A stretch of 54,987 nucleotides of DNA, taken from contig NZ_CALWXV010000012.1 in NCBI RefSeq assembly GCF_944385615.1, positions 1-54,987 of the forward strand, read 5' to 3'. The position numbers were made by a program, and so were the translations under genes. The stretch's first letter is position 1, and each line of letters begins with the position of its first letter. The stretch is from an uncultured Flavonifractor sp. (lineage in GTDB: Bacteria > Bacillota > Clostridia > Oscillospirales > Oscillospiraceae). This document shows positions 1 to 54,987 of the stretch, one piece after another. The notes below the pieces were generated by a model. That model made no database searches. It was not told the origin of the DNA and worked only from the letters and a program-made list of their open reading frames with translations.

Positions 1-2
1 CC

Positions 3-551
3 TTATTTCTTCTTGACGCCGGTCTTGCCTTCCTTGCGGCGGATGACCTCGTCGGTGTATTTGATGCCCTTGCCCTTATAAGGCTCGGGGGGACGCTTCT
101 CGCGCACTTCGGCGGCGAACTGGCCGACCTTCTGCTTGTCGACGCCGCTGATGACGATCTTGTTGGCGCTGGGGACCTCAATGCTGATGCCGTCGATCTC
201 CTCGACGATCACCTGATGAGAGAAGCCCAGGTTCATAACCAGCTTGTTGCCTTCCTTGGCCACACGGTAGCCGACGCCGTTGACGTCCAGCTCCTTCTTG
301 TAGCCCTCGGTGACGCCCACGACCATGTTGTGCAGCAGGGTGCGGGTCAGGCCGTGGAGGCTGCGGTTCTCCTTCTCGTCATTGGGGCGGGTGACATGGA
401 TCACATCGCCCTCCTGGGCAATGTTCATGTTGGGGTGCAGCTGCTGGGTCAGGGTGCCCTTGGGGCCCTTTACGGTAACCAGGTTACCAGCTTCGATCTT
501 CACGTCCACACCGGCGGGGATGGAGATCGGCATTCTTCCGATACGAGACAT
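3..551 (-). CDS. rplF: 50S ribosomal protein L6
   Basis: Large-subunit protein that binds 23S rRNA near the factor-binding side of the ribosome. It has 182 residues, the normal bacterial length, with the L6 signature [12 protein letters not shown] at residues 154-165. The ribosome-binding site AAGGAGG overlaps the rpsH stop, and the 16-nt gap points to one transcript. Its stop lies two bases from the window edge, so the rest of the spc operon should continue to the left. Confidence 0.98.
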
Positions 552-567
552 TTTCTACTCTCCCTCC

Positions 568-966
568 TTACCAGACAAACGCCAGGACCTCGCCGCCGAC
601 ATGGGCTGCGCGGGCAGCCTTGTCAGTCATGACGCCCTTGGACGTGGACACGATGGCAATACCCAGGCCGTGGAGGACCCGGGGCAGCTCGTCAGCACCG
701 GCATAGACACGCAGGCCGGGCTTGGAAACGCGGCGAAGACCAGTGATGACCTTCTCCTTGCCGGGGTTGTACTTCAGAGTAACGCGGATGACGCCCTGAG
801 TGCCGTCGTCGATCAGCTGGAAGTTCTTGATATAGCCTTCATCCAGCAGGATCTGCGCGATGGACTTCTTCATGTTGGACGCGGGGACGTCCACGGTGTC
901 ATGCTTGGCGTTGTTCGCGTTGCGGATGCGGGTCAGCATATCCGCAATGGGGTCTGTGATGTGCAT
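568..966 (-). CDS. rpsH: 30S ribosomal protein S8
   Basis: Small-subunit protein that binds the central domain of 16S rRNA and is needed for platform assembly. It has 132 residues; the C-terminus carries the family motif [13 protein letters not shown] and ends GEVLAFVW. It has a strong AAGGAGG site about 9 nt before the ATG. It is separated from rpsN by an unusual 369-bp gap holding its own promoter and a folded leader, so it may begin a second transcript. Confidence 0.98.
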
Positions 967-1070
967 GAGTTTACCCTCCTTTTTGAATGACGGGCCGTGA
1001 GAGGACCCGTTAAGGCGGCAAGGTATCGGAGTTCGCGGGGCTCCGACCTATTAACCGTCTGCCAAGGAAT
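967..1070 (-). ncRNA. structured 5' leader of rpsH
   Basis: About 100 nt between the internal promoter and the rpsH start. On the minus strand it can fold into a CGGAG/CTCCG stem inside an AGGT/ACCT stem, closed by GGCA/TGCC, and a second hairpin with ACGGG and CCCGT arms just before the ribosome-binding site. Such folds often bind a ribosomal protein for feedback control. That role is inferred and the ligand is unknown. Confidence 0.4.
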
Positions 1071-1071
1071 T

Positions 1072-1100
1072 ATTATATCGTGAAAACCCTTGTGTGAAAA
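1072..1100 (-). promoter_or_regulatory. internal promoter for rpsH onward
   Basis: On the minus strand TTTTCA (4 of 6 to the -35 consensus) is followed after 17 nt by a perfect TATAAT. The predicted start is near 1065, giving a leader of about 100 nt before rpsH. Confidence 0.6.
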
Positions 1101-1335
1101 GGAAAAAGTGGCCTCCCGCCAAACTTTTGGAGGAATGCCCTGTCCTACCCCGTGGAGAGGGCGCCGCTTATTCATTTTTCACAGTCGGATCGTCACAATC
1201 TCAGGGTTTTTCTCCTAAACGGAGAATTTTATTTTTCAGACCGTGTGCCGGTCCAAAAACCCCGTCACGCAACGCAAGCGCCTGACGTGCTTTCGCACGC
1301 CGGGCGCGGGCGCTTGCGTAACCTGAGCTTCCTGA
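1101..1335 (-). ncRNA. possible structured RNA between rpsN and rpsH
   Basis: This non-coding gap is rich in paired segments on the minus strand. An 11-bp perfect stem (1272-1282 with 1309-1319) encloses a CGTGC/GCACG hairpin with a GAAA loop. Downstream GGGTTTTT and AAAAACCC enclose two hairpins, GACCG/CGGTC and TTCTCC/GGAGAA, as in a three-way junction. No immediate U-run marks the first stem as a simple terminator. I do not recognise a known RNA family. Confidence 0.4.
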
Positions 1336-1521
1336 TTACCAGGAGGCCTTCTTCACACCGGGGATCTGGCCCTTGTAGGCCAGCTCGCGGAAGCAGATAC
1401 GGCAGATGCCGTAGTCCCGCAGGTAGGCGTGGGGGCGGCCGCAGATCTTGCAGCGGTTATAGCGGCGGGTGGAGAACTTGGGCTCCGCCTGCTGCTTCAG
1501 AATCATAGACTTCTTCGCCAT
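1336..1521 (-). CDS. rpsN: 30S ribosomal protein S14 type Z (zinc-binding)
   Basis: Small-subunit head protein of 61 residues. Cys24, Cys27, Cys40 and Cys43 form two CxxC pairs that bind zinc, marking the C-plus form rather than the longer zinc-free paralogue made under zinc limitation. It follows rplE by 14 nt with a GGAGGAG ribosome-binding site. The next gene, rpsH, is unusually far away. Confidence 0.98.
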
Positions 1522-1535
1522 TTCGTTCTCCTCCT

Positions 1536-2090
1536 TTACCGGGCAAAGGGCGCGCCGATGAGGGTCAGCAGCTCTTTGGCCTCTTCGTCGGTCTTGGCGG
1601 TGGTGCAGATGACCACGTCCAGGCCGCGGATCTTGTCGATCTTGTCATACTCGATCTCGGGGAAGATCAGCTGCTCCTTGATGCCCAGGGCGTAGTTGCC
1701 GCGGCCATCGAAAGAGTTGCCGTTGATGCCCCGGAAGTCACGGACACGGGGCAGGGCCACGTTGAACAGGCGGTCCAGGAACTCCCACATCCGGTCGGCG
1801 CGCAGGGTGACCTTGGCGCCGATGGGCATACCCTCACGCAGCTTGAAGTTAGCCACGGACTTCTTAGCCTTGGTGATGATGGCCTTCTGGCCGGTGATCT
1901 TGGTCAGATCGCCCACAACGGCCTCCAGGACCTTGGCGTTGTCGCGGGCCTCGCCGCAGCCGCAGTTGACCACGATCTTGTCGATCTTGGGGATCTGCAT
2001 GGTGGACTTGTAGCCGAACTTCTGCATCAGAGCAGGAGCGACCTCGGCCTGGTACTTCGCCTTCAGGTTGGGCACTTTCTTATCAGCCAT
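1536..2090 (-). CDS. rplE: 50S ribosomal protein L5
   Basis: Large-subunit protein of the central protuberance that binds 5S rRNA and contacts the P-site tRNA. It has 184 residues, close to the usual 179. The conserved segment RDFRGI, followed by a [11 protein letters not shown] stretch, is present in the second half. It starts 19 nt after rplX with a GGAGG site and sits in the usual spc order. Confidence 0.98.
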
Positions 2091-2109
2091 TGTCTATACT
2101 CCTCCTCTC

Positions 2110-2427
2110 TCAGATCTCGGCGCCGCACTTCTTGCAAATGCGGACCTTCTTGCCGTCGGCCAGCAGCTTGTGAGCGGGCCGGGTGGGCTTGTTGCACTTG
2201 GGGCAAACGCGCTGCACCTTGCAGGCGTAGATGGGGGCTTCCTTCTTGATGATGCCGCCCTGCTCGCCCTGACGGCGGGGCTTGGTGTGGCGGGAGACCA
2301 CATTGACCTTCTCCACGACCACCTTGCCCTCCTTGGGCATAACCTGCAGGACCTTGCCCTGCTTGCCCTTGTCCTTGCCGGACAGGACGATGACGGTGTC
2401 GTCCTTACGAATGCTCAGCTTGTTCAT
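2110..2427 (-). CDS. rplX: 50S ribosomal protein L24, zinc-ribbon variant
   Basis: Assembly initiator that binds domain I of 23S rRNA at the tunnel exit. It has 105 residues; the KOW motif lies at about residues 8-30 ([20 protein letters not shown]). The C-terminal part holds two CxxC pairs, CPKC at 75-78 and CKKC at 98-101, which look like an intact metal site; some L24 proteins have lost these. It follows rplN by 16 nt. Confidence 0.97.
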
Positions 2428-2443
2428 GTTATCTCCTACCCCC

Positions 2444-2812
2444 TTACAGCACTTCGGGAGCCAGCGACAGGATCTTCATGTAGTCCTTGTCGCGCAGCTC
2501 GCGGGCCACGGGCCCAAAGATACGGGTACCGCGGGGATTCTTGTCGTCCTTGATGAGGACGGCGGCGTTCTCGTCGAAGCGGACGTAGCTGCCGTCTGCA
2601 CGGCGGACGCCCTTGGCGGAACGGACGATGACGGCCTTCACGACCTCGCCCTTCTTCACAGTGCCGCCGGGCTGAGCCTTGCGGACGGAAGCCACAATCA
2701 CGTCGCCGATGTTGCCAAACTTGCGGCTGGAGCCGCCCAGCACGCGGATGGTCTTGATCTCCTTGGCGCCGGTGTTGTCGGCCACCTTCAGATAAGTTTC
2801 CTGCTGAATCAT
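2444..2812 (-). CDS. rplN: 50S ribosomal protein L14
   Basis: Large-subunit interface protein that contacts L19 and the small subunit. It has exactly the usual 122 residues, beginning [16 protein letters not shown], the typical L14 N-terminus. It follows rpsQ by 12 nt and has an AAGGAGG site. The order L14-L24-L5 is the conserved bacterial one. Confidence 0.98.
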
Positions 2813-2824
2813 ACCGGCACCTCC

Positions 2825-3085
2825 TTACTTCGCCTTCTCGATGATCTCGACGACGCGCCAGCGCTTGTCCTTGGACAGGGGCCGGGTCTCCATGACCCGC
2901 ACGCGGTCGCCGACACCACACTCGTTGTTCTCGTCGTGCGCCTTCAGCTTGTAGGTGCTCTTGACGATCTTCTTGTACAGGGGGTGGGTCACACGGTCGG
3001 CAATGGCCACCACCACGGTCTTGTCCATCTTATCGGAAACCACCAGGCCGACTCTGGTCTTACGGGAAGAAGTTCTGTTTTCCAT
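2825..3085 (-). CDS. rpsQ: 30S ribosomal protein S17
   Basis: Primary 16S rRNA-binding protein with an OB-fold. It has 86 residues; the motif [14 protein letters not shown] in its usual form ([16 protein letters not shown]) is near the N-terminus, and [20 protein letters not shown] marks the C-terminal half. It follows rpmC by 17 nt with an AGGAGG site. Confidence 0.98.
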
Positions 3086-3102
3086 GATCTAGTTCCTCCT
3101 TC

Positions 3103-3306
3103 TTATCGGCCTGCGAGCTGCTGCTCACGGATGATGGTCTTCACGCGGGCAATGTCCCGCTTGACCTCAGCGATCTTCACCGGGTTGTCCAGCTGATTGG
3201 TGGCGTGCTGAAGACGGAGCTGGAAGAGATCCTTCTTCAGGTCGCCCAGCTTGCTGGTCAGCTCCTCGGCGCTCATCTTACGGATTTCAGTAGCCTTCAT
3301 CTTCAT
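3103..3306 (-). CDS. rpmC: 50S ribosomal protein L29
   Basis: Small two-helix protein at the tunnel exit that contributes to binding of trigger factor and the signal recognition particle. It has 67 residues and carries the L29 features of an N-terminal MKATEIR-type start and a later [12 protein letters not shown]. Its start overlaps the rplP stop by 4 nt, so the two are probably translationally coupled. Confidence 0.97.
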
Positions 3307-3737
3307 TCACCACCATTCTCGGTCTCGGCGGTCTGCTTAGCCACGATCTTGCACTTGACAGGCAGCTTGTGGGAAGCCAGACGCAGGGCCTCGCGGGCGA
3401 CCTCCTCGGAGACGCCGGCGATCTCGAACATAACACGGCCGGGCTTAACCACGGCCACCCAGTACTCAGGGGAACCCTTACCGGAACCCATGCGGGTCTC
3501 GGCGGGCTTCTCAGTGATGGGCTTATCGGGGAAGATCTTGATCCAAACCTTACCGCCACGCTTGGTGTAACGGGTCATGGCGATACGGGCGGCCTCGATC
3601 TGGTTGCTGGTGATCCAGCTGGGCTCGGTAGCCTGCAGGCCGAACTCACCATAGGTCACGGTGTTGCCCTTCAGGGCCTTGCCCTTCAGGCGGCCGCGGT
3701 GCACGCGGCGATATTTCACGCGCTTAGGCAGCAGCAT
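3303..3737 (-). CDS. rplP: 50S ribosomal protein L16
   Basis: Large-subunit protein near the peptidyl transferase centre and the A-site tRNA elbow. It has 144 residues, starting [10 protein letters not shown] and containing the conserved RMGSGKG stretch. The start codon overlaps the rpsC stop by one base (TAATG), indicating coupled translation. Confidence 0.98.
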
Positions 3738-4600
3738 TACTGAGCGCCTCCTTCCTTGGCAGCGGCAGGACGAGCGCCGCCCTGGGGACGGCCGCCGCCC
3801 TGGGGACGGTTGTTGTTAAAACCACCCTGGCGGTTACCGCCGTTGCGGTTGAAGCCACCGTTGCGGTTGAAGCCGCCCTTGCGGTCGCCGTCACGGCGGT
3901 CGCGGCGGGGACGGTCGGAGCGCTCCTTGAAGTTCTTGGTGTCCAGGGTGCGGGGGGTGGTACGCAGGCTCTGAGTGAGCACCTCGCCCTTGTAGATCCA
4001 CACCTTCACGCCGATGCGGCCGTAGGTGGTGGCAGCCTCAGCAAAGCCGTAGTCGATGTCGGCCCGCAGGGTCTGCAGGGGGATGGTGCCGTCGTGATAG
4101 TGCTCGGTGCGGGCGATCTCGGCACCGCCCAGACGGCCGGACACCTGAGTCTTGATGCCGCGGGCGCCGATGCGCATGGCGCGGCCCATGGCGTTCTTCA
4201 TGGCCCGGCGGAAGCCGATGCGCTTCTCCAGCTGCTGGGCGATGTTCTCGGCCACCAGCTGAGCGTCCATGTCGGGGCTCTTGACCTCAACGATGTTGAG
4301 GGCCACGCTCTTGCCGATCATCTTCTCCAGCTTCAGGCGCAGGGCCTCGATGGCCTCGCCGCCCTTGCCGATGACCACGCCGGGACGGGCGCAGTGCAGG
4401 TAGATGCGCACCTTGGCGTTGTCACGCTCGATCTCGATCTTGGGGATACCGGCGGAATACAGGGTCTTCTTCAGGTAGTCCCGGATCTTCTTGTCCTCCA
4501 CCAGCAGGTCGCCCACCTTCTCGTTGCGGGCGTACCAGCGGGAGTCCCAGTCCTTAATGACACCCACGCGCAGGCCGTGGGGATTCACTTTCTGTCCCAT
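3737..4600 (-). CDS. rpsC: 30S ribosomal protein S3 with low-complexity tail
   Basis: Small-subunit head protein at the mRNA entry tunnel, with helicase-assisting activity. The first ~220 residues match S3, with the KH domain GxxG motif in [13 protein letters not shown]. At 287 residues it is longer than the usual 210-230 because of a C-terminal tail of about 60 residues rich in Arg, Gly and Asn, with repeats of GGFNRN and PQGG. Such basic tails are common in clostridial S3 and probably disordered; the tail's role is unknown. Confidence 0.98.
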
Positions 4601-4615
4601 ATTCTTCCTCCTCCC

Positions 4616-4948
4616 TTAGCGCTCAGCCACCGCGATGGTGATGTGAGAAGTGCGCTTGTTGATCCGATAGGCGCGGCCCTGAGCCCGGGGACGCATCCGC
4701 TTGATGATGGGGCCGGGGCAGGCGAACACCTGGGAAATATACAGCTTCTCGGGGTCCATCTGGTGGTTGTTCTCCGCGTTGGCGGCAGCGCTCTTGAGGA
4801 GCTTGAGCAGCAGCTCGGAGGCAGCCTTGGGGGTGGTCATCAGAATGGCGGTGGCCTGCTCGACGCTCTTGCCGCGGATCAGGTCACAGACGATCTGGAC
4901 CTTACGGGGAGAGATACGGGTATATCTCAGATGTGCTTTGGCTTCCAT
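4616..4948 (-). CDS. rplV: 50S ribosomal protein L22
   Basis: Large-subunit protein whose beta-hairpin lines the peptide exit tunnel and forms part of the macrolide-sensitive constriction. It has 110 residues. The hairpin tip segment [19 protein letters not shown] is intact, with no insertion or deletion visible. It follows rpsS by 15 nt. Confidence 0.98.
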
Positions 4949-4963
4949 GTTCTCTCCTCCTCC

Positions 4964-5236
4964 TTACTTACCAGTCTTGCTGCCGGCGTGGCCGCGGAAG
5001 GTGCGGGTGGGGGCGAACTCGCCCAGCTTGTGGCCCACCATGTCCTCGGTCACGTAGACGGGCACGTGCTTGCGGCCGTCGTGCACGGCAAAGGTGTGTC
5101 CGACGAAGGAGGGGAAGATGGTGGAGGCGCGGCTCCAGGTCTTCAGGACCTTCTTCTCGCCGGTCTGATTCATTTCGTCGACCCGCTTCAGCAGCTCGGG
5201 GGCGCAAAAGGGGCCTTTCTTGATACTTCTGCTCAT
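4964..5236 (-). CDS. rpsS: 30S ribosomal protein S19
   Basis: Small-subunit head protein near the A-site finger contact. It has 90 residues, starting [10 protein letters not shown] and carrying the signature [19 protein letters not shown] near the C-terminus. It follows rplB by 15 nt and keeps the usual order L2-S19-L22. Confidence 0.98.
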
Positions 5237-5251
5237 CTTTTACTGCCTCCC

Positions 5252-6085
5252 TTACTTCGCGTTGCGGTGCTTGACGATGAACTTCTCGGTGCGGTTTTTC
5301 AGCTTGCGGGTCTTGTAACCCATAGCAGGCTTGCCCCAGGGGGTGACAGGGCCGGGACGACCGACAGGGCTCTTGCCCTCGCCGCCGCCGTGGGGGTGGT
5401 CATTGGGGTTCATGACGGAGCCGCGGACGGTGGGACGCCAGCCCATGTGACGCTTACGGCCGGCCTTACCGATCTGGATGTTGGCCCAGTCGGTGTTGCC
5501 CACCTGGCCGATGGTGGCCTTGCAGTTCTCGCGGATATAGCGGACCTCGCCGGAGGGCAGACGGACCTGAGCCATGCCGTTCTCCTTGGCCATCAGCTGA
5601 GCGGCCTCGCCGGCGGCGCGCACCAGCTGGGCGCCCTTGCCGGGATAGAGCTCAACACAGTGGATCATCTCGCCCACGGGGATGTTGGCGATGGGCAGGC
5701 AGTTGCCGGGCAGAATGTCGGCGTCGGCGCCGGTCATGATGATGTGGCCGGACTTCAGGCCCACAGGAGCCAGGATATAGCGCTTCTCGCCGTCCTCATA
5801 CTGGATGAGGGCGATGTTGGCGGAGCGGTTGGGATCGTACTGCAGGTTGATGACGGTAGCAGTACCCTCTTTGTCCCGCTTGAAGTCGATGATGCGGTAC
5901 TTCTTCTTATTGCCGCCGCCGCGGTGGCGGACGGTGATGCGGCCATAGCTGTTGCGGCCGGCGTTCTTCTTCAGATTCTCCAGCAGGCTGCGCTCGGGCT
6001 TGGCCTTCTTGTCGATGCCCTCGAAGGCGCTCACGGTCATGTGGCGGCGGGAGGGCGTCGTGGGCTTATAAGTTTTGATAGCCAT
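5252..6085 (-). CDS. rplB: 50S ribosomal protein L2
   Basis: Core 23S rRNA-binding protein needed for subunit joining and peptidyl transfer. It has 277 residues, the usual length. The signature [20 protein letters not shown] contains the conserved histidine region, and the N-terminus [14 protein letters not shown] is typical. It has an AGGAGG-type site and a 15-nt gap from rplW. Confidence 0.99.
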
Positions 6086-6100
6086 TGTTCCTTATCCTCC

Positions 6101-6400
6101 TTACACCATGCCTTCGAAGAACTCGATGGTCTTGGAATCCTCGGTCAGGGTGACCATAGCCTTCTTCCAGTTGGCGCGGCGGCCGGCGGGGTAACGGCCG
6201 GTCCGCTTGGCCTTGCCCTGCATATTCAGGGTGTTGACCTTGGCGACCTTTACGTCGAAGATCTCCTCGACCGCCTTGGCGATCTGGATCTTGTTGGCGT
6301 CCTTGGCCACCTCGAAGGTGTACTTCTTGCCCTCGGTCTCGGCCATGGACTGCTCAGTGATGATGGGGCGCTTAATGATATCGTAAGCGGTAGCAGCCAT
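6101..6400 (-). CDS. rplW: 50S ribosomal protein L23
   Basis: Tunnel-exit protein and docking site for trigger factor and signal recognition particle. It has 99 residues; the motifs [11 protein letters not shown] and [12 protein letters not shown] are typical. The start overlaps the rplD stop by one base (TAATG). Confidence 0.98.
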
Positions 6401-7020
6401 TACGCGAACACCTCCTCGATGACGGCCAGGGCCGCCTTGTCAACGATGAACTTGCCGGCGTTCACGATGTCGTAAACGCTGAGGATCTTGGCGGTGGTGG
6501 TCACCACGCCGGGGATGTTGCGGGCGGACTTGATGACGTTCTCGTTCACCTCGGGGGTGACGACAACGGCCTTCTTGGCGCCCACGGTGTTGAGGAAGCC
6601 CTGCATGGTCTTGGTCTTGATGGCGTCCATGTTCAGGCCATCCACCACCACGATGTCGCCGGAGGCGGCCTTGGCGGAAAGGGCGGACTTGAGGGCCAGA
6701 CGCTTGACCTTCTTGTTCAGCACATAGCTGTAGTCGCGGGGCTTGGGAGCAAAAACGATACCGCCGTGGGTCCACTGGGGAGCACGGGTGGAACCCTGAC
6801 GGGCGCGGCCGGTGCCCTTCTGGCGCCAGGGCTTGATGCCGCCGCCGGAGACCTCGGCGCGGGTCAGAGCGGACTGAGTGCCCTGACGGCAGTTGGCCAG
6901 GTGGTTCTTGACCACCTCGTGGACAACGGTCTGATTGGGCTCGATCCCGAACACAGCTTCGGAGAGCTCCACTTCGCCGACCTGGTTGCCGGCCATGTTC
7001 ACAAGAATTGCCTTAGGCAT
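6400..7020 (-). CDS. rplD: 50S ribosomal protein L4
   Basis: Large-subunit protein with a long loop reaching the exit tunnel. In proteobacteria it also represses the S10 operon; whether it does so here is not shown. It has 206 residues, with the loop motif [19 protein letters not shown] at about 67-85. It follows rplC by 17 nt. Confidence 0.98.
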
Positions 7021-7037
7021 TTGAGTTCTCTCCTTTC

Positions 7038-7763
7038 TTACTTGTTACGGGCGGAAGCCTTCTGGGGATTGACGCGGGCGGAAGCCTTCTGCGGGTTGAT
7101 GCTGGCGTTGGCAGCGGCGCCCTTCTCCTTGACGTTGATCACGGAGTTGCGCAGGTACACAATGCCGCCCTTGGGGCCGGGGATGGCGCCGCGGACAGCG
7201 ATGATGCCCAGCTCGGGGTCCACCTTGATGACGTCCAGGTTGAGGACGGTGACCTGCTCGTTGCCCATCTGGCCGGCGCCGATCTTACCCTTGAAGATCC
7301 GGGAGGGATCGGTGCTGGAGCCCATGGAGCCGGCGTGACGGTGCACAGGGCCGGTACCGTGGGATTCCTTCAGGCGGTGAGCGCCGTGGCGCTTGATGAC
7401 GCCCTGATAGCCGTGACCCTTGCTGATGCCGGTCACGTCCACCCGGTCGCCCTCGGCGAACACGTCCACCTTGACCTCGTCGCCCACGTTGAGGGCGTCG
7501 CAGTTGGCCAGCTTGAACTCCTTCAGGGTCTTCTTGCGGGCCTCGCCGGCCTTCTTCAGGTGACCCAGCTCAGGCTTGGTGAGCTTCTTCTCGGCTACGT
7601 CGCCGTAGCCCAGCTGAACGGCGTTGTAGCCGTCCTTCTCCTCGGTCTTCTTCTGCACTACGGTGCAGGGACCCGCCTCAATGACGGTGACCGGGATGAC
7701 CTTGCCGGCTTCGTCGAAGATCTGCGTCATGCCGACCTTCTTGCCGATAATGGCCTTTTCCAT
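7038..7763 (-). CDS. rplC: 50S ribosomal protein L3 with duplicated tail
   Basis: Early 23S rRNA-binding protein that reaches the peptidyl transferase centre. It has 241 residues, longer than the usual ~210. The core contains [12 protein letters not shown] and the G-rich S/M segment [18 protein letters not shown]. The extra C-terminus contains a near-exact tandem repeat, NPQKASAR twice (7047-7103), rich in Ala, Lys and Arg. The tail does not disturb the core, and I infer it is a lineage-specific disordered extension. Confidence 0.98.
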
Positions 7764-8023
7764 GTGTTTTCCTCCTTAATTAAGGTTATTGGTTGGGCGA
7801 GTTACCATTGAAACCGGTATTGCTCGGCCAACTTGACCCGTCCGCCTCAAAACGCGGCGGACTGCGGTACAAACAAAGGAATGGATGGCGCTGCTATCAC
7901 GCTTTGCCTGTTCGCAACGCGGTCACTGTTCACCGCTCCGCGAAAAATACCGCGACCCCTTCGGCGTCGCCTGTTTTTTCTCTGCGCGGTTCCCTGTGCC
8001 GCTGCTCACGACGGCTCAGACGC
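7764..8023 (-). other. long rpsJ-rplC intergenic spacer with hairpin
   Basis: A 260-bp spacer where most bacteria have a few tens of bases. It holds a 7-bp hairpin (7840-7846 with 7856-7862, GTCCGCC/GGCGGAC, 9-nt loop) and the rplC ribosome-binding site AAGGAGG next to the start. I see no open frame with a good ribosome-binding site and no convincing promoter. Confidence 0.4.
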
Positions 8024-8338
8024 TTACAGCTTAATCTCAATCTCCACACCGGCGGGGAGCTCCAGGCTCATCAGGGCCTCCACGGTCTTGGGAGAGGGCT
8101 TGAGGATGTCGATCAGGCGCTTATGGGTGCGGCGCTCGAACTGCTCACGGCTGTCCTTGTACTTATGGACGGCCCGCAGGATGGTGACGACCTCCTTCTT
8201 GGTGGGCAGGGGGATGGGGCCGGACACGGAAGCGCCGGTGCGCTTGGCGGTCTCAACGATCTTCTCAGCGCTTTGGTCGATGAGCTGATGATCATAGGCC
8301 TTCAGACGGATGCGGATCATTTCTTTCTGAGCTGCCAT
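8024..8338 (-). CDS. rpsJ: 30S ribosomal protein S10
   Basis: Small-subunit head protein, also the NusE antitermination factor. It has 104 residues from the chosen ATG at 8338, which lies 8 nt after AAGGAGGA. An upstream in-frame ATG at 8362 would add eight residues unlike the family. The motif [11 protein letters not shown] and the C-terminus [11 protein letters not shown] are typical. It is the first gene of the long ribosomal operon. Confidence 0.98.
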
Positions 8339-8372
8339 GGTGTTAAGTTCCTCCTTAAACATACGAAGTGGT

Positions 8373-8404
8373 GCGCTTTCGCCGGGTCCACGGGGCCAAA
8401 GCGC
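8373..8404 (-). promoter_or_regulatory. hairpin in the rpsJ leader
   Basis: An 11-bp stem with one mismatch, 8373-8383 pairing with 8394-8404, ends 35 nt before the rpsJ start codon. It is part of a leader of about 300 nt and could control translation or stability. Function not known. Confidence 0.4.
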
Positions 8405-8474
8405 GGTGTCATTCCTCGCTTCGTACGGTGAGAGATTTCAGTACACGTTTCCGTGCGTATCACTCCGTGACATG

Positions 8475-8502
8475 AAGAAAACCGGCACAAGCAGGCCGGT
8501 TT
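8475..8502 (-). terminator. terminator-like hairpin in the S10 leader (possible attenuator)
   Basis: On the minus strand AAACCGGC (8495-8502) pairs perfectly with GCCGGTTT (8479-8486) across an 8-nt loop, followed by the U-rich run TTTTCTT. It lies between the S10 promoter and rpsJ, so it could act as an attenuator. I could not identify a clear competing fold. Confidence 0.45.
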
Positions 8503-8641
8503 ACTCCTTGCATGGCGATATACGCCGCGCACGGATCCCTCAGCCGCCCGATTCTAGCTCGGACATACTCCGCGGAAGTTACCTCATTTCTGAGCAATCT
8601 CCCGCATCATCGCACAATGCACCTCAAACAGGCGCTTCATT

Positions 8642-8670
8642 ATGATACTCTAAAAGCCAGGTGCTGTCAA
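8642..8670 (-). promoter_or_regulatory. S10 operon promoter
   Basis: On the minus strand a perfect TTGACA (8665-8670) is followed after 17 nt by TATCAT (8642-8647). It overlaps the last codons of the upstream glycosyltransferase gene. The expected start near 8635 gives an S10 leader of about 300 nt. Confidence 0.8.
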
Positions 8671-10148
8671 GCGGTTTCCTGATTTTTTTGCAATTTTTTC
8701 TCTCTGCCGGGGTGGGGCGGGAACAAAAGCCCCTGCCCCAGCAGCATGAGCACAGGCAGAATGGAGTAGTGGTACCGCCCTGCCACCTCCACCAGCATCT
8801 GGGCCGAGGTCAATCCCAGCACATAGAGAGGAAGCAGCAGCACAGCAGAGCGATCCCCCCGCCGCCACAGCATCACCCCGCCGCCCCCTGCCAGCAGAAG
8901 CAGAAAATAATAATAGGCGTTGCAGGCCCGGGCAAACCACAGGACATGGCGCACCACCTGGCTGGAATAGGACACACAGGCGCTGTCTGCGCCCAGAAAG
9001 CCTCGCAGCTTCTCCCGGAACAGCTGGAGAAAATCCACCTGACCGGAGGTAATGCGCTCCTTGGCGGCCTCCATGGCGTATTCCTGGGCCTGCTGGGCGG
9101 TGACGCCGGGCTGACTGCTGTATTCGTTCAGCAGATTGCTGTCCTCCTGGTTCCAGCATCCCCGGGACTGGGCATTGAAGCCCACCAAAATGCTGTATCC
9201 GGGTGTGGAGGACGGCTCTTCCCCAATGCGCGCGGCAATATGCCCCTGCCACAGCGGCCCGGTGAGCAGATAGACCGCCGCCAAGGCGGCCATCAGCGGC
9301 AGCCACTGCCATCTGGCCTTGGACTCTTTCAGACCATCAGGGGCCAATAAGAACCGCCACAGCACCAGGGCAATAATCAGCACCGCGGCAATGGGCCGTA
9401 TCCCATTGAACCAGCGCAGCACCAGCCCCGCCCCTGCCCCAAGCAGGGCGGCCTTCCAGAATACGCCGGGCAGAGGGCCGGTTATGAGATAGAGAAAGAG
9501 CAGCAGCAGCGTGGTATAGAGCGGCTCAGAGAGCACCAGACTATTGTACATGGTCTGAGAGGGACAGACGATCCACAGCAGATAAGCGCAAACCCCGCCG
9601 GGCAGACTCCACCAGCGTTTTGCCAGCAGAAAGAGCAGGCTGCCGCTGCAAATGGTAAGCAGCACATTGAGCCACTGGGCCAGCAGAGGGGGCTGACCCA
9701 GCAGTCGGATAAACCAGCTCAAAAAGGAAGCATAGCCAAAAATATGGGGAAACAGGGCCATATAGCGCCCGCCGTCAAGCACAGACTTCTGGGCCAGGGC
9801 AGTGGCATAGCCCCAAAAGGTAGCATAGTCCCCCTCCATGGGCACCTGGACCAGGACCACCCATGCCCCCTTTACCACCAGGCACAGCAGGGTAAGGGCA
9901 ACCCACACCCATATTGTTCCCAGCCGGGACAGCTGACGGGACAGCCAGGGCAGTACCTTCCACGCCGCCAGCAGGGCCACCACCGCCGCCGCAAAGGCCT
10001 TTTTGGTCTCACTGCTCTGACCGGCGCCCAGCCAAAGGGCCGCCGCCAGCAGCGCCAGCAGCAACGCCAGCATACACCGGGTCAGAACGGTAGGCACCAG
10101 GATCCGCCATCGTCCCATATCCTTCTCCCCATTTCCCAGATCATTCAA
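8667..10148 (-). CDS. polytopic membrane glycosyltransferase (GT39/GT83-like)
   Basis: Integral membrane protein of 493 residues with roughly ten or more hydrophobic segments, a large non-membrane loop at about residues 290-400, and a basic C-terminus. An acidic loop after the second membrane segment (PMEGDYATFWGYA) fits the catalytic Asp position of polyprenyl-phosphate sugar-dependent mannosyltransferase-like enzymes. The acceptor and donor cannot be told from sequence. It is the last gene of the shikimate operon strand, 15 nt after the aroE fusion, and its 3' end holds the S10 promoter. An ATG at 10118 has an equally good GGGGAG site and is an alternative start. Confidence 0.7.
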   Translation of the reverse strand: MNDLGNGEKDMGRWRILVPTVLTRCMLALLLALLAAALWLGAGQSSETKKAFAAAVVALLAAWKVLPWLSRQLSRLGTIWVWVALTLLCLVVKGAWVVLVQVPMEGDYATFWGYATALAQKSVLDGGRYMALFPHIFGYASFLSWFIRLLGQPPLLAQWLNVLLTICSGSLLFLLAKRWWSLPGGVCAYLLWIVCPSQTMYNSLVLSEPLYTTLLLLFLYLITGPLPGVFWKAALLGAGAGLVLRWFNGIRPIAAVLIIALVLWRFLLAPDGLKESKARWQWLPLMAALAAVYLLTGPLWQGHIAARIGEEPSSTPGYSILVGFNAQSRGCWNQEDSNLLNEYSSQPGVTAQQAQEYAMEAAKERITSGQVDFLQLFREKLRGFLGADSACVSYSSQVVRHVLWFARACNAYYYFLLLLAGGGGVMLWRRGDRSAVLLLPLYVLGLTSAQMLVEVAGRYHYSILPVLMLLGQGLLFPPHPGREKKLQKNQETA

Positions 10149-10163
10149 ACCATCTCCAGCCGA

Positions 10164-11558
10164 TCACAGCACCTCGGCCAGCACTTTTTTCATCTCAGCG
10201 GCATCAATAGAGGTATCCGTAAAGTACTCCAACGACAATACCGCCTGATTGACCAGCAGCCCCAACCCATTGACGGTCTGGTGGCCCCGGAGCTTCGCTT
10301 GCCGGAGCAGCTCGGTCTGGGCAGGGGCGTAGATCAGGTCCACCACCGGCGCTCCCTCCTTCAGGCTGTCCAGAAAGGAGAAGTCGGCAAACTGGCCGCC
10401 GCTCCCCTCCATGCCAAGAGAGGTACCGTTCACCAGCAGATCGCACGCTCCTGCGGCCTGGGCCAGCTCCTCCGGGCCAAAGCCCACCGGACGGAGATGG
10501 GCCGGGTCATGGGCGCAGATGGCCTGGGCTTTGTCCAGTGTGCGGTTGCACACGATGACCTGGGCCCCGGCCTGAGCCAGCTTGAGGCACACCGCCTTGG
10601 AGGCCCCGCCCGCACCCAACACCGCCACGGTCTTTCCCGCCGGATGGATGCCCTCATCAGCCAGGGCACGGAGAAAGCCTTCCCCATCGGTGTTATAGCC
10701 ATAAGCCTTGCCCTCCCGGATGCACACGGTATTCACCGCTCCGATCAGTCTGGCGTCCTGGTCCAGCTGATCCATCAGAGGCACCAGTTCCTCCTTGTGG
10801 GGCATGGTGGCGTTAAATCCGGCGTACCCGGCAAATTTGGCGCAGTCCAGCCACTCCTTACACTTTCCCCGGGGCACCGGCTGGCAAAGGTATACATAGT
10901 CCAGCCCCAGGGCTTTCAGCATGGTATTCTGGATCAGGGGGGACTTGGAGTGGCCTACCGGGTCCCCGATGACGCACAGCTTACGGGTGGTATTGTGCAG
11001 TTCGACGTTCATATCGCTCTCTCCCCGTTCCGTTTCCGGCCGGTAGTCCGGCAGGGCGGCATTGACTCCCAGCGCAATGAGCAATCCCACCACCGTCTCG
11101 ATCATCCGGGCCGCGGCATAATAATAGCGGGTAACCCCGGTCACACCGGTAATGAGGATGACGCAGGGCAGAATACAGGCCATGCCACAGGCGGTGGGCC
11201 GCTTGATGAGCAGACACAGCCACACCCCCGCCACACACACCGCCCCCAGCACCGGGATCTTCACCCAGGGATTGTCCAGGGCCGGGCCCAGCAGCAGGGT
11301 GGCGGTACCCAGAGCGCCGCCCACGATCACGCCAATCAGCCGGGAAATTCCCTGCTGAAAGGTCTGACCCAGGGTGCTCTGGGTACAGATGATACAGGCG
11401 ATGCAGGCATACAAAGGGCCCATCTGCCCCAGTATGCCCCCCAGCTCCTCCCGATAGAGCAGGCCAAAGGGGACAAACAGCAGATAGGACACCATCACCG
11501 CCACGGCGGTTTTGATGACCCGCATCCCGATGCGGGGCAGGGGAACGGTTTTCTTCAT
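10164..11558 (-). CDS. aroE: FUSC-like membrane domain fused to shikimate dehydrogenase
   Basis: An in-frame protein of 464 residues. Residues 1 to about 170 hold five or six hydrophobic segments resembling the aromatic-acid exporter/FUSC family. From residue 183 on it is a full shikimate dehydrogenase (3-dehydroshikimate to shikimate, NADP): GDPVGHSKSP at 198-207, then GFNATMPHKE, NTDGEGF, the nucleotide loop GAGGASKA with following NRT, NGTSLGM and NGLGLLVNQA. An internal ATG at 11012 is preceded by GGGGAG at 8 nt, so a free AroE could also be made. It is downstream of aroQ in the shikimate operon. The coupling of a transport-like domain to a pathway enzyme is unusual. Confidence 0.9.
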   Translation of the reverse strand: MKKTVPLPRIGMRVIKTAVAVMVSYLLFVPFGLLYREELGGILGQMGPLYACIACIICTQSTLGQTFQQGISRLIGVIVGGALGTATLLLGPALDNPWVKIPVLGAVCVAGVWLCLLIKRPTACGMACILPCVILITGVTGVTRYYYAAARMIETVVGLLIALGVNAALPDYRPETERGESDMNVELHNTTRKLCVIGDPVGHSKSPLIQNTMLKALGLDYVYLCQPVPRGKCKEWLDCAKFAGYAGFNATMPHKEELVPLMDQLDQDARLIGAVNTVCIREGKAYGYNTDGEGFLRALADEGIHPAGKTVAVLGAGGASKAVCLKLAQAGAQVIVCNRTLDKAQAICAHDPAHLRPVGFGPEELAQAAGACDLLVNGTSLGMEGSGGQFADFSFLDSLKEGAPVVDLIYAPAQTELLRQAKLRGHQTVNGLGLLVNQAVLSLEYFTDTSIDAAEMKKVLAEVL

Positions 11559-11599
11559 AGCATCTCCTTTACGGATAAGTGGGGGGATCTGTCCGCCGC

Positions 11600-12034
11600 T
11601 CAGCGCTGGTCCCGCTCCAGGAAGTAGCGCATGGCCGCCTCATAGCCGTACAGTCCCAGACCGCTGATCTGGCCCACACAGGCGGGGGCGGTGACGCTCT
11701 TGTGCCGGAACTCCTCCCGCTGGTGGACGTTGGAGATGTGGACCTCCACACAGGGCACATCCACCGCTTTCAGCGCATCCAAAATGGCATAGCTGTAGTG
11801 GGTCAAGGCTCCGGGGTTCATGACGATGGCGTCATACACCCCATCGGCATCCTGGATGGCGCTGACGATGTCCCCCTCATAGTTGGACTGGTAACATTCG
11901 GCGGTGGAGCCATAGGTTTCAGCAAAGGCCTTCAGCCGCTCGCGCAGGCTGTCATACGTATTCTGCCCATAAATGCCCGGCTCCCGCTTGCCTAACAGAT
12001 TCAAATTGGGCCCGTTGATGATGAGAAATTTCAT
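11600..12034 (-). CDS. aroQ: type II 3-dehydroquinate dehydratase
   Basis: Cytosolic enzyme converting 3-dehydroquinate to 3-dehydroshikimate, step three of the shikimate pathway. It has 144 residues, the usual type II length. The motifs NGPNLNLLGKREPGIYG (with the catalytic Tyr), NPGALTHYS and EVHISNVHQREEFRHKS are intact. The start overlaps the aroK stop by 4 nt, so translation is coupled. Confidence 0.97.
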   Translation of the reverse strand: MKFLIINGPNLNLLGKREPGIYGQNTYDSLRERLKAFAETYGSTAECYQSNYEGDIVSAIQDADGVYDAIVMNPGALTHYSYAILDALKAVDVPCVEVHISNVHQREEFRHKSVTAPACVGQISGLGLYGYEAAMRYFLERDQR

Positions 12035-12537
12035 ATCTGCTCCTTCCCGCGGTAGAGCGCCGCGATCTGTTCCGCCGCCGCCTGAGCGGTGTCTGTGTTG
12101 GAAATGGTATACTGAGCGTATTTTCGATAGAGTTCTATCCGCTGCGCATATAGGTTACGCAATTCGTCCGGTTGGCTCCCCACCAGCGGCCGGCCCGAGT
12201 GGTCCTCCCCAAGAATGGCCTCCAGGGCCCGGTCCCGGAAGAAGATCAGCCCGGTGGCTCCCAGCGCCTGCATATTTTCCGGCCGGAGCACCATCCCCCC
12301 GCCGGTGGCGACGATGACGCCCTCCATAGCGGCGGCGGCCCGGGCGGCGGCGGTCTCCCGATCCCGGAAGGCCCCCTCCCCCTCCTGAGCAAAAAGCTCC
12401 GGGATGGTTCGCCCCGCCTCCTGCTCCACCAGCTCGTCAGTGTCCACCAAGGGCATCTCCAGCAGCTGGGACAGGCATCTGCCTACGGCGGACTTGCCGC
12501 AGCCCGGCATCCCGATGAGGACGATGTTTTTCTTCAT
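12031..12537 (-). CDS. aroK: shikimate kinase
   Basis: Phosphorylates shikimate to shikimate 3-phosphate with ATP. It has 168 residues. The P-loop GMPGCGKSAVG is near residues 8-18, followed by VDTDELVEQEAG (the shikimate-binding Asp region) and ATGGGMVL with the GGG shikimate motif. It overlaps the pheA stop by 4 nt and the aroQ start by 4 nt. Confidence 0.97.
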   Translation of the reverse strand: MKKNIVLIGMPGCGKSAVGRCLSQLLEMPLVDTDELVEQEAGRTIPELFAQEGEGAFRDRETAAARAAAAMEGVIVATGGGMVLRPENMQALGATGLIFFRDRALEAILGEDHSGRPLVGSQPDELRNLYAQRIELYRKYAQYTISNTDTAQAAAEQIAALYRGKEQI

Positions 12538-13697
12538 GTCCGCTCCTCCCAGGCCTTGTAGTTGCCCAGTATCCGCACCTCAGTGGCCAGCTGGCTCAGT
12601 TCATGGAGCACCCCGTCCATGCCGGGGGCGGTAAGATCGCCGGTAAAGTCCAGAAAGAAAAGGTACTCCCACCCCCGGCCTGGAATGGGCCGGGATTCGA
12701 TTTTCAGCAGGTTGAGCCCCTGGACGGCAAAAATAGTGAGGATCTCGTGGAGGGAGCCGCTCTGGTGGGGCAGGCGGAACACGGCGCTGATCTTGTTGCG
12801 GTCAGGCCGCAGCTCGGGCACAGGGGACACCACCGCAAAGCGGGTGTGATTCATGGTGTTGTGGTTGACCCGCTGGGCCAGGATGTTCAGGCCGTACAGC
12901 TGGGCGGCCCGCCGGGAGCAGATGGCGGCGGCGGAGCGGTCCCCCGTCTCGGCCACCAGCTTGGCGGAACCGGCGGTGTCCAGAGTAGGTACCCGCTCCC
13001 AGTCCCGGTGGGCGTCCAGGTACTTCTCGCTCTGCATCAGCCCCTGCTCATGGGAGTATACCTTCCTGATGTCGGAAAGGCCCACTCCCGGCAGAGCCAT
13101 CAGGCAGTGCTCCACCGGCACCTGCCACTCCCCCACAATATAATAGCGGTACTGGGCCAGCAGATCGTACACCTGCCGGATGGACCCAGTGGAGGAGTTC
13201 TCCACCGGCAGCACAGCATAGTCTGCCTCCCCCCGTTCCAAAGCGGCAAACACGTCGTTGAACCAGGGCAGGCCCACGCTGTTCACGTCGGGGCCAAAAT
13301 AGCCCGCCGCGGCCTCCTCACTGTAGCACCCCGGCTCTCCCTGGTAGGCCACCCTGGGGGCGGCCACTGGCTCCCGTCGCCGGGCCAGATCGGCCTGATA
13401 GGCGGCATAGCCCGGGTCCTCGCTGCCCTCCTTCACCAGATGGCGCTGCTGCCGGCGGGAGATGGCCATGATACCCTCATAGAGCGCCGCCACATCCGCC
13501 TTTCGCGCGGGGTCGTCGGTGAGGGCGGTCTTGGCGGCGATGACCTGCCGCTCCCGGGCGGCGTCCAGTACCGGGATACCCTCCCGCTGCTTGAACTCTC
13601 CCACCTTTCCGGTGACGGCCATCCGCTCCAAAAAGAGCCGCACCAGTTCCCCGTCGATCCGGTCGATCTCCTGACGGTATCGCTCCAGTTCGGTCAT
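12534..13697 (-). CDS. pheA: bifunctional chorismate mutase/prephenate dehydratase
   Basis: Converts chorismate to prephenate and then to phenylpyruvate for phenylalanine. The 387 residues hold an AroQ-type mutase domain (about 1-85), a dehydratase domain (about 105-285, with LPVENSSTGSI and the TRF motif in NHTRFAVV) and a C-terminal ACT domain with the ESRP feedback motif in KIESRPIPGRGW. I chose ATG 13697 because the AGGAGG site is 8 nt away; ATG 13703 would be only 2 nt from it. It follows aroC by 13 nt. Its presence gives the operon a phenylalanine branch; no tyrA or trp gene is in the window. Confidence 0.96.
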   Translation of the reverse strand: MTELERYRQEIDRIDGELVRLFLERMAVTGKVGEFKQREGIPVLDAARERQVIAAKTALTDDPARKADVAALYEGIMAISRRQQRHLVKEGSEDPGYAAYQADLARRREPVAAPRVAYQGEPGCYSEEAAAGYFGPDVNSVGLPWFNDVFAALERGEADYAVLPVENSSTGSIRQVYDLLAQYRYYIVGEWQVPVEHCLMALPGVGLSDIRKVYSHEQGLMQSEKYLDAHRDWERVPTLDTAGSAKLVAETGDRSAAAICSRRAAQLYGLNILAQRVNHNTMNHTRFAVVSPVPELRPDRNKISAVFRLPHQSGSLHEILTIFAVQGLNLLKIESRPIPGRGWEYLFFLDFTGDLTAPGMDGVLHELSQLATEVRILGNYKAWEERT

Positions 13698-13710
13698 ATC
13701 CATTCCCTCC

Positions 13711-14754
13711 TCAAATCCCCAATACGGCGCAGGCCGCCAGAGCCGCCGCCGCCTCAATGACCGGCACAGCCCGGGGCACAATACAGGGATCGTGGCGGCC
13801 CTTGATCTCCATCTCCACCTCTTCCCCGGTGCGCAGGTCCACGCTCTCCTGGGGCAGAGCGATAGAAGGGGTGGGCCGGATGGTCACCTCAAAGGCCACC
13901 GGCATCCCGTTGGTGATGCCGCCATTGATGCCGCCGGCGTGGTTGGTGCGGGTGACCACCTGGCCGTCCCGTACCTCGAAGGGGTCGTTGGCCTCGCTGC
14001 CCCGCATGAGAGAGAAGGCCACCCCGGCGCCGAAGTCCACCCCCTTAACAGCGGGGACGGCAAAGAGGTATTGGGAGAAGATACCTTCCACATTGCAGCC
14101 GAAGTCGGGGGCTCCCAGCCCGGCGGGCAGGCCGGTGACGGCGCACTCAATGGCGCCTCCCACGCTGTCCCCCTCCTCCTTGGCCTCCAGAATGGCCTGG
14201 CGCATCTCCTCCCCCTTGGTATCGTCCAGCACCGGGAAGGGCTTTGCGGCCACCGCCTTCAGCGCCTGCGTGTCCTCCAGGGAGGCATCGGTGATGCCGT
14301 AGATGGAGCTGATGTGGGCCCCTACCCACACGCCCCGCTGGGCCAGCAGCTGCTTGGCCACGGCCCCCGCCGCCACCAGAGGAGCGGTGAGCCGGCCAGA
14401 GAAGTGGCCGCCGCCCCGGTAATCCAGACAGCCCTTGCTCTTAATGAACCCGGCGTAATCCCCGTGGCTGGGCCGTGGGGTGTAGCGGATGGCCTCGTAG
14501 TCCTGGGAATGCTGGTCAGAATTGCGGATCACCATGGCCAGAGGGGCCCCGGTGGTCTTGCCCTCAAATACCCCGGAGAGCACCTCCACCAGATCGCTCT
14601 CCTTCCGGGCGGTGGCGGTGGGGTCCTGGCCGGGCTTGCGCCGGTCCAGCTCTCTTTGGACCTGCTCCAGGTCCAGCTCCAGCCCGGCGGGCACCCCCTC
14701 CAGCACCACGCCGATGGCGGGGCCGTGGGATTCCCCAAAAATCATGTGTCGCAT
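13711..14754 (-). CDS. aroC: chorismate synthase
   Basis: Flavin-dependent enzyme making chorismate from 5-enolpyruvylshikimate 3-phosphate. It has 347 residues from ATG 14754, which lies one base after the aroA stop with GGAGG 9 nt upstream. The N-terminus is about eight residues shorter than usual before FGESHGPAIGVVLEG. Conserved parts include RPSHGDYAG, GGGHFSGRLTA and the C-terminal GRHDPCIVPRAVPV. Confidence 0.97.
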   Translation of the reverse strand: MRHMIFGESHGPAIGVVLEGVPAGLELDLEQVQRELDRRKPGQDPTATARKESDLVEVLSGVFEGKTTGAPLAMVIRNSDQHSQDYEAIRYTPRPSHGDYAGFIKSKGCLDYRGGGHFSGRLTAPLVAAGAVAKQLLAQRGVWVGAHISSIYGITDASLEDTQALKAVAAKPFPVLDDTKGEEMRQAILEAKEEGDSVGGAIECAVTGLPAGLGAPDFGCNVEGIFSQYLFAVPAVKGVDFGAGVAFSLMRGSEANDPFEVRDGQVVTRTNHAGGINGGITNGMPVAFEVTIRPTPSIALPQESVDLRTGEEVEMEIKGRHDPCIVPRAVPVIEAAAALAACAVLGI

Positions 14755-14755
14755 G

Positions 14756-16009
14756 TTACAGTTCCTCCGTCCCTGGTTTGGTTCCATTCCGGGTGATCTG
14801 TCCCCCAAGGGCCTGGTACTCCTCCCAGAACCGGGGGTAGGATTTTTTCACACACTCCGCCCCAGTGATGGTCACAGGATGTTCACACCGGATGGCGGCG
14901 ATGGCGGCCATCATGGCAATACGGTGGTCATTGTGGCCGGAGACGGTGACGCCGCCGGGCAGCACCGCTCTGCCCCGGATCACCAGATGGTCCTCATGCT
15001 CCTCCACATCCGCCCCCAGGGCGTTCAGCACCTCCGTCACCGTGGCCAGCCGGTCGCTCTCCTTGATGCGCAGCCGCTGGGCATTGACGATACGGGTGGT
15101 CTCTCCCGCCCGCAGGGCGGCCATGGCGGCCAGGGGAGGCACCAGATCGGGACACTGGCTCACGTCCAGGTCCACCTGCCCCTCCCCCTGCAATTTCACA
15201 AAATAGGGCACAATGCGCATATCCCCCTGCACAGAATAGGCGTTGAGCCCCTGGATATCTACCTGACAGCCCAGGCTGACCGCGCCATACCAGAAGGCGG
15301 CGTTGGACCAGTCGGCCTCGATGGCCAGATCCTGGTGCTGATAGACCTGATTGCCCGGCACCCGGAACACCCGGCCGCCGTCAAAGTGAGCCTCCACTCC
15401 GAACCGCTTTAAAGCGTCCAAGGTCATGTCCACATAGCCCTGGGACTCCAGCTCGGTGGTAAGCCGGATCTCGCTGTCTCCCTCCAGGAGAGGCAGGGCG
15501 TACAGCAGGCCGGTGATGAACTGGGAGGACACATTGCCCGGCAGGGTGTACACACCGGGGGCCAGCTTGCCCGCTACCGTCAGCACCCCATCCTCCAGGG
15601 TATAGGAGATCCCCTTCTCCCGGAACATAGCGAAGTAGGGCTCCTGGGGCCGCTCCATCAGCCGCCCGTGGCCGGTAAACTTCCCGCCCCCCTTGAGGGC
15701 CAGGGCTACCGGAATGAGAAAGCGGAGGGTGGAGCCGCTCTCGCCGCAGTCCATCACCTCCGGGGCGGGCTCCTCATGGCCGTCCACCAGGTCACAGCCC
15801 CGGATGATGGTACCGTCGGCGGAGGCGTCGGCGTCCAGGGTGCGCATACACCGCAGAGTGGCCTGGATATCCTCCGACAAATCCACGTTGGACAGCTTGC
15901 AAAAGCCGTCGGACAGGGCAGCGGCGATGATAAGCCGGTGGGCCTGGCTTTTGGAGGGGGGCGGCGTGACAGCGCCCGCCAACAGAGCGGGGGTAATGGT
16001 GATGTTCAT
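14756..16009 (-). CDS. aroA: 3-phosphoshikimate 1-carboxyvinyltransferase (EPSP synthase)
   Basis: Joins phosphoenolpyruvate to shikimate 3-phosphate. It has 417 residues. PPSKSQAHRLIIAAALS at the N-terminus and GESGSTLRFLIPVAL carry the substrate loops. RIKESDRL and GHNDHRIAMM are the other family motifs. The glyphosate-contact loop has Gly-Glu-Ser-Gly-Ser rather than the Gly-Asn-Ala-Gly-Thr form, suggesting a class II-like enzyme; this is inference. Its start overlaps aroB by 4 nt. Confidence 0.97.
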   Translation of the reverse strand: MNITITPALLAGAVTPPPSKSQAHRLIIAAALSDGFCKLSNVDLSEDIQATLRCMRTLDADASADGTIIRGCDLVDGHEEPAPEVMDCGESGSTLRFLIPVALALKGGGKFTGHGRLMERPQEPYFAMFREKGISYTLEDGVLTVAGKLAPGVYTLPGNVSSQFITGLLYALPLLEGDSEIRLTTELESQGYVDMTLDALKRFGVEAHFDGGRVFRVPGNQVYQHQDLAIEADWSNAAFWYGAVSLGCQVDIQGLNAYSVQGDMRIVPYFVKLQGEGQVDLDVSQCPDLVPPLAAMAALRAGETTRIVNAQRLRIKESDRLATVTEVLNALGADVEEHEDHLVIRGRAVLPGGVTVSGHNDHRIAMMAAIAAIRCEHPVTITGAECVKKSYPRFWEEYQALGGQITRNGTKPGTEEL

Positions 16010-17070
16010 GTCAATTCCTCCAGCAGCGCCGCCTTGGGCATTTTATGGGGCACAGCCTTGCCCAGCGCCTCCAACAGAATGACGCTGATCTCCGCCCCAG
16101 CCCCCTTTTTATCCAGGCCAATGGCGGCGGCGTACTCCTCCCCGGTACAGGGTATGGAGGTGGGCAGGCCCAGAGGGGTGAGCAGAGCGGCAATCTCTTC
16201 CGCCGTGCCCGCCGGGGTGACGCCCAGCCGGGTACCCAACCGGGCGGCCTGTACCATTCCGGCGGCCACCGCCTGGCCGTGGGTCCATGTCTCATAGTGG
16301 CCCGCCTTCTCGTAGGCGTGGCCCAGGGTATGGCCGAAGTTGAGCAGCATCCGTTTTCCGGTGTCCCGCTCGTCCTTTTCCACAACCATTCGTTTTAAAT
16401 TGCAGCAGGTATACAAAACGTGTTCAATTTCTACCATGATGGCCGCCCGGCTGGGCCGCTGGGCCAGGAAGGAGAAAAAGGCCCCATCCAGGATACAGCC
16501 GTATTTGACCACCTCGGCCATACCGTCGGCAAAGGTGGCGTCTGGCAGGGTGTCCAGGGTGTCCGGGTCCATGAGCACCAGCTTGGGCTGCCAGAAGGCC
16601 CCCGCCAGATTTTTACCGTGGTCCAGGTCAATGGCCACCTTCCCCCCCACCGAGGAGTCCACCTGGGCCAGGAGGGTGGTGGGAATCTGCACAAAGGCCA
16701 CCCCCCGGAGGATAGTGGCGGCGGCAAAGCCCGCCAGATCCCCCACCACGCCGCCGCCCAGGGCCACCACAGCGTCGGTGCGGGTGAGGCCGAAGTCCAT
16801 CATACACTCCCACAGACGGGCCAGCTCTCCGGCACATTTAGAGGCCTCACCGGCAGGGATTTCACAGACGGCAGTCTCAAATCCGGCGGCCTCCAGCGGG
16901 GGAATGATCCGCTTCAGGTACAAGGGGCCCACTGTAGAATCGGTGACCACAAAGAGTCTGGGGGCGCCGGGCAGGGTCTTCCGGCAGAGTTCTCCCGCCC
17001 GGTCCAGCAGGCCCCGTTCAATGACGATATCATACTCCCGCCCCGGCAGGGCAACGGTGAGGGTTTTCAT
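16006..17070 (-). CDS. aroB: 3-dehydroquinate synthase
   Basis: NAD- and metal-dependent cyclisation of DAHP to 3-dehydroquinate. It has 354 residues, normal for the family. The NAD-binding motif GGGVVGDLAGFAAATILRG, the stretch PTTLLAQVDSSVGGK, and the metal ligands in MAEVVKYG, NFGHTLGHAYEK and HGQAVAAGM are all present. It lies 91 nt after aroF with a GGAGG site. Confidence 0.97.
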   Translation of the reverse strand: MKTLTVALPGREYDIVIERGLLDRAGELCRKTLPGAPRLFVVTDSTVGPLYLKRIIPPLEAAGFETAVCEIPAGEASKCAGELARLWECMMDFGLTRTDAVVALGGGVVGDLAGFAAATILRGVAFVQIPTTLLAQVDSSVGGKVAIDLDHGKNLAGAFWQPKLVLMDPDTLDTLPDATFADGMAEVVKYGCILDGAFFSFLAQRPSRAAIMVEIEHVLYTCCNLKRMVVEKDERDTGKRMLLNFGHTLGHAYEKAGHYETWTHGQAVAAGMVQAARLGTRLGVTPAGTAEEIAALLTPLGLPTSIPCTGEEYAAAIGLDKKGAGAEISVILLEALGKAVPHKMPKAALLEELT

Positions 17071-17161
17071 GGAATCAATCCTCCTTGGGATGGCAGGGTG
17101 CGAGAGGCCTTTTGGCTTTTTGTCACGCTCCAGCGGCTACGCAACGCCTCCGCGCTTTTAA

Positions 17162-18181
17162 TTATCTTATCAAATTTTTCCCCACCAGGTCAACCAGGGC
17201 GCTCACCTTGTGCATAAGGGCGTCAAACTTCTGGGGAGTCAGAGACTGCTGGCCGTCGCATTTGGCGTGAGCGGGGTCGTTGTGGACCTCGATGATAAGG
17301 CCGTCGGCCCCCGCGGCCACAGCGGCCAGAGCCAGAGGTTCCACCATCCAGTACATCCCGGCGGCGTGAGAGGGGTCCACAATAATGGGCAGGTGGCTCA
17401 TCTGCTTGACGGCGGGGATGGCGGACACATCCAGGGTGTTGCGGGTGTAGGTCTCAAAGGTGCGCACGCCCCGCTCGCACAAAATCACGTTCTCATTGCC
17501 CGCAGCCATGATATACTCAGCGGACATGATCCATTCCTCATAGGTGTTGGACAGGCCCCGCTTGAGCAGAATGGGCTTGCTCATCTTGCCCACTTCCTTG
17601 AGCAGTTCAAAGTTCTGCATATTCCGGGCGCCCACCTGGACCACGTCCACCTCCCGCTCGAAGAGCTCGGCCATCCGGGGGTCCATGATCTCCGTGACGA
17701 TGGGCAGACCGGTCTTGGCCCGGGCCTCCATCAGCAGGTCCAGACCGGCGGTGCCCATACCCTGGAAGGAATAGGGGGAAGTGCGGGGCTTGAAGGCGCC
17801 GCCCCGGAGCATGGCCGCCCCGGCGTTCTTCACATCCTGGGCCACGGCACAGATCTGCTCCTCGCTCTCCACCGAGCAGGGCCCGGCGATGACCGAGAAG
17901 CACCCCCCGCCGATCTTGGCGTTCCCTACGCTGACCACCGTATCCTCCGGGTGGAACTTGCGGTTGGCCTTCTTATAGGGCTCCTGCACCCGCATGACCC
18001 GCTCCACATTGGGGTTGATGGTGAACTTGTCCATATCCACAGCCGTGGTGTCTCCCACCAGGCCCAGGATGGTGCAGCCTACGCCATTGGTGACTCCCAC
18101 CTCCAGGCCCTGCTCCTTCAGCTGACACACCAGGCGCTGAATTTCCTCCTGCTTGGTGCCGGGCTTCATAACAACTACCAT
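17162..18181 (-). CDS. aroF: DAHP synthase (3-deoxy-7-phosphoheptulonate synthase), type I-beta
   Basis: First enzyme of the shikimate pathway, joining phosphoenolpyruvate and erythrose 4-phosphate. The 339 residues comprise an N-terminal FeS-type/ferredoxin-like regulatory domain (about 1-75) and the barrel with AGPCSVES, LRGGAFKPRTSPYSFQG, GARNMQNFELL and PILLKRG. The start ATG 18181 has AAGGAAG 9 nt upstream; earlier in-frame starts would run into the leader terminator. It is first in the operon, directly behind an attenuator with an aromatic leader peptide, so its supply should follow aromatic amino acid levels. Confidence 0.96.
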   Translation of the reverse strand: MVVVMKPGTKQEEIQRLVCQLKEQGLEVGVTNGVGCTILGLVGDTTAVDMDKFTINPNVERVMRVQEPYKKANRKFHPEDTVVSVGNAKIGGGCFSVIAGPCSVESEEQICAVAQDVKNAGAAMLRGGAFKPRTSPYSFQGMGTAGLDLLMEARAKTGLPIVTEIMDPRMAELFEREVDVVQVGARNMQNFELLKEVGKMSKPILLKRGLSNTYEEWIMSAEYIMAAGNENVILCERGVRTFETYTRNTLDVSAIPAVKQMSHLPIIVDPSHAAGMYWMVEPLALAAVAAGADGLIIEVHNDPAHAKCDGQQSLTPQKFDALMHKVSALVDLVGKNLIR

Positions 18182-18211
18182 GTAACTCGCTTCCTTTCGG
18201 GTACAAAAATA

Positions 18212-18240
18212 GGCGCTCATTGATGAAATCAATGAGCGCC
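18212..18240 (-). terminator. intrinsic terminator/attenuator before aroF
   Basis: On the minus strand a perfect 13-bp stem (18212-18224 with 18228-18240) with a 3-nt loop is followed by TATTTTTG. It ends 31 nt before the aroF start, so its formation would stop transcription of the whole shikimate operon. Confidence 0.9.
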
Positions 18241-18265
18241 CTGTCAATACCGCAAGGTCTGATCC

Positions 18266-18344
18266 GGCCCAATCGGGCCCACCCATTCACTTCATCCTCT
18301 TATTTTCCCATGCCAAAAAAGCCGGCGCCCATAAATCGGGCCCA
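18266..18344 (-). promoter_or_regulatory. pairing segments of the aroF attenuator
   Basis: The 11-mer TGGGCCCGATT occurs twice on the minus strand: within the Trp-Ala-Arg-Phe codons of the leader peptide (18334-18344) and again downstream (18271-18281). The second copy can also form a GGCCC/GGGCC hairpin (18266-18279). GGGCCC is self-complementary, so the copies can pair with each other. These are likely parts of the ribosome-position switch; the exact alternative folds are inference. Confidence 0.5.
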
Positions 18345-18392
18345 GCCATAGGAAAACAGGAAGGATGCGGTTGTGAGGGAAGATTGGGACAT
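18300..18392 (-). CDS. aromatic-rich leader peptide of the shikimate operon
   Basis: A 30-codon frame starting ATG 18392, with TGAGG 9 nt upstream, ending TAA at 18300, between the aroF promoter and its terminator. It has Phe at 11, 13, 20, 25 and 26, Tyr at 15 and Trp at 17: seven aromatics in 16 residues, with an FF pair near the end. This is the hallmark of a peptide whose translation senses charged aromatic tRNAs. Slow translation would favour read-through into aroF. The design is known for pheL and trpL leaders; this peptide I do not recognise. Confidence 0.85.
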   Translation of the reverse strand: MSQSSLTTASFLFSYGWARFMGAGFFGMGK

Positions 18393-18424
18393 ACTTGCGC
18401 GCCTCACTTTTCCAAGGTGAAGTC

Positions 18425-18453
18425 ATTATACCCCGTTCTCCCTGGGATTGCAA
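18425..18453 (-). promoter_or_regulatory. shikimate operon promoter
   Basis: On the minus strand TTGCAA (18448-18453) is followed after 17 nt by a perfect TATAAT (18425-18430). The expected start near 18418 lies about 26 nt before the leader peptide ATG. Confidence 0.8.
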
Positions 18454-18545
18454 CCGGGATTTTGTACAAATACCCTCTTTTTTCGCCGGGATAGGACGGG
18501 GCTTTTTCATGACCAGGGCACGCCGCTTCAGCGGCAGCGCATCTT

Positions 18546-19922
18546 TTATCCGATGTGTATATTTTGCAGCTCTCCCTGGGGCATGTGCCGCAGCAGCTGC
18601 CGCAGGCACAGCGCAAAGAGCACCGAGCTGATGGACCAAGTCAGGGGATAGGCCCAGTACACCACCCGGATATCGGGGATGATCCGGACGGTGAGGGTGA
18701 TGTAGGTGATGCGCAGGGCACACCACACGGTGAGCATGATGGCCATGGGCACGATGGGCCGCCCCATGCCCCGCAGGATGCCGGCACAGCAGTGGGAGAA
18801 GGCCAGCAGGCAGTAAAACAGGGACACGGTGCGGGCGTAGGCGGTGCCGAAGGCCACCACCTCCGGCTCGCTGTTGAAGGCGGCCACCAGCAGCGGGGAG
18901 GCAATAAAAATAACTACTCCAATGAGCTCGGCCAGCAGAGGACTGCACAGCAAGCCGAATTTCATCCCCGCCCGCACCCGGTCAAACTTTCGGGCTCCCA
19001 GGTTCTGGCTGACAAAGGTGGACAGGGCCAGGGCAAAGCAGGTCACCGGCAGGAAGGCAAAACCCTCAATGCGGCTATACGCCCCGCAGCCCGCCATGGC
19101 GGCCGACTCAAAGGCGTTGATGTTGGCCTGCACGATGACGTTGGCCAGGGAGACCACCGAGCTCTGCACGCCGGAGGGAATACCCAGGGTAATGATCCGC
19201 CGGAAGGTGGGCCCTTCAAACCGCACCCGCCGCCAGTTCACCCGGTAGGCCTCCTTGGTCAGGGTGAGCTTGCGGAAGGCCAGGAAGGCGGAGAGGCACT
19301 GACTGATAATGGTGGCCAGAGCGGCGCTGCCCACATTCATGTTCAGCACCGCCACAAAGAGCAGGTCCAGCACCACATTGGTCACCGAGGCGGCAATGAG
19401 GTACTTCATAGGACTGCGGCTATCCCCCACCGACTGGAGAATGCTGGCTCCCATATTGTAAAGCACCACGGCGGAGGAGCCAAAGAAGTAGATGCGGAAA
19501 TAGAGGATGGAATTTTCAATGACATCATCCGGGGTACCGATCCATTGGAGGATCTGGGGAGTGAGCAGCACCCCTACCACCGTCAGCACCACCCCCGCCG
19601 TCAGGCCCAGGGCCACGGTGGTGTGGATGGCCCGTTCCATGTTGTCGTCGTCCTCCGCCCCGTAATACCGGGCGATGAGCACCCCGGCGCCCAGGGAGAC
19701 GCCGTTGATAAAGCCCACCATCAGCAAAATCATACTGCTGGAGGAGCTGACTGCCGCCAGGGCGGACCGGCCAATGAAGTTGCCCACGATGAGAGAGTCC
19801 ACCGCGTTGTAGAGCTGCTGAAACAGGTTGCTGAAAAAAATAGGCAGGGCAAAGGCCAGCATCTTGCGGGGGACGCTGCCCTCGGTCAGGCGATTTTGCT
19901 CATTGCGATTTATGGGGATCAT
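18546..19922 (-). CDS. MATE family efflux transporter
   Basis: Twelve-segment membrane antiporter of 458 residues that likely exports organic cations or drugs using Na+ or H+. The N-terminus LTEGSVPRKMLAFALPIFFSNLFQQLYNAVDSLIVG and the internal second half, beginning near ITLGIPSGVQSS, show the MatE duplication. It is a single-gene unit with its own promoter. The substrate cannot be told. The only SD-like GGAG abuts the ATG, so translation initiation may be weak or the start may lie slightly further in. Confidence 0.9.
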   Translation of the reverse strand: MIPINRNEQNRLTEGSVPRKMLAFALPIFFSNLFQQLYNAVDSLIVGNFIGRSALAAVSSSSSMILLMVGFINGVSLGAGVLIARYYGAEDDDNMERAIHTTVALGLTAGVVLTVVGVLLTPQILQWIGTPDDVIENSILYFRIYFFGSSAVVLYNMGASILQSVGDSRSPMKYLIAASVTNVVLDLLFVAVLNMNVGSAALATIISQCLSAFLAFRKLTLTKEAYRVNWRRVRFEGPTFRRIITLGIPSGVQSSVVSLANVIVQANINAFESAAMAGCGAYSRIEGFAFLPVTCFALALSTFVSQNLGARKFDRVRAGMKFGLLCSPLLAELIGVVIFIASPLLVAAFNSEPEVVAFGTAYARTVSLFYCLLAFSHCCAGILRGMGRPIVPMAIMLTVWCALRITYITLTVRIIPDIRVVYWAYPLTWSISSVLFALCLRQLLRHMPQGELQNIHIG

Positions 19923-19947
19923 CTCCGCTCTCTAAATGTGTCCCTTT

Positions 19948-19976
19948 ATTATTAGCCCACAAAGCGGAAAAGTCAA
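19948..19976 (-). promoter_or_regulatory. promoter of the MATE gene
   Basis: TTGACT (19971-19976) and AATAAT (19948-19953) on the minus strand are 17 nt apart, 5 of 6 matches each. Confidence 0.6.
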
Positions 19977-19991
19977 GGCGGCGGCTCAGTC

Positions 19992-20018
19992 ACCCTTCTC
20001 CCCCGGTGGAATAGGATG
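19992..20018 (+). promoter_or_regulatory. possible mother-cell (sigma-K-like) promoter of dpaA
   Basis: AC at 19992-19993 and AATAGGATG at 20010-20018, 16 nt apart, weakly resemble the sigma-K pattern AC / CATAnnnTA. The position, about 30 nt before the dpaA start, fits. No good housekeeping promoter is visible here. Weak evidence. Confidence 0.3.
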
Positions 20019-20049
20019 GAACAGTCACTGGGAACGGAGGGCACGCGCC

Positions 20050-20469
20050 ATGAGACATGAACTGAACCTATGGGTGGCGGGCGGGGATCTGCGGCAGGCC
20101 AAACTGGCGGAGCTGCTGGCCGCCGACGGCCACACGGTACATACCTGGGCCCTGGAGGGCCACGGCCCTCTGGCAGGGGTCCATGCGGAAGAGGACCCGG
20201 CGGGGGCGGAGCTGGCCGACTGTATGATCCTGCCCCTGCCGGCAGAGGAGGAGGGCGGACTGCTCCACGCCCCTCTGTCCGACCGCCCCCGACCGCTGGA
20301 GGAGCTGCTGGCCCCCCTGCGGCCCGGCCAGCTGGTGTGCGCCGGCATGGTGGGCCCGGCCCTGACCGCCCTGGCGGCGGAGCAAGGCCTGGTCCTTCAG
20401 GACTACTTTGCCCGGGAGGAGCTGGCGGTGGCCAATGCGGTGCCCACCGCATTGGCAAATGGACACTAA
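20050..20469 (+). CDS. dpaA: dipicolinate synthase subunit A, N-terminal part (interrupted)
   Basis: First third of the dpaA (spoVFA) gene, whose product with DpaB makes dipicolinate for the spore core in the mother cell. The ATG has GGAGG at 9 nt. The frame reads MRHELNLWVAGGDLRQ, a typical DpaA N-terminus, and continues to YFAREELAVANAVPTA. It then runs into element 1, which adds LANGH and a stop, giving a 139-residue truncated product. The missing continuation EGAIQIALEELPITL is found in frame at 33415. It is followed by element 1, not by dpaB. Confidence 0.9.
   Translation: MRHELNLWVAGGDLRQAKLAELLAADGHTVHTWALEGHGPLAGVHAEEDPAGAELADCMILPLPAEEEGGLLHAPLSDRPRPLEELLAPLRPGQLVCAGMVGPALTALAAEQGLVLQDYFAREELAVANAVPTALANGH
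20431..20456 (+). repeat. left attachment site of element 1 (perfect palindrome)
   Basis: Arms GCCAATGCGGTG and CACCGCATTGGC flank a central CC (20443-20444). The left arm is dpaA coding sequence; the right arm is the start of element 1. The same CC and the following CACCGCA occur at 33406-33414 at the other end. Large serine recombinases cut at a central dinucleotide inside such symmetric sites. Confidence 0.75.
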
Positions 20470-20483
20470 TTGGCCAGATATGG

Positions 20484-20512
20484 AAAAATGGCCGCCCGTC
20501 CGGGCGGCCATT
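20484..20512 (-). terminator. terminator after the GH112 gene
   Basis: A perfect 12-bp stem (20487-20498 with 20501-20512) with a 2-nt loop is followed on the minus strand by TTTTT. It closes the sugar-uptake operon and shields dpaA. Confidence 0.85.
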
Positions 20513-20549
20513 GTTCATGGAATCTCTTGTATTTTGTGTCTGGCAATGC

Positions 20550-22721
20550 TCAGATCTCGTACCAGCGGATCTCGTTGGCATCCAGATCCAGCTGGAAGGA
20601 GCTGCCGTCTCCCCGATATACGGTGGTGGACTGGGGCTCATAGGTGTTGTTGACCACACAGTACTTGCCGTTTTTCACATAGGCGTGGACCTCCACGTTA
20701 TAGTTGGTGGAGAACCAGGTGTGGAGCGCGTCCTCGTCATGGGTGCTCCACAGAATGGCCCGGTAGAGCACACGGCTGTTCTCAAAGCTGTAGGGCAGAC
20801 CGGAGAGGTAGACCGCCCGGCCCTGGCCGAACTGGTTCACCGCCATCTGCACTTCCTTGTCCTTCTGGACCAGGATCTGGGTACCCTCCAGAGCATAGAT
20901 GCTCTTCTTGCCCTCGCCGAAGTCCATCTCACCCTTGCAGTCGGCCAGGATGAAGTGGTCGGGGTGCTGCTCCCAGTTATACTTGTCATAGCCCAGGGTG
21001 AAGCCGGTCTCCTTCTCCACGCCCAGCACCTTGGCCAGCTGGAGATAGCGGCCCTGATACTGGTGGCCGGCGGGCTCGCCCACACCGATGAAGCCGCCGC
21101 CGTTGTAGACAAAGGCCTTGACGGCGGAGGAGATGGCGGGGTCCTCCCACCAGCAGCCGCCGGTATGGGCGGTGTCGCCATCGCCCACGTTGATGAGCAC
21201 ATCCACCCCGTCCAGGCATTTGGGGTCGGCCTTCACATCGTCGAAGCTGATGAACTTCACATCAAAGGGAGCGCCGGACAGGGCCTCGATAACCCCGGCG
21301 TAAGAGTAGTTCTGCTTCTGATAGAGGGCATGGTGGACCATGTGGCAGCCCCAGGAGCGGGCTTTGCCCCAGGCGTTGAGGACAGCCACCGTCTTGACGC
21401 AATAGGGGGTGGTGCCCTTGATATTCTCATACAGCTCCCGGAACTCGTCGCACACGCTCTCCACGTACTGGATGAACTCGGGGAAGTCACAGGCCAGCTT
21501 CAGATAGCCGCCGTAGCCGATGCGGTCGATGGGCTTGCGCAGGATAGCCCGGCGGGCGGTGACCCAGTTCTCCTTAGCCTCCCGGACGGGGTCGCCCCCC
21601 TCGTGGAAGGTGTCGGGGAAGAAGTAGGGCAGGAACCGGCCCTCGGTGTACTTCACGCCGGGGATGTCGGAGATGAGCCGCAGGGTGGAGCCGTTGCCCA
21701 CCGAGCCCACCACCGCGTCCAGGCCGATGGTCTTGAACTCTTCCATGTAAGGCTCGGTGCCGATCCAGTGGTCGCCCAGGAACATCATGGCTTCCTTGCC
21801 CAGCTCATGGGTGATGTCCACCATCTCCTTGGCCAGCTTGGCCACCTCCCGGCGCTGGAAGGCCATGAAGTCCTTAAACTCCTTGGAGGGCACCCGGTAC
21901 TGGTTGTTGTAGTAACCCTGGTCGATGATATACTCAGGGCGGAACTTGTAGCCCACCTCTTTTTCAAACTGCTCCAGGATATAGGGGGACACCGAGGCGG
22001 AGTAGCCGTACCAGTCCACGTACTTCTCCCGCTTGAGCTCGTCGAACACCAGGGTGAACTGGTGGAAGAAGGTGGTGTAGCGGATCACGTTCACATAGGG
22101 GTGCTCGGCGATGAATTTACGCAGCCGCTCCATGGTGAACTTGCGGGTCTTGGGCTGGCGCACGTCAAAGGTGATCTGGTGCTCAAAGTCCTTCCAGTCG
22201 TTGGTGACGGCGTTGTACATATGCACCGGGTCCCAGATGAGATAGGCCAGGAAACTGACGGTGTAGTCGTGGAAGGCCTCCGGGGCGTCCAGCACCACGC
22301 AGCCGCTCTCAGCGTCATAGCGCCACTGATCTGCGGGCACAGGCTGGCCGGTGGTGCGGTCCATCACTTCCCACCAGCGCTTGATATCGTCCCGGGTATT
22401 GACCTCCATCAGCTCGGGGCTGATGCCCTGCATCAGGGGAATGGACAGGGCTCCGCCAGCGGCGGTATAGAAGCCTGTCATGATATAACACTGCTGCACC
22501 TCGTCGGGGTTGGCCTTGGCCCAGGCGTTGTCCTTACGGGTGGTGTAGTAGGTGGAGTATACCTTGGCGTCCACCTTCTTCAGCTCTTCCGGGTAATCGG
22601 TGCCGTCGCAGTCCCGGATGGCGTCCGCGCCCCATTGCTCCAGCAGCTGCAGGGTCTGGGGCACCACATCTACGTCGGTAGGGATGGTGACCCGTCCCCG
22701 GTTGTGCTTGCTCTGGCTCAT
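20550..22721 (-). CDS. 1,3-beta-galactosyl-N-acetylhexosamine phosphorylase (GH112)
   Basis: Cytosolic enzyme that splits galacto-N-biose or lacto-N-biose with phosphate into galactose 1-phosphate and an N-acetylhexosamine, the key step in use of mucin core-1 and milk oligosaccharide units. It has 723 residues, the GH112 length. The N-terminal GRVTIPTDVD, LEQWGADAIRDCDGTDYPEEL and later RPEYIIDQGYYNNQYRVPS are characteristic. The ribosome-binding site is AGGAGG at 8 nt. It is last in the importer operon (binding protein, permeases, small membrane protein, phosphorylase). Preference for GNB over LNB cannot be told from sequence. Confidence 0.95.
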   Translation of the reverse strand: MSQSKHNRGRVTIPTDVDVVPQTLQLLEQWGADAIRDCDGTDYPEELKKVDAKVYSTYYTTRKDNAWAKANPDEVQQCYIMTGFYTAAGGALSIPLMQGISPELMEVNTRDDIKRWWEVMDRTTGQPVPADQWRYDAESGCVVLDAPEAFHDYTVSFLAYLIWDPVHMYNAVTNDWKDFEHQITFDVRQPKTRKFTMERLRKFIAEHPYVNVIRYTTFFHQFTLVFDELKREKYVDWYGYSASVSPYILEQFEKEVGYKFRPEYIIDQGYYNNQYRVPSKEFKDFMAFQRREVAKLAKEMVDITHELGKEAMMFLGDHWIGTEPYMEEFKTIGLDAVVGSVGNGSTLRLISDIPGVKYTEGRFLPYFFPDTFHEGGDPVREAKENWVTARRAILRKPIDRIGYGGYLKLACDFPEFIQYVESVCDEFRELYENIKGTTPYCVKTVAVLNAWGKARSWGCHMVHHALYQKQNYSYAGVIEALSGAPFDVKFISFDDVKADPKCLDGVDVLINVGDGDTAHTGGCWWEDPAISSAVKAFVYNGGGFIGVGEPAGHQYQGRYLQLAKVLGVEKETGFTLGYDKYNWEQHPDHFILADCKGEMDFGEGKKSIYALEGTQILVQKDKEVQMAVNQFGQGRAVYLSGLPYSFENSRVLYRAILWSTHDEDALHTWFSTNYNVEVHAYVKNGKYCVVNNTYEPQSTTVYRGDGSSFQLDLDANEIRWYEI

Positions 22722-22782
22722 AATGCTGCCTCCTAATAAGGGTTATAAATTTTCCGCCCTGAGGCGGCCGGCAGGCTGTGCC

Positions 22783-22980
22783 TTACCGTTTGGGGTCCTG
22801 AAAGGGCTTGTTGTAGATGGCCAGGGCCACAATGAGCAGCGCCAGGCCCACGATCATGATAATCAGACCGTTCATCTGCCCGGTCATTTTCCAGCCGCCG
22901 ATGATCATCGCCATCCCTGCGATAAAGAACAGGGCGATGAGGATCACCCGCAGCGCGGCATGCTCTTTCCAAAATTTCAT
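22783..22980 (-). CDS. small two-segment membrane protein of the GNB operon
   Basis: A 65-residue protein with two hydrophobic segments (about 10-28 and 37-56) and a basic C-terminal end. AAGGTGG precedes the ATG, and it sits 9 nt after the permease stop. Similar small membrane proteins accompany sugar ABC operons in related Firmicutes (possibly the DUF6903 family, from memory). Its job is unknown; position suggests a partner of the importer. Confidence 0.7.
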   Translation of the reverse strand: MKFWKEHAALRVILIALFFIAGMAMIIGGWKMTGQMNGLIIMIVGLALLIVALAIYNKPFQDPKR

Positions 22981-22989
22981 GGTTCCACC

Positions 22990-23877
22990 TTATCCTTTCA
23001 ATCCGCCCACGGTCATGCCCTGGATCAGCTTCTTCTGCACGCAGATGTAGAGGATCAGCGTGGGCAGCATCACCAGCACCAGACCGGCGTACATGGTGCC
23101 GTACTCGGCAGCCGACTGCTGGGCCTGCATCAGGTTCAGCAGGCCTACCGGCAGGGTCTTGCCGCCGGTGGCGGAGTTCATCAGGGTCATGGAGATGATG
23201 TACTCGTTCCAGAAGGAGAGGAAGTTAAAGAGGATGATGGTGATGATGGAGGGCTGGGCCATGGGGAAGATGATTTTGAGCATGGTCTTGCCGTACCCGG
23301 CGCCGTCGATGTAGGCGGCCTCCTCAAAGTCGTGAGGCAGGGTGGCAAAATAGCCCGAGAGAAGGTAGATGGTAAAGGGCAGGGCGGTGGCGGCGTACAC
23401 AATGGCCAGCACCACCAGGTTGTTCAGCAAAAAGCTGAAGCCAAAGGTGTTCTTGAGGAAGGTATCCCCGTCCCGCAGCATCAGGAAGATGGGTACCACA
23501 ATGTAGTTGACGTTGATGAACAGGCCCGCCATAAAGGCCACGTTGAAGAACTTGCGGCCCCGGAAGTGGAACCGGGACAGGCAGTAAGCGGCGGGCAGAG
23601 CCACCACCAGCAGGATAATCAGGGCCAGGGCGGTGACGATCACCGAGTTGAGCATATAGTCGCCCATCTTGGCGGTATTCCAGGCGTTGACAAAGTTCTG
23701 CCAGTAAAAGCCCAGAGGCAGGGCCCAGGGATTTCCGTAGAACTCGCTGTTCTGCTTGATGGAGGCCATGAAGACCCACGCCACCGGCACCACGATGGTG
23801 ACGGCCAGGGTAATGAGGGCCACATAGATAAAGGCCTTATAGACCTTGGTGCTGGTGTGTTTTTCCTTCAGTTCCAT
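22990..23877 (-). CDS. carbohydrate ABC transporter permease (MalG-like)
   Basis: Inner-membrane subunit of 295 residues with six hydrophobic segments. The EAA loop, which docks to the ATPase, reads EEAAYIDGAGYGKTMLKIIFPMAQP. A strong AAGGAGG site precedes it and it is 12 nt from the other permease. No ATPase gene is in the cluster, so a shared MsmK-type ATPase elsewhere is expected, as is common in Firmicutes. Confidence 0.93.
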   Translation of the reverse strand: MELKEKHTSTKVYKAFIYVALITLAVTIVVPVAWVFMASIKQNSEFYGNPWALPLGFYWQNFVNAWNTAKMGDYMLNSVIVTALALIILLVVALPAAYCLSRFHFRGRKFFNVAFMAGLFINVNYIVVPIFLMLRDGDTFLKNTFGFSFLLNNLVVLAIVYAATALPFTIYLLSGYFATLPHDFEEAAYIDGAGYGKTMLKIIFPMAQPSIITIILFNFLSFWNEYIISMTLMNSATGGKTLPVGLLNLMQAQQSAAEYGTMYAGLVLVMLPTLILYICVQKKLIQGMTVGGLKG

Positions 23878-23889
23878 ACCGTCACCTCC

Positions 23890-24774
23890 TTAGAATTCCA
23901 GCGGCTCCCGCTTGGTGGCCTTGTTGACCATTGCGGAGAGCAGGAAGGAGAACAGGAATACCACCACGCCGATGGCCATGGAGTAGCCGTACAGGCCAGC
24001 GTCCTTCTGCCCGTACATATAGGACAGGGCCACCTCGGAGGCGCCGTTGGGGCCGCCGGAGGTCATGGCCTTGACAAACAGGAAGGCCATGTTGATGGTG
24101 GAAATGATGAAGAAGGTCAGGGTGGTGCGGATGTTGGTCCAGATCAGGGGAATGGTGATCTGGAAGAACTGGGTGATCCGCCCGGCGCCGTCCAGGCTGG
24201 CCGACTCATAGAGGCTCTCGGGCACGCTGGCCATGGAGGCCATATACATGACCATGTAGTAGCCGATGGCCTGCCAGATCATGGCGATGATGATACTCAC
24301 CACCACCAAAGGGGCGTCCTTCCACAGCACGGTGACCGTCTCCCCCCGGAAGAGGGAGATAATGCTGTTGAGCATACCGTTCTCCGGCTTATAGATGGCG
24401 GAGAAGATACCGGAGATAACCACCACAGACAGAATGTTGGGGATGTAGAAGATGATGCGGAAAAGGTTGGTGCCCTTGATCTTCTCATGGGTCAGGATGC
24501 TGGCGAAGATCAGCGCCAGAGCGAAGGTGATGATGGTAACGACGACCACCATCAAAATGGTGTTCTGCATGGAGCGGATAAACAGACTGTCCTGCGCAAG
24601 GGCCTGGAAATTGCCCATGCCCACGAAGGTCTCCGTGGGGGAATAGGCGCCCCGCTCGTACAGGGACATGCGGAATACGTTGAGGGTGGGCAGGATCATG
24701 AAGATAAAGAATAAAATGACGGCGGGTGCCACGCACAGCACGATAAAGCGGCTGCGCCCCTTATTTCTTCTCAC
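23890..24774 (-). CDS. carbohydrate ABC transporter permease (MalF/UgpA-like)
   Basis: Inner-membrane subunit of 294 residues with six hydrophobic segments and the EAA loop ESASLDGAGRITQFFQITIPLI. It starts at GTG 24774, with AGGAG 8 nt upstream. Together with the downstream permease it forms the channel for the sugar delivered by the lipoprotein at 24909-26288. A terminator-like hairpin lies between it and that lipoprotein gene. Confidence 0.92.
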   Translation of the reverse strand: MRRNKGRSRFIVLCVAPAVILFFIFMILPTLNVFRMSLYERGAYSPTETFVGMGNFQALAQDSLFIRSMQNTILMVVVVTIITFALALIFASILTHEKIKGTNLFRIIFYIPNILSVVVISGIFSAIYKPENGMLNSIISLFRGETVTVLWKDAPLVVVSIIIAMIWQAIGYYMVMYMASMASVPESLYESASLDGAGRITQFFQITIPLIWTNIRTTLTFFIISTINMAFLFVKAMTSGGPNGASEVALSYMYGQKDAGLYGYSMAIGVVVFLFSFLLSAMVNKATKREPLEF

Positions 24775-24835
24775 ACGCTCAGCTCCTTTCTGGGCTACGG
24801 CTTGTTCTGTTCACAAATTGTTCACATTTACTTCT

Positions 24836-24878
24836 AAAAACGGGGGGCGGTGAGCGGGCTACCGCTCGCCGTCCCCCG
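24836..24878 (-). terminator. partial terminator between binding-protein and permease genes
   Basis: On the minus strand a 17-bp stem (24862-24878 with 24841-24857, two G-U pairs, 4-nt loop) is followed by TTTTTAG. In sugar ABC operons such a site lets more binding protein than permease be made. Confidence 0.75.
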
Positions 24879-24908
24879 TCATGACGATCTGCTTGTTTTC
24901 GCTAAAGA

Positions 24909-26288
24909 TCAGCTCAGGTTAGCGCGCATCTGATCGCTGGCGGTCTTGATGCTGCTCACCCACTCATCCTTGGTCATGGTACCGGAAACCAGGGCGTTCA
25001 CGGGATCGAAGAACACTTCGCGGGTAGTGCCCAGACCGGCCACGGACTTGTAAGAGGCAAAGGAGCCCAGAGCGGCCATGGCGCCGTCGTCATAGATGCC
25101 ATAGAAGATCTGGTTGTCGCCGGAGAGCTTATCCACGATACCGGTGACAGGCTGGGCAGCGCCGGCGGCGGCAAACAGGTCTGCCGCGGTGTCGCTGTAC
25201 ATGAAGGCGATGAACTGCTTGGCGGCGTCCACATTGGCAGCGCCGGCGGGGATCCACATCTGCTCAAAGAAGGTGTAGCTGTAGCGGTCGCCGCCCTCGG
25301 TGACGGCGGGCAGGGCGGTCATGCCCCACTCAAAGCCATCGGCCCGGGGAGCCTCGGCCATCTCACCCACGATCCAAGTGCCGTTGGGCATGAACAGGGC
25401 CTTGTTGTCCAGCACCAGCTGCTGGTTCTGGGTGAAGTCCTGATCGTTGGCCTGAGCGGGGGTGATGGGGTTGGTGTAGCTGGCCAGCTTCTCCACGATG
25501 TCGAAGCAGGTCTGAGCGGCCTGGGAGTCCCAGATGCCCTCGGCATAGTGGGTAGCGTCGAAGAAGAAGTCCTCGCCGCCGACCTCATACATCAGAGCAT
25601 AGAAGAAAGCGTCAAAGTAACCGGTGGTGGGGTAAGTAAACAGGGAGATGCCCTCAGCGGCGGCCTTGTCGCCCAGCTCCCACATCTCGTCCCAGGTAGT
25701 GGGCACTTCCCAGCCCTTCTCCTCAAACAGGCCCTTGTTGTAGAACAGGCCGCAGGGAGAGTAGAACATGGGGGCCAGATAGGTCTTGCCGTCGGCATAG
25801 GGGTTGGTGGTGGAGTTGTCGTTGACGAAGCCGGGGATGATCTTCTCGCCCACGGTCACGTCCTCGCCGGGCACGTTCATGGACAGCACATCGGTGATCT
25901 CAGCAATGTTCTTGTCCTTGATGAACTGCTCGGTCAGGCCGGCCTCACGGCCCACGGCCAGGTGGATCACGTCGGGATACTCACCGCCCTGCATGGCAGG
26001 CCCGATGACGTCCTCCAGCTTCTTGTCGGTGACCAGCTCCACATTGATGCCGGTCTGCTCGGTAAAGGCGTCGGCCACCTGCTGCCACACCTCGGTACCG
26101 TAGCTGGTCTCGATGGCGGCTACCTTGATGGTGGTGCCGGACGTGTCGCTGCCGCCGCTGCTGGTGTTGCCAGCCGGGGTACTGGTGTTGCCGCCGCCGG
26201 TGGTGTCGTTGCCGCCGCCACAGCCGGCCAGAAGACCCAGAGACATGGTGGCTGCAAGAGCCAGACTGAGAACTTTCTTTCCATTCAT
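24909..26288 (-). CDS. ABC transporter sugar-binding lipoprotein
   Basis: Extracellular solute-binding protein of 459 residues, family 1. The signal peptide (about 1-22) ends in the lipobox LLAGC with Cys23 for lipid attachment, followed by a Gly/Thr/Ser-rich linker to about residue 50. The mature domain begins TIKVAAIETSYGTEVWQQVADAFTEQTGINVE, normal for this class. It is first in the operon with GGAGG upstream. Its ligand is inferred to be GNB or LNB from the phosphorylase in the same operon. Confidence 0.93.
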   Translation of the reverse strand: MNGKKVLSLALAATMSLGLLAGCGGGNDTTGGGNTSTPAGNTSSGGSDTSGTTIKVAAIETSYGTEVWQQVADAFTEQTGINVELVTDKKLEDVIGPAMQGGEYPDVIHLAVGREAGLTEQFIKDKNIAEITDVLSMNVPGEDVTVGEKIIPGFVNDNSTTNPYADGKTYLAPMFYSPCGLFYNKGLFEEKGWEVPTTWDEMWELGDKAAAEGISLFTYPTTGYFDAFFYALMYEVGGEDFFFDATHYAEGIWDSQAAQTCFDIVEKLASYTNPITPAQANDQDFTQNQQLVLDNKALFMPNGTWIVGEMAEAPRADGFEWGMTALPAVTEGGDRYSYTFFEQMWIPAGAANVDAAKQFIAFMYSDTAADLFAAAGAAQPVTGIVDKLSGDNQIFYGIYDDGAMAALGSFASYKSVAGLGTTREVFFDPVNALVSGTMTKDEWVSSIKTASDQMRANLS

Positions 26289-26373
26289 AGTTGGTTGTAC
26301 CTCCTTCAGTTAAATCCAACACGCAATTCGGAAGGCCTAAAACCTGCCAGTTTTGGCTTCCATTCTGATAAAA

Positions 26374-26401
26374 AGTATATTGATTTCCAGCCAGATAACA
26401 A
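26374..26401 (-). promoter_or_regulatory. promoter of the GNB/LNB uptake operon
   Basis: TTGTTA (26396-26401) and TATACT (26374-26379) on the minus strand are 16 nt apart. It lies in the AT-rich 355-bp divergent region (26289-26643) shared with the AraC gene. No further feature is clear there. Confidence 0.55.
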
Positions 26402-26571
26402 GGCGTTTCTTGCGCTACTTTTTAGCTATATTGCTTTTCTCGTTTTTTTGTTGTGAAGTTGCTAATTTTTGCACGTTTAATTTGTGCATCTTGTTATGGA
26501 TCTGAAACCATCCCCGTTGGGTGGCGCTTTTTTGCAGTCACACCCATGAAAAGTCTCCTGATCCTTCCAAG

Positions 26572-26600
26572 TTGCGCAAACGGCGGGAATCGATTATAAT
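26572..26600 (+). promoter_or_regulatory. promoter of the first AraC regulator gene
   Basis: TTGCGC (26572-26577), 17 nt, then TATAAT (26595-26600). The start codon is about 40 nt downstream. The poor -35 fits an activated promoter. Confidence 0.6.
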
Positions 26601-26643
26601 CATTCCTATAAAAGGGGCCGACCCGGGCGAAAGGGGGATTTTT

Positions 26644-27486
26644 TTGAGCAGTCAGTATTATACCATCCGTCAGGAGGATACCTCCTCCCTGCCCCAGAGC
26701 CAGGCCAAGCTGCTGAGCATATCCTGGGCGCAATATAGTGAGGAGTGGAACTCCTCCCTCCACACCCACAACCACGCCGAGCTATTTTTTGTCGTTGGTG
26801 GACAGGGCAGCTTCCAGCTCCAGGACCGGCAGTTCTCCGTCAGCAGCCGGGATCTGGTGGTCATCAACGCTGGGGTCCCCCACGCCGAGCTGAGCCAATC
26901 GGGCAGTCCCATGGAGTATATCGTGCTGGGGGTGGACAGTCTGGAGGTGCTGGCCAGCGCCTGCGGCTATGTCCAGTCCCATTTTTACACCGGCTGGGAT
27001 GAGATCGCCAGCTGCCTGCGGCTGATGCTGCAAGAGGTACGGGGCGGCCAGCCAGGGCATCAGTACATCTGCCAGCATCTGCTGGAAGTGATCCTGCTGC
27101 GGCTGCTGCGCCGGGACGATCTGGTCCTGACCGCCCCCTACGCCGACCGCAGGAGCAGCCGGGAGTGCGACCTGGTCCGGCGGTACATTGACGACCATTT
27201 TAAGGAAAACCTGACGCTGGACCAGCTGGCCGCCCTGGCCCACATTAACAAATACTATCTGGTCCATACCTTCCGTAAGGAGTACGGCATCTCCCCCATC
27301 AGCTATCAGATCTCCCGCCGGATTCAGGAGAGCCGTATGCTCCTGACCAGCACCGACTTCAACCTGTCTCAGATCGCTCAGATCCTTGGCTTTTCCTCCC
27401 TGAGCTATTTCTCCCAGAGCTTTCGCCGCCTGGAGGGGGTGAGCCCCATGGAGTACCGGAAACGCAACCGCCCCGCCGCCAAATAA
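26644..27486 (+). CDS. AraC family regulator, cupin-type (first of pair)
   Basis: About 280 residues: an N-terminal cupin-like sensor with the HTHNHAELFFVVGGQG core, then two helix-turn-helix units from about residue 180 (LTLDQLAALAHINKYYLVHTF and FNLSQIAQILGFSSLSYFSQSFRR). I chose TTG 26644, preceded by AAAGGGGG; the longer reading starting at 26521 lacks a ribosome-binding site. Divergent from the importer operon, it is the likely sugar-responsive activator. Confidence 0.85.
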   Translation: MSSQYYTIRQEDTSSLPQSQAKLLSISWAQYSEEWNSSLHTHNHAELFFVVGGQGSFQLQDRQFSVSSRDLVVINAGVPHAELSQSGSPMEYIVLGVDSLEVLASACGYVQSHFYTGWDEIASCLRLMLQEVRGGQPGHQYICQHLLEVILLRLLRRDDLVLTAPYADRRSSRECDLVRRYIDDHFKENLTLDQLAALAHINKYYLVHTFRKEYGISPISYQISRRIQESRMLLTSTDFNLSQIAQILGFSSLSYFSQSFRRLEGVSPMEYRKRNRPAAK

Positions 27487-27520
27487 GTTCGCCGCACCCA
27501 GCCGCAGAAAGGAGGCCGCC

Positions 27521-28432
27521 ATGCCCCCCTACCACCCTCTCCGTCTGAAACGGCCCCTGTCCATCCAGGAGCTCTACTCCGTCCACTACTTTGAATATAC
27601 CAGCAGCTATGCCTTTGCCGGGGAGTCTCACGACTTCTGGGAGCTGCTTTATGTGGACAAGGGTTTGGTGCGGGTCACCGCCGGGGAGGCGGTCCACGAC
27701 CTGATCCAAGGGCAGATCATCTTCCACGCGCCTGGGGAATTCCACGCCTTCTCAGCGGTGGGAGTGGCCCCCGATCTGGTGGTGGTGAGCTTTCAGTGCG
27801 ACAGCCCCCACATGGCCTTTTTCCAGGGGCTGGTCACCTTTGTGGGGGAGACCGAGCGGAGCCTGCTGGCCCGCATTGTGGAGGAGAGCGGCACCGCCTT
27901 CTCCACCCCCCTCAACGACCCCTCCACCACCGCCCTCCAGCGCCGGGCCCAGGCCCCCTTTGGCGGGGAGGCTCTGCTGGCCGCCGCCCTGGAGGAGCTG
28001 CTCATCCGCCTCATCCGCCGCCAGACCGTTCCCGCCGCCCAGCTTCTCCCCTGCCGCACTGAGGACGCCAACCTGAACCGGGTGCTGCACTATATGGAGC
28101 AGCGGGTGGAGCACAGCCTCACCCTGGAGCAGATCTGCCGGGACAACCTCATCGGCCGCAGCCAGCTGCAAAAGCTCTTCCACACCCACACCGGCGGCGG
28201 GGTGATGGAGTATTTCAGCTGGCTGAAAATGCAGACCGCCCGGCGGATGATCCGGGAGGGGCGGCTCAATTTCACCCAGATCGCCACCCGGCTGGGCTTC
28301 CAGTCGGTCCACTATTTCTCCCGCAGGTTCCGGCAGGTCACCCACATGTCCCCCAGCGAATATGCCCAGAGCGTCAAGATGCTCTCCGAGCTGCCCGGCG
28401 TCTCCGCGGACGATTGTGCAAAGAATGTATAA
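27521..28432 (+). CDS. AraC family regulator, cupin-type (second of pair)
   Basis: 303 residues with an AraC_binding sensor (about 15-120, with SHDFWELLYVDKG) and a C-terminal AraC DNA-binding domain (LTLEQICRDNLIGRSQLQKLF and FTQIATRLGFQSVHYFSRRFRQ). AAAGGAGG precedes the ATG, 34 nt after the first regulator, so they are probably co-transcribed. It is only distantly similar to its neighbour, so the pair is not a recent duplication. Signal unknown. Confidence 0.88.
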   Translation: MPPYHPLRLKRPLSIQELYSVHYFEYTSSYAFAGESHDFWELLYVDKGLVRVTAGEAVHDLIQGQIIFHAPGEFHAFSAVGVAPDLVVVSFQCDSPHMAFFQGLVTFVGETERSLLARIVEESGTAFSTPLNDPSTTALQRRAQAPFGGEALLAAALEELLIRLIRRQTVPAAQLLPCRTEDANLNRVLHYMEQRVEHSLTLEQICRDNLIGRSQLQKLFHTHTGGGVMEYFSWLKMQTARRMIREGRLNFTQIATRLGFQSVHYFSRRFRQVTHMSPSEYAQSVKMLSELPGVSADDCAKNV

Positions 28433-28480
28433 AATTATCTATTCCCTTTCTTGAACAAACCGACTACAATAGAGCTATCC

Positions 28481-28499
28481 GCGGGAGCCGGTCTCCCGC
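28481..28499 (+). promoter_or_regulatory. hairpin in the galE leader
   Basis: GCGGGAG (28481-28487) pairs with CTCCCGC (28493-28499). It lies 50 nt before galE, downstream of TACAAT (28465-28470), a possible -10 box that lacks a good -35. No U-run follows, so it is not a terminator. Confidence 0.35.
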
Positions 28500-28551
28500 A
28501 ATGACGGCGGATCAATTCCATAAGAGCCAACGGATGAAAGGAGCGTTTTCC

Positions 28552-29571
28552 ATGTCCATTCTTGTAAGCGGCGGCGCCGGCTATATTGGCAGCCATACCT
28601 GTGTAGAGCTGATCCAGGCGGGTTACGATATTGTCGTGGCGGACAACCTGGTCAATTCCTCCTCCGAGTCCCTGCACCGGGTGGAGCAGATCGTGGGCAA
28701 GCCCGTCCCCTTTGTCAAGACCGAGCTGTGCAATCCCGACGAGGTGGAGGCCCTCTTTGCCCAGTACCCCGACATTGACGCGGTGATCCACTTCGCCGGT
28801 CTGAAGGCAGTGGGCGAGAGTGTGGCCAAGCCTCTGGAGTATTACACCAATAACCTGGTGAACACCCTGGTGCTCCTCAACGCCATGCGCAAGCACGGGG
28901 TAAAGAACTTCGTGTTCTCCTCCTCTGCCACCGTGTACGGCGACCCGGCCAGCGTGCCCATCCGGGAGGACTTCCCCACCGGCGGCACCACCAACCCCTA
29001 CGGCACCACCAAGCTGTTCATCGAGCGCATCCTGACCGACTACTGCGCCGCCGACCCCACCCTGAATGTGGCTCTGCTGCGCTACTTCAACCCCATCGGG
29101 GCCCATGAGTCCGGCCTCATTGGCGAGGACCCCAACGGCATCCCCAACAACCTGGTGCCCTACATCGCCCAAGTGGCGGTGGGCAAGCTGGAAAAGCTCC
29201 ACGTCTACGGCAACGACTACCCCACCCCCGACGGCACCGGCGTGCGGGATTACATCCATGTGGTGGATCTGGCCAAGGGCCATGTGGCCGCGCTGAAGAA
29301 GCTGGATACCAACTGCGGCCTGTTTGTGTGCAACCTGGGCACCGGCAAGGGCTACTCCGTGCTGGACATCCTCCACGCCTACGAGAAGGCCTGCGGCAAG
29401 GAACTGCCCTATGTCATCGACCCCCGCCGACCCGGCGATATCGCCGAGTGCTACGCCGACCCGGCCAAGGCCCGGGACGAGATGGGCTGGCAGGCCCAGT
29501 ACGGCATTGAGGAGATGTGCGCCTCCTCCTGGAAGTGGCAGTCCATGAACCCCAACGGGTATCGCAGCTGA
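28552..29571 (+). CDS. galE: UDP-glucose 4-epimerase
   Basis: Interconverts UDP-galactose and UDP-glucose (and possibly the N-acetyl forms), NAD-dependent. It has 339 residues from ATG 28552, with AAAGGAG 9 nt upstream. The Rossmann motif GGAGYIGSHT is at the N-terminus, the catalytic YGTTK (YxxxK) and an SSSATVYG serine motif follow. In this cluster it closes the galactose 1-phosphate route (phosphorylase, uridylyltransferase, epimerase). Confidence 0.96.
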   Translation: MSILVSGGAGYIGSHTCVELIQAGYDIVVADNLVNSSSESLHRVEQIVGKPVPFVKTELCNPDEVEALFAQYPDIDAVIHFAGLKAVGESVAKPLEYYTNNLVNTLVLLNAMRKHGVKNFVFSSSATVYGDPASVPIREDFPTGGTTNPYGTTKLFIERILTDYCAADPTLNVALLRYFNPIGAHESGLIGEDPNGIPNNLVPYIAQVAVGKLEKLHVYGNDYPTPDGTGVRDYIHVVDLAKGHVAALKKLDTNCGLFVCNLGTGKGYSVLDILHAYEKACGKELPYVIDPRRPGDIAECYADPAKARDEMGWQAQYGIEEMCASSWKWQSMNPNGYRS

Positions 29572-29589
29572 GAAAGGACCGAGAGCAAG

Positions 29590-30516
29590 ATGAATAAACC
29601 TGTTTTGGTGGTTATGGCCGCCGGTATGGGCAGCCGCTACGGCGGTCTGAAGCAGATCGACCCGGTGGGCAATCACGGCCAGCTCATCATCGACTATTCC
29701 ATCTATGACGCCCGCCGGGCGGGCTTTGAGACGGTGGTCTTTGTCATCAAGCACGAGATCGAGGAGAGCTTCAAAAGCGCCATCGGCGACCGGCTGAGCA
29801 AGGTCATCAACGTCAAGTACGCCTATCAGCAGCTGGACGACCTGCCGGAGGGCTACTCCGTCCCCGAGGGCCGGGAGAAGCCCTGGGGCACCTGCCACGC
29901 CATCCTGGCCGCCCGCAAGGTGGTGGACGGACCCTTCGCCGTGGTCAACGCCGACGACTACTATGGCCCCGAGGGTTTCCAGAAGATCTACGATTACCTG
30001 GAGTCCCACCCCGATCAGCCCGGCTGCTATGAGTACGCCATGGTGGGCTACCTGCTGGGCAACACTGTCACCGAAAACGGCCATGTGGCCCGGGGCGTGT
30101 GCGAGGAGGACGGCGAGAACTACCTGACCCGCGTCACCGAGCGCACCCGCATCGAGAAGGACGGGGCCGACGCCCGCTTTACCGAGGATGACGGCGCCAG
30201 CTGGACCCACCTGTCCGGGAATACCATCGTGTCCATGAACCTGTGGGGCTTCACCCGCAGCTTTTTGGACGAGGCCCAGACCCGTTTCCCCGCCTTCCTG
30301 GACAAGACGCTGAAGGAAAACCCCCTCAAGGGCGAGTATTTCCTGCCCAGCGTGGTGACCCAGCTGCTGGAGGAGGGCAAGGCCCGGGTCAAGGTGCTGC
30401 GCAGCGCCGACAAGTGGTACGGCGTCACCTACCGGGAGGACAAGCCCGTGGTGGTCAAGGCCATCGCCGACATGACCGCCCAGGGGCTCTACCCCGACAA
30501 TCTGTGGGGGGTGTAA
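29590..30516 (+). CDS. sugar-1-phosphate nucleotidyltransferase (UTP-hexose-1-P uridylyltransferase-like)
   Basis: 308 residues. The N-terminal nucleotide loop AAGMGSRYGGLKQIDP and VVNADDYYG (metal-binding Asp) mark a nucleotidyltransferase. It sits between galE and the N-acetylhexosamine kinase. By analogy with lnpC of bifidobacteria it should charge hexose 1-phosphates with UTP. Whether it prefers glucose-, galactose- or N-acetylhexosamine 1-phosphate cannot be read from the sequence. Confidence 0.85.
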   Translation: MNKPVLVVMAAGMGSRYGGLKQIDPVGNHGQLIIDYSIYDARRAGFETVVFVIKHEIEESFKSAIGDRLSKVINVKYAYQQLDDLPEGYSVPEGREKPWGTCHAILAARKVVDGPFAVVNADDYYGPEGFQKIYDYLESHPDQPGCYEYAMVGYLLGNTVTENGHVARGVCEEDGENYLTRVTERTRIEKDGADARFTEDDGASWTHLSGNTIVSMNLWGFTRSFLDEAQTRFPAFLDKTLKENPLKGEYFLPSVVTQLLEEGKARVKVLRSADKWYGVTYREDKPVVVKAIADMTAQGLYPDNLWGV

Positions 30517-30519
30517 GGC

Positions 30520-31635
30520 ATGTCTCAGGCTGAACAGTATTTACAGGAGGCGCTGAACGCCTTTGACTTCGGCGGTCAGGTGGTGGGCGCGGTGCGCTAC
30601 GGCTCCGGCCACATCAACGACACCTTCTGCGTCCACACCCAGCCCGGCGAGGACCCCTGCCGCCGGTTCATTCTCCAGCGCATCAGCGCCGCCGCCTTCC
30701 ACCATCCCGACCAGGTGATGGCCAACATTGTGGGAGTCACCTCTTTCCTGGGCAAGCAGATCGCCGCCGCCGGCGGCGACCCGGAGCGGGAGACCATGTC
30801 GGTGTACGCCACCCGGGACGGCAAGCCCTTCTATACCGACTCTGAGGGGGGTGCCTGGCGGACCTATCCCTTTGTGGAGGGCACCATCTGCCTCCAGTCC
30901 GCTGAGACTCCGGAGCTCTTTGCTGCCTCCGCCCTGGCCTTTGGCAGATTCCAGCGGATGCTGAAGGACTACCCCGCCGACACTCTGTATGAGACCATTC
31001 CCCGCTTCCACGACACCGAGGACCGGCTGGCCAAGCTGAAAGCCGCGGTAGCCGCCGACGCCATGGGCCGGGTCAAGGAAGTAGGGCCCGAGCTGGCCTT
31101 CGTCACCGCCCGGGAGGGGGACTGCTCTGTGGCCCTTCAGGCCCTGCGAGAGGGCAAGCTTCCCCTGCGGGTGACCCACAACGACACCAAGCTCAACAAC
31201 GTACTCATCGACCGGGCCACCGGCAAGGGCATCTGTGTCATCGACCTGGACACCGTTATGCCCGGCCTGTCCATCAACGATTTTGGTGATTCCATCCGCT
31301 TCGGCGCCAACCACAGCGCCGAGGACGAACAGGACCTGTCCAAGGTGAACTTTGACCTGTCTCTGTACGAGGTGTACACCCAGGCTTTCCTGGAGGGAGC
31401 CGCCGGGGCCCTCACCCCCTCCGAGCTGGACTACCTGCCCTGGGGCGCCAAGCTGATGACGCTGGAGTGCGGCATCCGCTTCCTCACCGACTATCTGGAG
31501 GGAGACCATTACTTCCGTACCCACCGGCCCGGCCAGAACCTGGACCGCTGCCGGACCCAGTTCAAGCTGGTGGCCGACATGGAGGCCTGTTGGGATCAGA
31601 TGAAGGCCGTGGTGGACAAGTACCGTCCCCAGTAA
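30520..31635 (+). CDS. nahK: N-acetylhexosamine 1-kinase (NahK-like)
   Basis: 371 residues of the aminoglycoside phosphotransferase fold. The catalytic loop THNDTKLNNVLID (Asp base) and the metal Asp in VIDLDTVMPG are intact. The N-terminal YGSGHINDTFCVH is typical of NahK. It phosphorylates the GlcNAc/GalNAc released by the phosphorylase. It begins 3 nt after the nucleotidyltransferase stop. Confidence 0.9.
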   Translation: MSQAEQYLQEALNAFDFGGQVVGAVRYGSGHINDTFCVHTQPGEDPCRRFILQRISAAAFHHPDQVMANIVGVTSFLGKQIAAAGGDPERETMSVYATRDGKPFYTDSEGGAWRTYPFVEGTICLQSAETPELFAASALAFGRFQRMLKDYPADTLYETIPRFHDTEDRLAKLKAAVAADAMGRVKEVGPELAFVTAREGDCSVALQALREGKLPLRVTHNDTKLNNVLIDRATGKGICVIDLDTVMPGLSINDFGDSIRFGANHSAEDEQDLSKVNFDLSLYEVYTQAFLEGAAGALTPSELDYLPWGAKLMTLECGIRFLTDYLEGDHYFRTHRPGQNLDRCRTQFKLVADMEACWDQMKAVVDKYRPQ

Positions 31636-31649
31636 CCTTCCCATATAGT

Positions 31650-31695
31650 AAAGAGCCCGTCGTGGATACATCCAATTCCGCGACGGGCTCTTTTT
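31650..31695 (+). terminator. bidirectional terminator between nahK and recombinase 1
   Basis: AAAGAGCCCGTCG (31650-31662) pairs with CGACGGGCTCTTT (31681-31693), 18-nt loop, with T5 on the plus strand. The A-rich left side offers some termination on the minus strand too, where recombinase 1 ends. Confidence 0.85.
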
Positions 31696-31702
31696 ATGCC
31701 TC

Positions 31703-33307
31703 TTATCTGGTTTCCCCCAAAGGGACCGGCCTCCATTCCGTGATCTCCACCTGACAGCGCCTTCCGTCTCTTTTTGTCTCGGCACATACACGAAATCCCA
31801 CCGGCAGCCCGGCAACCTCCACCAGAAAGCCATCCTGAAAAACGGTAATACGCTCCATCAGTTCCTCCAGAAGGAGCTCTCCGCTCTCCAGCTCCCGCTC
31901 CAGAAAGGACTGGAGCTCCTGGAGGCGTTCCGCCTCCCGCCGGATATTTTCTTTTCCCTGTTCCATCTGCGCCCGCAGCCCGGCAATCTCCTCCTCACAG
32001 CGGGAAACGACGCGGGACAACTCCGCCCGGCTCAGCGCCCCGTCCAGATAGGCTTCCAGGGCCCGATCCTTCCGGTCCAGCTGCCGCCGGAGGGCCTGCC
32101 GCAGCCGTGCGCCTGTCCCTGCTTGATCTGCTCCCCCGCTCTCCATCGTTCTCAGCTCCTGAAACACCTGCCTGATAATCGCCGGGCCGTCCAGCCCCAG
32201 CTGATCCAGAACGTGACGGGCCACCGCGGAAAGCACCTTTCCCGGAACAGCCCCCATGGCACAAGCTCCGTCCAGATGCCCCCGGCAGACAAAGCGGGTA
32301 TACTGGGTGCCGTCAGACCGGCGGGTCCGTTTGCAGGTAAATGTCTTGCCACAGGACCCACAGCGAACCTTGCCGGAATACCAGTATCGGGCGGAAAACC
32401 GTTCCTGCCCGGCAAACAGCTTGGCCCGCCGGTCCAGCTCGGCCTGAACAGCCTGAAACTCCGCCCGGCTGACGATGGCCTCATGGTGATCCCGCAGGCA
32501 GATTTGTTCCTCCGTCCCGTCGTTGACGATCTTGCGGTGGGTCAAATGGTCGGTGGTGCGGTATTTTTTCTGGAGCAGATCCCCGCAGTATTTCTCATTG
32601 CGCAGGATACGCAGCACCATAGCAGAGGACCATGGGCCGTCAGGCCGCAGGGGCGGGGGGATATGAGCCTGGGTCAGCTCCTTGGCAATGGTGTGGGCCC
32701 CTTTGCGCGCTGTCAGAAACGTGTGGTAAATCCGCCTCACGATAGCGGCCTGTTCCCTCTCCACCGTGAGCTGTCCCCCTTGCAGGGTGTAGCCGTAGAT
32801 GGAATTGTTGCCAAAGACCACCCCCCGGCGCATGGCCTGGAGCTGGCCCCATCGGGTGCGCTCTGAAATTTTGCGGCTTTCCTCCTGGGCCACGCTGGCC
32901 ATGATGGTGAGGCGAAACTCCCCGTCATTGTCCCTGGTGTCGATGTTGTCGTTGAGAAAGCACACCCCCACGCCTCTGGCCTTCAGCTGCCGGGTGATTT
33001 GAAGGGTATCCACGGTGTTTCGGGCAAATCTGGACACCTCCTTGGTGAGGATCAGGTCGATTTCCCCCTCCATGGCCTGCCGGACCATCCGGGTAAACTG
33101 GGGCCGCCGTTTGGCGGAGGTTCCGGACAGGCCCTCGTCGGCAAATACTCCCACCAGAACCCAGCCTGGGCGGGTCTGTATGTAGCTTTGGAAAAAAGCC
33201 TGCTGGGCGGCCAGAGAAGTGCGTTGATCCTCCTTGTCGGTGGACACCCGGCAGTAGGCCGCCACCCGCAGGCGGTCCCCACCCTTTTCAAAGCCTTTCT
33301 CCTCCAC
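31703..33307 (-). CDS. large serine recombinase of element 1
   Basis: 534 residues from GTG 33307, with AAAGGAG about 10 nt upstream. The resolvase domain (about 12-150) has catalytic Ser22 in YCRVSTD and the block DLILTKEVSRFARNTVDTLQ; a recombinase domain follows (YGYTLQGG... LRNEKYCGDLLQKKY), then a zinc ribbon (CGSCGKTFTC ... C) and a charged coiled coil near 410-490. This is the SpoIVCA/phage-integrase type. It lies at the right end of element 1, pointing inward, 98 nt from the junction, so it is the likely excisionase for this element. Confidence 0.92.
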   Translation of the reverse strand: MEEKGFEKGGDRLRVAAYCRVSTDKEDQRTSLAAQQAFFQSYIQTRPGWVLVGVFADEGLSGTSAKRRPQFTRMVRQAMEGEIDLILTKEVSRFARNTVDTLQITRQLKARGVGVCFLNDNIDTRDNDGEFRLTIMASVAQEESRKISERTRWGQLQAMRRGVVFGNNSIYGYTLQGGQLTVEREQAAIVRRIYHTFLTARKGAHTIAKELTQAHIPPPLRPDGPWSSAMVLRILRNEKYCGDLLQKKYRTTDHLTHRKIVNDGTEEQICLRDHHEAIVSRAEFQAVQAELDRRAKLFAGQERFSARYWYSGKVRCGSCGKTFTCKRTRRSDGTQYTRFVCRGHLDGACAMGAVPGKVLSAVARHVLDQLGLDGPAIIRQVFQELRTMESGGADQAGTGARLRQALRRQLDRKDRALEAYLDGALSRAELSRVVSRCEEEIAGLRAQMEQGKENIRREAERLQELQSFLERELESGELLLEELMERITVFQDGFLVEVAGLPVGFRVCAETKRDGRRCQVEITEWRPVPLGETR

Positions 33308-33325
33308 GCCGGACCCGCTCCTTTC

Positions 33326-33343
33326 AGAGGGCGGCCGCCCTCT
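33326..33343. repeat. 18-bp perfect palindrome upstream of recombinase 1
   Basis: AGAGGGCGG followed by CCGCCCTCT, just before the recombinase 1 ribosome-binding site. It could be an operator or an extra recombinase-binding site; the AGGGCGG arm is not part of the crossover site. Confidence 0.45.
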
Positions 33344-33388
33344 CAACAGGATATGCGCCGCCACGCCCCGGCTTGCCTGCTGCGTGTC

Positions 33389-33422
33389 CTTTCGCCAACG
33401 CTCTCCCCACCGCAGAGGGGGC
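33389..33422 (+). repeat. right attachment site of element 1
   Basis: Element arm 33389-33405 then CC (33406-33407) and CACCGCA shared with the left site, then dpaA codons. Joining the element arms gives a rejoined circle site in which GCCAA (33394-33398) and TTGGC (20452-20456) lie exactly symmetric about CC, 7 nt on either side. Confidence 0.75.
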
Positions 33423-33747
33423 CATCCAGATCGCCCTGGAGGAGCTGCCCATCACTCTCCACGCCGCCCGGGTTCTGGTCATCGGCTTTGGCCGGGTGGG
33501 CAAGGCCCTGGCCCAGCGGCTGGATGGTCTGGGCGCCAAGGTGAGCGTGGCCGCCCGAAAGTGGTCCGACCTGGCCTGGGCGGAGAGCTGCGGGTACTGC
33601 GGGGAGCAGACCGAACACCTGGCGGGCTGGCTGTGCGGCTACGACCTGGTGGTCAACACGGTCCCCGCCCCGGTGCTGGGCCTCACCGAGCTGTCCGACC
33701 TGAAGCCGGGATGTCTGGTCATCGACCTGGCCTCCAAGCCAGGGGGG
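33406..33747 (+). CDS. dpaA: dipicolinate synthase subunit A, middle part (interrupted)
   Basis: About 113 codons of dpaA isolated between the two elements. It reads PTAEGAIQIALEELPITL, then the nucleotide-binding motif VLVIGFGRVGKALAQ and VVNTVPAPVLGL, ending IDLASKPGG. It is in frame with the left part across element 1 and with the right part across element 2. On its own it has no start codon of its own class, so it makes sense only after excision. Confidence 0.9.
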
Positions 33748-33763
33748 GCTGGTGTGGGAAAGC
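33739..33763 (+). repeat. left attachment site of element 2
   Basis: dpaA codons for Ala-Ser-Lys-Pro-Gly, then the core GGGG (33745-33748), then the element arm GGCTGGTGTGGGAAAGC (33747-33763). This arm pairs with 38916-38932 at 15 of 17 positions around a central GG. Confidence 0.75.
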
Positions 33764-34360
33764 TCAGGGCAATCTCTCCCGCAAATACCGCACCATCTCC
33801 GCCGGATGGGGGCAGGTCATCAGCCCGCTCATAAGACAGGCCCCCGCCGCCCCGGTTTGGGCCACCGCCGCCAGGTTGTCCGGCCCGATGCCTCCGATGG
33901 CGTATACTGGAATGGTAACAGCGGCACAGACCGACGCCAAAAAGGCCAGCCCCCGGCCGGGCAGGCCTTTTTTACAGTCGGTATCAAAGACGTGCCCGGC
34001 GGTGGCATAGTCGGCCCCCAGGGCCTGGGCCCGCACCGCCTCCGCCGGAGCGTGGACCGACACCCCCAGCAGCTCCACCTGGTCCCGGAGCTGGGGACAG
34101 GCCTCCAGTTCCCCCAGGGAGATGTGGAGCCGGGGCACCCCCAGCCGAGTGCACACACCGGGAAAGTGGTGGAGCACCACAGCTTCTCCCCCGGCCTCCA
34201 CCACCTGCCGGGCCAGAACTTCATATTCCTCCTCGGTCAGATCCTTTTCCCGCAGAATCACCCGGTCGATGCCGCCCCGGCACAGCTCACCCACCCGCTG
34301 GGGCAGGTCACCGGCACACAGGCCCCGGTGAGTGACACAGCAGAGCTTAAACATAGACAT
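33764..34360 (-). CDS. thiE: thiamine-phosphate synthase / TenI-like protein
   Basis: 198-residue barrel protein. The phosphate-binding AIGGIGPDNL and the ADYATAGHVFDTDCKKGLPGRG stretch fit the ThiE/TenI group common in clostridial thi operons. ThiE joins the thiazole and pyrimidine moieties; TenI-like members instead aromatise the thiazole. The VHLGQxD motif of classical ThiE is replaced, so TenI is possible. Its stop directly abuts the element 2 arm. It overlaps the thiH stop by 14 nt. Confidence 0.8.
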   Translation of the reverse strand: MSMFKLCCVTHRGLCAGDLPQRVGELCRGGIDRVILREKDLTEEEYEVLARQVVEAGGEAVVLHHFPGVCTRLGVPRLHISLGELEACPQLRDQVELLGVSVHAPAEAVRAQALGADYATAGHVFDTDCKKGLPGRGLAFLASVCAAVTIPVYAIGGIGPDNLAAVAQTGAAGACLMSGLMTCPHPAEMVRYLRERLP

Positions 34361-35534
34361 AGTCGTTCATTACCGGCTGGAGCCCCTGCTCCCGGATAGC
34401 GGCCACCACCTGGTCCACGGTGCGGCCGTCGGCGATCTCGAACTGGTCGTCTCCTTCTTCCTCGCCGCTGTGGCCGCCGATGCCGGTGGACACCCCGGCG
34501 GAGATCTTGGTGGCGGCGATGTCGATGACCCGGTCCCGGAACCCCGCCCGCTCTCGGGTGGAGATGGTCATGCCGGCAAAGGGCATGAACAGCCGGTAGG
34601 CGCACATGACCTGGAGCAGCTGCCGCTCATGGACGTCCTTGGGATTGATCTTGTCGTTGTTGACGATGGGCCGCAGCCGGGGGCAGGAGAAGGAAATTTC
34701 GGCGTGGGGGTACTTGCGCTGCAGGAGCCAGGCGTGCATCCCAGTGGCAAAGGCATCCTTGCGGAAGTCGTCCAGCCCCAGCAGGGCGGCAAAGGCCACC
34801 CCCCGCATCCCGCCCATGAGGGCCCGCTCCTGGGCCTCCAGCCGGTAGGGGAAGATGCGCTTATGGCCCGCCAGATGGAGCTGCTCATACCGCACATCAT
34901 CATAAGTCTCCTGAAATACGGTCACATAGTCCACCCCGCACTGGTGGAGGTAGGCGTACTCGTCGGAGTTCATGGGGTAGACCTCGATGCCCACCATCTT
35001 GAAATACTTCCGGGCGATCTTGCAGGCCTCACCGATATATTGTACATCGCTCATTTTTCGGCTCTCGCCGGTAAGAATCAGGATTTCCTCCAGGCCGGTC
35101 TGGGCAATGGCGGCCATCTCCTCCTCGATGCCCGCCAGGTCCAGTTTAGCCCGGCGGATCTTATTGTGGCAGTTGAAGCCGCAGTAGATGCAATAATTTT
35201 CGCAGTAGTTAGAGATGTAGATGGGGGTGAAAAGGTACACATTATCCCCAAAATACCGCCGCTTCTCCATCCGGGCCTTCTGGGCCATCTCCTCCAAAAA
35301 AGGCAGGGCCGCCGGGGAGAGCAGGGCGGCAAAGTGTTCCGGGGTGCGCACGTCGGCGTCCAGGGCCGCCCGCACATCCTGAGCGGTGTAGGCATTCTCG
35401 TCATAGCCCGCTCGGGCGGCGGTGACCTGCTGCCGCACGGTAGGGTCGATCTGCTCCATCCCGGGGAGGTAGGCCATGTGGTCGATCTTATCCTTGACCT
35501 CCACCACGGTGATGCCTTCCATAGGCTGATCCAT
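34347..35534 (-). CDS. thiH: 2-iminoacetate synthase
   Basis: Radical SAM enzyme splitting tyrosine to dehydroglycine for thiazole synthesis under anaerobic conditions. It has 395 residues. The cluster motif CENYCIYC (CxxxCxxC) near residue 100 ligates the 4Fe-4S cluster. The start ATG is preceded by GGAGGAG. It follows thiG by 15 nt. Confidence 0.95.
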   Translation of the reverse strand: MDQPMEGITVVEVKDKIDHMAYLPGMEQIDPTVRQQVTAARAGYDENAYTAQDVRAALDADVRTPEHFAALLSPAALPFLEEMAQKARMEKRRYFGDNVYLFTPIYISNYCENYCIYCGFNCHNKIRRAKLDLAGIEEEMAAIAQTGLEEILILTGESRKMSDVQYIGEACKIARKYFKMVGIEVYPMNSDEYAYLHQCGVDYVTVFQETYDDVRYEQLHLAGHKRIFPYRLEAQERALMGGMRGVAFAALLGLDDFRKDAFATGMHAWLLQRKYPHAEISFSCPRLRPIVNNDKINPKDVHERQLLQVMCAYRLFMPFAGMTISTRERAGFRDRVIDIAATKISAGVSTGIGGHSGEEEGDDQFEIADGRTVDQVVAAIREQGLQPVMNDYVYV

Positions 35535-35549
35535 GTCTGTCTCCTCCTC

Positions 35550-36314
35550 TCAGTCCGCCAGAAATCCGGTGAGGGGGGAGGATGGAGCCGCACCCCGGTC
35601 CAGCACCCGGCCCAGGCCCGCCAGATAGGCCGCCCGGCCCGCCTCAATGGCGGACTTGAAGGCCCCAGCCATGGCGGAAATATCCCCGGCAGTGGCGATG
35701 GCGGTGTTGGCCATCACCGCCGCAGCCCCCATCTCCATGGCCTCACAGGCCTGGGAGGGACGGCCGATCCCCGCGTCCACAATGACCGGCAGGTCGATCT
35801 CGTCAATGAGAATCTGGATAAACTCTCTGGTGGCCAGGCCCTTGTTGGAGCCAATAGGGGCCCCCAGAGGCATAACGCAGGCTGCTCCGGCATCCACCAG
35901 ATCCCGGGCCACGTTCAGGTCGGGATACATGTAGGGCATGACCACAAAGCCCTCCTTGGCCAGAATCTCGGTGGCCTTGACCGTCTCGTAGTTGTCGGGC
36001 AGCAGGTACTTGCTGTCCCGCATGATCTCGATCTTTACAAAGTCCCCGCAGCCGCAGGCCCGGGCCAGCCGGGCAATGCGCACGGCCTCGTCGGCGGTAC
36101 GGGCGCCGGAGGTGTTGGGCAGCAGGGTCACCCCCTCCGGGATGTGGTCCAGGATGCTGTCGGTGTCTGAGTTGGCCCGGCGGAGGGCCAGGGTGATGAT
36201 CTGAGCCCCGGCATGCTCCACCGCCGCCCGGATGAGATCCATGGAATACTTGCCCGAGCCCAGAATAAAACGGGAGGTAAAGGCGTGTCCCCCCAAAATC
36301 AGTTCGTCTGCCAT
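35550..36314 (-). CDS. thiG: thiazole synthase
   Basis: Forms the thiazole phosphate from DXP, dehydroglycine and ThiS thiocarboxylate. It has 254 residues from ATG 36314, with AAAGGAAG 8 nt upstream. The key Lys lies in FVKIEIM, and [22 protein letters not shown] is the phosphate-binding end. It follows thiF by 58 nt. Confidence 0.95.
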
Positions 36315-36372
36315 GTTTGTTCTTCCTTTCTGTGGACCGGCCAGTGTCCGGTTCCTATTTTTATGGGATACC

Positions 36373-37002
36373 CTATGGTTCGCTCTTTCCCAACAGCAGC
36401 CGCATGACCATGGTGGCCTGGTGGGAGGCGCACACCGCCACCCGGGGGGCCATAAGCCCCTGGCCCAGAGCGATATCACTCTCCCCGTCGCCGCAGAGAT
36501 AGAGCCGCCCCATGGCCTTTTGGGTGCGGATGGCGTTGGCCGAGCCTGTCCCACCCATTCCGGAGCCCGCCACCACGGTAGTGTCCGGCAGCCCCGCCAG
36601 CAGGGTGCTCACCAGCATGGCCTTTTCTTCAGCCTTGTCAAAGGCCTCGCACACCACCTGACACCCCCGGAACAGGGTACAGGCGTTGTCCGCACTTACC
36701 TTACAGGTGTGGACTTCATAGTCCAGCCAGGGGTTGATCTGCCGCAGCTGCTGGACCAAGGCTTCGGTCTTGTACTGCCCCAGGTGGGGGAGAAAGTAGT
36801 GCTGCCGGTGAAGATTGGTCACATCCACCCGGTCAAAATCGGCCAGCACCAGCCGTCCCACCCCCAGCCGGGCCAGCAGCACAGCGATGTGGGAGCCCAA
36901 TCCTCCCAAGCCGGCCACTCCCACCGAGGCGGCGGCAAATTTTTTCTGATTTTCCGCTCCGTGACGGGCGATAAGGGCCTGTTCCAGCGTTTCCCGGTCC
37001 AT
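36373..37002 (-). CDS. thiF: sulfur carrier protein adenylyltransferase
   Basis: E1-like enzyme of 209 residues that adenylates the ThiS C-terminus. The ATP loop [10 protein letters not shown] and [15 protein letters not shown] (with metal Asp and Arg) are present. This is the short clostridial form; the zinc CxxC pairs of E. coli ThiF are absent. The start ATG 37002 overlaps the thiS stop by 4-6 nt. Confidence 0.92.
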
Positions 37003-37006
37003 GGCC

Positions 37007-37204
37007 TTATCCGCCTCCCACAAACCGGACCACCTCCAGTTTGTCCCCATCGGACAGCCGGATTGTGGAAAAGTCCTCCCGGCGCAGAATGGTCCCGTTG
37101 AGTTCCACCGCCACTTGGTCGGCCTTCCAGCCTTTTTGGTCCAGCAGGTCCCGCACGGTATTCAGCCCCGTCCTATTCAGGGGTTCTCCATTGACTTGCA
37201 GCAT
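37007..37204 (-). CDS. thiS: sulfur carrier protein ThiS
   Basis: 65-residue beta-grasp protein, starting MLQVNGEPLN and ending VGGG; the C-terminal Gly-Gly carries the thiocarboxylate sulfur. AAAAGGAGG lies 7 nt before the ATG. First gene of the operon. Confidence 0.95.
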   Translation of the reverse strand: MLQVNGEPLNRTGLNTVRDLLDQKGWKADQVAVELNGTILRREDFSTIRLSDGDKLEVVRFVGGG

Positions 37205-37228
37205 CGTCTGCCTCCTTTTCTCCAGCAA

Positions 37229-37286
37229 AAAAAGGCGCCACGAAGAACTACACCCGCGGTGGTGTACCCCTTCGTGACGCCTTTTT
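37229..37286 (-). terminator. terminator-like hairpin in the thi leader
   Basis: On the minus strand a 17-bp outer stem with one G-U (37270-37286 with 37229-37245) encloses a TACACC/GGTGTA stem and ends in seven T. It lies between the thi promoter and thiS. There is no TPP riboswitch core in the short leader, so how read-through is achieved is open. Confidence 0.7.
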
Positions 37287-37304
37287 GGCTTCACTCTGCG
37301 CAAT

Positions 37305-37333
37305 ACAATAGCACCCCTCCCCCGCCTTGTCAA
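37305..37333 (-). promoter_or_regulatory. thi operon promoter
   Basis: Perfect TTGACA (37328-37333), 17 nt, then TATTGT (37305-37310) on the minus strand. Confidence 0.75.
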
Positions 37334-37384
37334 GGCATATTTTCCACACCCAGCCGTAAATTGGGTGGAGAAAGGAGGGCGTCT

Positions 37385-37507
37385 ATGGAAGAACAACAGG
37401 AGATTATCTGCCGTTTCCCGGCGGAAGGGCCGTCGCTGGAGGAACTGCTGGCCCGTCTGCTGGCCGGGCCCCGGGGAGAGGAGCCGCCATGGGCGGGCCG
37501 CGGGTAG
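37385..37507 (+). CDS. 40-residue protein before recombinase 2
   Basis: A short frame with a very strong ribosome-binding site, AAAGGAGGG 6 nt before the ATG, ending inside the recombinase 2 start (18-nt overlap), so the two are coupled. It is acidic in the first half (MEEQQEIICRF, then a LEELLARLL helix) and ends in a basic Arg-Gly. I do not recognise the family. A small partner or directionality factor of the recombinase is possible but only inferred from position. Confidence 0.6.
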   Translation: MEEQQEIICRFPAEGPSLEELLARLLAGPRGEEPPWAGRG

Positions 37508-38946
37508 GGCTCTACCTCCGCCTGTCCCGGGAGGACGAGGGGGCGGGGGAGTCCATGAGCATTGAGAACCAGCGGGCCTATCTGCTGGACTACGCTGCCG
37601 GGCGGGGCTGGCCGGTGGCAAAAATCTATGCCGACGACGGCTATACCGGCACCAACTTCCGCCGCCCCGGCTTTCAGGCCCTGCTGAGCGACATTGAGGG
37701 GGGATGCATTGACCTGGTGCTCACCAAGGACCTGTCCCGGCTGGGCCGGGACCAGGCGGGAACGGTGTATTATTACCAGTGCTATTTCCCCGCCCACGGG
37801 GTGCGCTACATTGCCGCCGCCGAGGGCTTTGACACCGCCGCCGGGCAGAGCGCCATCGCCCTCCCCTTCCTGGCGGCGGCCAACGACTTTTACACCGCCG
37901 ATATCTCCCGCAAGGTGCGCGCCGCCCTGGACACCCGGCGGAAGCAGGGGCTGTTCATCGGGGCCTCCCCCCCGCTGGGCTACCGAAAGGACCCGGACCA
38001 CAAGGGGCACCTTCTCCCCGATCCGGCCACCGCCTGGGCAGCTCAGGCGGTGTTTTCCACCTATCTGTCCCTGGCCTCGGTACGGGGGACTGCCCGGGCC
38101 CTGACGAAAGCAGGAGTACCCACCCCCGCCCAGTGCAAGGGGGGACCGGCGGGAGCGTGGAGCGACACCATGGTGCGCCGGGTTCTTACCAACCCCACCT
38201 ATGCCGGACATTTGACCCAGAACCGCTCGGAAAAGGCAGGCTACAAGGTGGACCGCCGCCGGTACCACCCCCCGGACCAGTGGACGGTGGTGCCCCATAC
38301 CCATCCCCCTTTGGTATCCCAGGCCGACTTTGACCGGGTCCAGGCCCTGCTGGCGGTACGGAGCTACACCCCCAAGGCCGGTCCGCCCCATTTACTCACC
38401 GGGCTAGCGTTCTGCGGAGCCTGCGGCTCTGCCATGGCCTATGTAAAGGAGGGAAACCGGCTCTATCTAGTGTGCCGCCGCTCTCGCAAAACCGGAGCCT
38501 GCTCCTCCCGCCGGATCTCAGAGGCCAGCATATTGGCCGCCCTGAAGGGGGAACTGGAGCGACTGACCGCCGGAATAGAGCCTTCTCTTCTGCTCCCGCC
38601 CCCCTCCCGGGAATCTGACAAGGCCCGCCGGGCTTTGGAGGGGGAGCTGCGGCTGCTGCGGCAGGCGGGGGCGGCCCTGTACCGGGACCGGGCCGCCGGG
38701 GCGCTGGACCAGGAGGAGTTTTCCGCTTTGCTGGAAGAAAACTGCCGGGCGGCCCGGCTGGTGGAGGTACGTCTGGCCGCGCTGTCTCCACCGGAGTCTC
38801 CCCCCGCCGTCCTGCCCGATCTGCTGGCCCGGCCCGCCCTGCTCACCCTGGTGGAGCGTGTCGAACTGGGAGAGGGCGGTACACTCACCATCTCCTTCCG
38901 CTTCCGGGACCCCCACCTTTGCCACACCAGCCGGGGTGGACTTTGA
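37489..38946 (+). CDS. large serine recombinase of element 2
   Basis: 485 residues from ATG 37489 with GAGGAG upstream. The resolvase domain (about 4-155) has catalytic Ser13 in YLRLSRED and LVLTKDLSRLGRD; a recombinase domain follows (GYRKDPDHKGHLLPD ... RRVLTNPTYAGHLTQ), then a zinc-type CGACGSAM ... C and a helical charged region. The last residues, Gly-Gly-Leu and stop, lie in dpaA beyond the crossover point: after excision the frame would instead run 87 codons antisense into thiE. It lies at the right end of element 2, pointing outward. Likely excisionase for element 2. Confidence 0.92.
   Translation: MGGPRVGLYLRLSREDEGAGESMSIENQRAYLLDYAAGRGWPVAKIYADDGYTGTNFRRPGFQALLSDIEGGCIDLVLTKDLSRLGRDQAGTVYYYQCYFPAHGVRYIAAAEGFDTAAGQSAIALPFLAAANDFYTADISRKVRAALDTRRKQGLFIGASPPLGYRKDPDHKGHLLPDPATAWAAQAVFSTYLSLASVRGTARALTKAGVPTPAQCKGGPAGAWSDTMVRRVLTNPTYAGHLTQNRSEKAGYKVDRRRYHPPDQWTVVPHTHPPLVSQADFDRVQALLAVRSYTPKAGPPHLLTGLAFCGACGSAMAYVKEGNRLYLVCRRSRKTGACSSRRISEASILAALKGELERLTAGIEPSLLLPPPSRESDKARRALEGELRLLRQAGAALYRDRAAGALDQEEFSALLEENCRAARLVEVRLAALSPPESPPAVLPDLLARPALLTLVERVELGEGGTLTISFRFRDPHLCHTSRGGL
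38916..38940 (+). repeat. right attachment site of element 2
   Basis: Element arm CCTTTGCCACACCAGCC (38916-38932), then the GGGG core (38933-38936) and dpaA codons for Val-Asp-Phe-Glu. It pairs with the left site as described there. Confidence 0.75.
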
Positions 38947-39073
38947 GGCGGCCGCCCGGCTGGGGGTCAAGGCCATCTGGGCCCTGTCCCTGCCGGGGAA
39001 GGTGGCGCCGGTGACGGCGGGCCGGTGCATCCAGACCACCATCTACAACATTCTGCGGGAAATGGGAGTGTGA
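38933..39073 (+). CDS. dpaA: dipicolinate synthase subunit A, C-terminal part (interrupted)
   Basis: Last 46 codons of dpaA: GVDFEAAARLGVKAIWALSL, then PGKVAPVTAGRCIQTTIYN to the stop at 39071. It is in frame with the middle part across element 2. The three parts add to 290 residues, against about 297 for Bacillus DpaA. Two bases separate its stop from dpaB. Confidence 0.9.
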   Translation, partial: GVDFEAAARLGVKAIWALSLPGKVAPVTAGRCIQTTIYNILREMGV

Positions 39074-39075
39074 GT

Positions 39076-39660
39076 ATGGAACAAAGGAAGGTTGGATTCG
39101 CCTTCTGCGGGTCCTTTTGTACGTATGACCGGGCCATGCGGGCCCTGGAGCAGGTGAAGGCCCGGTTTGGGGATGTGACCCCCATCGTGTCGGAGGCCTC
39201 CGCCGCCACCGACACCCGCTTTGGCCCGGCCCACGAGTTCATGCGAGAGATGGAGCGCATCTGTGACAAACGGGTCATTGACACCATGGTAAAGGCCGAG
39301 CCCATCGGCCCCAAAAAGCTGCTGGATGTGCTGGTGATCTGTCCCTGTACCGGCAACACGCTGGCCAAGCTGGCGGGCGGAATCACCGACTCCACCGTCA
39401 CTTTAGCGGCCAAGGCCCATCTGCGCAACGGCCGGCCTCTGGTGCTCTGCCCGGCCACCAACGACGCTTTGGCCGCCTCAGCCAAAAATATCGGGGCCCT
39501 GCTGGACAAGAAAAACGTCTACTTCGTCCCCTTTCGTCAGGACGATCCACAGGGCAAGCCCACCTCAGTGGTGGCCGACTTTTCCCTGGTGCCCGACGCC
39601 ATTGCCGCCGCTTTGGAGGGCCGTCAGCTCCAGCCTCTGCTGCTGGGCAACCCCGATTAA
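39076..39660 (+). CDS. dpaB: dipicolinate synthase subunit B
   Basis: Flavoprotein-like partner of DpaA (spoVFB), 194 residues, needed for dipicolinate in the mother cell. It begins MEQRKVGFAFCGSFCT, with VICPCTGNTLAKLAGGITDS in the middle. GGGAG lies 7 nt upstream and overlaps the dpaA stop, so translation is coupled. Intact. Transcribed from the dpaA side it would be separated from the dpaA promoter by 18 kb unless both elements leave. Confidence 0.95.
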   Translation: MEQRKVGFAFCGSFCTYDRAMRALEQVKARFGDVTPIVSEASAATDTRFGPAHEFMREMERICDKRVIDTMVKAEPIGPKKLLDVLVICPCTGNTLAKLAGGITDSTVTLAAKAHLRNGRPLVLCPATNDALAASAKNIGALLDKKNVYFVPFRQDDPQGKPTSVVADFSLVPDAIAAALEGRQLQPLLLGNPD

Positions 39661-39664
39661 ATGG

Positions 39665-39701
39665 AAAAAGCCTGCCGCAAGCGGTTTGCGGCAGGCTTTT
39701 T
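39665..39701 (+). terminator. bidirectional terminator between dpaB and icd
   Basis: A 16-bp stem (39665-39680 with 39686-39701), 5-nt loop, with A5 before and T5 after. It serves both converging genes. Confidence 0.9.
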
Positions 39702-39712
39702 GGTATGTATAC

Positions 39713-40921
39713 TCAGTTTTCCAGTTTTGCCCGGATGGCCTTCAGGAAATCCAGGGAGTTGACCCCCTGGGCGGGGGTCTCCCCCTCCCACAGGCCCACC
39801 AGGTCCTTGGTCATCACGCCACCCTCGATGGTGTCGATGGTGGCCTTCTCCAGCTTGTCGGCAAAGGCCATCAGATCGGCGTTGCCGTCCAGCTCGCCCC
39901 GCTTGCGGAGGGCGCCTGACCAGGCGAAGAGGGTGGCCACCGGGTTGGTGGAGGTCTCCTCTCCCTTCAGGTACTTGTAATAGTGGCGGGTGACAGTGCC
40001 GTGGGCGGCCTCGTACTCATACTTGCCGTCGGGGGACACCAGCACGGAGGTCATCATGGCCAGAGAGCCAAAGGCGGTGGATACCATATCGCTCATCACG
40101 TCGCCATCGTAGTTCTTGCAGGCCCAGATAAAGCCGCCCTGAGAGCGGACCACACGGGCCACTGCGTCGTCAATCAGGGTATAGAAATACTCGATGCCCA
40201 GCTCGTCGAACTTGGCCTTGTACTCGGCGTCAAAGATGGCCTGGAAAATATCCTTGAAGGTGTGGTCATACTGCTTGGAAATGGTGTCCTTGGTGGCAAA
40301 CCAAAGATCCTGCTTGGTGTCGATGGCGTACTGGAAGCAGGAGCGGGCAAAGGAGGTGATGGAGCTATCCTTATTGTACTGGCCCTGGAGCACGCCGCCG
40401 CACTCAAAGTCATAGATGGTCTGGCGGAACTGCTCCTTTCCGTCAGCGCCGGTAAACACCAGCTCGGCCTTGCCGGGGCCGGGCACCCGGTACTCGGTGG
40501 ACTTGTACACATCGCCGTAGGCGTGGCGGGCGATGGTGATGGGCTTCTTCCAGGTCTTGACCACCGGGGAGATGCCCTTGACCATAATGGGAGCCCGGAA
40601 CACGGTGCCGTCCAGAATGGCGCGGATAGTACCGTTGGGGGACTTCCACATCTGGGAGAGCTTATATTCCTCCACCCGCTGGGCGTTGGGGGTGATGGTG
40701 GCGCACTTCACCGCCACGCCGTACTTCTTGGTGGCCTCGGCGGAGTCCACGGTCACCTGGTCGCCGGTCTCCTCCCGGTGGGGCAGGCCCAGGTCGTAAT
40801 ACTCGGTCTTCAGGTCGATGAAGGGCAGGAGCAGCTCGTCCTTGATCTGCTGCCACAGCACCCGGGTCATCTCGTCGCCGTCCATCTCCACCAGGGGGGT
40901 GGTCATCTGAATCTTTTCCAT
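39713..40921 (-). CDS. icd: NADP-dependent isocitrate dehydrogenase
   Basis: Oxidative decarboxylation of isocitrate to 2-oxoglutarate. It has 402 residues and belongs to the homodimeric, eukaryote-like subfamily: [14 protein letters not shown] at the start, then [17 protein letters not shown] and the C-terminal [10 protein letters not shown] motif. It supplies carbon for glutamate. AAGGAGGAG precedes the ATG. Confidence 0.96.
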
Positions 40922-40957
40922 GGTCTCCTCCTTGTGTTTTCATACAATTCCGGAAAA

Positions 40958-40986
40958 ATTATACCCCCATTTCAGGAAAAAGGCAA
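40958..40986 (-). promoter_or_regulatory. icd promoter
   Basis: TTGCCT (40981-40986), 17 nt, TATAAT (40958-40963) on the minus strand. Confidence 0.65.
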
Positions 40987-41022
40987 GCGGCACATGGGAT
41001 GCAATCCTGTGCGTTTTGCCCA

Positions 41023-41052
41023 TTGCGGCTCAATACCAGGGTGGAGTATACT
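41023..41052 (+). promoter_or_regulatory. promoter of the second MATE gene
   Basis: TTGCGG (41023-41028), 18 nt, TATACT (41047-41052). It starts transcription about 32 nt before the GTG start. Confidence 0.5.
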
Positions 41053-41089
41053 TTTTCAATATGTAACCCAAGCAGAGAGAGGGACCCCT

Positions 41090-42409
41090 GTGTTTCAAAA
41101 GCAAGCCCTGAAAAAATTGATTATCCCCCTGATCATCGAGCAGTTCCTGGCGGTCATGGTGGGCATGGCCGACATTATGATGGTCTCCTCCGCCGGAGAG
41201 GCCGCCGTTTCCAGCGTGGCCCTGGTGGACCTCATCAACGTGCTCATCATCAACGTCTTTTCCGCCCTGGCCACCGGCGGCGCGGTGGTGTGCGCCCAGT
41301 CCATCGGCGCCCAAAACCTGGACCGGGCCAACCGGGCGGCCAATCAGCTGATGTACATCGTCACCGCCGCCGCCCTCATTATCATGGCCCTGTCCCTGAT
41401 CCTGTGCCGCCCCCTGCTGGGGCTGCTCTTCGGCCAGGTGGAGCCCGCCGTCATGGAGGGAGCGGTGACCTATTTCATCATCTCCGCTTTGTCCTATCCC
41501 TTTATCGCCCTGTATAACGGCTGCGCTGCCCTGCTGCGCTCCATGGGCAACTCCCGGGCCTCCATGTATGTCTCGGCCTGGATGAACGGGCAGAACATCG
41601 TGGGCAACGCCATCTTTGTCTTTGGCTTCCACCGGGGGGTGGACGGCGTGGCCCTGTCCTCCCTGTTCTCCCGGATGGTGGCTGCCGGTATCATGCTGGT
41701 ACTGCTCCACAGCCGCCACAACCCGGTGCGGGTGTCCGGTCTGCTCCGCTTTCGACTGGAACCCTCTATGATGGGCCGTATTTTGCGCATCGGAATACCC
41801 AACGGCCTGGAAAATTGCTTCTTCCAGCTGGGCCGGGTGCTGCTGGTAAGCCTTATCTCCACCTTTGGCACCGCCCAGACCGCCGCCAATGCGGTGGCCA
41901 ACAACATCGACAACTTCGGCGTCATTCCCGGCACCGCCATGGGCCTGGCCCTCATCACGGTGGTGGGCCAGTGCGTGGGGGCGGAGGCTTGGGACCAGGT
42001 CCGCTTCTACACCGTCAAGCTGGTCAAAATGACGTACCTTTTCACCTGGATTCTCAACGGTATTCTGCTGCTGGGGCTGCCCCTGATTCTGAGCCTGTAC
42101 AGCCTGACCCCTGAGACCCACTGGTACGCCACGGTGCTCATCTTCATCCACAACGGCTGCGCCATGCTGTTCTGGCCCATGGCCTTCACCATGCCCAACG
42201 CCCTGCGGGCTACCGGTGACGTAAAGGTCCCCATGGTCATCTCCATCTGTTCCATGCTGATCGTCCGGCTGGGGTGCAGCTACCTTTTAGGGGTCCACTT
42301 TGGCCTGGGGGTCATCGGGGTATGGATCGCCATGGTGGGAGACTGGATCGTACGTATCTGTTTCTTTGTGTTCCGGGCCCGGCAAAAGCTGTGGGTGGAA
42401 CACCGCTGA
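41090..42409 (+). CDS. MATE family efflux transporter
   Basis: 439 residues, about twelve hydrophobic segments, beginning FQKQALKKLIIPLIIEQFL as usual. GTG 41090 is chosen because GAGAGGG lies upstream and the start matches the family; an in-frame ATG further upstream lies before the promoter. The repeat half begins near RILRIGIPNGLEN. Only distantly like the MATE gene at 18546. Substrate unknown. Confidence 0.9.
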   Translation: MFQKQALKKLIIPLIIEQFLAVMVGMADIMMVSSAGEAAVSSVALVDLINVLIINVFSALATGGAVVCAQSIGAQNLDRANRAANQLMYIVTAAALIIMALSLILCRPLLGLLFGQVEPAVMEGAVTYFIISALSYPFIALYNGCAALLRSMGNSRASMYVSAWMNGQNIVGNAIFVFGFHRGVDGVALSSLFSRMVAAGIMLVLLHSRHNPVRVSGLLRFRLEPSMMGRILRIGIPNGLENCFFQLGRVLLVSLISTFGTAQTAANAVANNIDNFGVIPGTAMGLALITVVGQCVGAEAWDQVRFYTVKLVKMTYLFTWILNGILLLGLPLILSLYSLTPETHWYATVLIFIHNGCAMLFWPMAFTMPNALRATGDVKVPMVISICSMLIVRLGCSYLLGVHFGLGVIGVWIAMVGDWIVRICFFVFRARQKLWVEHR

Positions 42410-42413
42410 GGGC

Positions 42414-42442
42414 TTGTGCGTCTTTCACTTTTCCTGTATAAT
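42414..42442 (+). promoter_or_regulatory. asnA promoter
   Basis: TTGTGC (42414-42419), 17 nt, TATAAT (42437-42442). Confidence 0.7.
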
Positions 42443-42485
42443 GTGTTGCATTGTAACGATTTGATGAACAAAGGAGTGCTGCACC

Positions 42486-43499
42486 ATGCTGCAAACCGTG
42501 ATTCCCCAGGGGTACGCCCCCTGTCTCAACCTGTACGACACCCAGAAGGCCATCGGCCTGTTGAAGCGTCTGTTTGAGGACACCCTGGGCGGCGCCCTTC
42601 ACCTGCGCCGGGTATCCGCCCCCCTGTTCGTGGAGGCCTCCACCGGCCTGAACGACGATTTGAACGGGGTGGAGCGCCCCGTATCCTTCGACATTCCCGA
42701 CGCCGGCCGGGATGCTCAGGTGGTCCACTCCCTGGCCAAGTGGAAGCGGATGGCCCTGTACCGCTATCAGTTCTCAGTGGGCGAGGGGCTGTATACCGAC
42801 ATGAACGCCATTCGCCGGGATGAGGAGCTGGACAACCTCCACTCGGTCTACGTGGACCAGTGGGACTGGGAGAAGGTCATCGCCCCCCGGGACCGGACCG
42901 AGGCCTATCTGAAGGACACGGTGACCACCATCGTGAAGGCCATGGCGGAGACCCAGTCCACCCTGCGCTCGGTATTCCCTCAGCTCACCGCTCTGCCCCC
43001 TCTGGACACCGACGTGTCCTTTGTCACCACCCAGGAACTGGAGGACCGCTGGCCGGAGCTCTCCCCCAAGGAGCGGGAGGACGCCTGGGTCAAAGAGCAC
43101 CCCACCACCTTCCTCATGGGCATCGGCGGCGCGCTGAAGTCGGGCAAGCCCCACGATGGCCGGGCTCCCGACTATGACGACTGGACCCTGAACGGCGATA
43201 TTCTGCTGTGGAACCCGGTGCTGGGCCACGCCTTTGAGGTGTCCTCCATGGGCATCCGGGTAGACCCGGCGGCCATGGACCGGCAACTCACCATTGCCGG
43301 CTGTGACAACCGCCGGGAGCTGCCCTTCCACAAGATGCTGCTGGAGGGCAAGCTGCCTCTGACCATCGGCGGCGGCATCGGCCAGTCCCGGCTGTGTATG
43401 CTGCTGCTGGGCAAAGCCCACATCGGTGAAGTTCAGGCCTCCGTGTGGGATGAGCAGACCCTGGCCGCCTGCCGGGACGCAGGCGTTATTCTGCTGTAA
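42486..43499 (+). CDS. asnA: aspartate--ammonia ligase
   Basis: Makes asparagine from aspartate, ammonia and ATP; class II tRNA synthetase fold. It has 337 residues, with VEASTGLNDDLNGVERPVSFDI and the C-terminal GGGIGQSRLCMLLLGKAHIGEVQ. AAGGAG precedes the ATG. Stand-alone unit with promoter and terminator. Confidence 0.96.
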   Translation: MLQTVIPQGYAPCLNLYDTQKAIGLLKRLFEDTLGGALHLRRVSAPLFVEASTGLNDDLNGVERPVSFDIPDAGRDAQVVHSLAKWKRMALYRYQFSVGEGLYTDMNAIRRDEELDNLHSVYVDQWDWEKVIAPRDRTEAYLKDTVTTIVKAMAETQSTLRSVFPQLTALPPLDTDVSFVTTQELEDRWPELSPKEREDAWVKEHPTTFLMGIGGALKSGKPHDGRAPDYDDWTLNGDILLWNPVLGHAFEVSSMGIRVDPAAMDRQLTIAGCDNRRELPFHKMLLEGKLPLTIGGGIGQSRLCMLLLGKAHIGEVQASVWDEQTLAACRDAGVILL

Positions 43500-43545
43500 C
43501 CAAGCCCTACAAGTCAAAGGGACCTTCCCCAACACAATAAAATGA

Positions 43546-43579
43546 GGGCTTGCCGCAAATGTATGCGGCAGGCCCTTTT
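43546..43579 (+). terminator. terminator after asnA
   Basis: A 12-bp stem with one G-T (43546-43557 with 43564-43575), 6-nt loop, then TTTT. Confidence 0.8.
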
Positions 43580-43612
43580 CTATCATGATGTCTGGCTTTA
43601 TGGACGAAGCGG

Positions 43613-44188
43613 TCAGTCCTCCACCTGCTTCTGGATGGTGGTGGGCTCAAAAGCGCCGATGGCCTCACACACCGGGCACACATCAGGGCGATGCTCAAAG
43701 GTGGCGCCGCAGAACTGGCAGCGATAGCCCTGCACCGGCACCGTCCGGGGAGGCGTGGGCACTTTGGGCGCCGTGTGACTCTGAGCAGCGGAAGCGGAGG
43801 CAGTCAGCTGGGTCAGGGCGGTCAAAAAGCGGAACTCATGGTCTTTTTCGATCTTGCTGATCCCCTCAAAGAGGGTGGCCACATCAGGGAAACCTTCCTC
43901 CCGGGCGATCTGGGCGAAGTTGGGATACATGCTGCTCCACTCGCCGTACTCTCCCTGAATGGCGTCCTGAAGGTTTTCGGTGCTGTTCCCCACACCCTTC
44001 AGCCGCTGATAGAGCAGCTTGCCGTGGATGCCCTCGTTCTTTGCCATGGATTCAAACAGCTCCGCGATCTCCTCGTTTCCCTCCTGTCTGGCTTTGTCGG
44101 CATAGAAGAGATATTTATTTCGGGCCATGGACTCCCCGCTGAAAGCGGCCAGCAGATTTTGTTCGGTACGGGTGCCTTTCAGTTCCAT
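43613..44188 (-). CDS. rbr: rubrerythrin
   Basis: Di-iron peroxidase that reduces hydrogen peroxide in anaerobes. It has 191 residues: a ferritin-like four-helix domain (about 1-135, iron ligands in NEGIHGK and EKDHEFR), a Pro/Ala linker, and a C-terminal rubredoxin-like domain with CQFC and CPVC for the electron-transfer iron. It has a strong promoter with a PerR-like box. Monocistronic. Confidence 0.97.
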   Translation of the reverse strand: MELKGTRTEQNLLAAFSGESMARNKYLFYADKARQEGNEEIAELFESMAKNEGIHGKLLYQRLKGVGNSTENLQDAIQGEYGEWSSMYPNFAQIAREEGFPDVATLFEGISKIEKDHEFRFLTALTQLTASASAAQSHTAPKVPTPPRTVPVQGYRCQFCGATFEHRPDVCPVCEAIGAFEPTTIQKQVED

Positions 44189-44206
44189 AGTGATGCCTCC
44201 TTAATC

Positions 44207-44221
44207 TAATAACGATTATTA
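44207..44221 (-). promoter_or_regulatory. PerR/Fur-like operator at the rbr start site
   Basis: TAATAAT-C-GTTATTA on the minus strand, a 7-1-7 inverted repeat with one mismatch, just downstream of the -10 box. It matches 11 of 14 positions of the PerR box TTATAAT-n-ATTATAA, and the surrounding 19 bp match 15 of 19 of the Fur box. Peroxide control of rubrerythrin by PerR is known in clostridia. Confidence 0.6.
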
Positions 44222-44228
44222 TTATTGT

Positions 44229-44257
44229 AATATACGCTTAACTTTTTCCTCTGTCAA
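44229..44257 (-). promoter_or_regulatory. rbr promoter
   Basis: Perfect TTGACA (44252-44257), 17 nt, TATATT (44229-44234) on the minus strand. From 44258 to 44551 no gene or clear site is seen. Confidence 0.85.
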
Positions 44258-44551
44258 GTCTTTTTTCCTATTTTTCCTCTAGGTATTCTCTGGAAGTTAA
44301 GTGTCTGACTGACCGAGCCTTATTTTGATGTTTTTTGCTCGTTTTTTCTTATATTTTGATTGGAAGCATTTGTTTTGGTCATTTTCTGCAACGCTTTCTT
44401 CTCCCACGCCAGTCCCCCACCCTTCTCTTGGCCCACAGATTTTCAGGCTGCCCGGAAGAATCCCCAAAATTCCAGTTGTTTAGTATCATTTCCGCAATTT
44501 GAGACCGGTCCATTGCTTTTCGTCATTTTCCACTGAACTCCCCGGTATTTA

Positions 44552-44580
44552 TTGACTTTCCATGGCAATCCTACTATAAT
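44552..44580 (+). promoter_or_regulatory. promoter of the atoE-like gene
   Basis: TTGACT (44552-44557), 17 nt, perfect TATAAT (44575-44580). Confidence 0.8.
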
Positions 44581-44612
44581 GCATCTGTGTTTGGCGGGCA
44601 TGTGTGTCTCAT

Positions 44613-44632
44613 TGTGAGAATGTGTGAGAATG
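44613..44632 (+). repeat. 10-bp tandem repeat in the atoE leader
   Basis: TGTGAGAATG occurs twice in tandem followed by TGTGAGAGG; the third, degenerate copy leads into the ribosome-binding site GAGGAGG. A translational or slippage role is possible but unproven. Confidence 0.5.
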
Positions 44633-44649
44633 TGAGAGGAGGAAATCGT

Positions 44650-46014
44650 ATGTTCAAAAAGTTTACAAACGGCTGCGTACGTGTGGTGAACCGGTGGCTG
44701 CCCGACCCGTTCCTGTTCGCCATTATCCTGACCATCGTGGTCTTTATCGCCGCCATGATCGGTACCCAGCAAGGTCCCCTGGATCTGATCTGGGCCTGGG
44801 GCGGCCAGGGTAAGACAGAATCCGGCTTCTGGAGCCTGCTGGCCTTCGCCATGCAGATGGCCCTGGTGCTGGTGCTGGGCTCCGCCATGGCTTCCGCCAA
44901 GGTGTGTAAGCGGATCTTGGGCGCCATTGCGTCCCTGGCCCACAACAAGCGCTCCGCTATCCTGATTACCACCTTTGTTTCCACCATCTGCTGCTGGCTG
45001 AACTGGGGCTTCGGCCTCATCGCCGGCGCCCTGCTGGCCCGCGAGGTTGCCAAGCGGGTGAAGGATGTGGACTATCCCCTGCTGATCGCGGCGGCCTACT
45101 CCGGCTTTGTGATCTGGCATGCCGGTCTGTCCGGCTCCATCCCCCTGCAGATCGGTGCTGAGGGCGGTACGGAGATCTTGGGTATCTCCTACTTTGCCCC
45201 CACTTCCGCCACCATCTTCCACCCCGTGAACCTGCTGATGGTGGGCGTGATTCTGGTACTGATGCCCTTCGTCAACTATGCCATGCATCCTGACGCCGAC
45301 CACACCATCGTGGTGGACCCCACTCTGCTGGTGGACGAGGAGGAGCGTACTTACAAGGTAGAGACCCCCGCTGACAAGATCGAGCACAGCCGCATCCTGT
45401 GGGTCATTACTCTGGTGCTGGGCTTCATCTACATCGTGTACTACTTTGTGCAGAAGGGCTTCAACCTGGACCTGAACATCGTCAATATGATCTTCCTGTT
45501 CCTGGGGATCCTGCTCCACGGCGATCTGCGCAAGTATGTGGACGCCATTGGTGACGCTGCCGCGGGCGCTGCCGGTATCCTGCTCCAGTTCCCCTTCTAT
45601 GCCGGCATCATGGGCCTGATGGTGGCCGCCAATCCTGACACCGGCGTGTCTCTTGCCTCCATCATCGCCAACTTCTTCACCAACATCTCCAATGACGTCA
45701 CCTTCCCCGTGCTGACCTTCCTGTCCGCCGGTATCATCAACTTCTTCGTGCCCTCCGGCGGCGGCCAGTGGGCTGTCCAGGCGCCTATCGTCATGCCTGC
45801 CGCCACCCAGATGGGCATCGAGTATGGCCGAGCCGCTATGGCTATCGCCTGGGGCGATCAGTGGACCAACATGATCCAGCCCTTCTGGGCTCTGCCTGCC
45901 CTTGGCATCGCCGGCCTGTCCGCCCGCAACATCATGGGCTATCTGGTGATCGTCACCATCTTCACCGGCGTGGTGGCCTGCGGCGGCTTCTTGCTGTGGG
46001 GTCTCTTCTTCTGA
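44650..46014 (+). CDS. short-chain fatty acid transporter (AtoE family)
   Basis: 454 residues with about twelve hydrophobic segments. VNRWLPDPFLFAIILTI at the start, NWGFGLIAGALLAREVAKRV and VPSGGGQWAVQAPIVMPAA in the transport core, and WGDQWTNMIQPFWALPALG identify the AtoE family, which carries short-chain acids such as butyrate or acetoacetate. ATG 44650 has GAGGAGG 8 nt upstream. The direction and substrate are not shown. Confidence 0.88.
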   Translation: MFKKFTNGCVRVVNRWLPDPFLFAIILTIVVFIAAMIGTQQGPLDLIWAWGGQGKTESGFWSLLAFAMQMALVLVLGSAMASAKVCKRILGAIASLAHNKRSAILITTFVSTICCWLNWGFGLIAGALLAREVAKRVKDVDYPLLIAAAYSGFVIWHAGLSGSIPLQIGAEGGTEILGISYFAPTSATIFHPVNLLMVGVILVLMPFVNYAMHPDADHTIVVDPTLLVDEEERTYKVETPADKIEHSRILWVITLVLGFIYIVYYFVQKGFNLDLNIVNMIFLFLGILLHGDLRKYVDAIGDAAAGAAGILLQFPFYAGIMGLMVAANPDTGVSLASIIANFFTNISNDVTFPVLTFLSAGIINFFVPSGGGQWAVQAPIVMPAATQMGIEYGRAAMAIAWGDQWTNMIQPFWALPALGIAGLSARNIMGYLVIVTIFTGVVACGGFLLWGLFF

Positions 46015-46057
46015 GACTCCGGCCAACCACCCGCCAAGCATAACTCACATTTTTCCA

Positions 46058-46087
46058 GGTGCGCCGCAAACGCGGCGCACCTTTTTT
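46058..46087 (+). terminator. terminator after the atoE-like gene
   Basis: GGTGCGCCGC/GCGGCGCACC stem (46058-46067, 46072-46081), 4-nt loop, T6. Confidence 0.92.
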
Positions 46088-46098
46088 GTGCCTGTGCG

Positions 46099-46127
46099 TT
46101 GTGCTGTTCCGCTGGATATGATATGAT
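46099..46127 (+). promoter_or_regulatory. promoter of the DUF3842-like gene
   Basis: TTGTGC (46099-46104), 17 nt, TATGAT (46122-46127). Confidence 0.6.
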
Positions 46128-46175
46128 ATTTTTTTAATCGGGGTCCTGTATAGAGCCCTTTACCGGAGGTGCGGT

Positions 46176-46586
46176 TTGGAAATTTTAGTGGTAGACGGCC
46201 AGGGAGGCCGGATCGGACAGCAGCTGGCGCGGGGCATCACCACCCGCCATCCCAAGCTGCGGGTGTTCGCGGTGGGCACCAACAGTCTGGCCACGGCGGC
46301 CATGCTGAAGGGCGGCGCGGCGCAGGGCGCCACCGGCGAAAATGCCCTCATGGTGGCCTGCCGCCGGGCGGATGTGATTTTGGGCCCTCTGGGCATCGTC
46401 ATCGCCGACGCGCTGCTGGGGGAGATCTCGCCCGCCATGGCGGCGGCGGTGGGACAGTCGCCTGCCAAAAAGATCCTGATCCCTATGAATCAGTGCGACA
46501 ATATTGTGGCCGGGGTGGCGGAGCTGCCGGTGGGCAAGCTGCTTGACAATGCTCTGGACGAGCTGGACAAGCTGCTGGAGGCATGA
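46176..46586 (+). CDS. DUF3842-like protein
   Basis: 136 residues, starting TTG 46176 with GGAGG 7 nt upstream. It opens with a Rossmann-like MEILVVDGQGGRIGQQL and holds PMNQCDNIVAGV near the end, the pattern of the DUF3842 family of Firmicutes. Function unknown. Confidence 0.8.
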   Translation: MEILVVDGQGGRIGQQLARGITTRHPKLRVFAVGTNSLATAAMLKGGAAQGATGENALMVACRRADVILGPLGIVIADALLGEISPAMAAAVGQSPAKKILIPMNQCDNIVAGVAELPVGKLLDNALDELDKLLEA

Positions 46587-46648
46587 GGGGCGCATAGAAT
46601 GGTGGGCGGGACCCTGTCCCGCCATCTCTTCTAAAGGAGGGGCATCCC

Positions 46649-46828
46649 ATGAAGGAGCTGCTCCGCTGCCTGATGCAGGTACAGAATCTTGTTACCCTGA
46701 TCCTGACAGTGGCTTTTCTCCATCTGGCCATCTCGGGCAGGGTGGCTGCCGACCAGTTTCTCACTATCTTCTCGGTTGTGATCGCCTTCTACTTCGGCAG
46801 TCAAACACAAAAAAATCAGCTGTCCTGA
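46649..46828 (+). CDS. 59-residue single-span or two-span membrane protein
   Basis: A short frame with AAAGGAGGGG before the ATG and a following terminator. Hydrophobic segments at about 13-29 and 36-50 and a C-terminal FYFGSQTQK resemble small holin-like or phage-associated hydrophobic proteins found in many Firmicutes. No phage genes are near. Probably co-transcribed with the DUF3842-like gene. Confidence 0.65.
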   Translation: MKELLRCLMQVQNLVTLILTVAFLHLAISGRVAADQFLTIFSVVIAFYFGSQTQKNQLS

Positions 46829-46862
46829 TTCTGCTCAGAAATCGTTTTTCTTACTCATAAGT

Positions 46863-46902
46863 GCTTCCGGAACAGAATTTGTGCCGGAAGCGTTTTCTTT
46901 TC
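46863..46902 (+). terminator. terminator after the 59-residue gene
   Basis: GCTTCCGG (46863-46870) pairs with CCGGAAGC (46884-46891), then GTTTTCTTTTC. Confidence 0.75.
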
Positions 46903-47001
46903 TCCTGTCCTATGGATCTGTAATCTGCCTGTGCTGCTGTGCCTCCCATGCATGCATCGCCAATTTTTTAGGCAGATATGACAAAAAATCCAAAACAACT
47001 C

Positions 47002-47030
47002 TTGTCAAAGCGTGACAAATGGTTGATAAT
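47002..47030 (+). promoter_or_regulatory. promoter of the chemoreceptor gene
   Basis: TTGTCA (47002-47007), 17 nt, GATAAT (47025-47030). TTGTCA and TGACAA (47013-47018) form a small inverted repeat over the -35, a possible operator. From 46903 to 47001 nothing clear is seen. Confidence 0.6.
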
Positions 47031-47117
47031 AGAATTGGCGTATGTTGTGAGAAAGCCGCGCTGCGGCGGCTGGAGAGAACCGCCTGGTACGAAAAAACAA
47101 GGAAAAATGGTGATCAC

Positions 47118-49259
47118 ATGAAATTTGGTATCGTGCAAAAGCTTTTGCTTGGCATCCTGCTGCCGTTGGTACTGGTACTGGGACTCATCGGCGTATTTCT
47201 TGGGATGCAGGTTTCCGGCACCGTACGGGAAATGATGACCCAGACATTGACGGCCCAGACCCAGACAGGCGCCAAGGAGGTAGACGCCTACCTGTCCCAG
47301 TATTTTGGCGCTGTGGACGGCATGCTGCAGTCCGACGTGCTGCTCAGTGTGGCCACCGATCCGAATAAGGCCATCTTTGACGACGCTGCGGAATTTACCA
47401 GACTGGTGGGCGAGCTTCAAAGGATGCAGGAGACCTATCAGGACAATGTTTTAAACGTTTGGTATATGGACATTGCCGCCAACGAAATAGTCTTGCAGGA
47501 CAACAGCCGCCTGCTGGGCTCCGAGGTGGATTTCACCCAGCGGGAGTGGTACATCAAATGCTCCCAGCAAAAGAAGACCATCATTACCAGCGCCTATGAG
47601 GACGGCAGCAGCCACCAGATGGTGGTAACCATTGCCGGGCCGGTAATGGTCAACGGCCAGATGCGTGGCGTGGTGGGTATCGACGTCAGCCTGGAGGAAT
47701 TGAGCGCCTCCTTGAATTCCATTGCCATCGGCGAGGGCGGCTACATCGTACTGATTGACTCGGCCAATGTGATCCTGTCCAGTCCCGACCCCTCCCTGGT
47801 GGGCCAGTCCGCCTCTCAGGTGGGATGCTCCCAGGATATGACCGATGTGCTGCTCAATAATCAGACGGTAGAGGGTATGCCCTACACCCAAAACGGTAAT
47901 ACCTACTACGGCAGTACTGTCTATCTCAGCGATTTTGGCTATCAGCTTTTAGGCGTGCTGCACGCCTCGGAGTTTGACGGGCACATCGTCAGCACCGTCC
48001 GGCTGGTTATCATCGGCTTTGTGCTCTGCGCCGTACTGCTGGCCGCTATCGTGACCCTGCTGGCGGTTTCCATCACCAGCCCCCTGAAAAAGCTGAGCAA
48101 GGTGGCCGGACATCTGGCTGACGGAGAACTGAATGTGGATTACCAGGCCAAGGGCCATGACGAGGTGGCGGCGCTGGGCGCGTCCATCTCCCGCATTGTG
48201 GAGCGTCTGAAAACCTATATCCAGTATATCGACGAGCTGTCCGCCGTGTTGCATCAGATCGGGCAGGGCAATCTGGTATTCCAGCTGGAACATGATTACC
48301 AGGGGGAGTTCTCCAAGTTGAAGGACGCTCTGCTTCAGATCCAGCGCAATATGTCCAATACTCTGGCCAGCGTGGCCCAATCCGCCGTTCAGGTAAACAT
48401 GGGGGCCGATCAGATCGCCAGCGGCGCCCAGGCCCTGGCCCAGGGCGCCACCGAGCAGTCCTCCGCCGTTCAGGACCTGTCCGACACGGTACGGGAGCTG
48501 GAGGAAAAGGTCACCAGAGGCGCCCAGCAGGCCGGCGAGGTGATCGCCCGCCTGGAACTGGTAAAGGATCAGGTGGACGCTAGCAACGGTCAGATGCAGG
48601 ATATGCTGACGGCCATGGGAGACATCAGCCGCCACTCCAGCGACATTGGTAAAATCATCAAAACCATTGACGACATTGCCTTCCAGACCAATATCCTGGC
48701 TCTGAACGCAGCGGTAGAGGCCGCCCGGGCCGGTGAGGCGGGCAAGGGCTTTGCCGTGGTAGCCGATGAGGTGCGCAGCCTGGCGGGCAAGAGCGCCGCT
48801 GCCGCCAGAGAGACCAACGACCTGATTGAACGCTCTGTTCAGGCGGTCAAGCAGGGCGAGGGAATCGCCCGTTCCACCGCCGACGCCCTGGCCGCCGCCG
48901 CCGGCAGCTCCGGTGAAGTGGTGGCGGCCATTGAGCAGGTGACCCGGGACTATCAGGAGCAGGCAAACCACCTGCGAACCATCGCCTCCGGGGTGGATCA
49001 GATCTCCACCGTGGTACAGACCAACTCGGCCACTGCCGAGGAGAGCGCCGCCGCCAGTGAGGAGCTGGCCGGTCAGGCCTCCTATATGCAGGAGGAGATC
49101 AGCCATTTCCGCCTGCAGCAGTCGTCGGAATTTTCTCCTTCCGTCCCGAGGCATACAACGGACGATGTGGACAAAGCTCCCGCACCTGCGCCCGCTGATA
49201 AAAGAGAGGAAGTTCCCTCCGTTTCGTCCATGTATCAGTCCAGCGGCGGAAAGTATTGA
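47118..49259 (+). CDS. methyl-accepting chemotaxis protein (dCache type)
   Basis: Membrane chemoreceptor of 713 residues: first membrane segment at about 9-33, a large extracellular double-Cache sensor (about 40-290), second segment at about 310-335, HAMP ([18 protein letters not shown]), and a cytoplasmic signalling rod with the conserved tip [20 protein letters not shown]. The C-terminal tail is Pro-rich and lacks a CheR-binding pentapeptide. No flagellar or che gene is in the window. The signal sensed is unknown; dCache domains often bind amino acids. Confidence 0.93.
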
Positions 49260-49301
49260 CCGTTTCATAAAAGACCCGGTTTCCTTTCTTGCTCAACCAC
49301 C

Positions 49302-49340
49302 ATGGGGGTGTTGCAGAAAAATGCAACACCCCCATAATTT
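49302..49340 (+). terminator. terminator after the chemoreceptor gene
   Basis: A perfect 14-bp stem (49302-49315 with 49322-49335), 6-nt loop, followed by AATTTT. Confidence 0.8.
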
Positions 49341-49366
49341 TGCCCATACAACGGACCGCTTTCGCT

Positions 49367-50458
49367 TTAGGTTCCCTGGGCCAGATCCAAAAAATCCTGG
49401 ATGATCTGGTCGCCCCGTGCAGCCACCTGTTCAAAATCCACATGGGGATTGTACAGCTCCTCCAGCTGGTCGTGCATGGCTTTGGCCTGGGCCAGAGAGG
49501 CCACCGCCTCCTCCAACAGGGCGGCGGACACCTTGCGGGAAAAACGCAGCCGGGACCGATTCCGCCGCAGCAGCTCCTGGTCGGCCATGGCGTCCAGCCG
49601 GATACGGCGATAGGGCCGGCGGGGCCAGGGCTGCTCCGGGGTGGTACTGACAAAGGCCAGGGAGAGGGAAGGAATGAGCAGGTGGGCCATGCGGTCCGGG
49701 AAGAGGGGGTCCGGGCAGGCCACCACATCGTGGCCCGCCGCCATGGCCCCCGCCGCCAGACAGGTCAGCATGGTGTGGGCCAGGCCGTAGGTATCCGCCA
49801 GCTCGTAGACCCGGCCACACTGGGCCTCTACCGTGCCATATTCCCGCAGTACCCCCTGCCAGGTAATGGCCCCCAAAAACCGCTGTACCGACCGCCCGGC
49901 CTGGTCCCCCTCTCGCTTGATCTCCCGGGAGAGGATCCCTCTGACCCGCTTGGCCATCCGGGCCTCCAGGGCGGGGGTGAGCAGGGGGGTGCGCATATCC
50001 TCTTCCAGCTGGGCGGCGGCGGTGAGGCAGCGATAGGCCCGGCTGTAGCAGCCCTTATACCCCTTCATGCACCCCTTCAGCTCTTGTCCCACCTCCTGAA
50101 GGGCAACCCGGTCATAGCAATCCCCCAGATTGACATAGCTCTCCACCAGACCGGGATACCGGGGCTCCACCACATGGGGGGCGGTACCGTCCACCACCGC
50201 CGCCCCCAGGGCAGGGATCACCACCGCATCCAGGGAGTCGGGGTCGCCGGAGCAACGGACATACTCCACAGAATAGCCCGCCTCCTCCAGGGCTTTCCCC
50301 ACCTGCTTCATCAGGGTGGACTTGCCGCAGCCCGGTCCCCCCTTCAGGATGCGCACATCCCTGGCCCGTTCCGGGTCGATGAGCTGGTCGTACAGGGAAT
50401 AAAAGCCAGAGGGCGCGTTGGCCCCTAAGTAATAACAAATCCTTGCCTCTGCTTCCAT
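49367..50458 (-). CDS. P-loop ATPase of unknown function (PRK06851-like)
   Basis: 363 residues from ATG 50458, with GGAGGG 7 nt upstream. The Walker A motif GGPGCGKST lies at about 38-46. The second half has no second P-loop that I can confirm, though PRK06851-type proteins often carry two NTPase halves. Conserved in clostridia, role unknown. Monocistronic. Confidence 0.7.
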   Translation of the reverse strand: MEAEARICYYLGANAPSGFYSLYDQLIDPERARDVRILKGGPGCGKSTLMKQVGKALEEAGYSVEYVRCSGDPDSLDAVVIPALGAAVVDGTAPHVVEPRYPGLVESYVNLGDCYDRVALQEVGQELKGCMKGYKGCYSRAYRCLTAAAQLEEDMRTPLLTPALEARMAKRVRGILSREIKREGDQAGRSVQRFLGAITWQGVLREYGTVEAQCGRVYELADTYGLAHTMLTCLAAGAMAAGHDVVACPDPLFPDRMAHLLIPSLSLAFVSTTPEQPWPRRPYRRIRLDAMADQELLRRNRSRLRFSRKVSAALLEEAVASLAQAKAMHDQLEELYNPHVDFEQVAARGDQIIQDFLDLAQGT

Positions 50459-50797
50459 AAAAGACCCTCCAAGTGTAAGTTTCTCACTTTCAGGGTATGC
50501 AAAGGCAGGTTGGACGGTGCGCCGGTCACACCTCCATTTCCACACATGATTCCATTGTCTTCCACCGTATTTACATCTTATGAAATTAAAACCCTCACAC
50601 CCATACCTCCTTCCATCATCCAGCAATTGGATTTTTCTATATTGGTACCTGCTTGTTATAATGGACTATGCCAAAATATTGATATGGTACTTTTGGGCCA
50701 GGCAAGTTACTGATATAATTCCCAAAAAGGCAGTTGCAGACCGGCCAGAAGTTCACATTTCACACAAAATGACAAGTCCATCGTGAAAGAAGGATCT
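50459..50797 (+). promoter_or_regulatory. regulatory region before the MocR gene
   Basis: The gap holds two TATAAT boxes (50657-50662, 50714-50719) with poor -35 boxes, and TGGTAC twice (50643-50648, 50685-50690), 42 bp apart and thus on one helix face. MocR regulators often bind direct repeats at their own promoters. Which box is used is not clear. Confidence 0.4.
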
Positions 50798-52231
50798 ATG
50801 AACATCAAAATCAATCGGATCAGCCAGACTCCGCTGTACCTTCAGATCAAATGCGCCATCCAAAATCTGATCCTGTCAGGCGAAATTGTCCCAGGCTATA
50901 AAATGCCTTCTGAACGAAAGCTGGCGGATGAGCTGTCTGTACATCGCAACACTGTCATTAAAGCTTACTACGAACTGGTGGACCAAGGATACCTGATTGT
51001 CTCCTCCAAGCGGCCAAAGGGATACTTTGTCAAGGAAATTGCCCAGGACAACTTCCCATTTACCCGTTTTTTCCCTTTGGAAAAAATGATTCGCTACCAC
51101 TTCAACGATAAAGAAAAGCTCTTTCTGGATATTTTCTGCCGTTCGGACCGCCGTGATTATATCTCTCTGGGCGGCATTATTATGGATGAGAGCGCCTATC
51201 CCGCAGAAGAAATTGGGGAAATCGTGCGGGATTTGGTCCACGGACCCCGGGACGAAGCCGCTCGGATGAAAAAGAATATCTGCTCGCTTCTGTTTAAAGA
51301 AAATATGTACGTCAGTCCAAAAAATATCCAGCTCGTCTCAGAAACCAATCAGGCGTTAAACCACATCATGTCCCTCTATGTGAAGGCAGGCGACTATGTG
51401 ATTGCGGAGGAGCCCGTAGTACCCGACAACGCCAGTATGTTCCGAAACAAGGGCATCCATTTGGTCACAGTCCCTATGGAGCCAGACGGCATGGACATCT
51501 TTCAGCTGGAGGCCACCATTAAAAAATATGCTCCGAAATTCATCTACACAATGCCCAATTACCACAATCCCACAGGCATCGTCATGTCCCTGGAAAAACG
51601 GCAAAAGCTTCTGGAGTTAGCTGGGAAGTACTGTATTCCCATCATCGAGGAGGACTCACAGCGGGATTTCCGCTATGTGGGAAACCGCTTGCCCAGCCTA
51701 TACGCCCAGGATAAATACCGCTCTGTTATATACATTGATTCTTTTACGCTTACCTTCCCCTGCGGGATCAAAACCGGCTATATTGTGGGTCCCCCCGATA
51801 TGATCGAAACCCTGGGGCGGCTCATTATGGTGGATGAGACTTTCGTCAGCAGTTTTGGTCAATACCTGCTCAATGAATACATTGAACGGGGTTACTTTGA
51901 GCAGCACACAGCCTGGTTAGCCGCCCACTATTCCCATAAGCTGGATCTTCTATGCCGGTGCCTGGATCAGATTGCCCATTTGGGAATCCATTATACCAAA
52001 CCAAAAGGCGGACTTCTGCTCTGGTGTACTTTAGATGAGCACATCAACGAGCGCAAGCTCTTTCAGGAGGCGGAAAAACGCGGCTTACTTATTGTTCCCG
52101 GGTTTCTATTCTATCCCCAAGGATATGAAGGCAGCGGCCATATCCGGCTCTGCTTTTCCAATATCAGCGATGAAGACATTCAAAAAGCAACCCAAATTTT
52201 GGGTGAGGCGCTGAAACTCAGCGCACAATAA
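50798..52231 (+). CDS. MocR/GntR-type regulator without PLP lysine
   Basis: 477 residues: a GntR winged helix (about 5-75, MPSERKLADELSVHRNTVIKAYYEL) joined to an aminotransferase-I-like domain. YHNPTGIVMS is kept. Where MocR proteins have SK of GTFSKTLxPGLRLGY, this one has DSFTLTFPCGIKTGY, with Leu318 at the PLP-lysine place, and EEDSQRDFRY for EDDYDSEFRY. So it probably cannot form the internal aldimine, though it might still bind free PLP or another ligand. ATG 50798 is chosen for its GAAGGA site. It likely controls the downstream genes. Confidence 0.85.
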   Translation: MNIKINRISQTPLYLQIKCAIQNLILSGEIVPGYKMPSERKLADELSVHRNTVIKAYYELVDQGYLIVSSKRPKGYFVKEIAQDNFPFTRFFPLEKMIRYHFNDKEKLFLDIFCRSDRRDYISLGGIIMDESAYPAEEIGEIVRDLVHGPRDEAARMKKNICSLLFKENMYVSPKNIQLVSETNQALNHIMSLYVKAGDYVIAEEPVVPDNASMFRNKGIHLVTVPMEPDGMDIFQLEATIKKYAPKFIYTMPNYHNPTGIVMSLEKRQKLLELAGKYCIPIIEEDSQRDFRYVGNRLPSLYAQDKYRSVIYIDSFTLTFPCGIKTGYIVGPPDMIETLGRLIMVDETFVSSFGQYLLNEYIERGYFEQHTAWLAAHYSHKLDLLCRCLDQIAHLGIHYTKPKGGLLLWCTLDEHINERKLFQEAEKRGLLIVPGFLFYPQGYEGSGHIRLCFSNISDEDIQKATQILGEALKLSAQ

Positions 52232-52247
52232 GGTCTGGAGGGGTTCC

Positions 52248-53537
52248 ATGAATCAGTTAGTAAAGTACCGCAGAGAATTTCATCACTACCCTGAGAACGG
52301 ATGGCGGGAGTATCGGACAAGCGCCCGGATCGCCGAAATCCTGACCGGCCTTGGATATACGGTATCCATGGGCCCCGACGTAATTGAGCCGGACAGCGTG
52401 GGCGCGCCAGAGCGTCTGAGCCAGGAGCAAATCCAGGCAGAAATGGAGCGGGCCGTCCGCCAGGGTGCAAACCCGGAGTTTGTAGCCAAGACCAAGGGCT
52501 GGCCTGGGGTCATGGCAGTATTGGACACCGGTCGTGAGGGACCTGTATCTGCCATGCGCTTTGATATCGACTGCCTGCCCTATGACGAACCTCAGAAAAA
52601 GGGATATCGCCCCTATGACAAAGGCTATTTTTCCTGCAATCCTCAGTCGGTCCACGCCTGTGGACACGATGGCCACACAGCCATCGGCCTTGGCATTGCG
52701 GAAGAGCTGCTCCGGCAAAAGGACCAGCTGAAAGGAAAAATCAAGCTCTTCTTCCAGCCTGCTGAGGAGACCTTCTACGGGGCACAATCCATTGTGGACA
52801 AGGGCCATCTGGATGATGTAATGAACTTCATTGCGGTACATATCGCCCTGAGTGCAGAAAATAAGCCCCTTCCCTCTCATACCATTGCCTGCGGCTGCCG
52901 GGATTTTCTCAGCGACCGCCAGCTGGACGTCTATCTGGAGGGCAAGGCGGCCCATCCATGCGGCGCCTCACAAGACGGCAAAAATGCGCTGTTGGCAGCC
53001 TGTTCCGCCGCGCTGAATATCCACAGCATTGCCCCCCATGAGGCTGGGCTATGCCGGGTCAATGTGGGTGAGATCCACGCCGGTGTCTGTGCCAATACCA
53101 TTGCCCCCAACGCCATGATGCGTATTGAGTACCGGGGCCAGTATCCCGTCATTTCGGAATATGCCGGCAAGCGCATTTTCGATATCCTGGACGGTACTGC
53201 CAAGGCATATGACCTGAATTATCACTATGTGGACTACGGCGAAGTACCTGCCGGCGCCAGCGATTACGCTATGATGGAAATTGTGGAACGCGCCGCCAAA
53301 CAGGTACCATGGTTCCAGACCGTGTACTTTGAAGGGAATGTAGGGGGCACCGACGATGCCGCGGTGATGCTGACCAAAGTACAGCAGAATGGCGGCATTG
53401 GCGCCTATGTGGGTATCGGTGCGGATGCCACCAGCACCGTCCATGACCCGGAATTTGACTTTGACGAAGATTGTTTACAGGCGGCAGTGGATGTATGTGT
53501 ACTGGCCCTGGGGGAGATTCACCGCATCAACGCCTGA
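52248..53537 (+). CDS. M20 family amidohydrolase, AbgA-like
   Basis: 429 residues of the M20D metallopeptidase family. Metal-site motifs: CGHDGHTA and PAEE, then HACG-type context SVHACGHDGH. The N-terminus RREFHHYPENGWREYRTSARIAEIL and the segment GREGPVSAMRFDIDCL match E. coli AbgA, one subunit of p-aminobenzoyl-glutamate hydrolase. No AbgB or AbgT is near. Another N-acyl amino acid is possible as substrate. 16 nt after the regulator. Confidence 0.85.
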   Translation: MNQLVKYRREFHHYPENGWREYRTSARIAEILTGLGYTVSMGPDVIEPDSVGAPERLSQEQIQAEMERAVRQGANPEFVAKTKGWPGVMAVLDTGREGPVSAMRFDIDCLPYDEPQKKGYRPYDKGYFSCNPQSVHACGHDGHTAIGLGIAEELLRQKDQLKGKIKLFFQPAEETFYGAQSIVDKGHLDDVMNFIAVHIALSAENKPLPSHTIACGCRDFLSDRQLDVYLEGKAAHPCGASQDGKNALLAACSAALNIHSIAPHEAGLCRVNVGEIHAGVCANTIAPNAMMRIEYRGQYPVISEYAGKRIFDILDGTAKAYDLNYHYVDYGEVPAGASDYAMMEIVERAAKQVPWFQTVYFEGNVGGTDDAAVMLTKVQQNGGIGAYVGIGADATSTVHDPEFDFDEDCLQAAVDVCVLALGEIHRINA

Positions 53538-53605
53538 AGCAATACAGTGTGTGGCCGCTTACAAGTGCGGCGGGTCCCGAATGAACACAGAGGAGGAATT
53601 GTCAA

Positions 53606-54859
53606 ATGGCTCAAAAAGTCGCATCAAAACTAAGGGGCAATCTATGGAGGCTGATTATCCTGGCCATCGCCGGCTCCCTGATCTATGGTCTGCCCTACTT
53701 CCGCACCTACTATTATGACGCATATCTGCAAACCTACAACCTGACCAATACCCAGATGGGCACTTTGGGCTCTATGTTTGGTGTGTTTGGTATGATTTCC
53801 TATCTGTTCGGCGGCGTGGTGGCCGACTTCATTTCCCCTAAAAAGCTGATCTCCCTGTCTCTGATTCTAACTGGTGTAGCTGGATTTTTCCATCTCATTG
53901 CTACCAACTATACCACACTTCTGATTATTTACCTGGTGTGGGGCTTTACCGCTCTGTTTGCTTTCTGGCCCGCCTTGCTGAAAGGCATCCGAAGCCTGGC
54001 CTCTGCCGATGAACAGGGCAAGGCCTTCGGTTTCATGGAAGCCGGACGCGGTGTGACCAATGCCGCCCATCTGGCCATTGCTCTGGCCATCATTACCGCT
54101 GTCAGTAAGAGCTCCGGCGGCGGCGATAGCCTGACGGCTGCCGGCCTGAAAGCTGGTATTATTTTCTACTCTGTCGTGGTCATTTTGCTTGGTGTGTTGG
54201 TGCTGCTGTTCTTCAAAGACCCCCAAACCTCGGATAAGTCTGAGCGGTTCAATTTCAAACAGGTTATGACCGTAATCAAACTGCCCCAGGTGTGGATTCT
54301 CTGTCTGATCCTGTGCTGCACGTATGTTATGAATATGTCCTACGCCTATTTCAATCCCTATGCCACTTCCGCTTTTGGCATGGCTATGATCGGCGGGACC
54401 ATCGTGACCATTATGGCAGACTACATCCGTCCCTTCGCCTCTATCGGCGGCGGCGTACTGGCAGACCGTATGGGCCGCCCCAAGATTATGGTGTTTTCCT
54501 TCCTGATTATGGCCATAGGCACCTTTGCCATCGCCCTGTTCCCCGCCATGAACGTCCCTATCTTCGTTATTCTGTGCGCCATCATTTATGTCGGTATGTA
54601 CTGCAACTACGGCATTGTGTTCTCCCTGATGGAAGACGGTGGTATTCCTATGGATATTTCCGGTACCGCCATCGGCTTGATCTGCACCATCGGCTATCTG
54701 CCTGAAGTCATTTGTCCGCTTGTCGCCGGCAGTATTTTGGACACCTATTCCGCCATGGGCTATAAATACTATTTTATTGCCGTAGGCGTCATTATGCTCA
54801 TCGGTATCGTTGGTATGGTAATCTGGAACCGCAGCCTGAAGAAAAAGGCCGACAATTAA
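53606..54859 (+). CDS. MFS transporter
   Basis: 417 residues with about twelve hydrophobic segments and the loop motif GGVVADFISPKKLI (between 2 and 3) and GGVLADRMGRPKIM (between 8 and 9), the MFS signature. GAGGAGG precedes the ATG, 68 nt after the amidohydrolase. It probably imports the amidohydrolase substrate or exports its product; substrate unknown. Confidence 0.92.
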   Translation: MAQKVASKLRGNLWRLIILAIAGSLIYGLPYFRTYYYDAYLQTYNLTNTQMGTLGSMFGVFGMISYLFGGVVADFISPKKLISLSLILTGVAGFFHLIATNYTTLLIIYLVWGFTALFAFWPALLKGIRSLASADEQGKAFGFMEAGRGVTNAAHLAIALAIITAVSKSSGGGDSLTAAGLKAGIIFYSVVVILLGVLVLLFFKDPQTSDKSERFNFKQVMTVIKLPQVWILCLILCCTYVMNMSYAYFNPYATSAFGMAMIGGTIVTIMADYIRPFASIGGGVLADRMGRPKIMVFSFLIMAIGTFAIALFPAMNVPIFVILCAIIYVGMYCNYGIVFSLMEDGGIPMDISGTAIGLICTIGYLPEVICPLVAGSILDTYSAMGYKYYFIAVGVIMLIGIVGMVIWNRSLKKKADN

Positions 54860-54883
54860 ACCTTTCCCCCAGACAAAGCGCTG

Positions 54884-54912
54884 TGAGGGTGTTGCAAAAC
54901 ACAACACCCTCA
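54884..54912 (+). terminator. hairpin after the MFS gene
   Basis: TGAGGGTGTTG (54884-54894) pairs with CAACACCCTCA (54902-54912). Its GGGTGTTG arm resembles that after the chemoreceptor gene. No U-run follows. Confidence 0.5.
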
Positions 54913-54952
54913 AGGCACATCCCGATAAGAAAACATCGTGGGGCAAGAGAGA

Positions 54953-54982
54953 AACGGTATAGCTTCGGCTATGCCGTTTTTC
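54953..54982 (+). terminator. terminator at the window end
   Basis: AACGGTATAGC, a TTCG loop, then GCTATGCCGTT and TTTTTC: an 11-bp stem with one G-T. A strong intrinsic terminator. Confidence 0.9.
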
Positions 54983-54987
54983 TCATT

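Follow-up and report, generated by a model that had tools for sequence, protein, structure and literature searches.

The dpaA gene belongs to the mother cell and serves the production of dipicolinate, a spore compound that protects against heat, and the question raised by this locus of an uncultured gut bacterium, Flavonifractor sp., is how a dpaA whose coding sequence lies in separate pieces could be made continuous when spores are formed. The window, i.e., the whole stretch of DNA analyzed, comprises 54,987 nucleotides.

The dpaA gene is divided into three in-frame pieces

Direct reading and translation of the sequence bore out the original prediction that dpaA is in three in-frame parts separated by two excisable-looking elements, with gaps of 13.0 kb and 5.2 kb. 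Piece 1 (20050–20442, plus strand) encodes residues 1–131 with NAV at the C-terminal end, piece 2 (33406–33747, plus strand) encodes 114 residues from PTAEGA to SKPGG, and piece 3 (38936–39073, plus strand) encodes 45 residues (38936–39070) followed by the stop codon TGA (39071–39073). The predicted borders at 20444, 33746, and 38933 are offset by a few bases from those found here (20442, 33747, and 38936), and the offsets fall in the shared cores. When the pieces were joined by a script, a protein of 290 residues was obtained, the same length as that predicted for a join without loss, and it showed 92% identity over 290 residues with the uninterrupted DpaA of a relative, G015. The intact dpaB gene (39076–39660, plus strand), identified by NF006161 and TIGR02852 with both matches over cut-off, starts at 39076, two bases past the dpaA stop codon ending at 39073, as had been claimed. 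In 12 relatives of the genus, dpaA is intact and the three pieces abut directly, neither join having lost or gained a base. A search of the organism's own genome (87 contigs, 89.6% complete) matched DpaA in these three pieces only and gave no second dpaA.

Gene contents of the two elements

Element 1 (20445–33407, about 13.0 kb) occupies site 1 within the NAV-PT-EGA codons, and the core CCCACCGC is common to attL1 (20443–20450, plus strand) and attR1 (33406–33413, plus strand). On the minus strand, it carries a gene for lacto-N-biose/galacto-N-biose phosphorylase (20550–22721; PF09508, PF17385, PF17386, and TIGR02336) and, based on Pfam, a sugar ABC transporter (22990–26288) consisting of two permeases (22990–23877 and 23890–24774) and a binding protein (24909–26288). 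The plus strand encodes, also according to Pfam, two AraC-family regulators (26644–27486 and 27521–28432), a GalE-like epimerase (28552–29571), a nucleotidyltransferase (29614–30516), and an APH-fold kinase (30520–31635), which is probably an N-acetylhexosamine kinase; the substrates of the epimerase and the kinase were assigned from the operon. The gene for recombinase 1, a large serine recombinase of 534 residues from GTG with Pfam Resolvase, Recombinase, and zinc ribbon domains, is located at 31703–33307 on the minus strand, and a mother-cell-type −10-like site, CATATCCT (33348–33355, minus strand), lies upstream of it.

Element 2 (33748–38935, about 5.2 kb) occupies site 2 within the PGG-VDF codons. 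The shared-core comparison placed the attL2 core in the G run of the PGG codons (33742–33748, plus strand), and the attR2 core is GGGG (38933–38936, plus strand). A thiazole synthesis operon (33764–37204, minus strand) is composed of a thiE/tenI-like gene (33764–34354), thiH (34347–35522), thiG (35550–36314), thiF (36373–37002), and thiS (37007–37204). With NCBIfam, thiH, thiF, and thiS scored above cut-off, the thiE/tenI matches were under their cut-offs, and the gene without a call is presumably thiG, as named from its operon position. A TPP riboswitch before the thi genes was not found in the window by Rfam at the gathering threshold; the only Rfam match in the window was an S10 leader (8541–8618). 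Recombinase 2, a large serine recombinase of 485 residues with Resolvase, Recombinase, and zinc ribbon domains, is encoded at 37489–38946 on the plus strand, and its stop codon is inside dpaA piece 3. Both recombinase genes are open, consistent with the claim of an intact gene in each gap. Upstream of recombinase 2 are another mother-cell-type −10-like site, CATATTTT (37336–37343, plus strand), and a 40-residue small ORF (37385–37507, plus strand), which overlaps the recombinase start and is a candidate recombination directionality factor, its architecture resembling that of skr/spoIVCA as far as described in the part of the source consulted (PMC6957869).

By gene assignment, the cargo of the window elements is predicted to serve lacto-N-biose use (element 1) and thiazole synthesis (element 2), and uvrC/mutS2 are element cargo in another genome. 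The sole thiH found in this genome sits in an element, as does the sole uvrC found in G190, and some of the cargo is, on the sequences at hand, putatively resident single-copy host genes. Such genes without a second copy argue against loss of the elements in growing cells. Pfam or NCBIfam, applied to 14 of the 15 cargo ORFs of the two window elements (all but the 65-residue ORF at 22783–22980), assigned no phage family, and Pfam named none among 73 cargo proteins sampled from 320 called ORFs, with an ORF caller that was trained on the codon use of the window and fails on AT-rich elements (0 called in G085). A phage origin was also considered by comparison with viral_contigs and was not retained: recombinase 1 matched 31 loci, the best reaching 40% across almost the full length or 52% across part of it, and recombinase 2 matched one locus at 31%.

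Attachment site symmetry and recombinase types

The reconstructed attP sites are dyad-symmetric, including those of both window elements. Dyads at or above the 99th percentile of shuffles were observed for 18 of the 19 scored site-1 elements (all except G085) and 9 of the 13 site-2 elements (all except G084, G130, G190, and G300). The site-1 percentile is optimistic because the center of scoring was moved to the midpoint of the inverted repeat in attB, GCGGTG-CC-CACCGC, after the sequences had been viewed; with the 8-bp core as the center, no signal was obtained (0/19). At site 2, cognate arm pairs scored 16.3, and non-cognate pairs exceeded the shuffles (12.2 versus 10.2) because the arms are alike between elements.

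Each dpaA site has its own recombinase type, and the fetched split-site stretches with a recombinase always had the matching type. The best 15 matches to recombinase 1 in 400 genomes of the family were all in dpaA site 1, and matches to recombinase 2 were at site 2 in 13 of the 16 genomes having such matches; both types were also found outside dpaA. An open frame of at least 467 residues, counted from stop to stop, was present in 34 of 35 dpaA recombinase entries, the exception (G140) being at a contig end, and the Y-x-R-x-S motif was likewise present in 34 of 35 (absent in G088). In the one close pair compared, this genome and Flavonifractor sp. An82, dN/dS was 0.23 for recombinase 2 and 0.18, 0.18, and 0.07 for the dpaA pieces, and dS was 0.48 for recombinase 2 and 0.42 for dpaB, with neither dpaA nor the recombinase decayed. 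The recombinases of relatives sharing the interruption, whose decay would have spoken against the original prediction, are thus open and, in this pair, constrained.

Promoter-like sites and small ORFs

A promoter-like stretch, CACC...AATAGGAT, is located upstream of dpaA (19990–20018, plus strand); when relatives were compared by eye, [TG]CACC...[CA]ATA[GA]GAT was seen in all 11 genus members printed. By comparison with the sigma-K consensus, this stretch is sigma-K-like. The motif CATANNNT, presumably of the mother-cell −10 type, preceded 18 of 31 recombinase genes, against a mean of 4.1 and a maximum of 11 in shuffled sequences, and 24 of 187 cargo genes (expected, 25.7). No recognizable −35 element emerged, as neither AC nor ATA was enriched at a set distance upstream from CATANNNT. 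A mechanical rule, applied with no chance control, called a small ORF near the recombinase in 12 of 13 site-2 and 11 of 18 site-1 loci. For element 1 in the window, the ORF called was unconvincing as a directionality factor and no convincing one was found, and seven small ORFs upstream of recombinases gave no Pfam match above cut-off.

Recurrence of the interruption in the genus and family

Among 20 genomes of the genus, dpaA was interrupted precisely at site 1, site 2, or both in 7, intact in 12, and unreadable in 1. All 25 split genes of the family that were rejoined by a script gave one open frame of 281–293 residues. Six genes were split at both sites, including that of G200, a single-contig genome of 3.67 Mb. 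Element 2 with the same genes is also at site 2 in An82, and Flavonifractor sp. An112 carries an insertion at site 1; neither record is marked as a metagenome assembly. In another relative, P. phocaeensis An507, dpaAB is uninterrupted. Different segments occupy the same two spots in relatives, which suggests that DNA within these bacteria's own gene may be removed at every spore formation. In G017, the order of the two dpaA halves is not repairable by excising a small element, and DpaA was without a match in 74 of the 400 genomes of the family.

Proposed mechanism and alternative explanations

We consider it highly probable that the two insertions in dpaA are independent sporulation gene-intervening elements of the skin/gin kind, which would be excised in the mother cell to rebuild the gene. 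This reading is based on the anatomy, the exact in-frame rejoining, the att symmetry, the site-linked recombinase types, the constraint, and the recurrence; we infer that excision takes place, that it is confined to the mother cell, and that the small ORF has a part in it. Each element would be a chromosome piece flanked by the attL and attR sites belonging to the large serine recombinase that it encodes. During sporulation, recombinase 1 would excise element 1 in the mother cell by crossover at the central CC in the NAV-PT codons. Element 2 would be removed there by recombinase 2, with crossover within the PGG codons and probably with the aid of the 40-residue protein encoded across the recombinase start. 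The two excisions would restore an unbroken dpaA of 290 codons ahead of dpaB and allow dipicolinate to be made; its synthesis would need two programmed excisions. The forespore would retain both elements, and the cargo for lacto-N-biose use and thiazole synthesis would be inherited.

Mobile elements might instead have attached at conserved dpaA codons in strains that no longer sporulate or need DpaA, with rare excision and no developmental role. Conserved genes are often integrase targets, DpaA matches are lacking in the 74 family genomes mentioned above, and sigK of this genome seems cut off past residue 67, its second part being absent among the matches listed for this genome, so the sporulation program may be incomplete (the end of sigK in G002 was not found within the 80 kb searched). 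An EtfA-based dipicolinate route is known in some clostridia, and dpaA might therefore be dispensable. We nevertheless regard parasitic insertion as improbable: the pieces are open in all 25 genes tested and the single close pair compared shows low dN/dS, element 2 has been common to An82 at a divergence like that of dpaB yet shows no decay, and almost all recombinases retain their open frames and Y-x-R-x-S motifs. Reversible switching in growing cells, by which low-rate exit and re-entry would leave the population mixed in spore-forming ability, is compatible with the ability of serine integrases to work both ways given a directionality factor, and the yin element of C. botulinum is described, in the part of the report consulted, as excised at all time points (PMC10747680). 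This seems quite unlikely here, as loss of the sole thiH and uvrC found would be costly in growth and the recombinase genes are preceded by mother-cell-type −10 sites more often than expected.

We give almost no credence to an assembly artifact of the draft genome: the window is one of 87 contigs, but the shared sites in An82 and An112 and the doubly split gene of single-contig G200 led us to reject it. Nor do we hold any but the faintest expectation that separately translated pieces assemble as a split enzyme without excision. Piece 1 does lie within an open frame of 177 residues, but no plausible start site was seen for pieces 2 and 3, and piece 3, of 45 residues, shares bases with the stop codon of recombinase 2, which is read in a different frame.

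If excision of the two elements in the mother cell does occur, programmed gene reconstitution, so far scattered single cases in Bacillus and Clostridium, would be a recurrent system of a large gut-bacterial family, with two integrase types tied to two codon motifs within one gene and housekeeping genes located on segments that would be lost from the mother cell. On a broader proposal, to which we give even chances, the family elements would have ceased to be chiefly mobile DNA: dpaA and sigK would be docking points, with two ports in the former and two or three in the latter, resident and sometimes single-copy genes (thiazole synthesis, uvrC/mutS2, and perhaps lysA/dapF) would be germline-only segments discarded by the mother cell, and a spore would need at least three excisions, in a bacterial parallel to programmed DNA elimination. 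The results suggest that such genomes may be recorded in gene-content surveys as having no dpaA or sigK, and hence as non-sporulating. About thirty matched recombinase/att pairs are supplied, and strains for testing can be named.

Comparison with known systems

The comparisons below follow the parts of the cited reports that were consulted. One close counterpart is vfbin in spoVFB (dpaB) of Bacillus weihenstephanensis (cited in PMC4191935, PMC10747680, PMC6957869, and PMC5595907), a spore former in which the interrupted gene likewise codes for part of dipicolinate synthase. The vfbin recombinase is reported to be sporulation-specific (PMC5595907), and phage-related genes are reported in the element (PMC4191935). 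Unlike vfbin, a single element in the other subunit gene, the present case involves dpaA, two elements, and no recognized phage genes. In Bacillus cereus ATCC10987, gerE is interrupted by gin, similarly a non-phage intervening element, with the serine recombinase GirC, the 42-residue factor GirX, a 9-bp core, and sporulation-timed action; however, gin is a 28.6-kb island of mostly unknown genes with three recombinases (PMC5595907), whereas known metabolic operons are found here in dpaA. In Bacillus subtilis and C. difficile, skin interrupts sigK at different sites, and a large serine recombinase rebuilds this mother-cell gene (PMC6957869 and PMC5025042). The directionality factor gene skr of B. 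subtilis skin overlaps the recombinase start (PMC6957869), as does the 40-residue ORF here, but skin is prophage-like, lies in another gene, and is present as one element per gene per species. Other sporulation-expressed genes serving as attachment sites are spsM for SPbeta (PMC4191935), yabG for yin (PMC10747680), spoVR for vrin (cited in PMC4191935), and kamA for phi3T (PMC6957869), all prophage or prophage-like single insertions, unlike the double interruption of dpaA. What is new in the present case is the two ports in one gene, their family-wide reuse, and single-copy host genes as cargo.

Split dpaA in the window and in the genus

In the window (contig C12 of the uncultured Flavonifractor sp., G000; GC of the window 60.5%), dpaA was found in three pieces: positions 20050-20442, ending in ...ELAVANAV; 33406-33747, encoding PTAEGAI...DLASKPGG; and 38936-39073, encoding VDFEAA...REMGV, with its stop codon two bases before dpaB. 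This bore out the original prediction of a three-part dpaA followed two bases later by dpaB. The dpaB product scored above the thresholds of two families of dipicolinate synthase B, and the intact DpaA of a genus member (G015) was assigned to dipicolinate synthase subunit A, scoring over the NF006162 cut-off and under that of TIGR02853. An intact dpaA elsewhere in G000 had been named as evidence against the prediction; a search of its own genome (assembly 89.6% complete) yielded no second dpaA. The window also contained an S10-Clostridia ribosomal protein leader (RF03136) at 8541-8618 on the minus strand.

Using the G015 protein as the query against 20 genus genomes, one per species, we found dpaA intact in 12, split in 7, and unjudgeable in one (G018), where the sequence reads N. 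The gene was split only at site 1 in G001, G004, G006, G013, and G017, only at site 2 in G002, and at both sites in G000; the records of G002 (Flavonifractor sp. An82) and G004 (An112) carry no metagenome-assembly mark. The uninterrupted form for which the prediction had proposed to search relatives was present in 12/20, with the pieces immediately adjoining each other in every case. In G017, both parts lie on contig C10 (132357-132776 and 393805-394293), in an order by which excision would take out not the intervening 261 kb but all the remaining chromosome, reflecting either rearrangement or misassembly.

Splits across the family and order

DpaA matches were obtained in 326 of 400 sampled family genomes, 40 of which had more than one match: 5 were already in the genus search, 2 (G282 and G384, both weakly matching) were excluded, and 33 were re-searched together with G018 and G006, stretches being fetched for apparently split genes. 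Among the 33, 18 genes were rejoined, 12 were either intact, weakly matched, or unresolved (the last group including G144 and G261), and three looked split and were not joined, namely those of G088 (both sites, part of piece 2 missing), G140, and G070 (both at site 1). The counts in this section are lower bounds, as the follow-up covered genomes with multiple matches and not those with a single partial match. Adding five sampled genus members and two that were not sampled (G001 and G006) brought the rejoined genes to 25, a few of them with ends set one or more whole codons away from where the local alignment stopped; all 25 gave a single open frame of 281-293 residues with 43-97% identity to the intact gene. 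Both sites were split in six genomes from four genera (G000, G130, G172, G190, G200, and G253), that of G200 being a single contig of 3.67 Mb. G075 had two near-full-length DpaA matches (C61:1926-2741 and C4:6959-7777), either a duplicate gene or a mixed bin. Among 394 genomes of the order, which include those of the family, 89 had a match at E 1e-60 or better to recombinase 2, the large serine recombinase of element 2, and one of the 27 newly fetched best loci, in G707 of another family, adjoins dpaA pieces 1 and 2.

Junctions

The site 1 crossover lies within the NAV-PT codons, where the uninterrupted site (attB) is GCGGTG-CC-CACCGC, an inverted repeat. The attP arms reconstructed from the two element ends also formed a dyad centred on this CC, with a mean score of 17.4 of 24 (6.3 in shuffles), 18 of the 19 scored elements being at or above the 99th percentile of shuffles; an earlier scoring of site 1 about a different centre gave no dyad signal. 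At site 2, the crossover falls within a run of G in the PGG-VDF codons. Arms there, which in the window are CTTTGCCACACCAGC and GCTGGTGTGGGAAAG, had a mean score of 16.3 of 24, with shuffles at 10.2 and non-cognate pairs at 12.2, and 9/13 elements reached the 99th percentile or above.

Recombinases

Wherever the fetched stretch included a recombinase, its type matched the site: recombinase 1 type at every split site 1 and recombinase 2 type at every split site 2 (the stretches fetched for G070 and for the right-hand part of G387 stop before any recombinase). When the three best candidates of each genome were scored, 58 of 400 had a recombinase 1 match at E 1e-100 or better; the best 15 were all in dpaA site 1, and lower ranks mixed dpaA and non-dpaA loci. 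For recombinase 2, 16 genomes matched at E 1e-90 or better, 13 of them with the match in dpaA site 2. In G021, G138, and G149 (43-44% identity) it lay elsewhere, and the loci fetched from these three contained no dpaA piece. On a 62-row recombinase tree, built by a quick method and containing long branches, site labels changed twice for site-1 rows (n=22) and twice for site-2 rows (n=13), against 18.2 and 11.9 changes with shuffled labels. Outlying rows were G172/G085 and G140 for site 1 and G300 for site 2, and the recombinases of each site may belong to more than one clade. The site-1 element of G088 (L059, C1:150000-165500) carries four recombinase genes in succession, and that of G085 (L069) two on opposite strands.

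The prediction had counted decayed recombinases in relatives against itself. The Y-x-R-x-S motif was present in 34/35 dpaA recombinase rows (absent in G088, site 1), and dN/dS between G000 and An82 was 0.23 for recombinase 2; the dpaA pieces gave 0.18, 0.18, and 0.07, dpaB 0.11, and the thi genes 0.03-0.25. On the simplest reading, element 2 would have been kept in working form since the two species parted.

Control signals

The word CATANNNT, which we take to be the -10 type of mother-cell sigma factors E and K, preceded 18 of 31 recombinase genes (from the 35 rows) at a distance of up to 300 bases, against a shuffled mean of 4.1 and a highest value of 11 in 200 shuffles; for cargo genes the count was 24/187, with 25.7 expected by chance. 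After removal of near-duplicates, the recombinase count was 16/28 (mean 4.0, highest of 100 shuffles 11). Among 18 other words, only AATANNNT exceeded the shuffles (11 vs 4.5, highest 8), and a search for a -35 rule upstream of the recombinase genes was negative. Upstream of dpaA, [TG]CACC...[CA]ATA[GA]GAT was present in 11/11 genus members printed.

Cargo

The enzymes encoded in element 1 are lacto-N-biose phosphorylase, a GalE-like epimerase, a nucleotidyltransferase, and a kinase; alongside them are genes for an ABC transporter and two AraC regulators. From this set we infer a host-glycan use pathway. Among the 20 genus genomes, the phosphorylase was present only in G000 and G014, whose block matches window positions 20549-31629 at 87.8%; no dpaA piece or recombinase match was found beside it in the 20 kb examined.

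Element 2 carries thi genes. In G015 and G006, in which site 2 is empty, the thi operon is flanked by dpaB, a few kb upstream, and by the isocitrate dehydrogenase gene, and in G011 it is also downstream of dpaB, at a contig end. The dehydrogenase gene follows dpaB within ~50 bases in G000 and ~260 bases in An82. This indicates that a neighbouring resident thi operon and element 2 came together, the move being possible in either direction. The same interval (L135, L036, and L134) holds, in some species, what are presumably a beta-hexosaminidase-like gene and a vWA/lectin-like gene together with the thi operon, and is empty in others.

The spanned dpaA elements measured 2.7 to 65.6 kb, and their cargo differed. 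Those of G115 and G013 carry operons that, from reading the translations, we take to be for CoA-dependent degradation; others carry genes for arabinose use, carbamoyl-phosphate synthase with dihydrodipicolinate synthase, or surface-layer proteins. Pfam repeatedly identified surface proteins with S-layer homology, most of them very large, in the unrelated elements L083, L064, L053, L074, and L047. In G190 (L051, C1:16100-36000), the site-1 element contains uvrC, a mutS2-like gene, and a DUF711 gene, and the site-2 element a DAP/Orn decarboxylase and a DAP epimerase. Among four genus mates, G115 carries uvrC 1.2 Mb away from dpaA; the dpaA gene is intact in G356 and G288; and the G387 element was not spanned. 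No second copy of ThiH in G000 (E 1e-60) or of UvrC in G190 (E 1e-30) was detected. Excision of single-copy cargo during growth would be costly, which fits excision confined to the mother cell.

Other sporulation genes and comparison with known systems

A sigK family search of the 20 genus genomes, with fetched stretches, indicated sigK-like genes broken at up to three positions among the matches listed: after residues 67-71 (G000, G002, G015, G011, G014, and G012), near 111-116 (G004, G014, and G008), and, as match ends in six genomes, near 208-215 (G002, G005, G006, G011, G013, and G016). G014 has three pieces on three contigs, and G000, among the matches listed, only the first 67 residues (C44 ~16240-16440, L245). 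In G002, G015, G011, G014, G004, and G008, the breaks at 67 and 111-116 have recombinase-like genes nearby. Each break may be an excisable element.

Two papers considered as earlier reports were rejected: in the parts seen, dpAA in PMC11706625 denotes a dinucleotide, and PMC11536998 mentions spoVFA in gene surveys only. Within the literature searched, to the extent accessible and with subscription journals and preprints outside its scope, no report was found of an interrupted dpaA/spoVFA or of two elements in one sporulation gene, in keeping with the original prediction, which knew of no description of the two-element arrangement.

The interrupted genes and elements described in the portions consulted are sigK/skin, spsM/SPbeta, spoVFB/vfbin, spoVR/vrin, gerE/gin, yabG/yin, and kamA/phi3T. 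In B. subtilis skin, the start of spoIVCA is overlapped by 101 nt of skr, a directionality factor of 64 aa (PMC6957869), and the gin factor GirX has 42 aa (PMC5595907). Element 2 similarly has a 40-aa ORF (37385-37507) preceding recombinase 2 and overlapping its start. By analogy with the skr overlap and the size of GirX, this ORF is the first candidate for its directionality factor; no convincing counterpart was found for element 1. By a mechanical rule applied without a chance control, some small ORF precedes the recombinase in 12/13 site-2 and 11/18 site-1 elements, and GPxLEELL-like residues, judged by eye, are common to seven or eight of the site-2 ORFs. By its anatomy, split dpaA would be a variant of the known sporulation gene-intervening elements, with putative excision at the time of sporulation.
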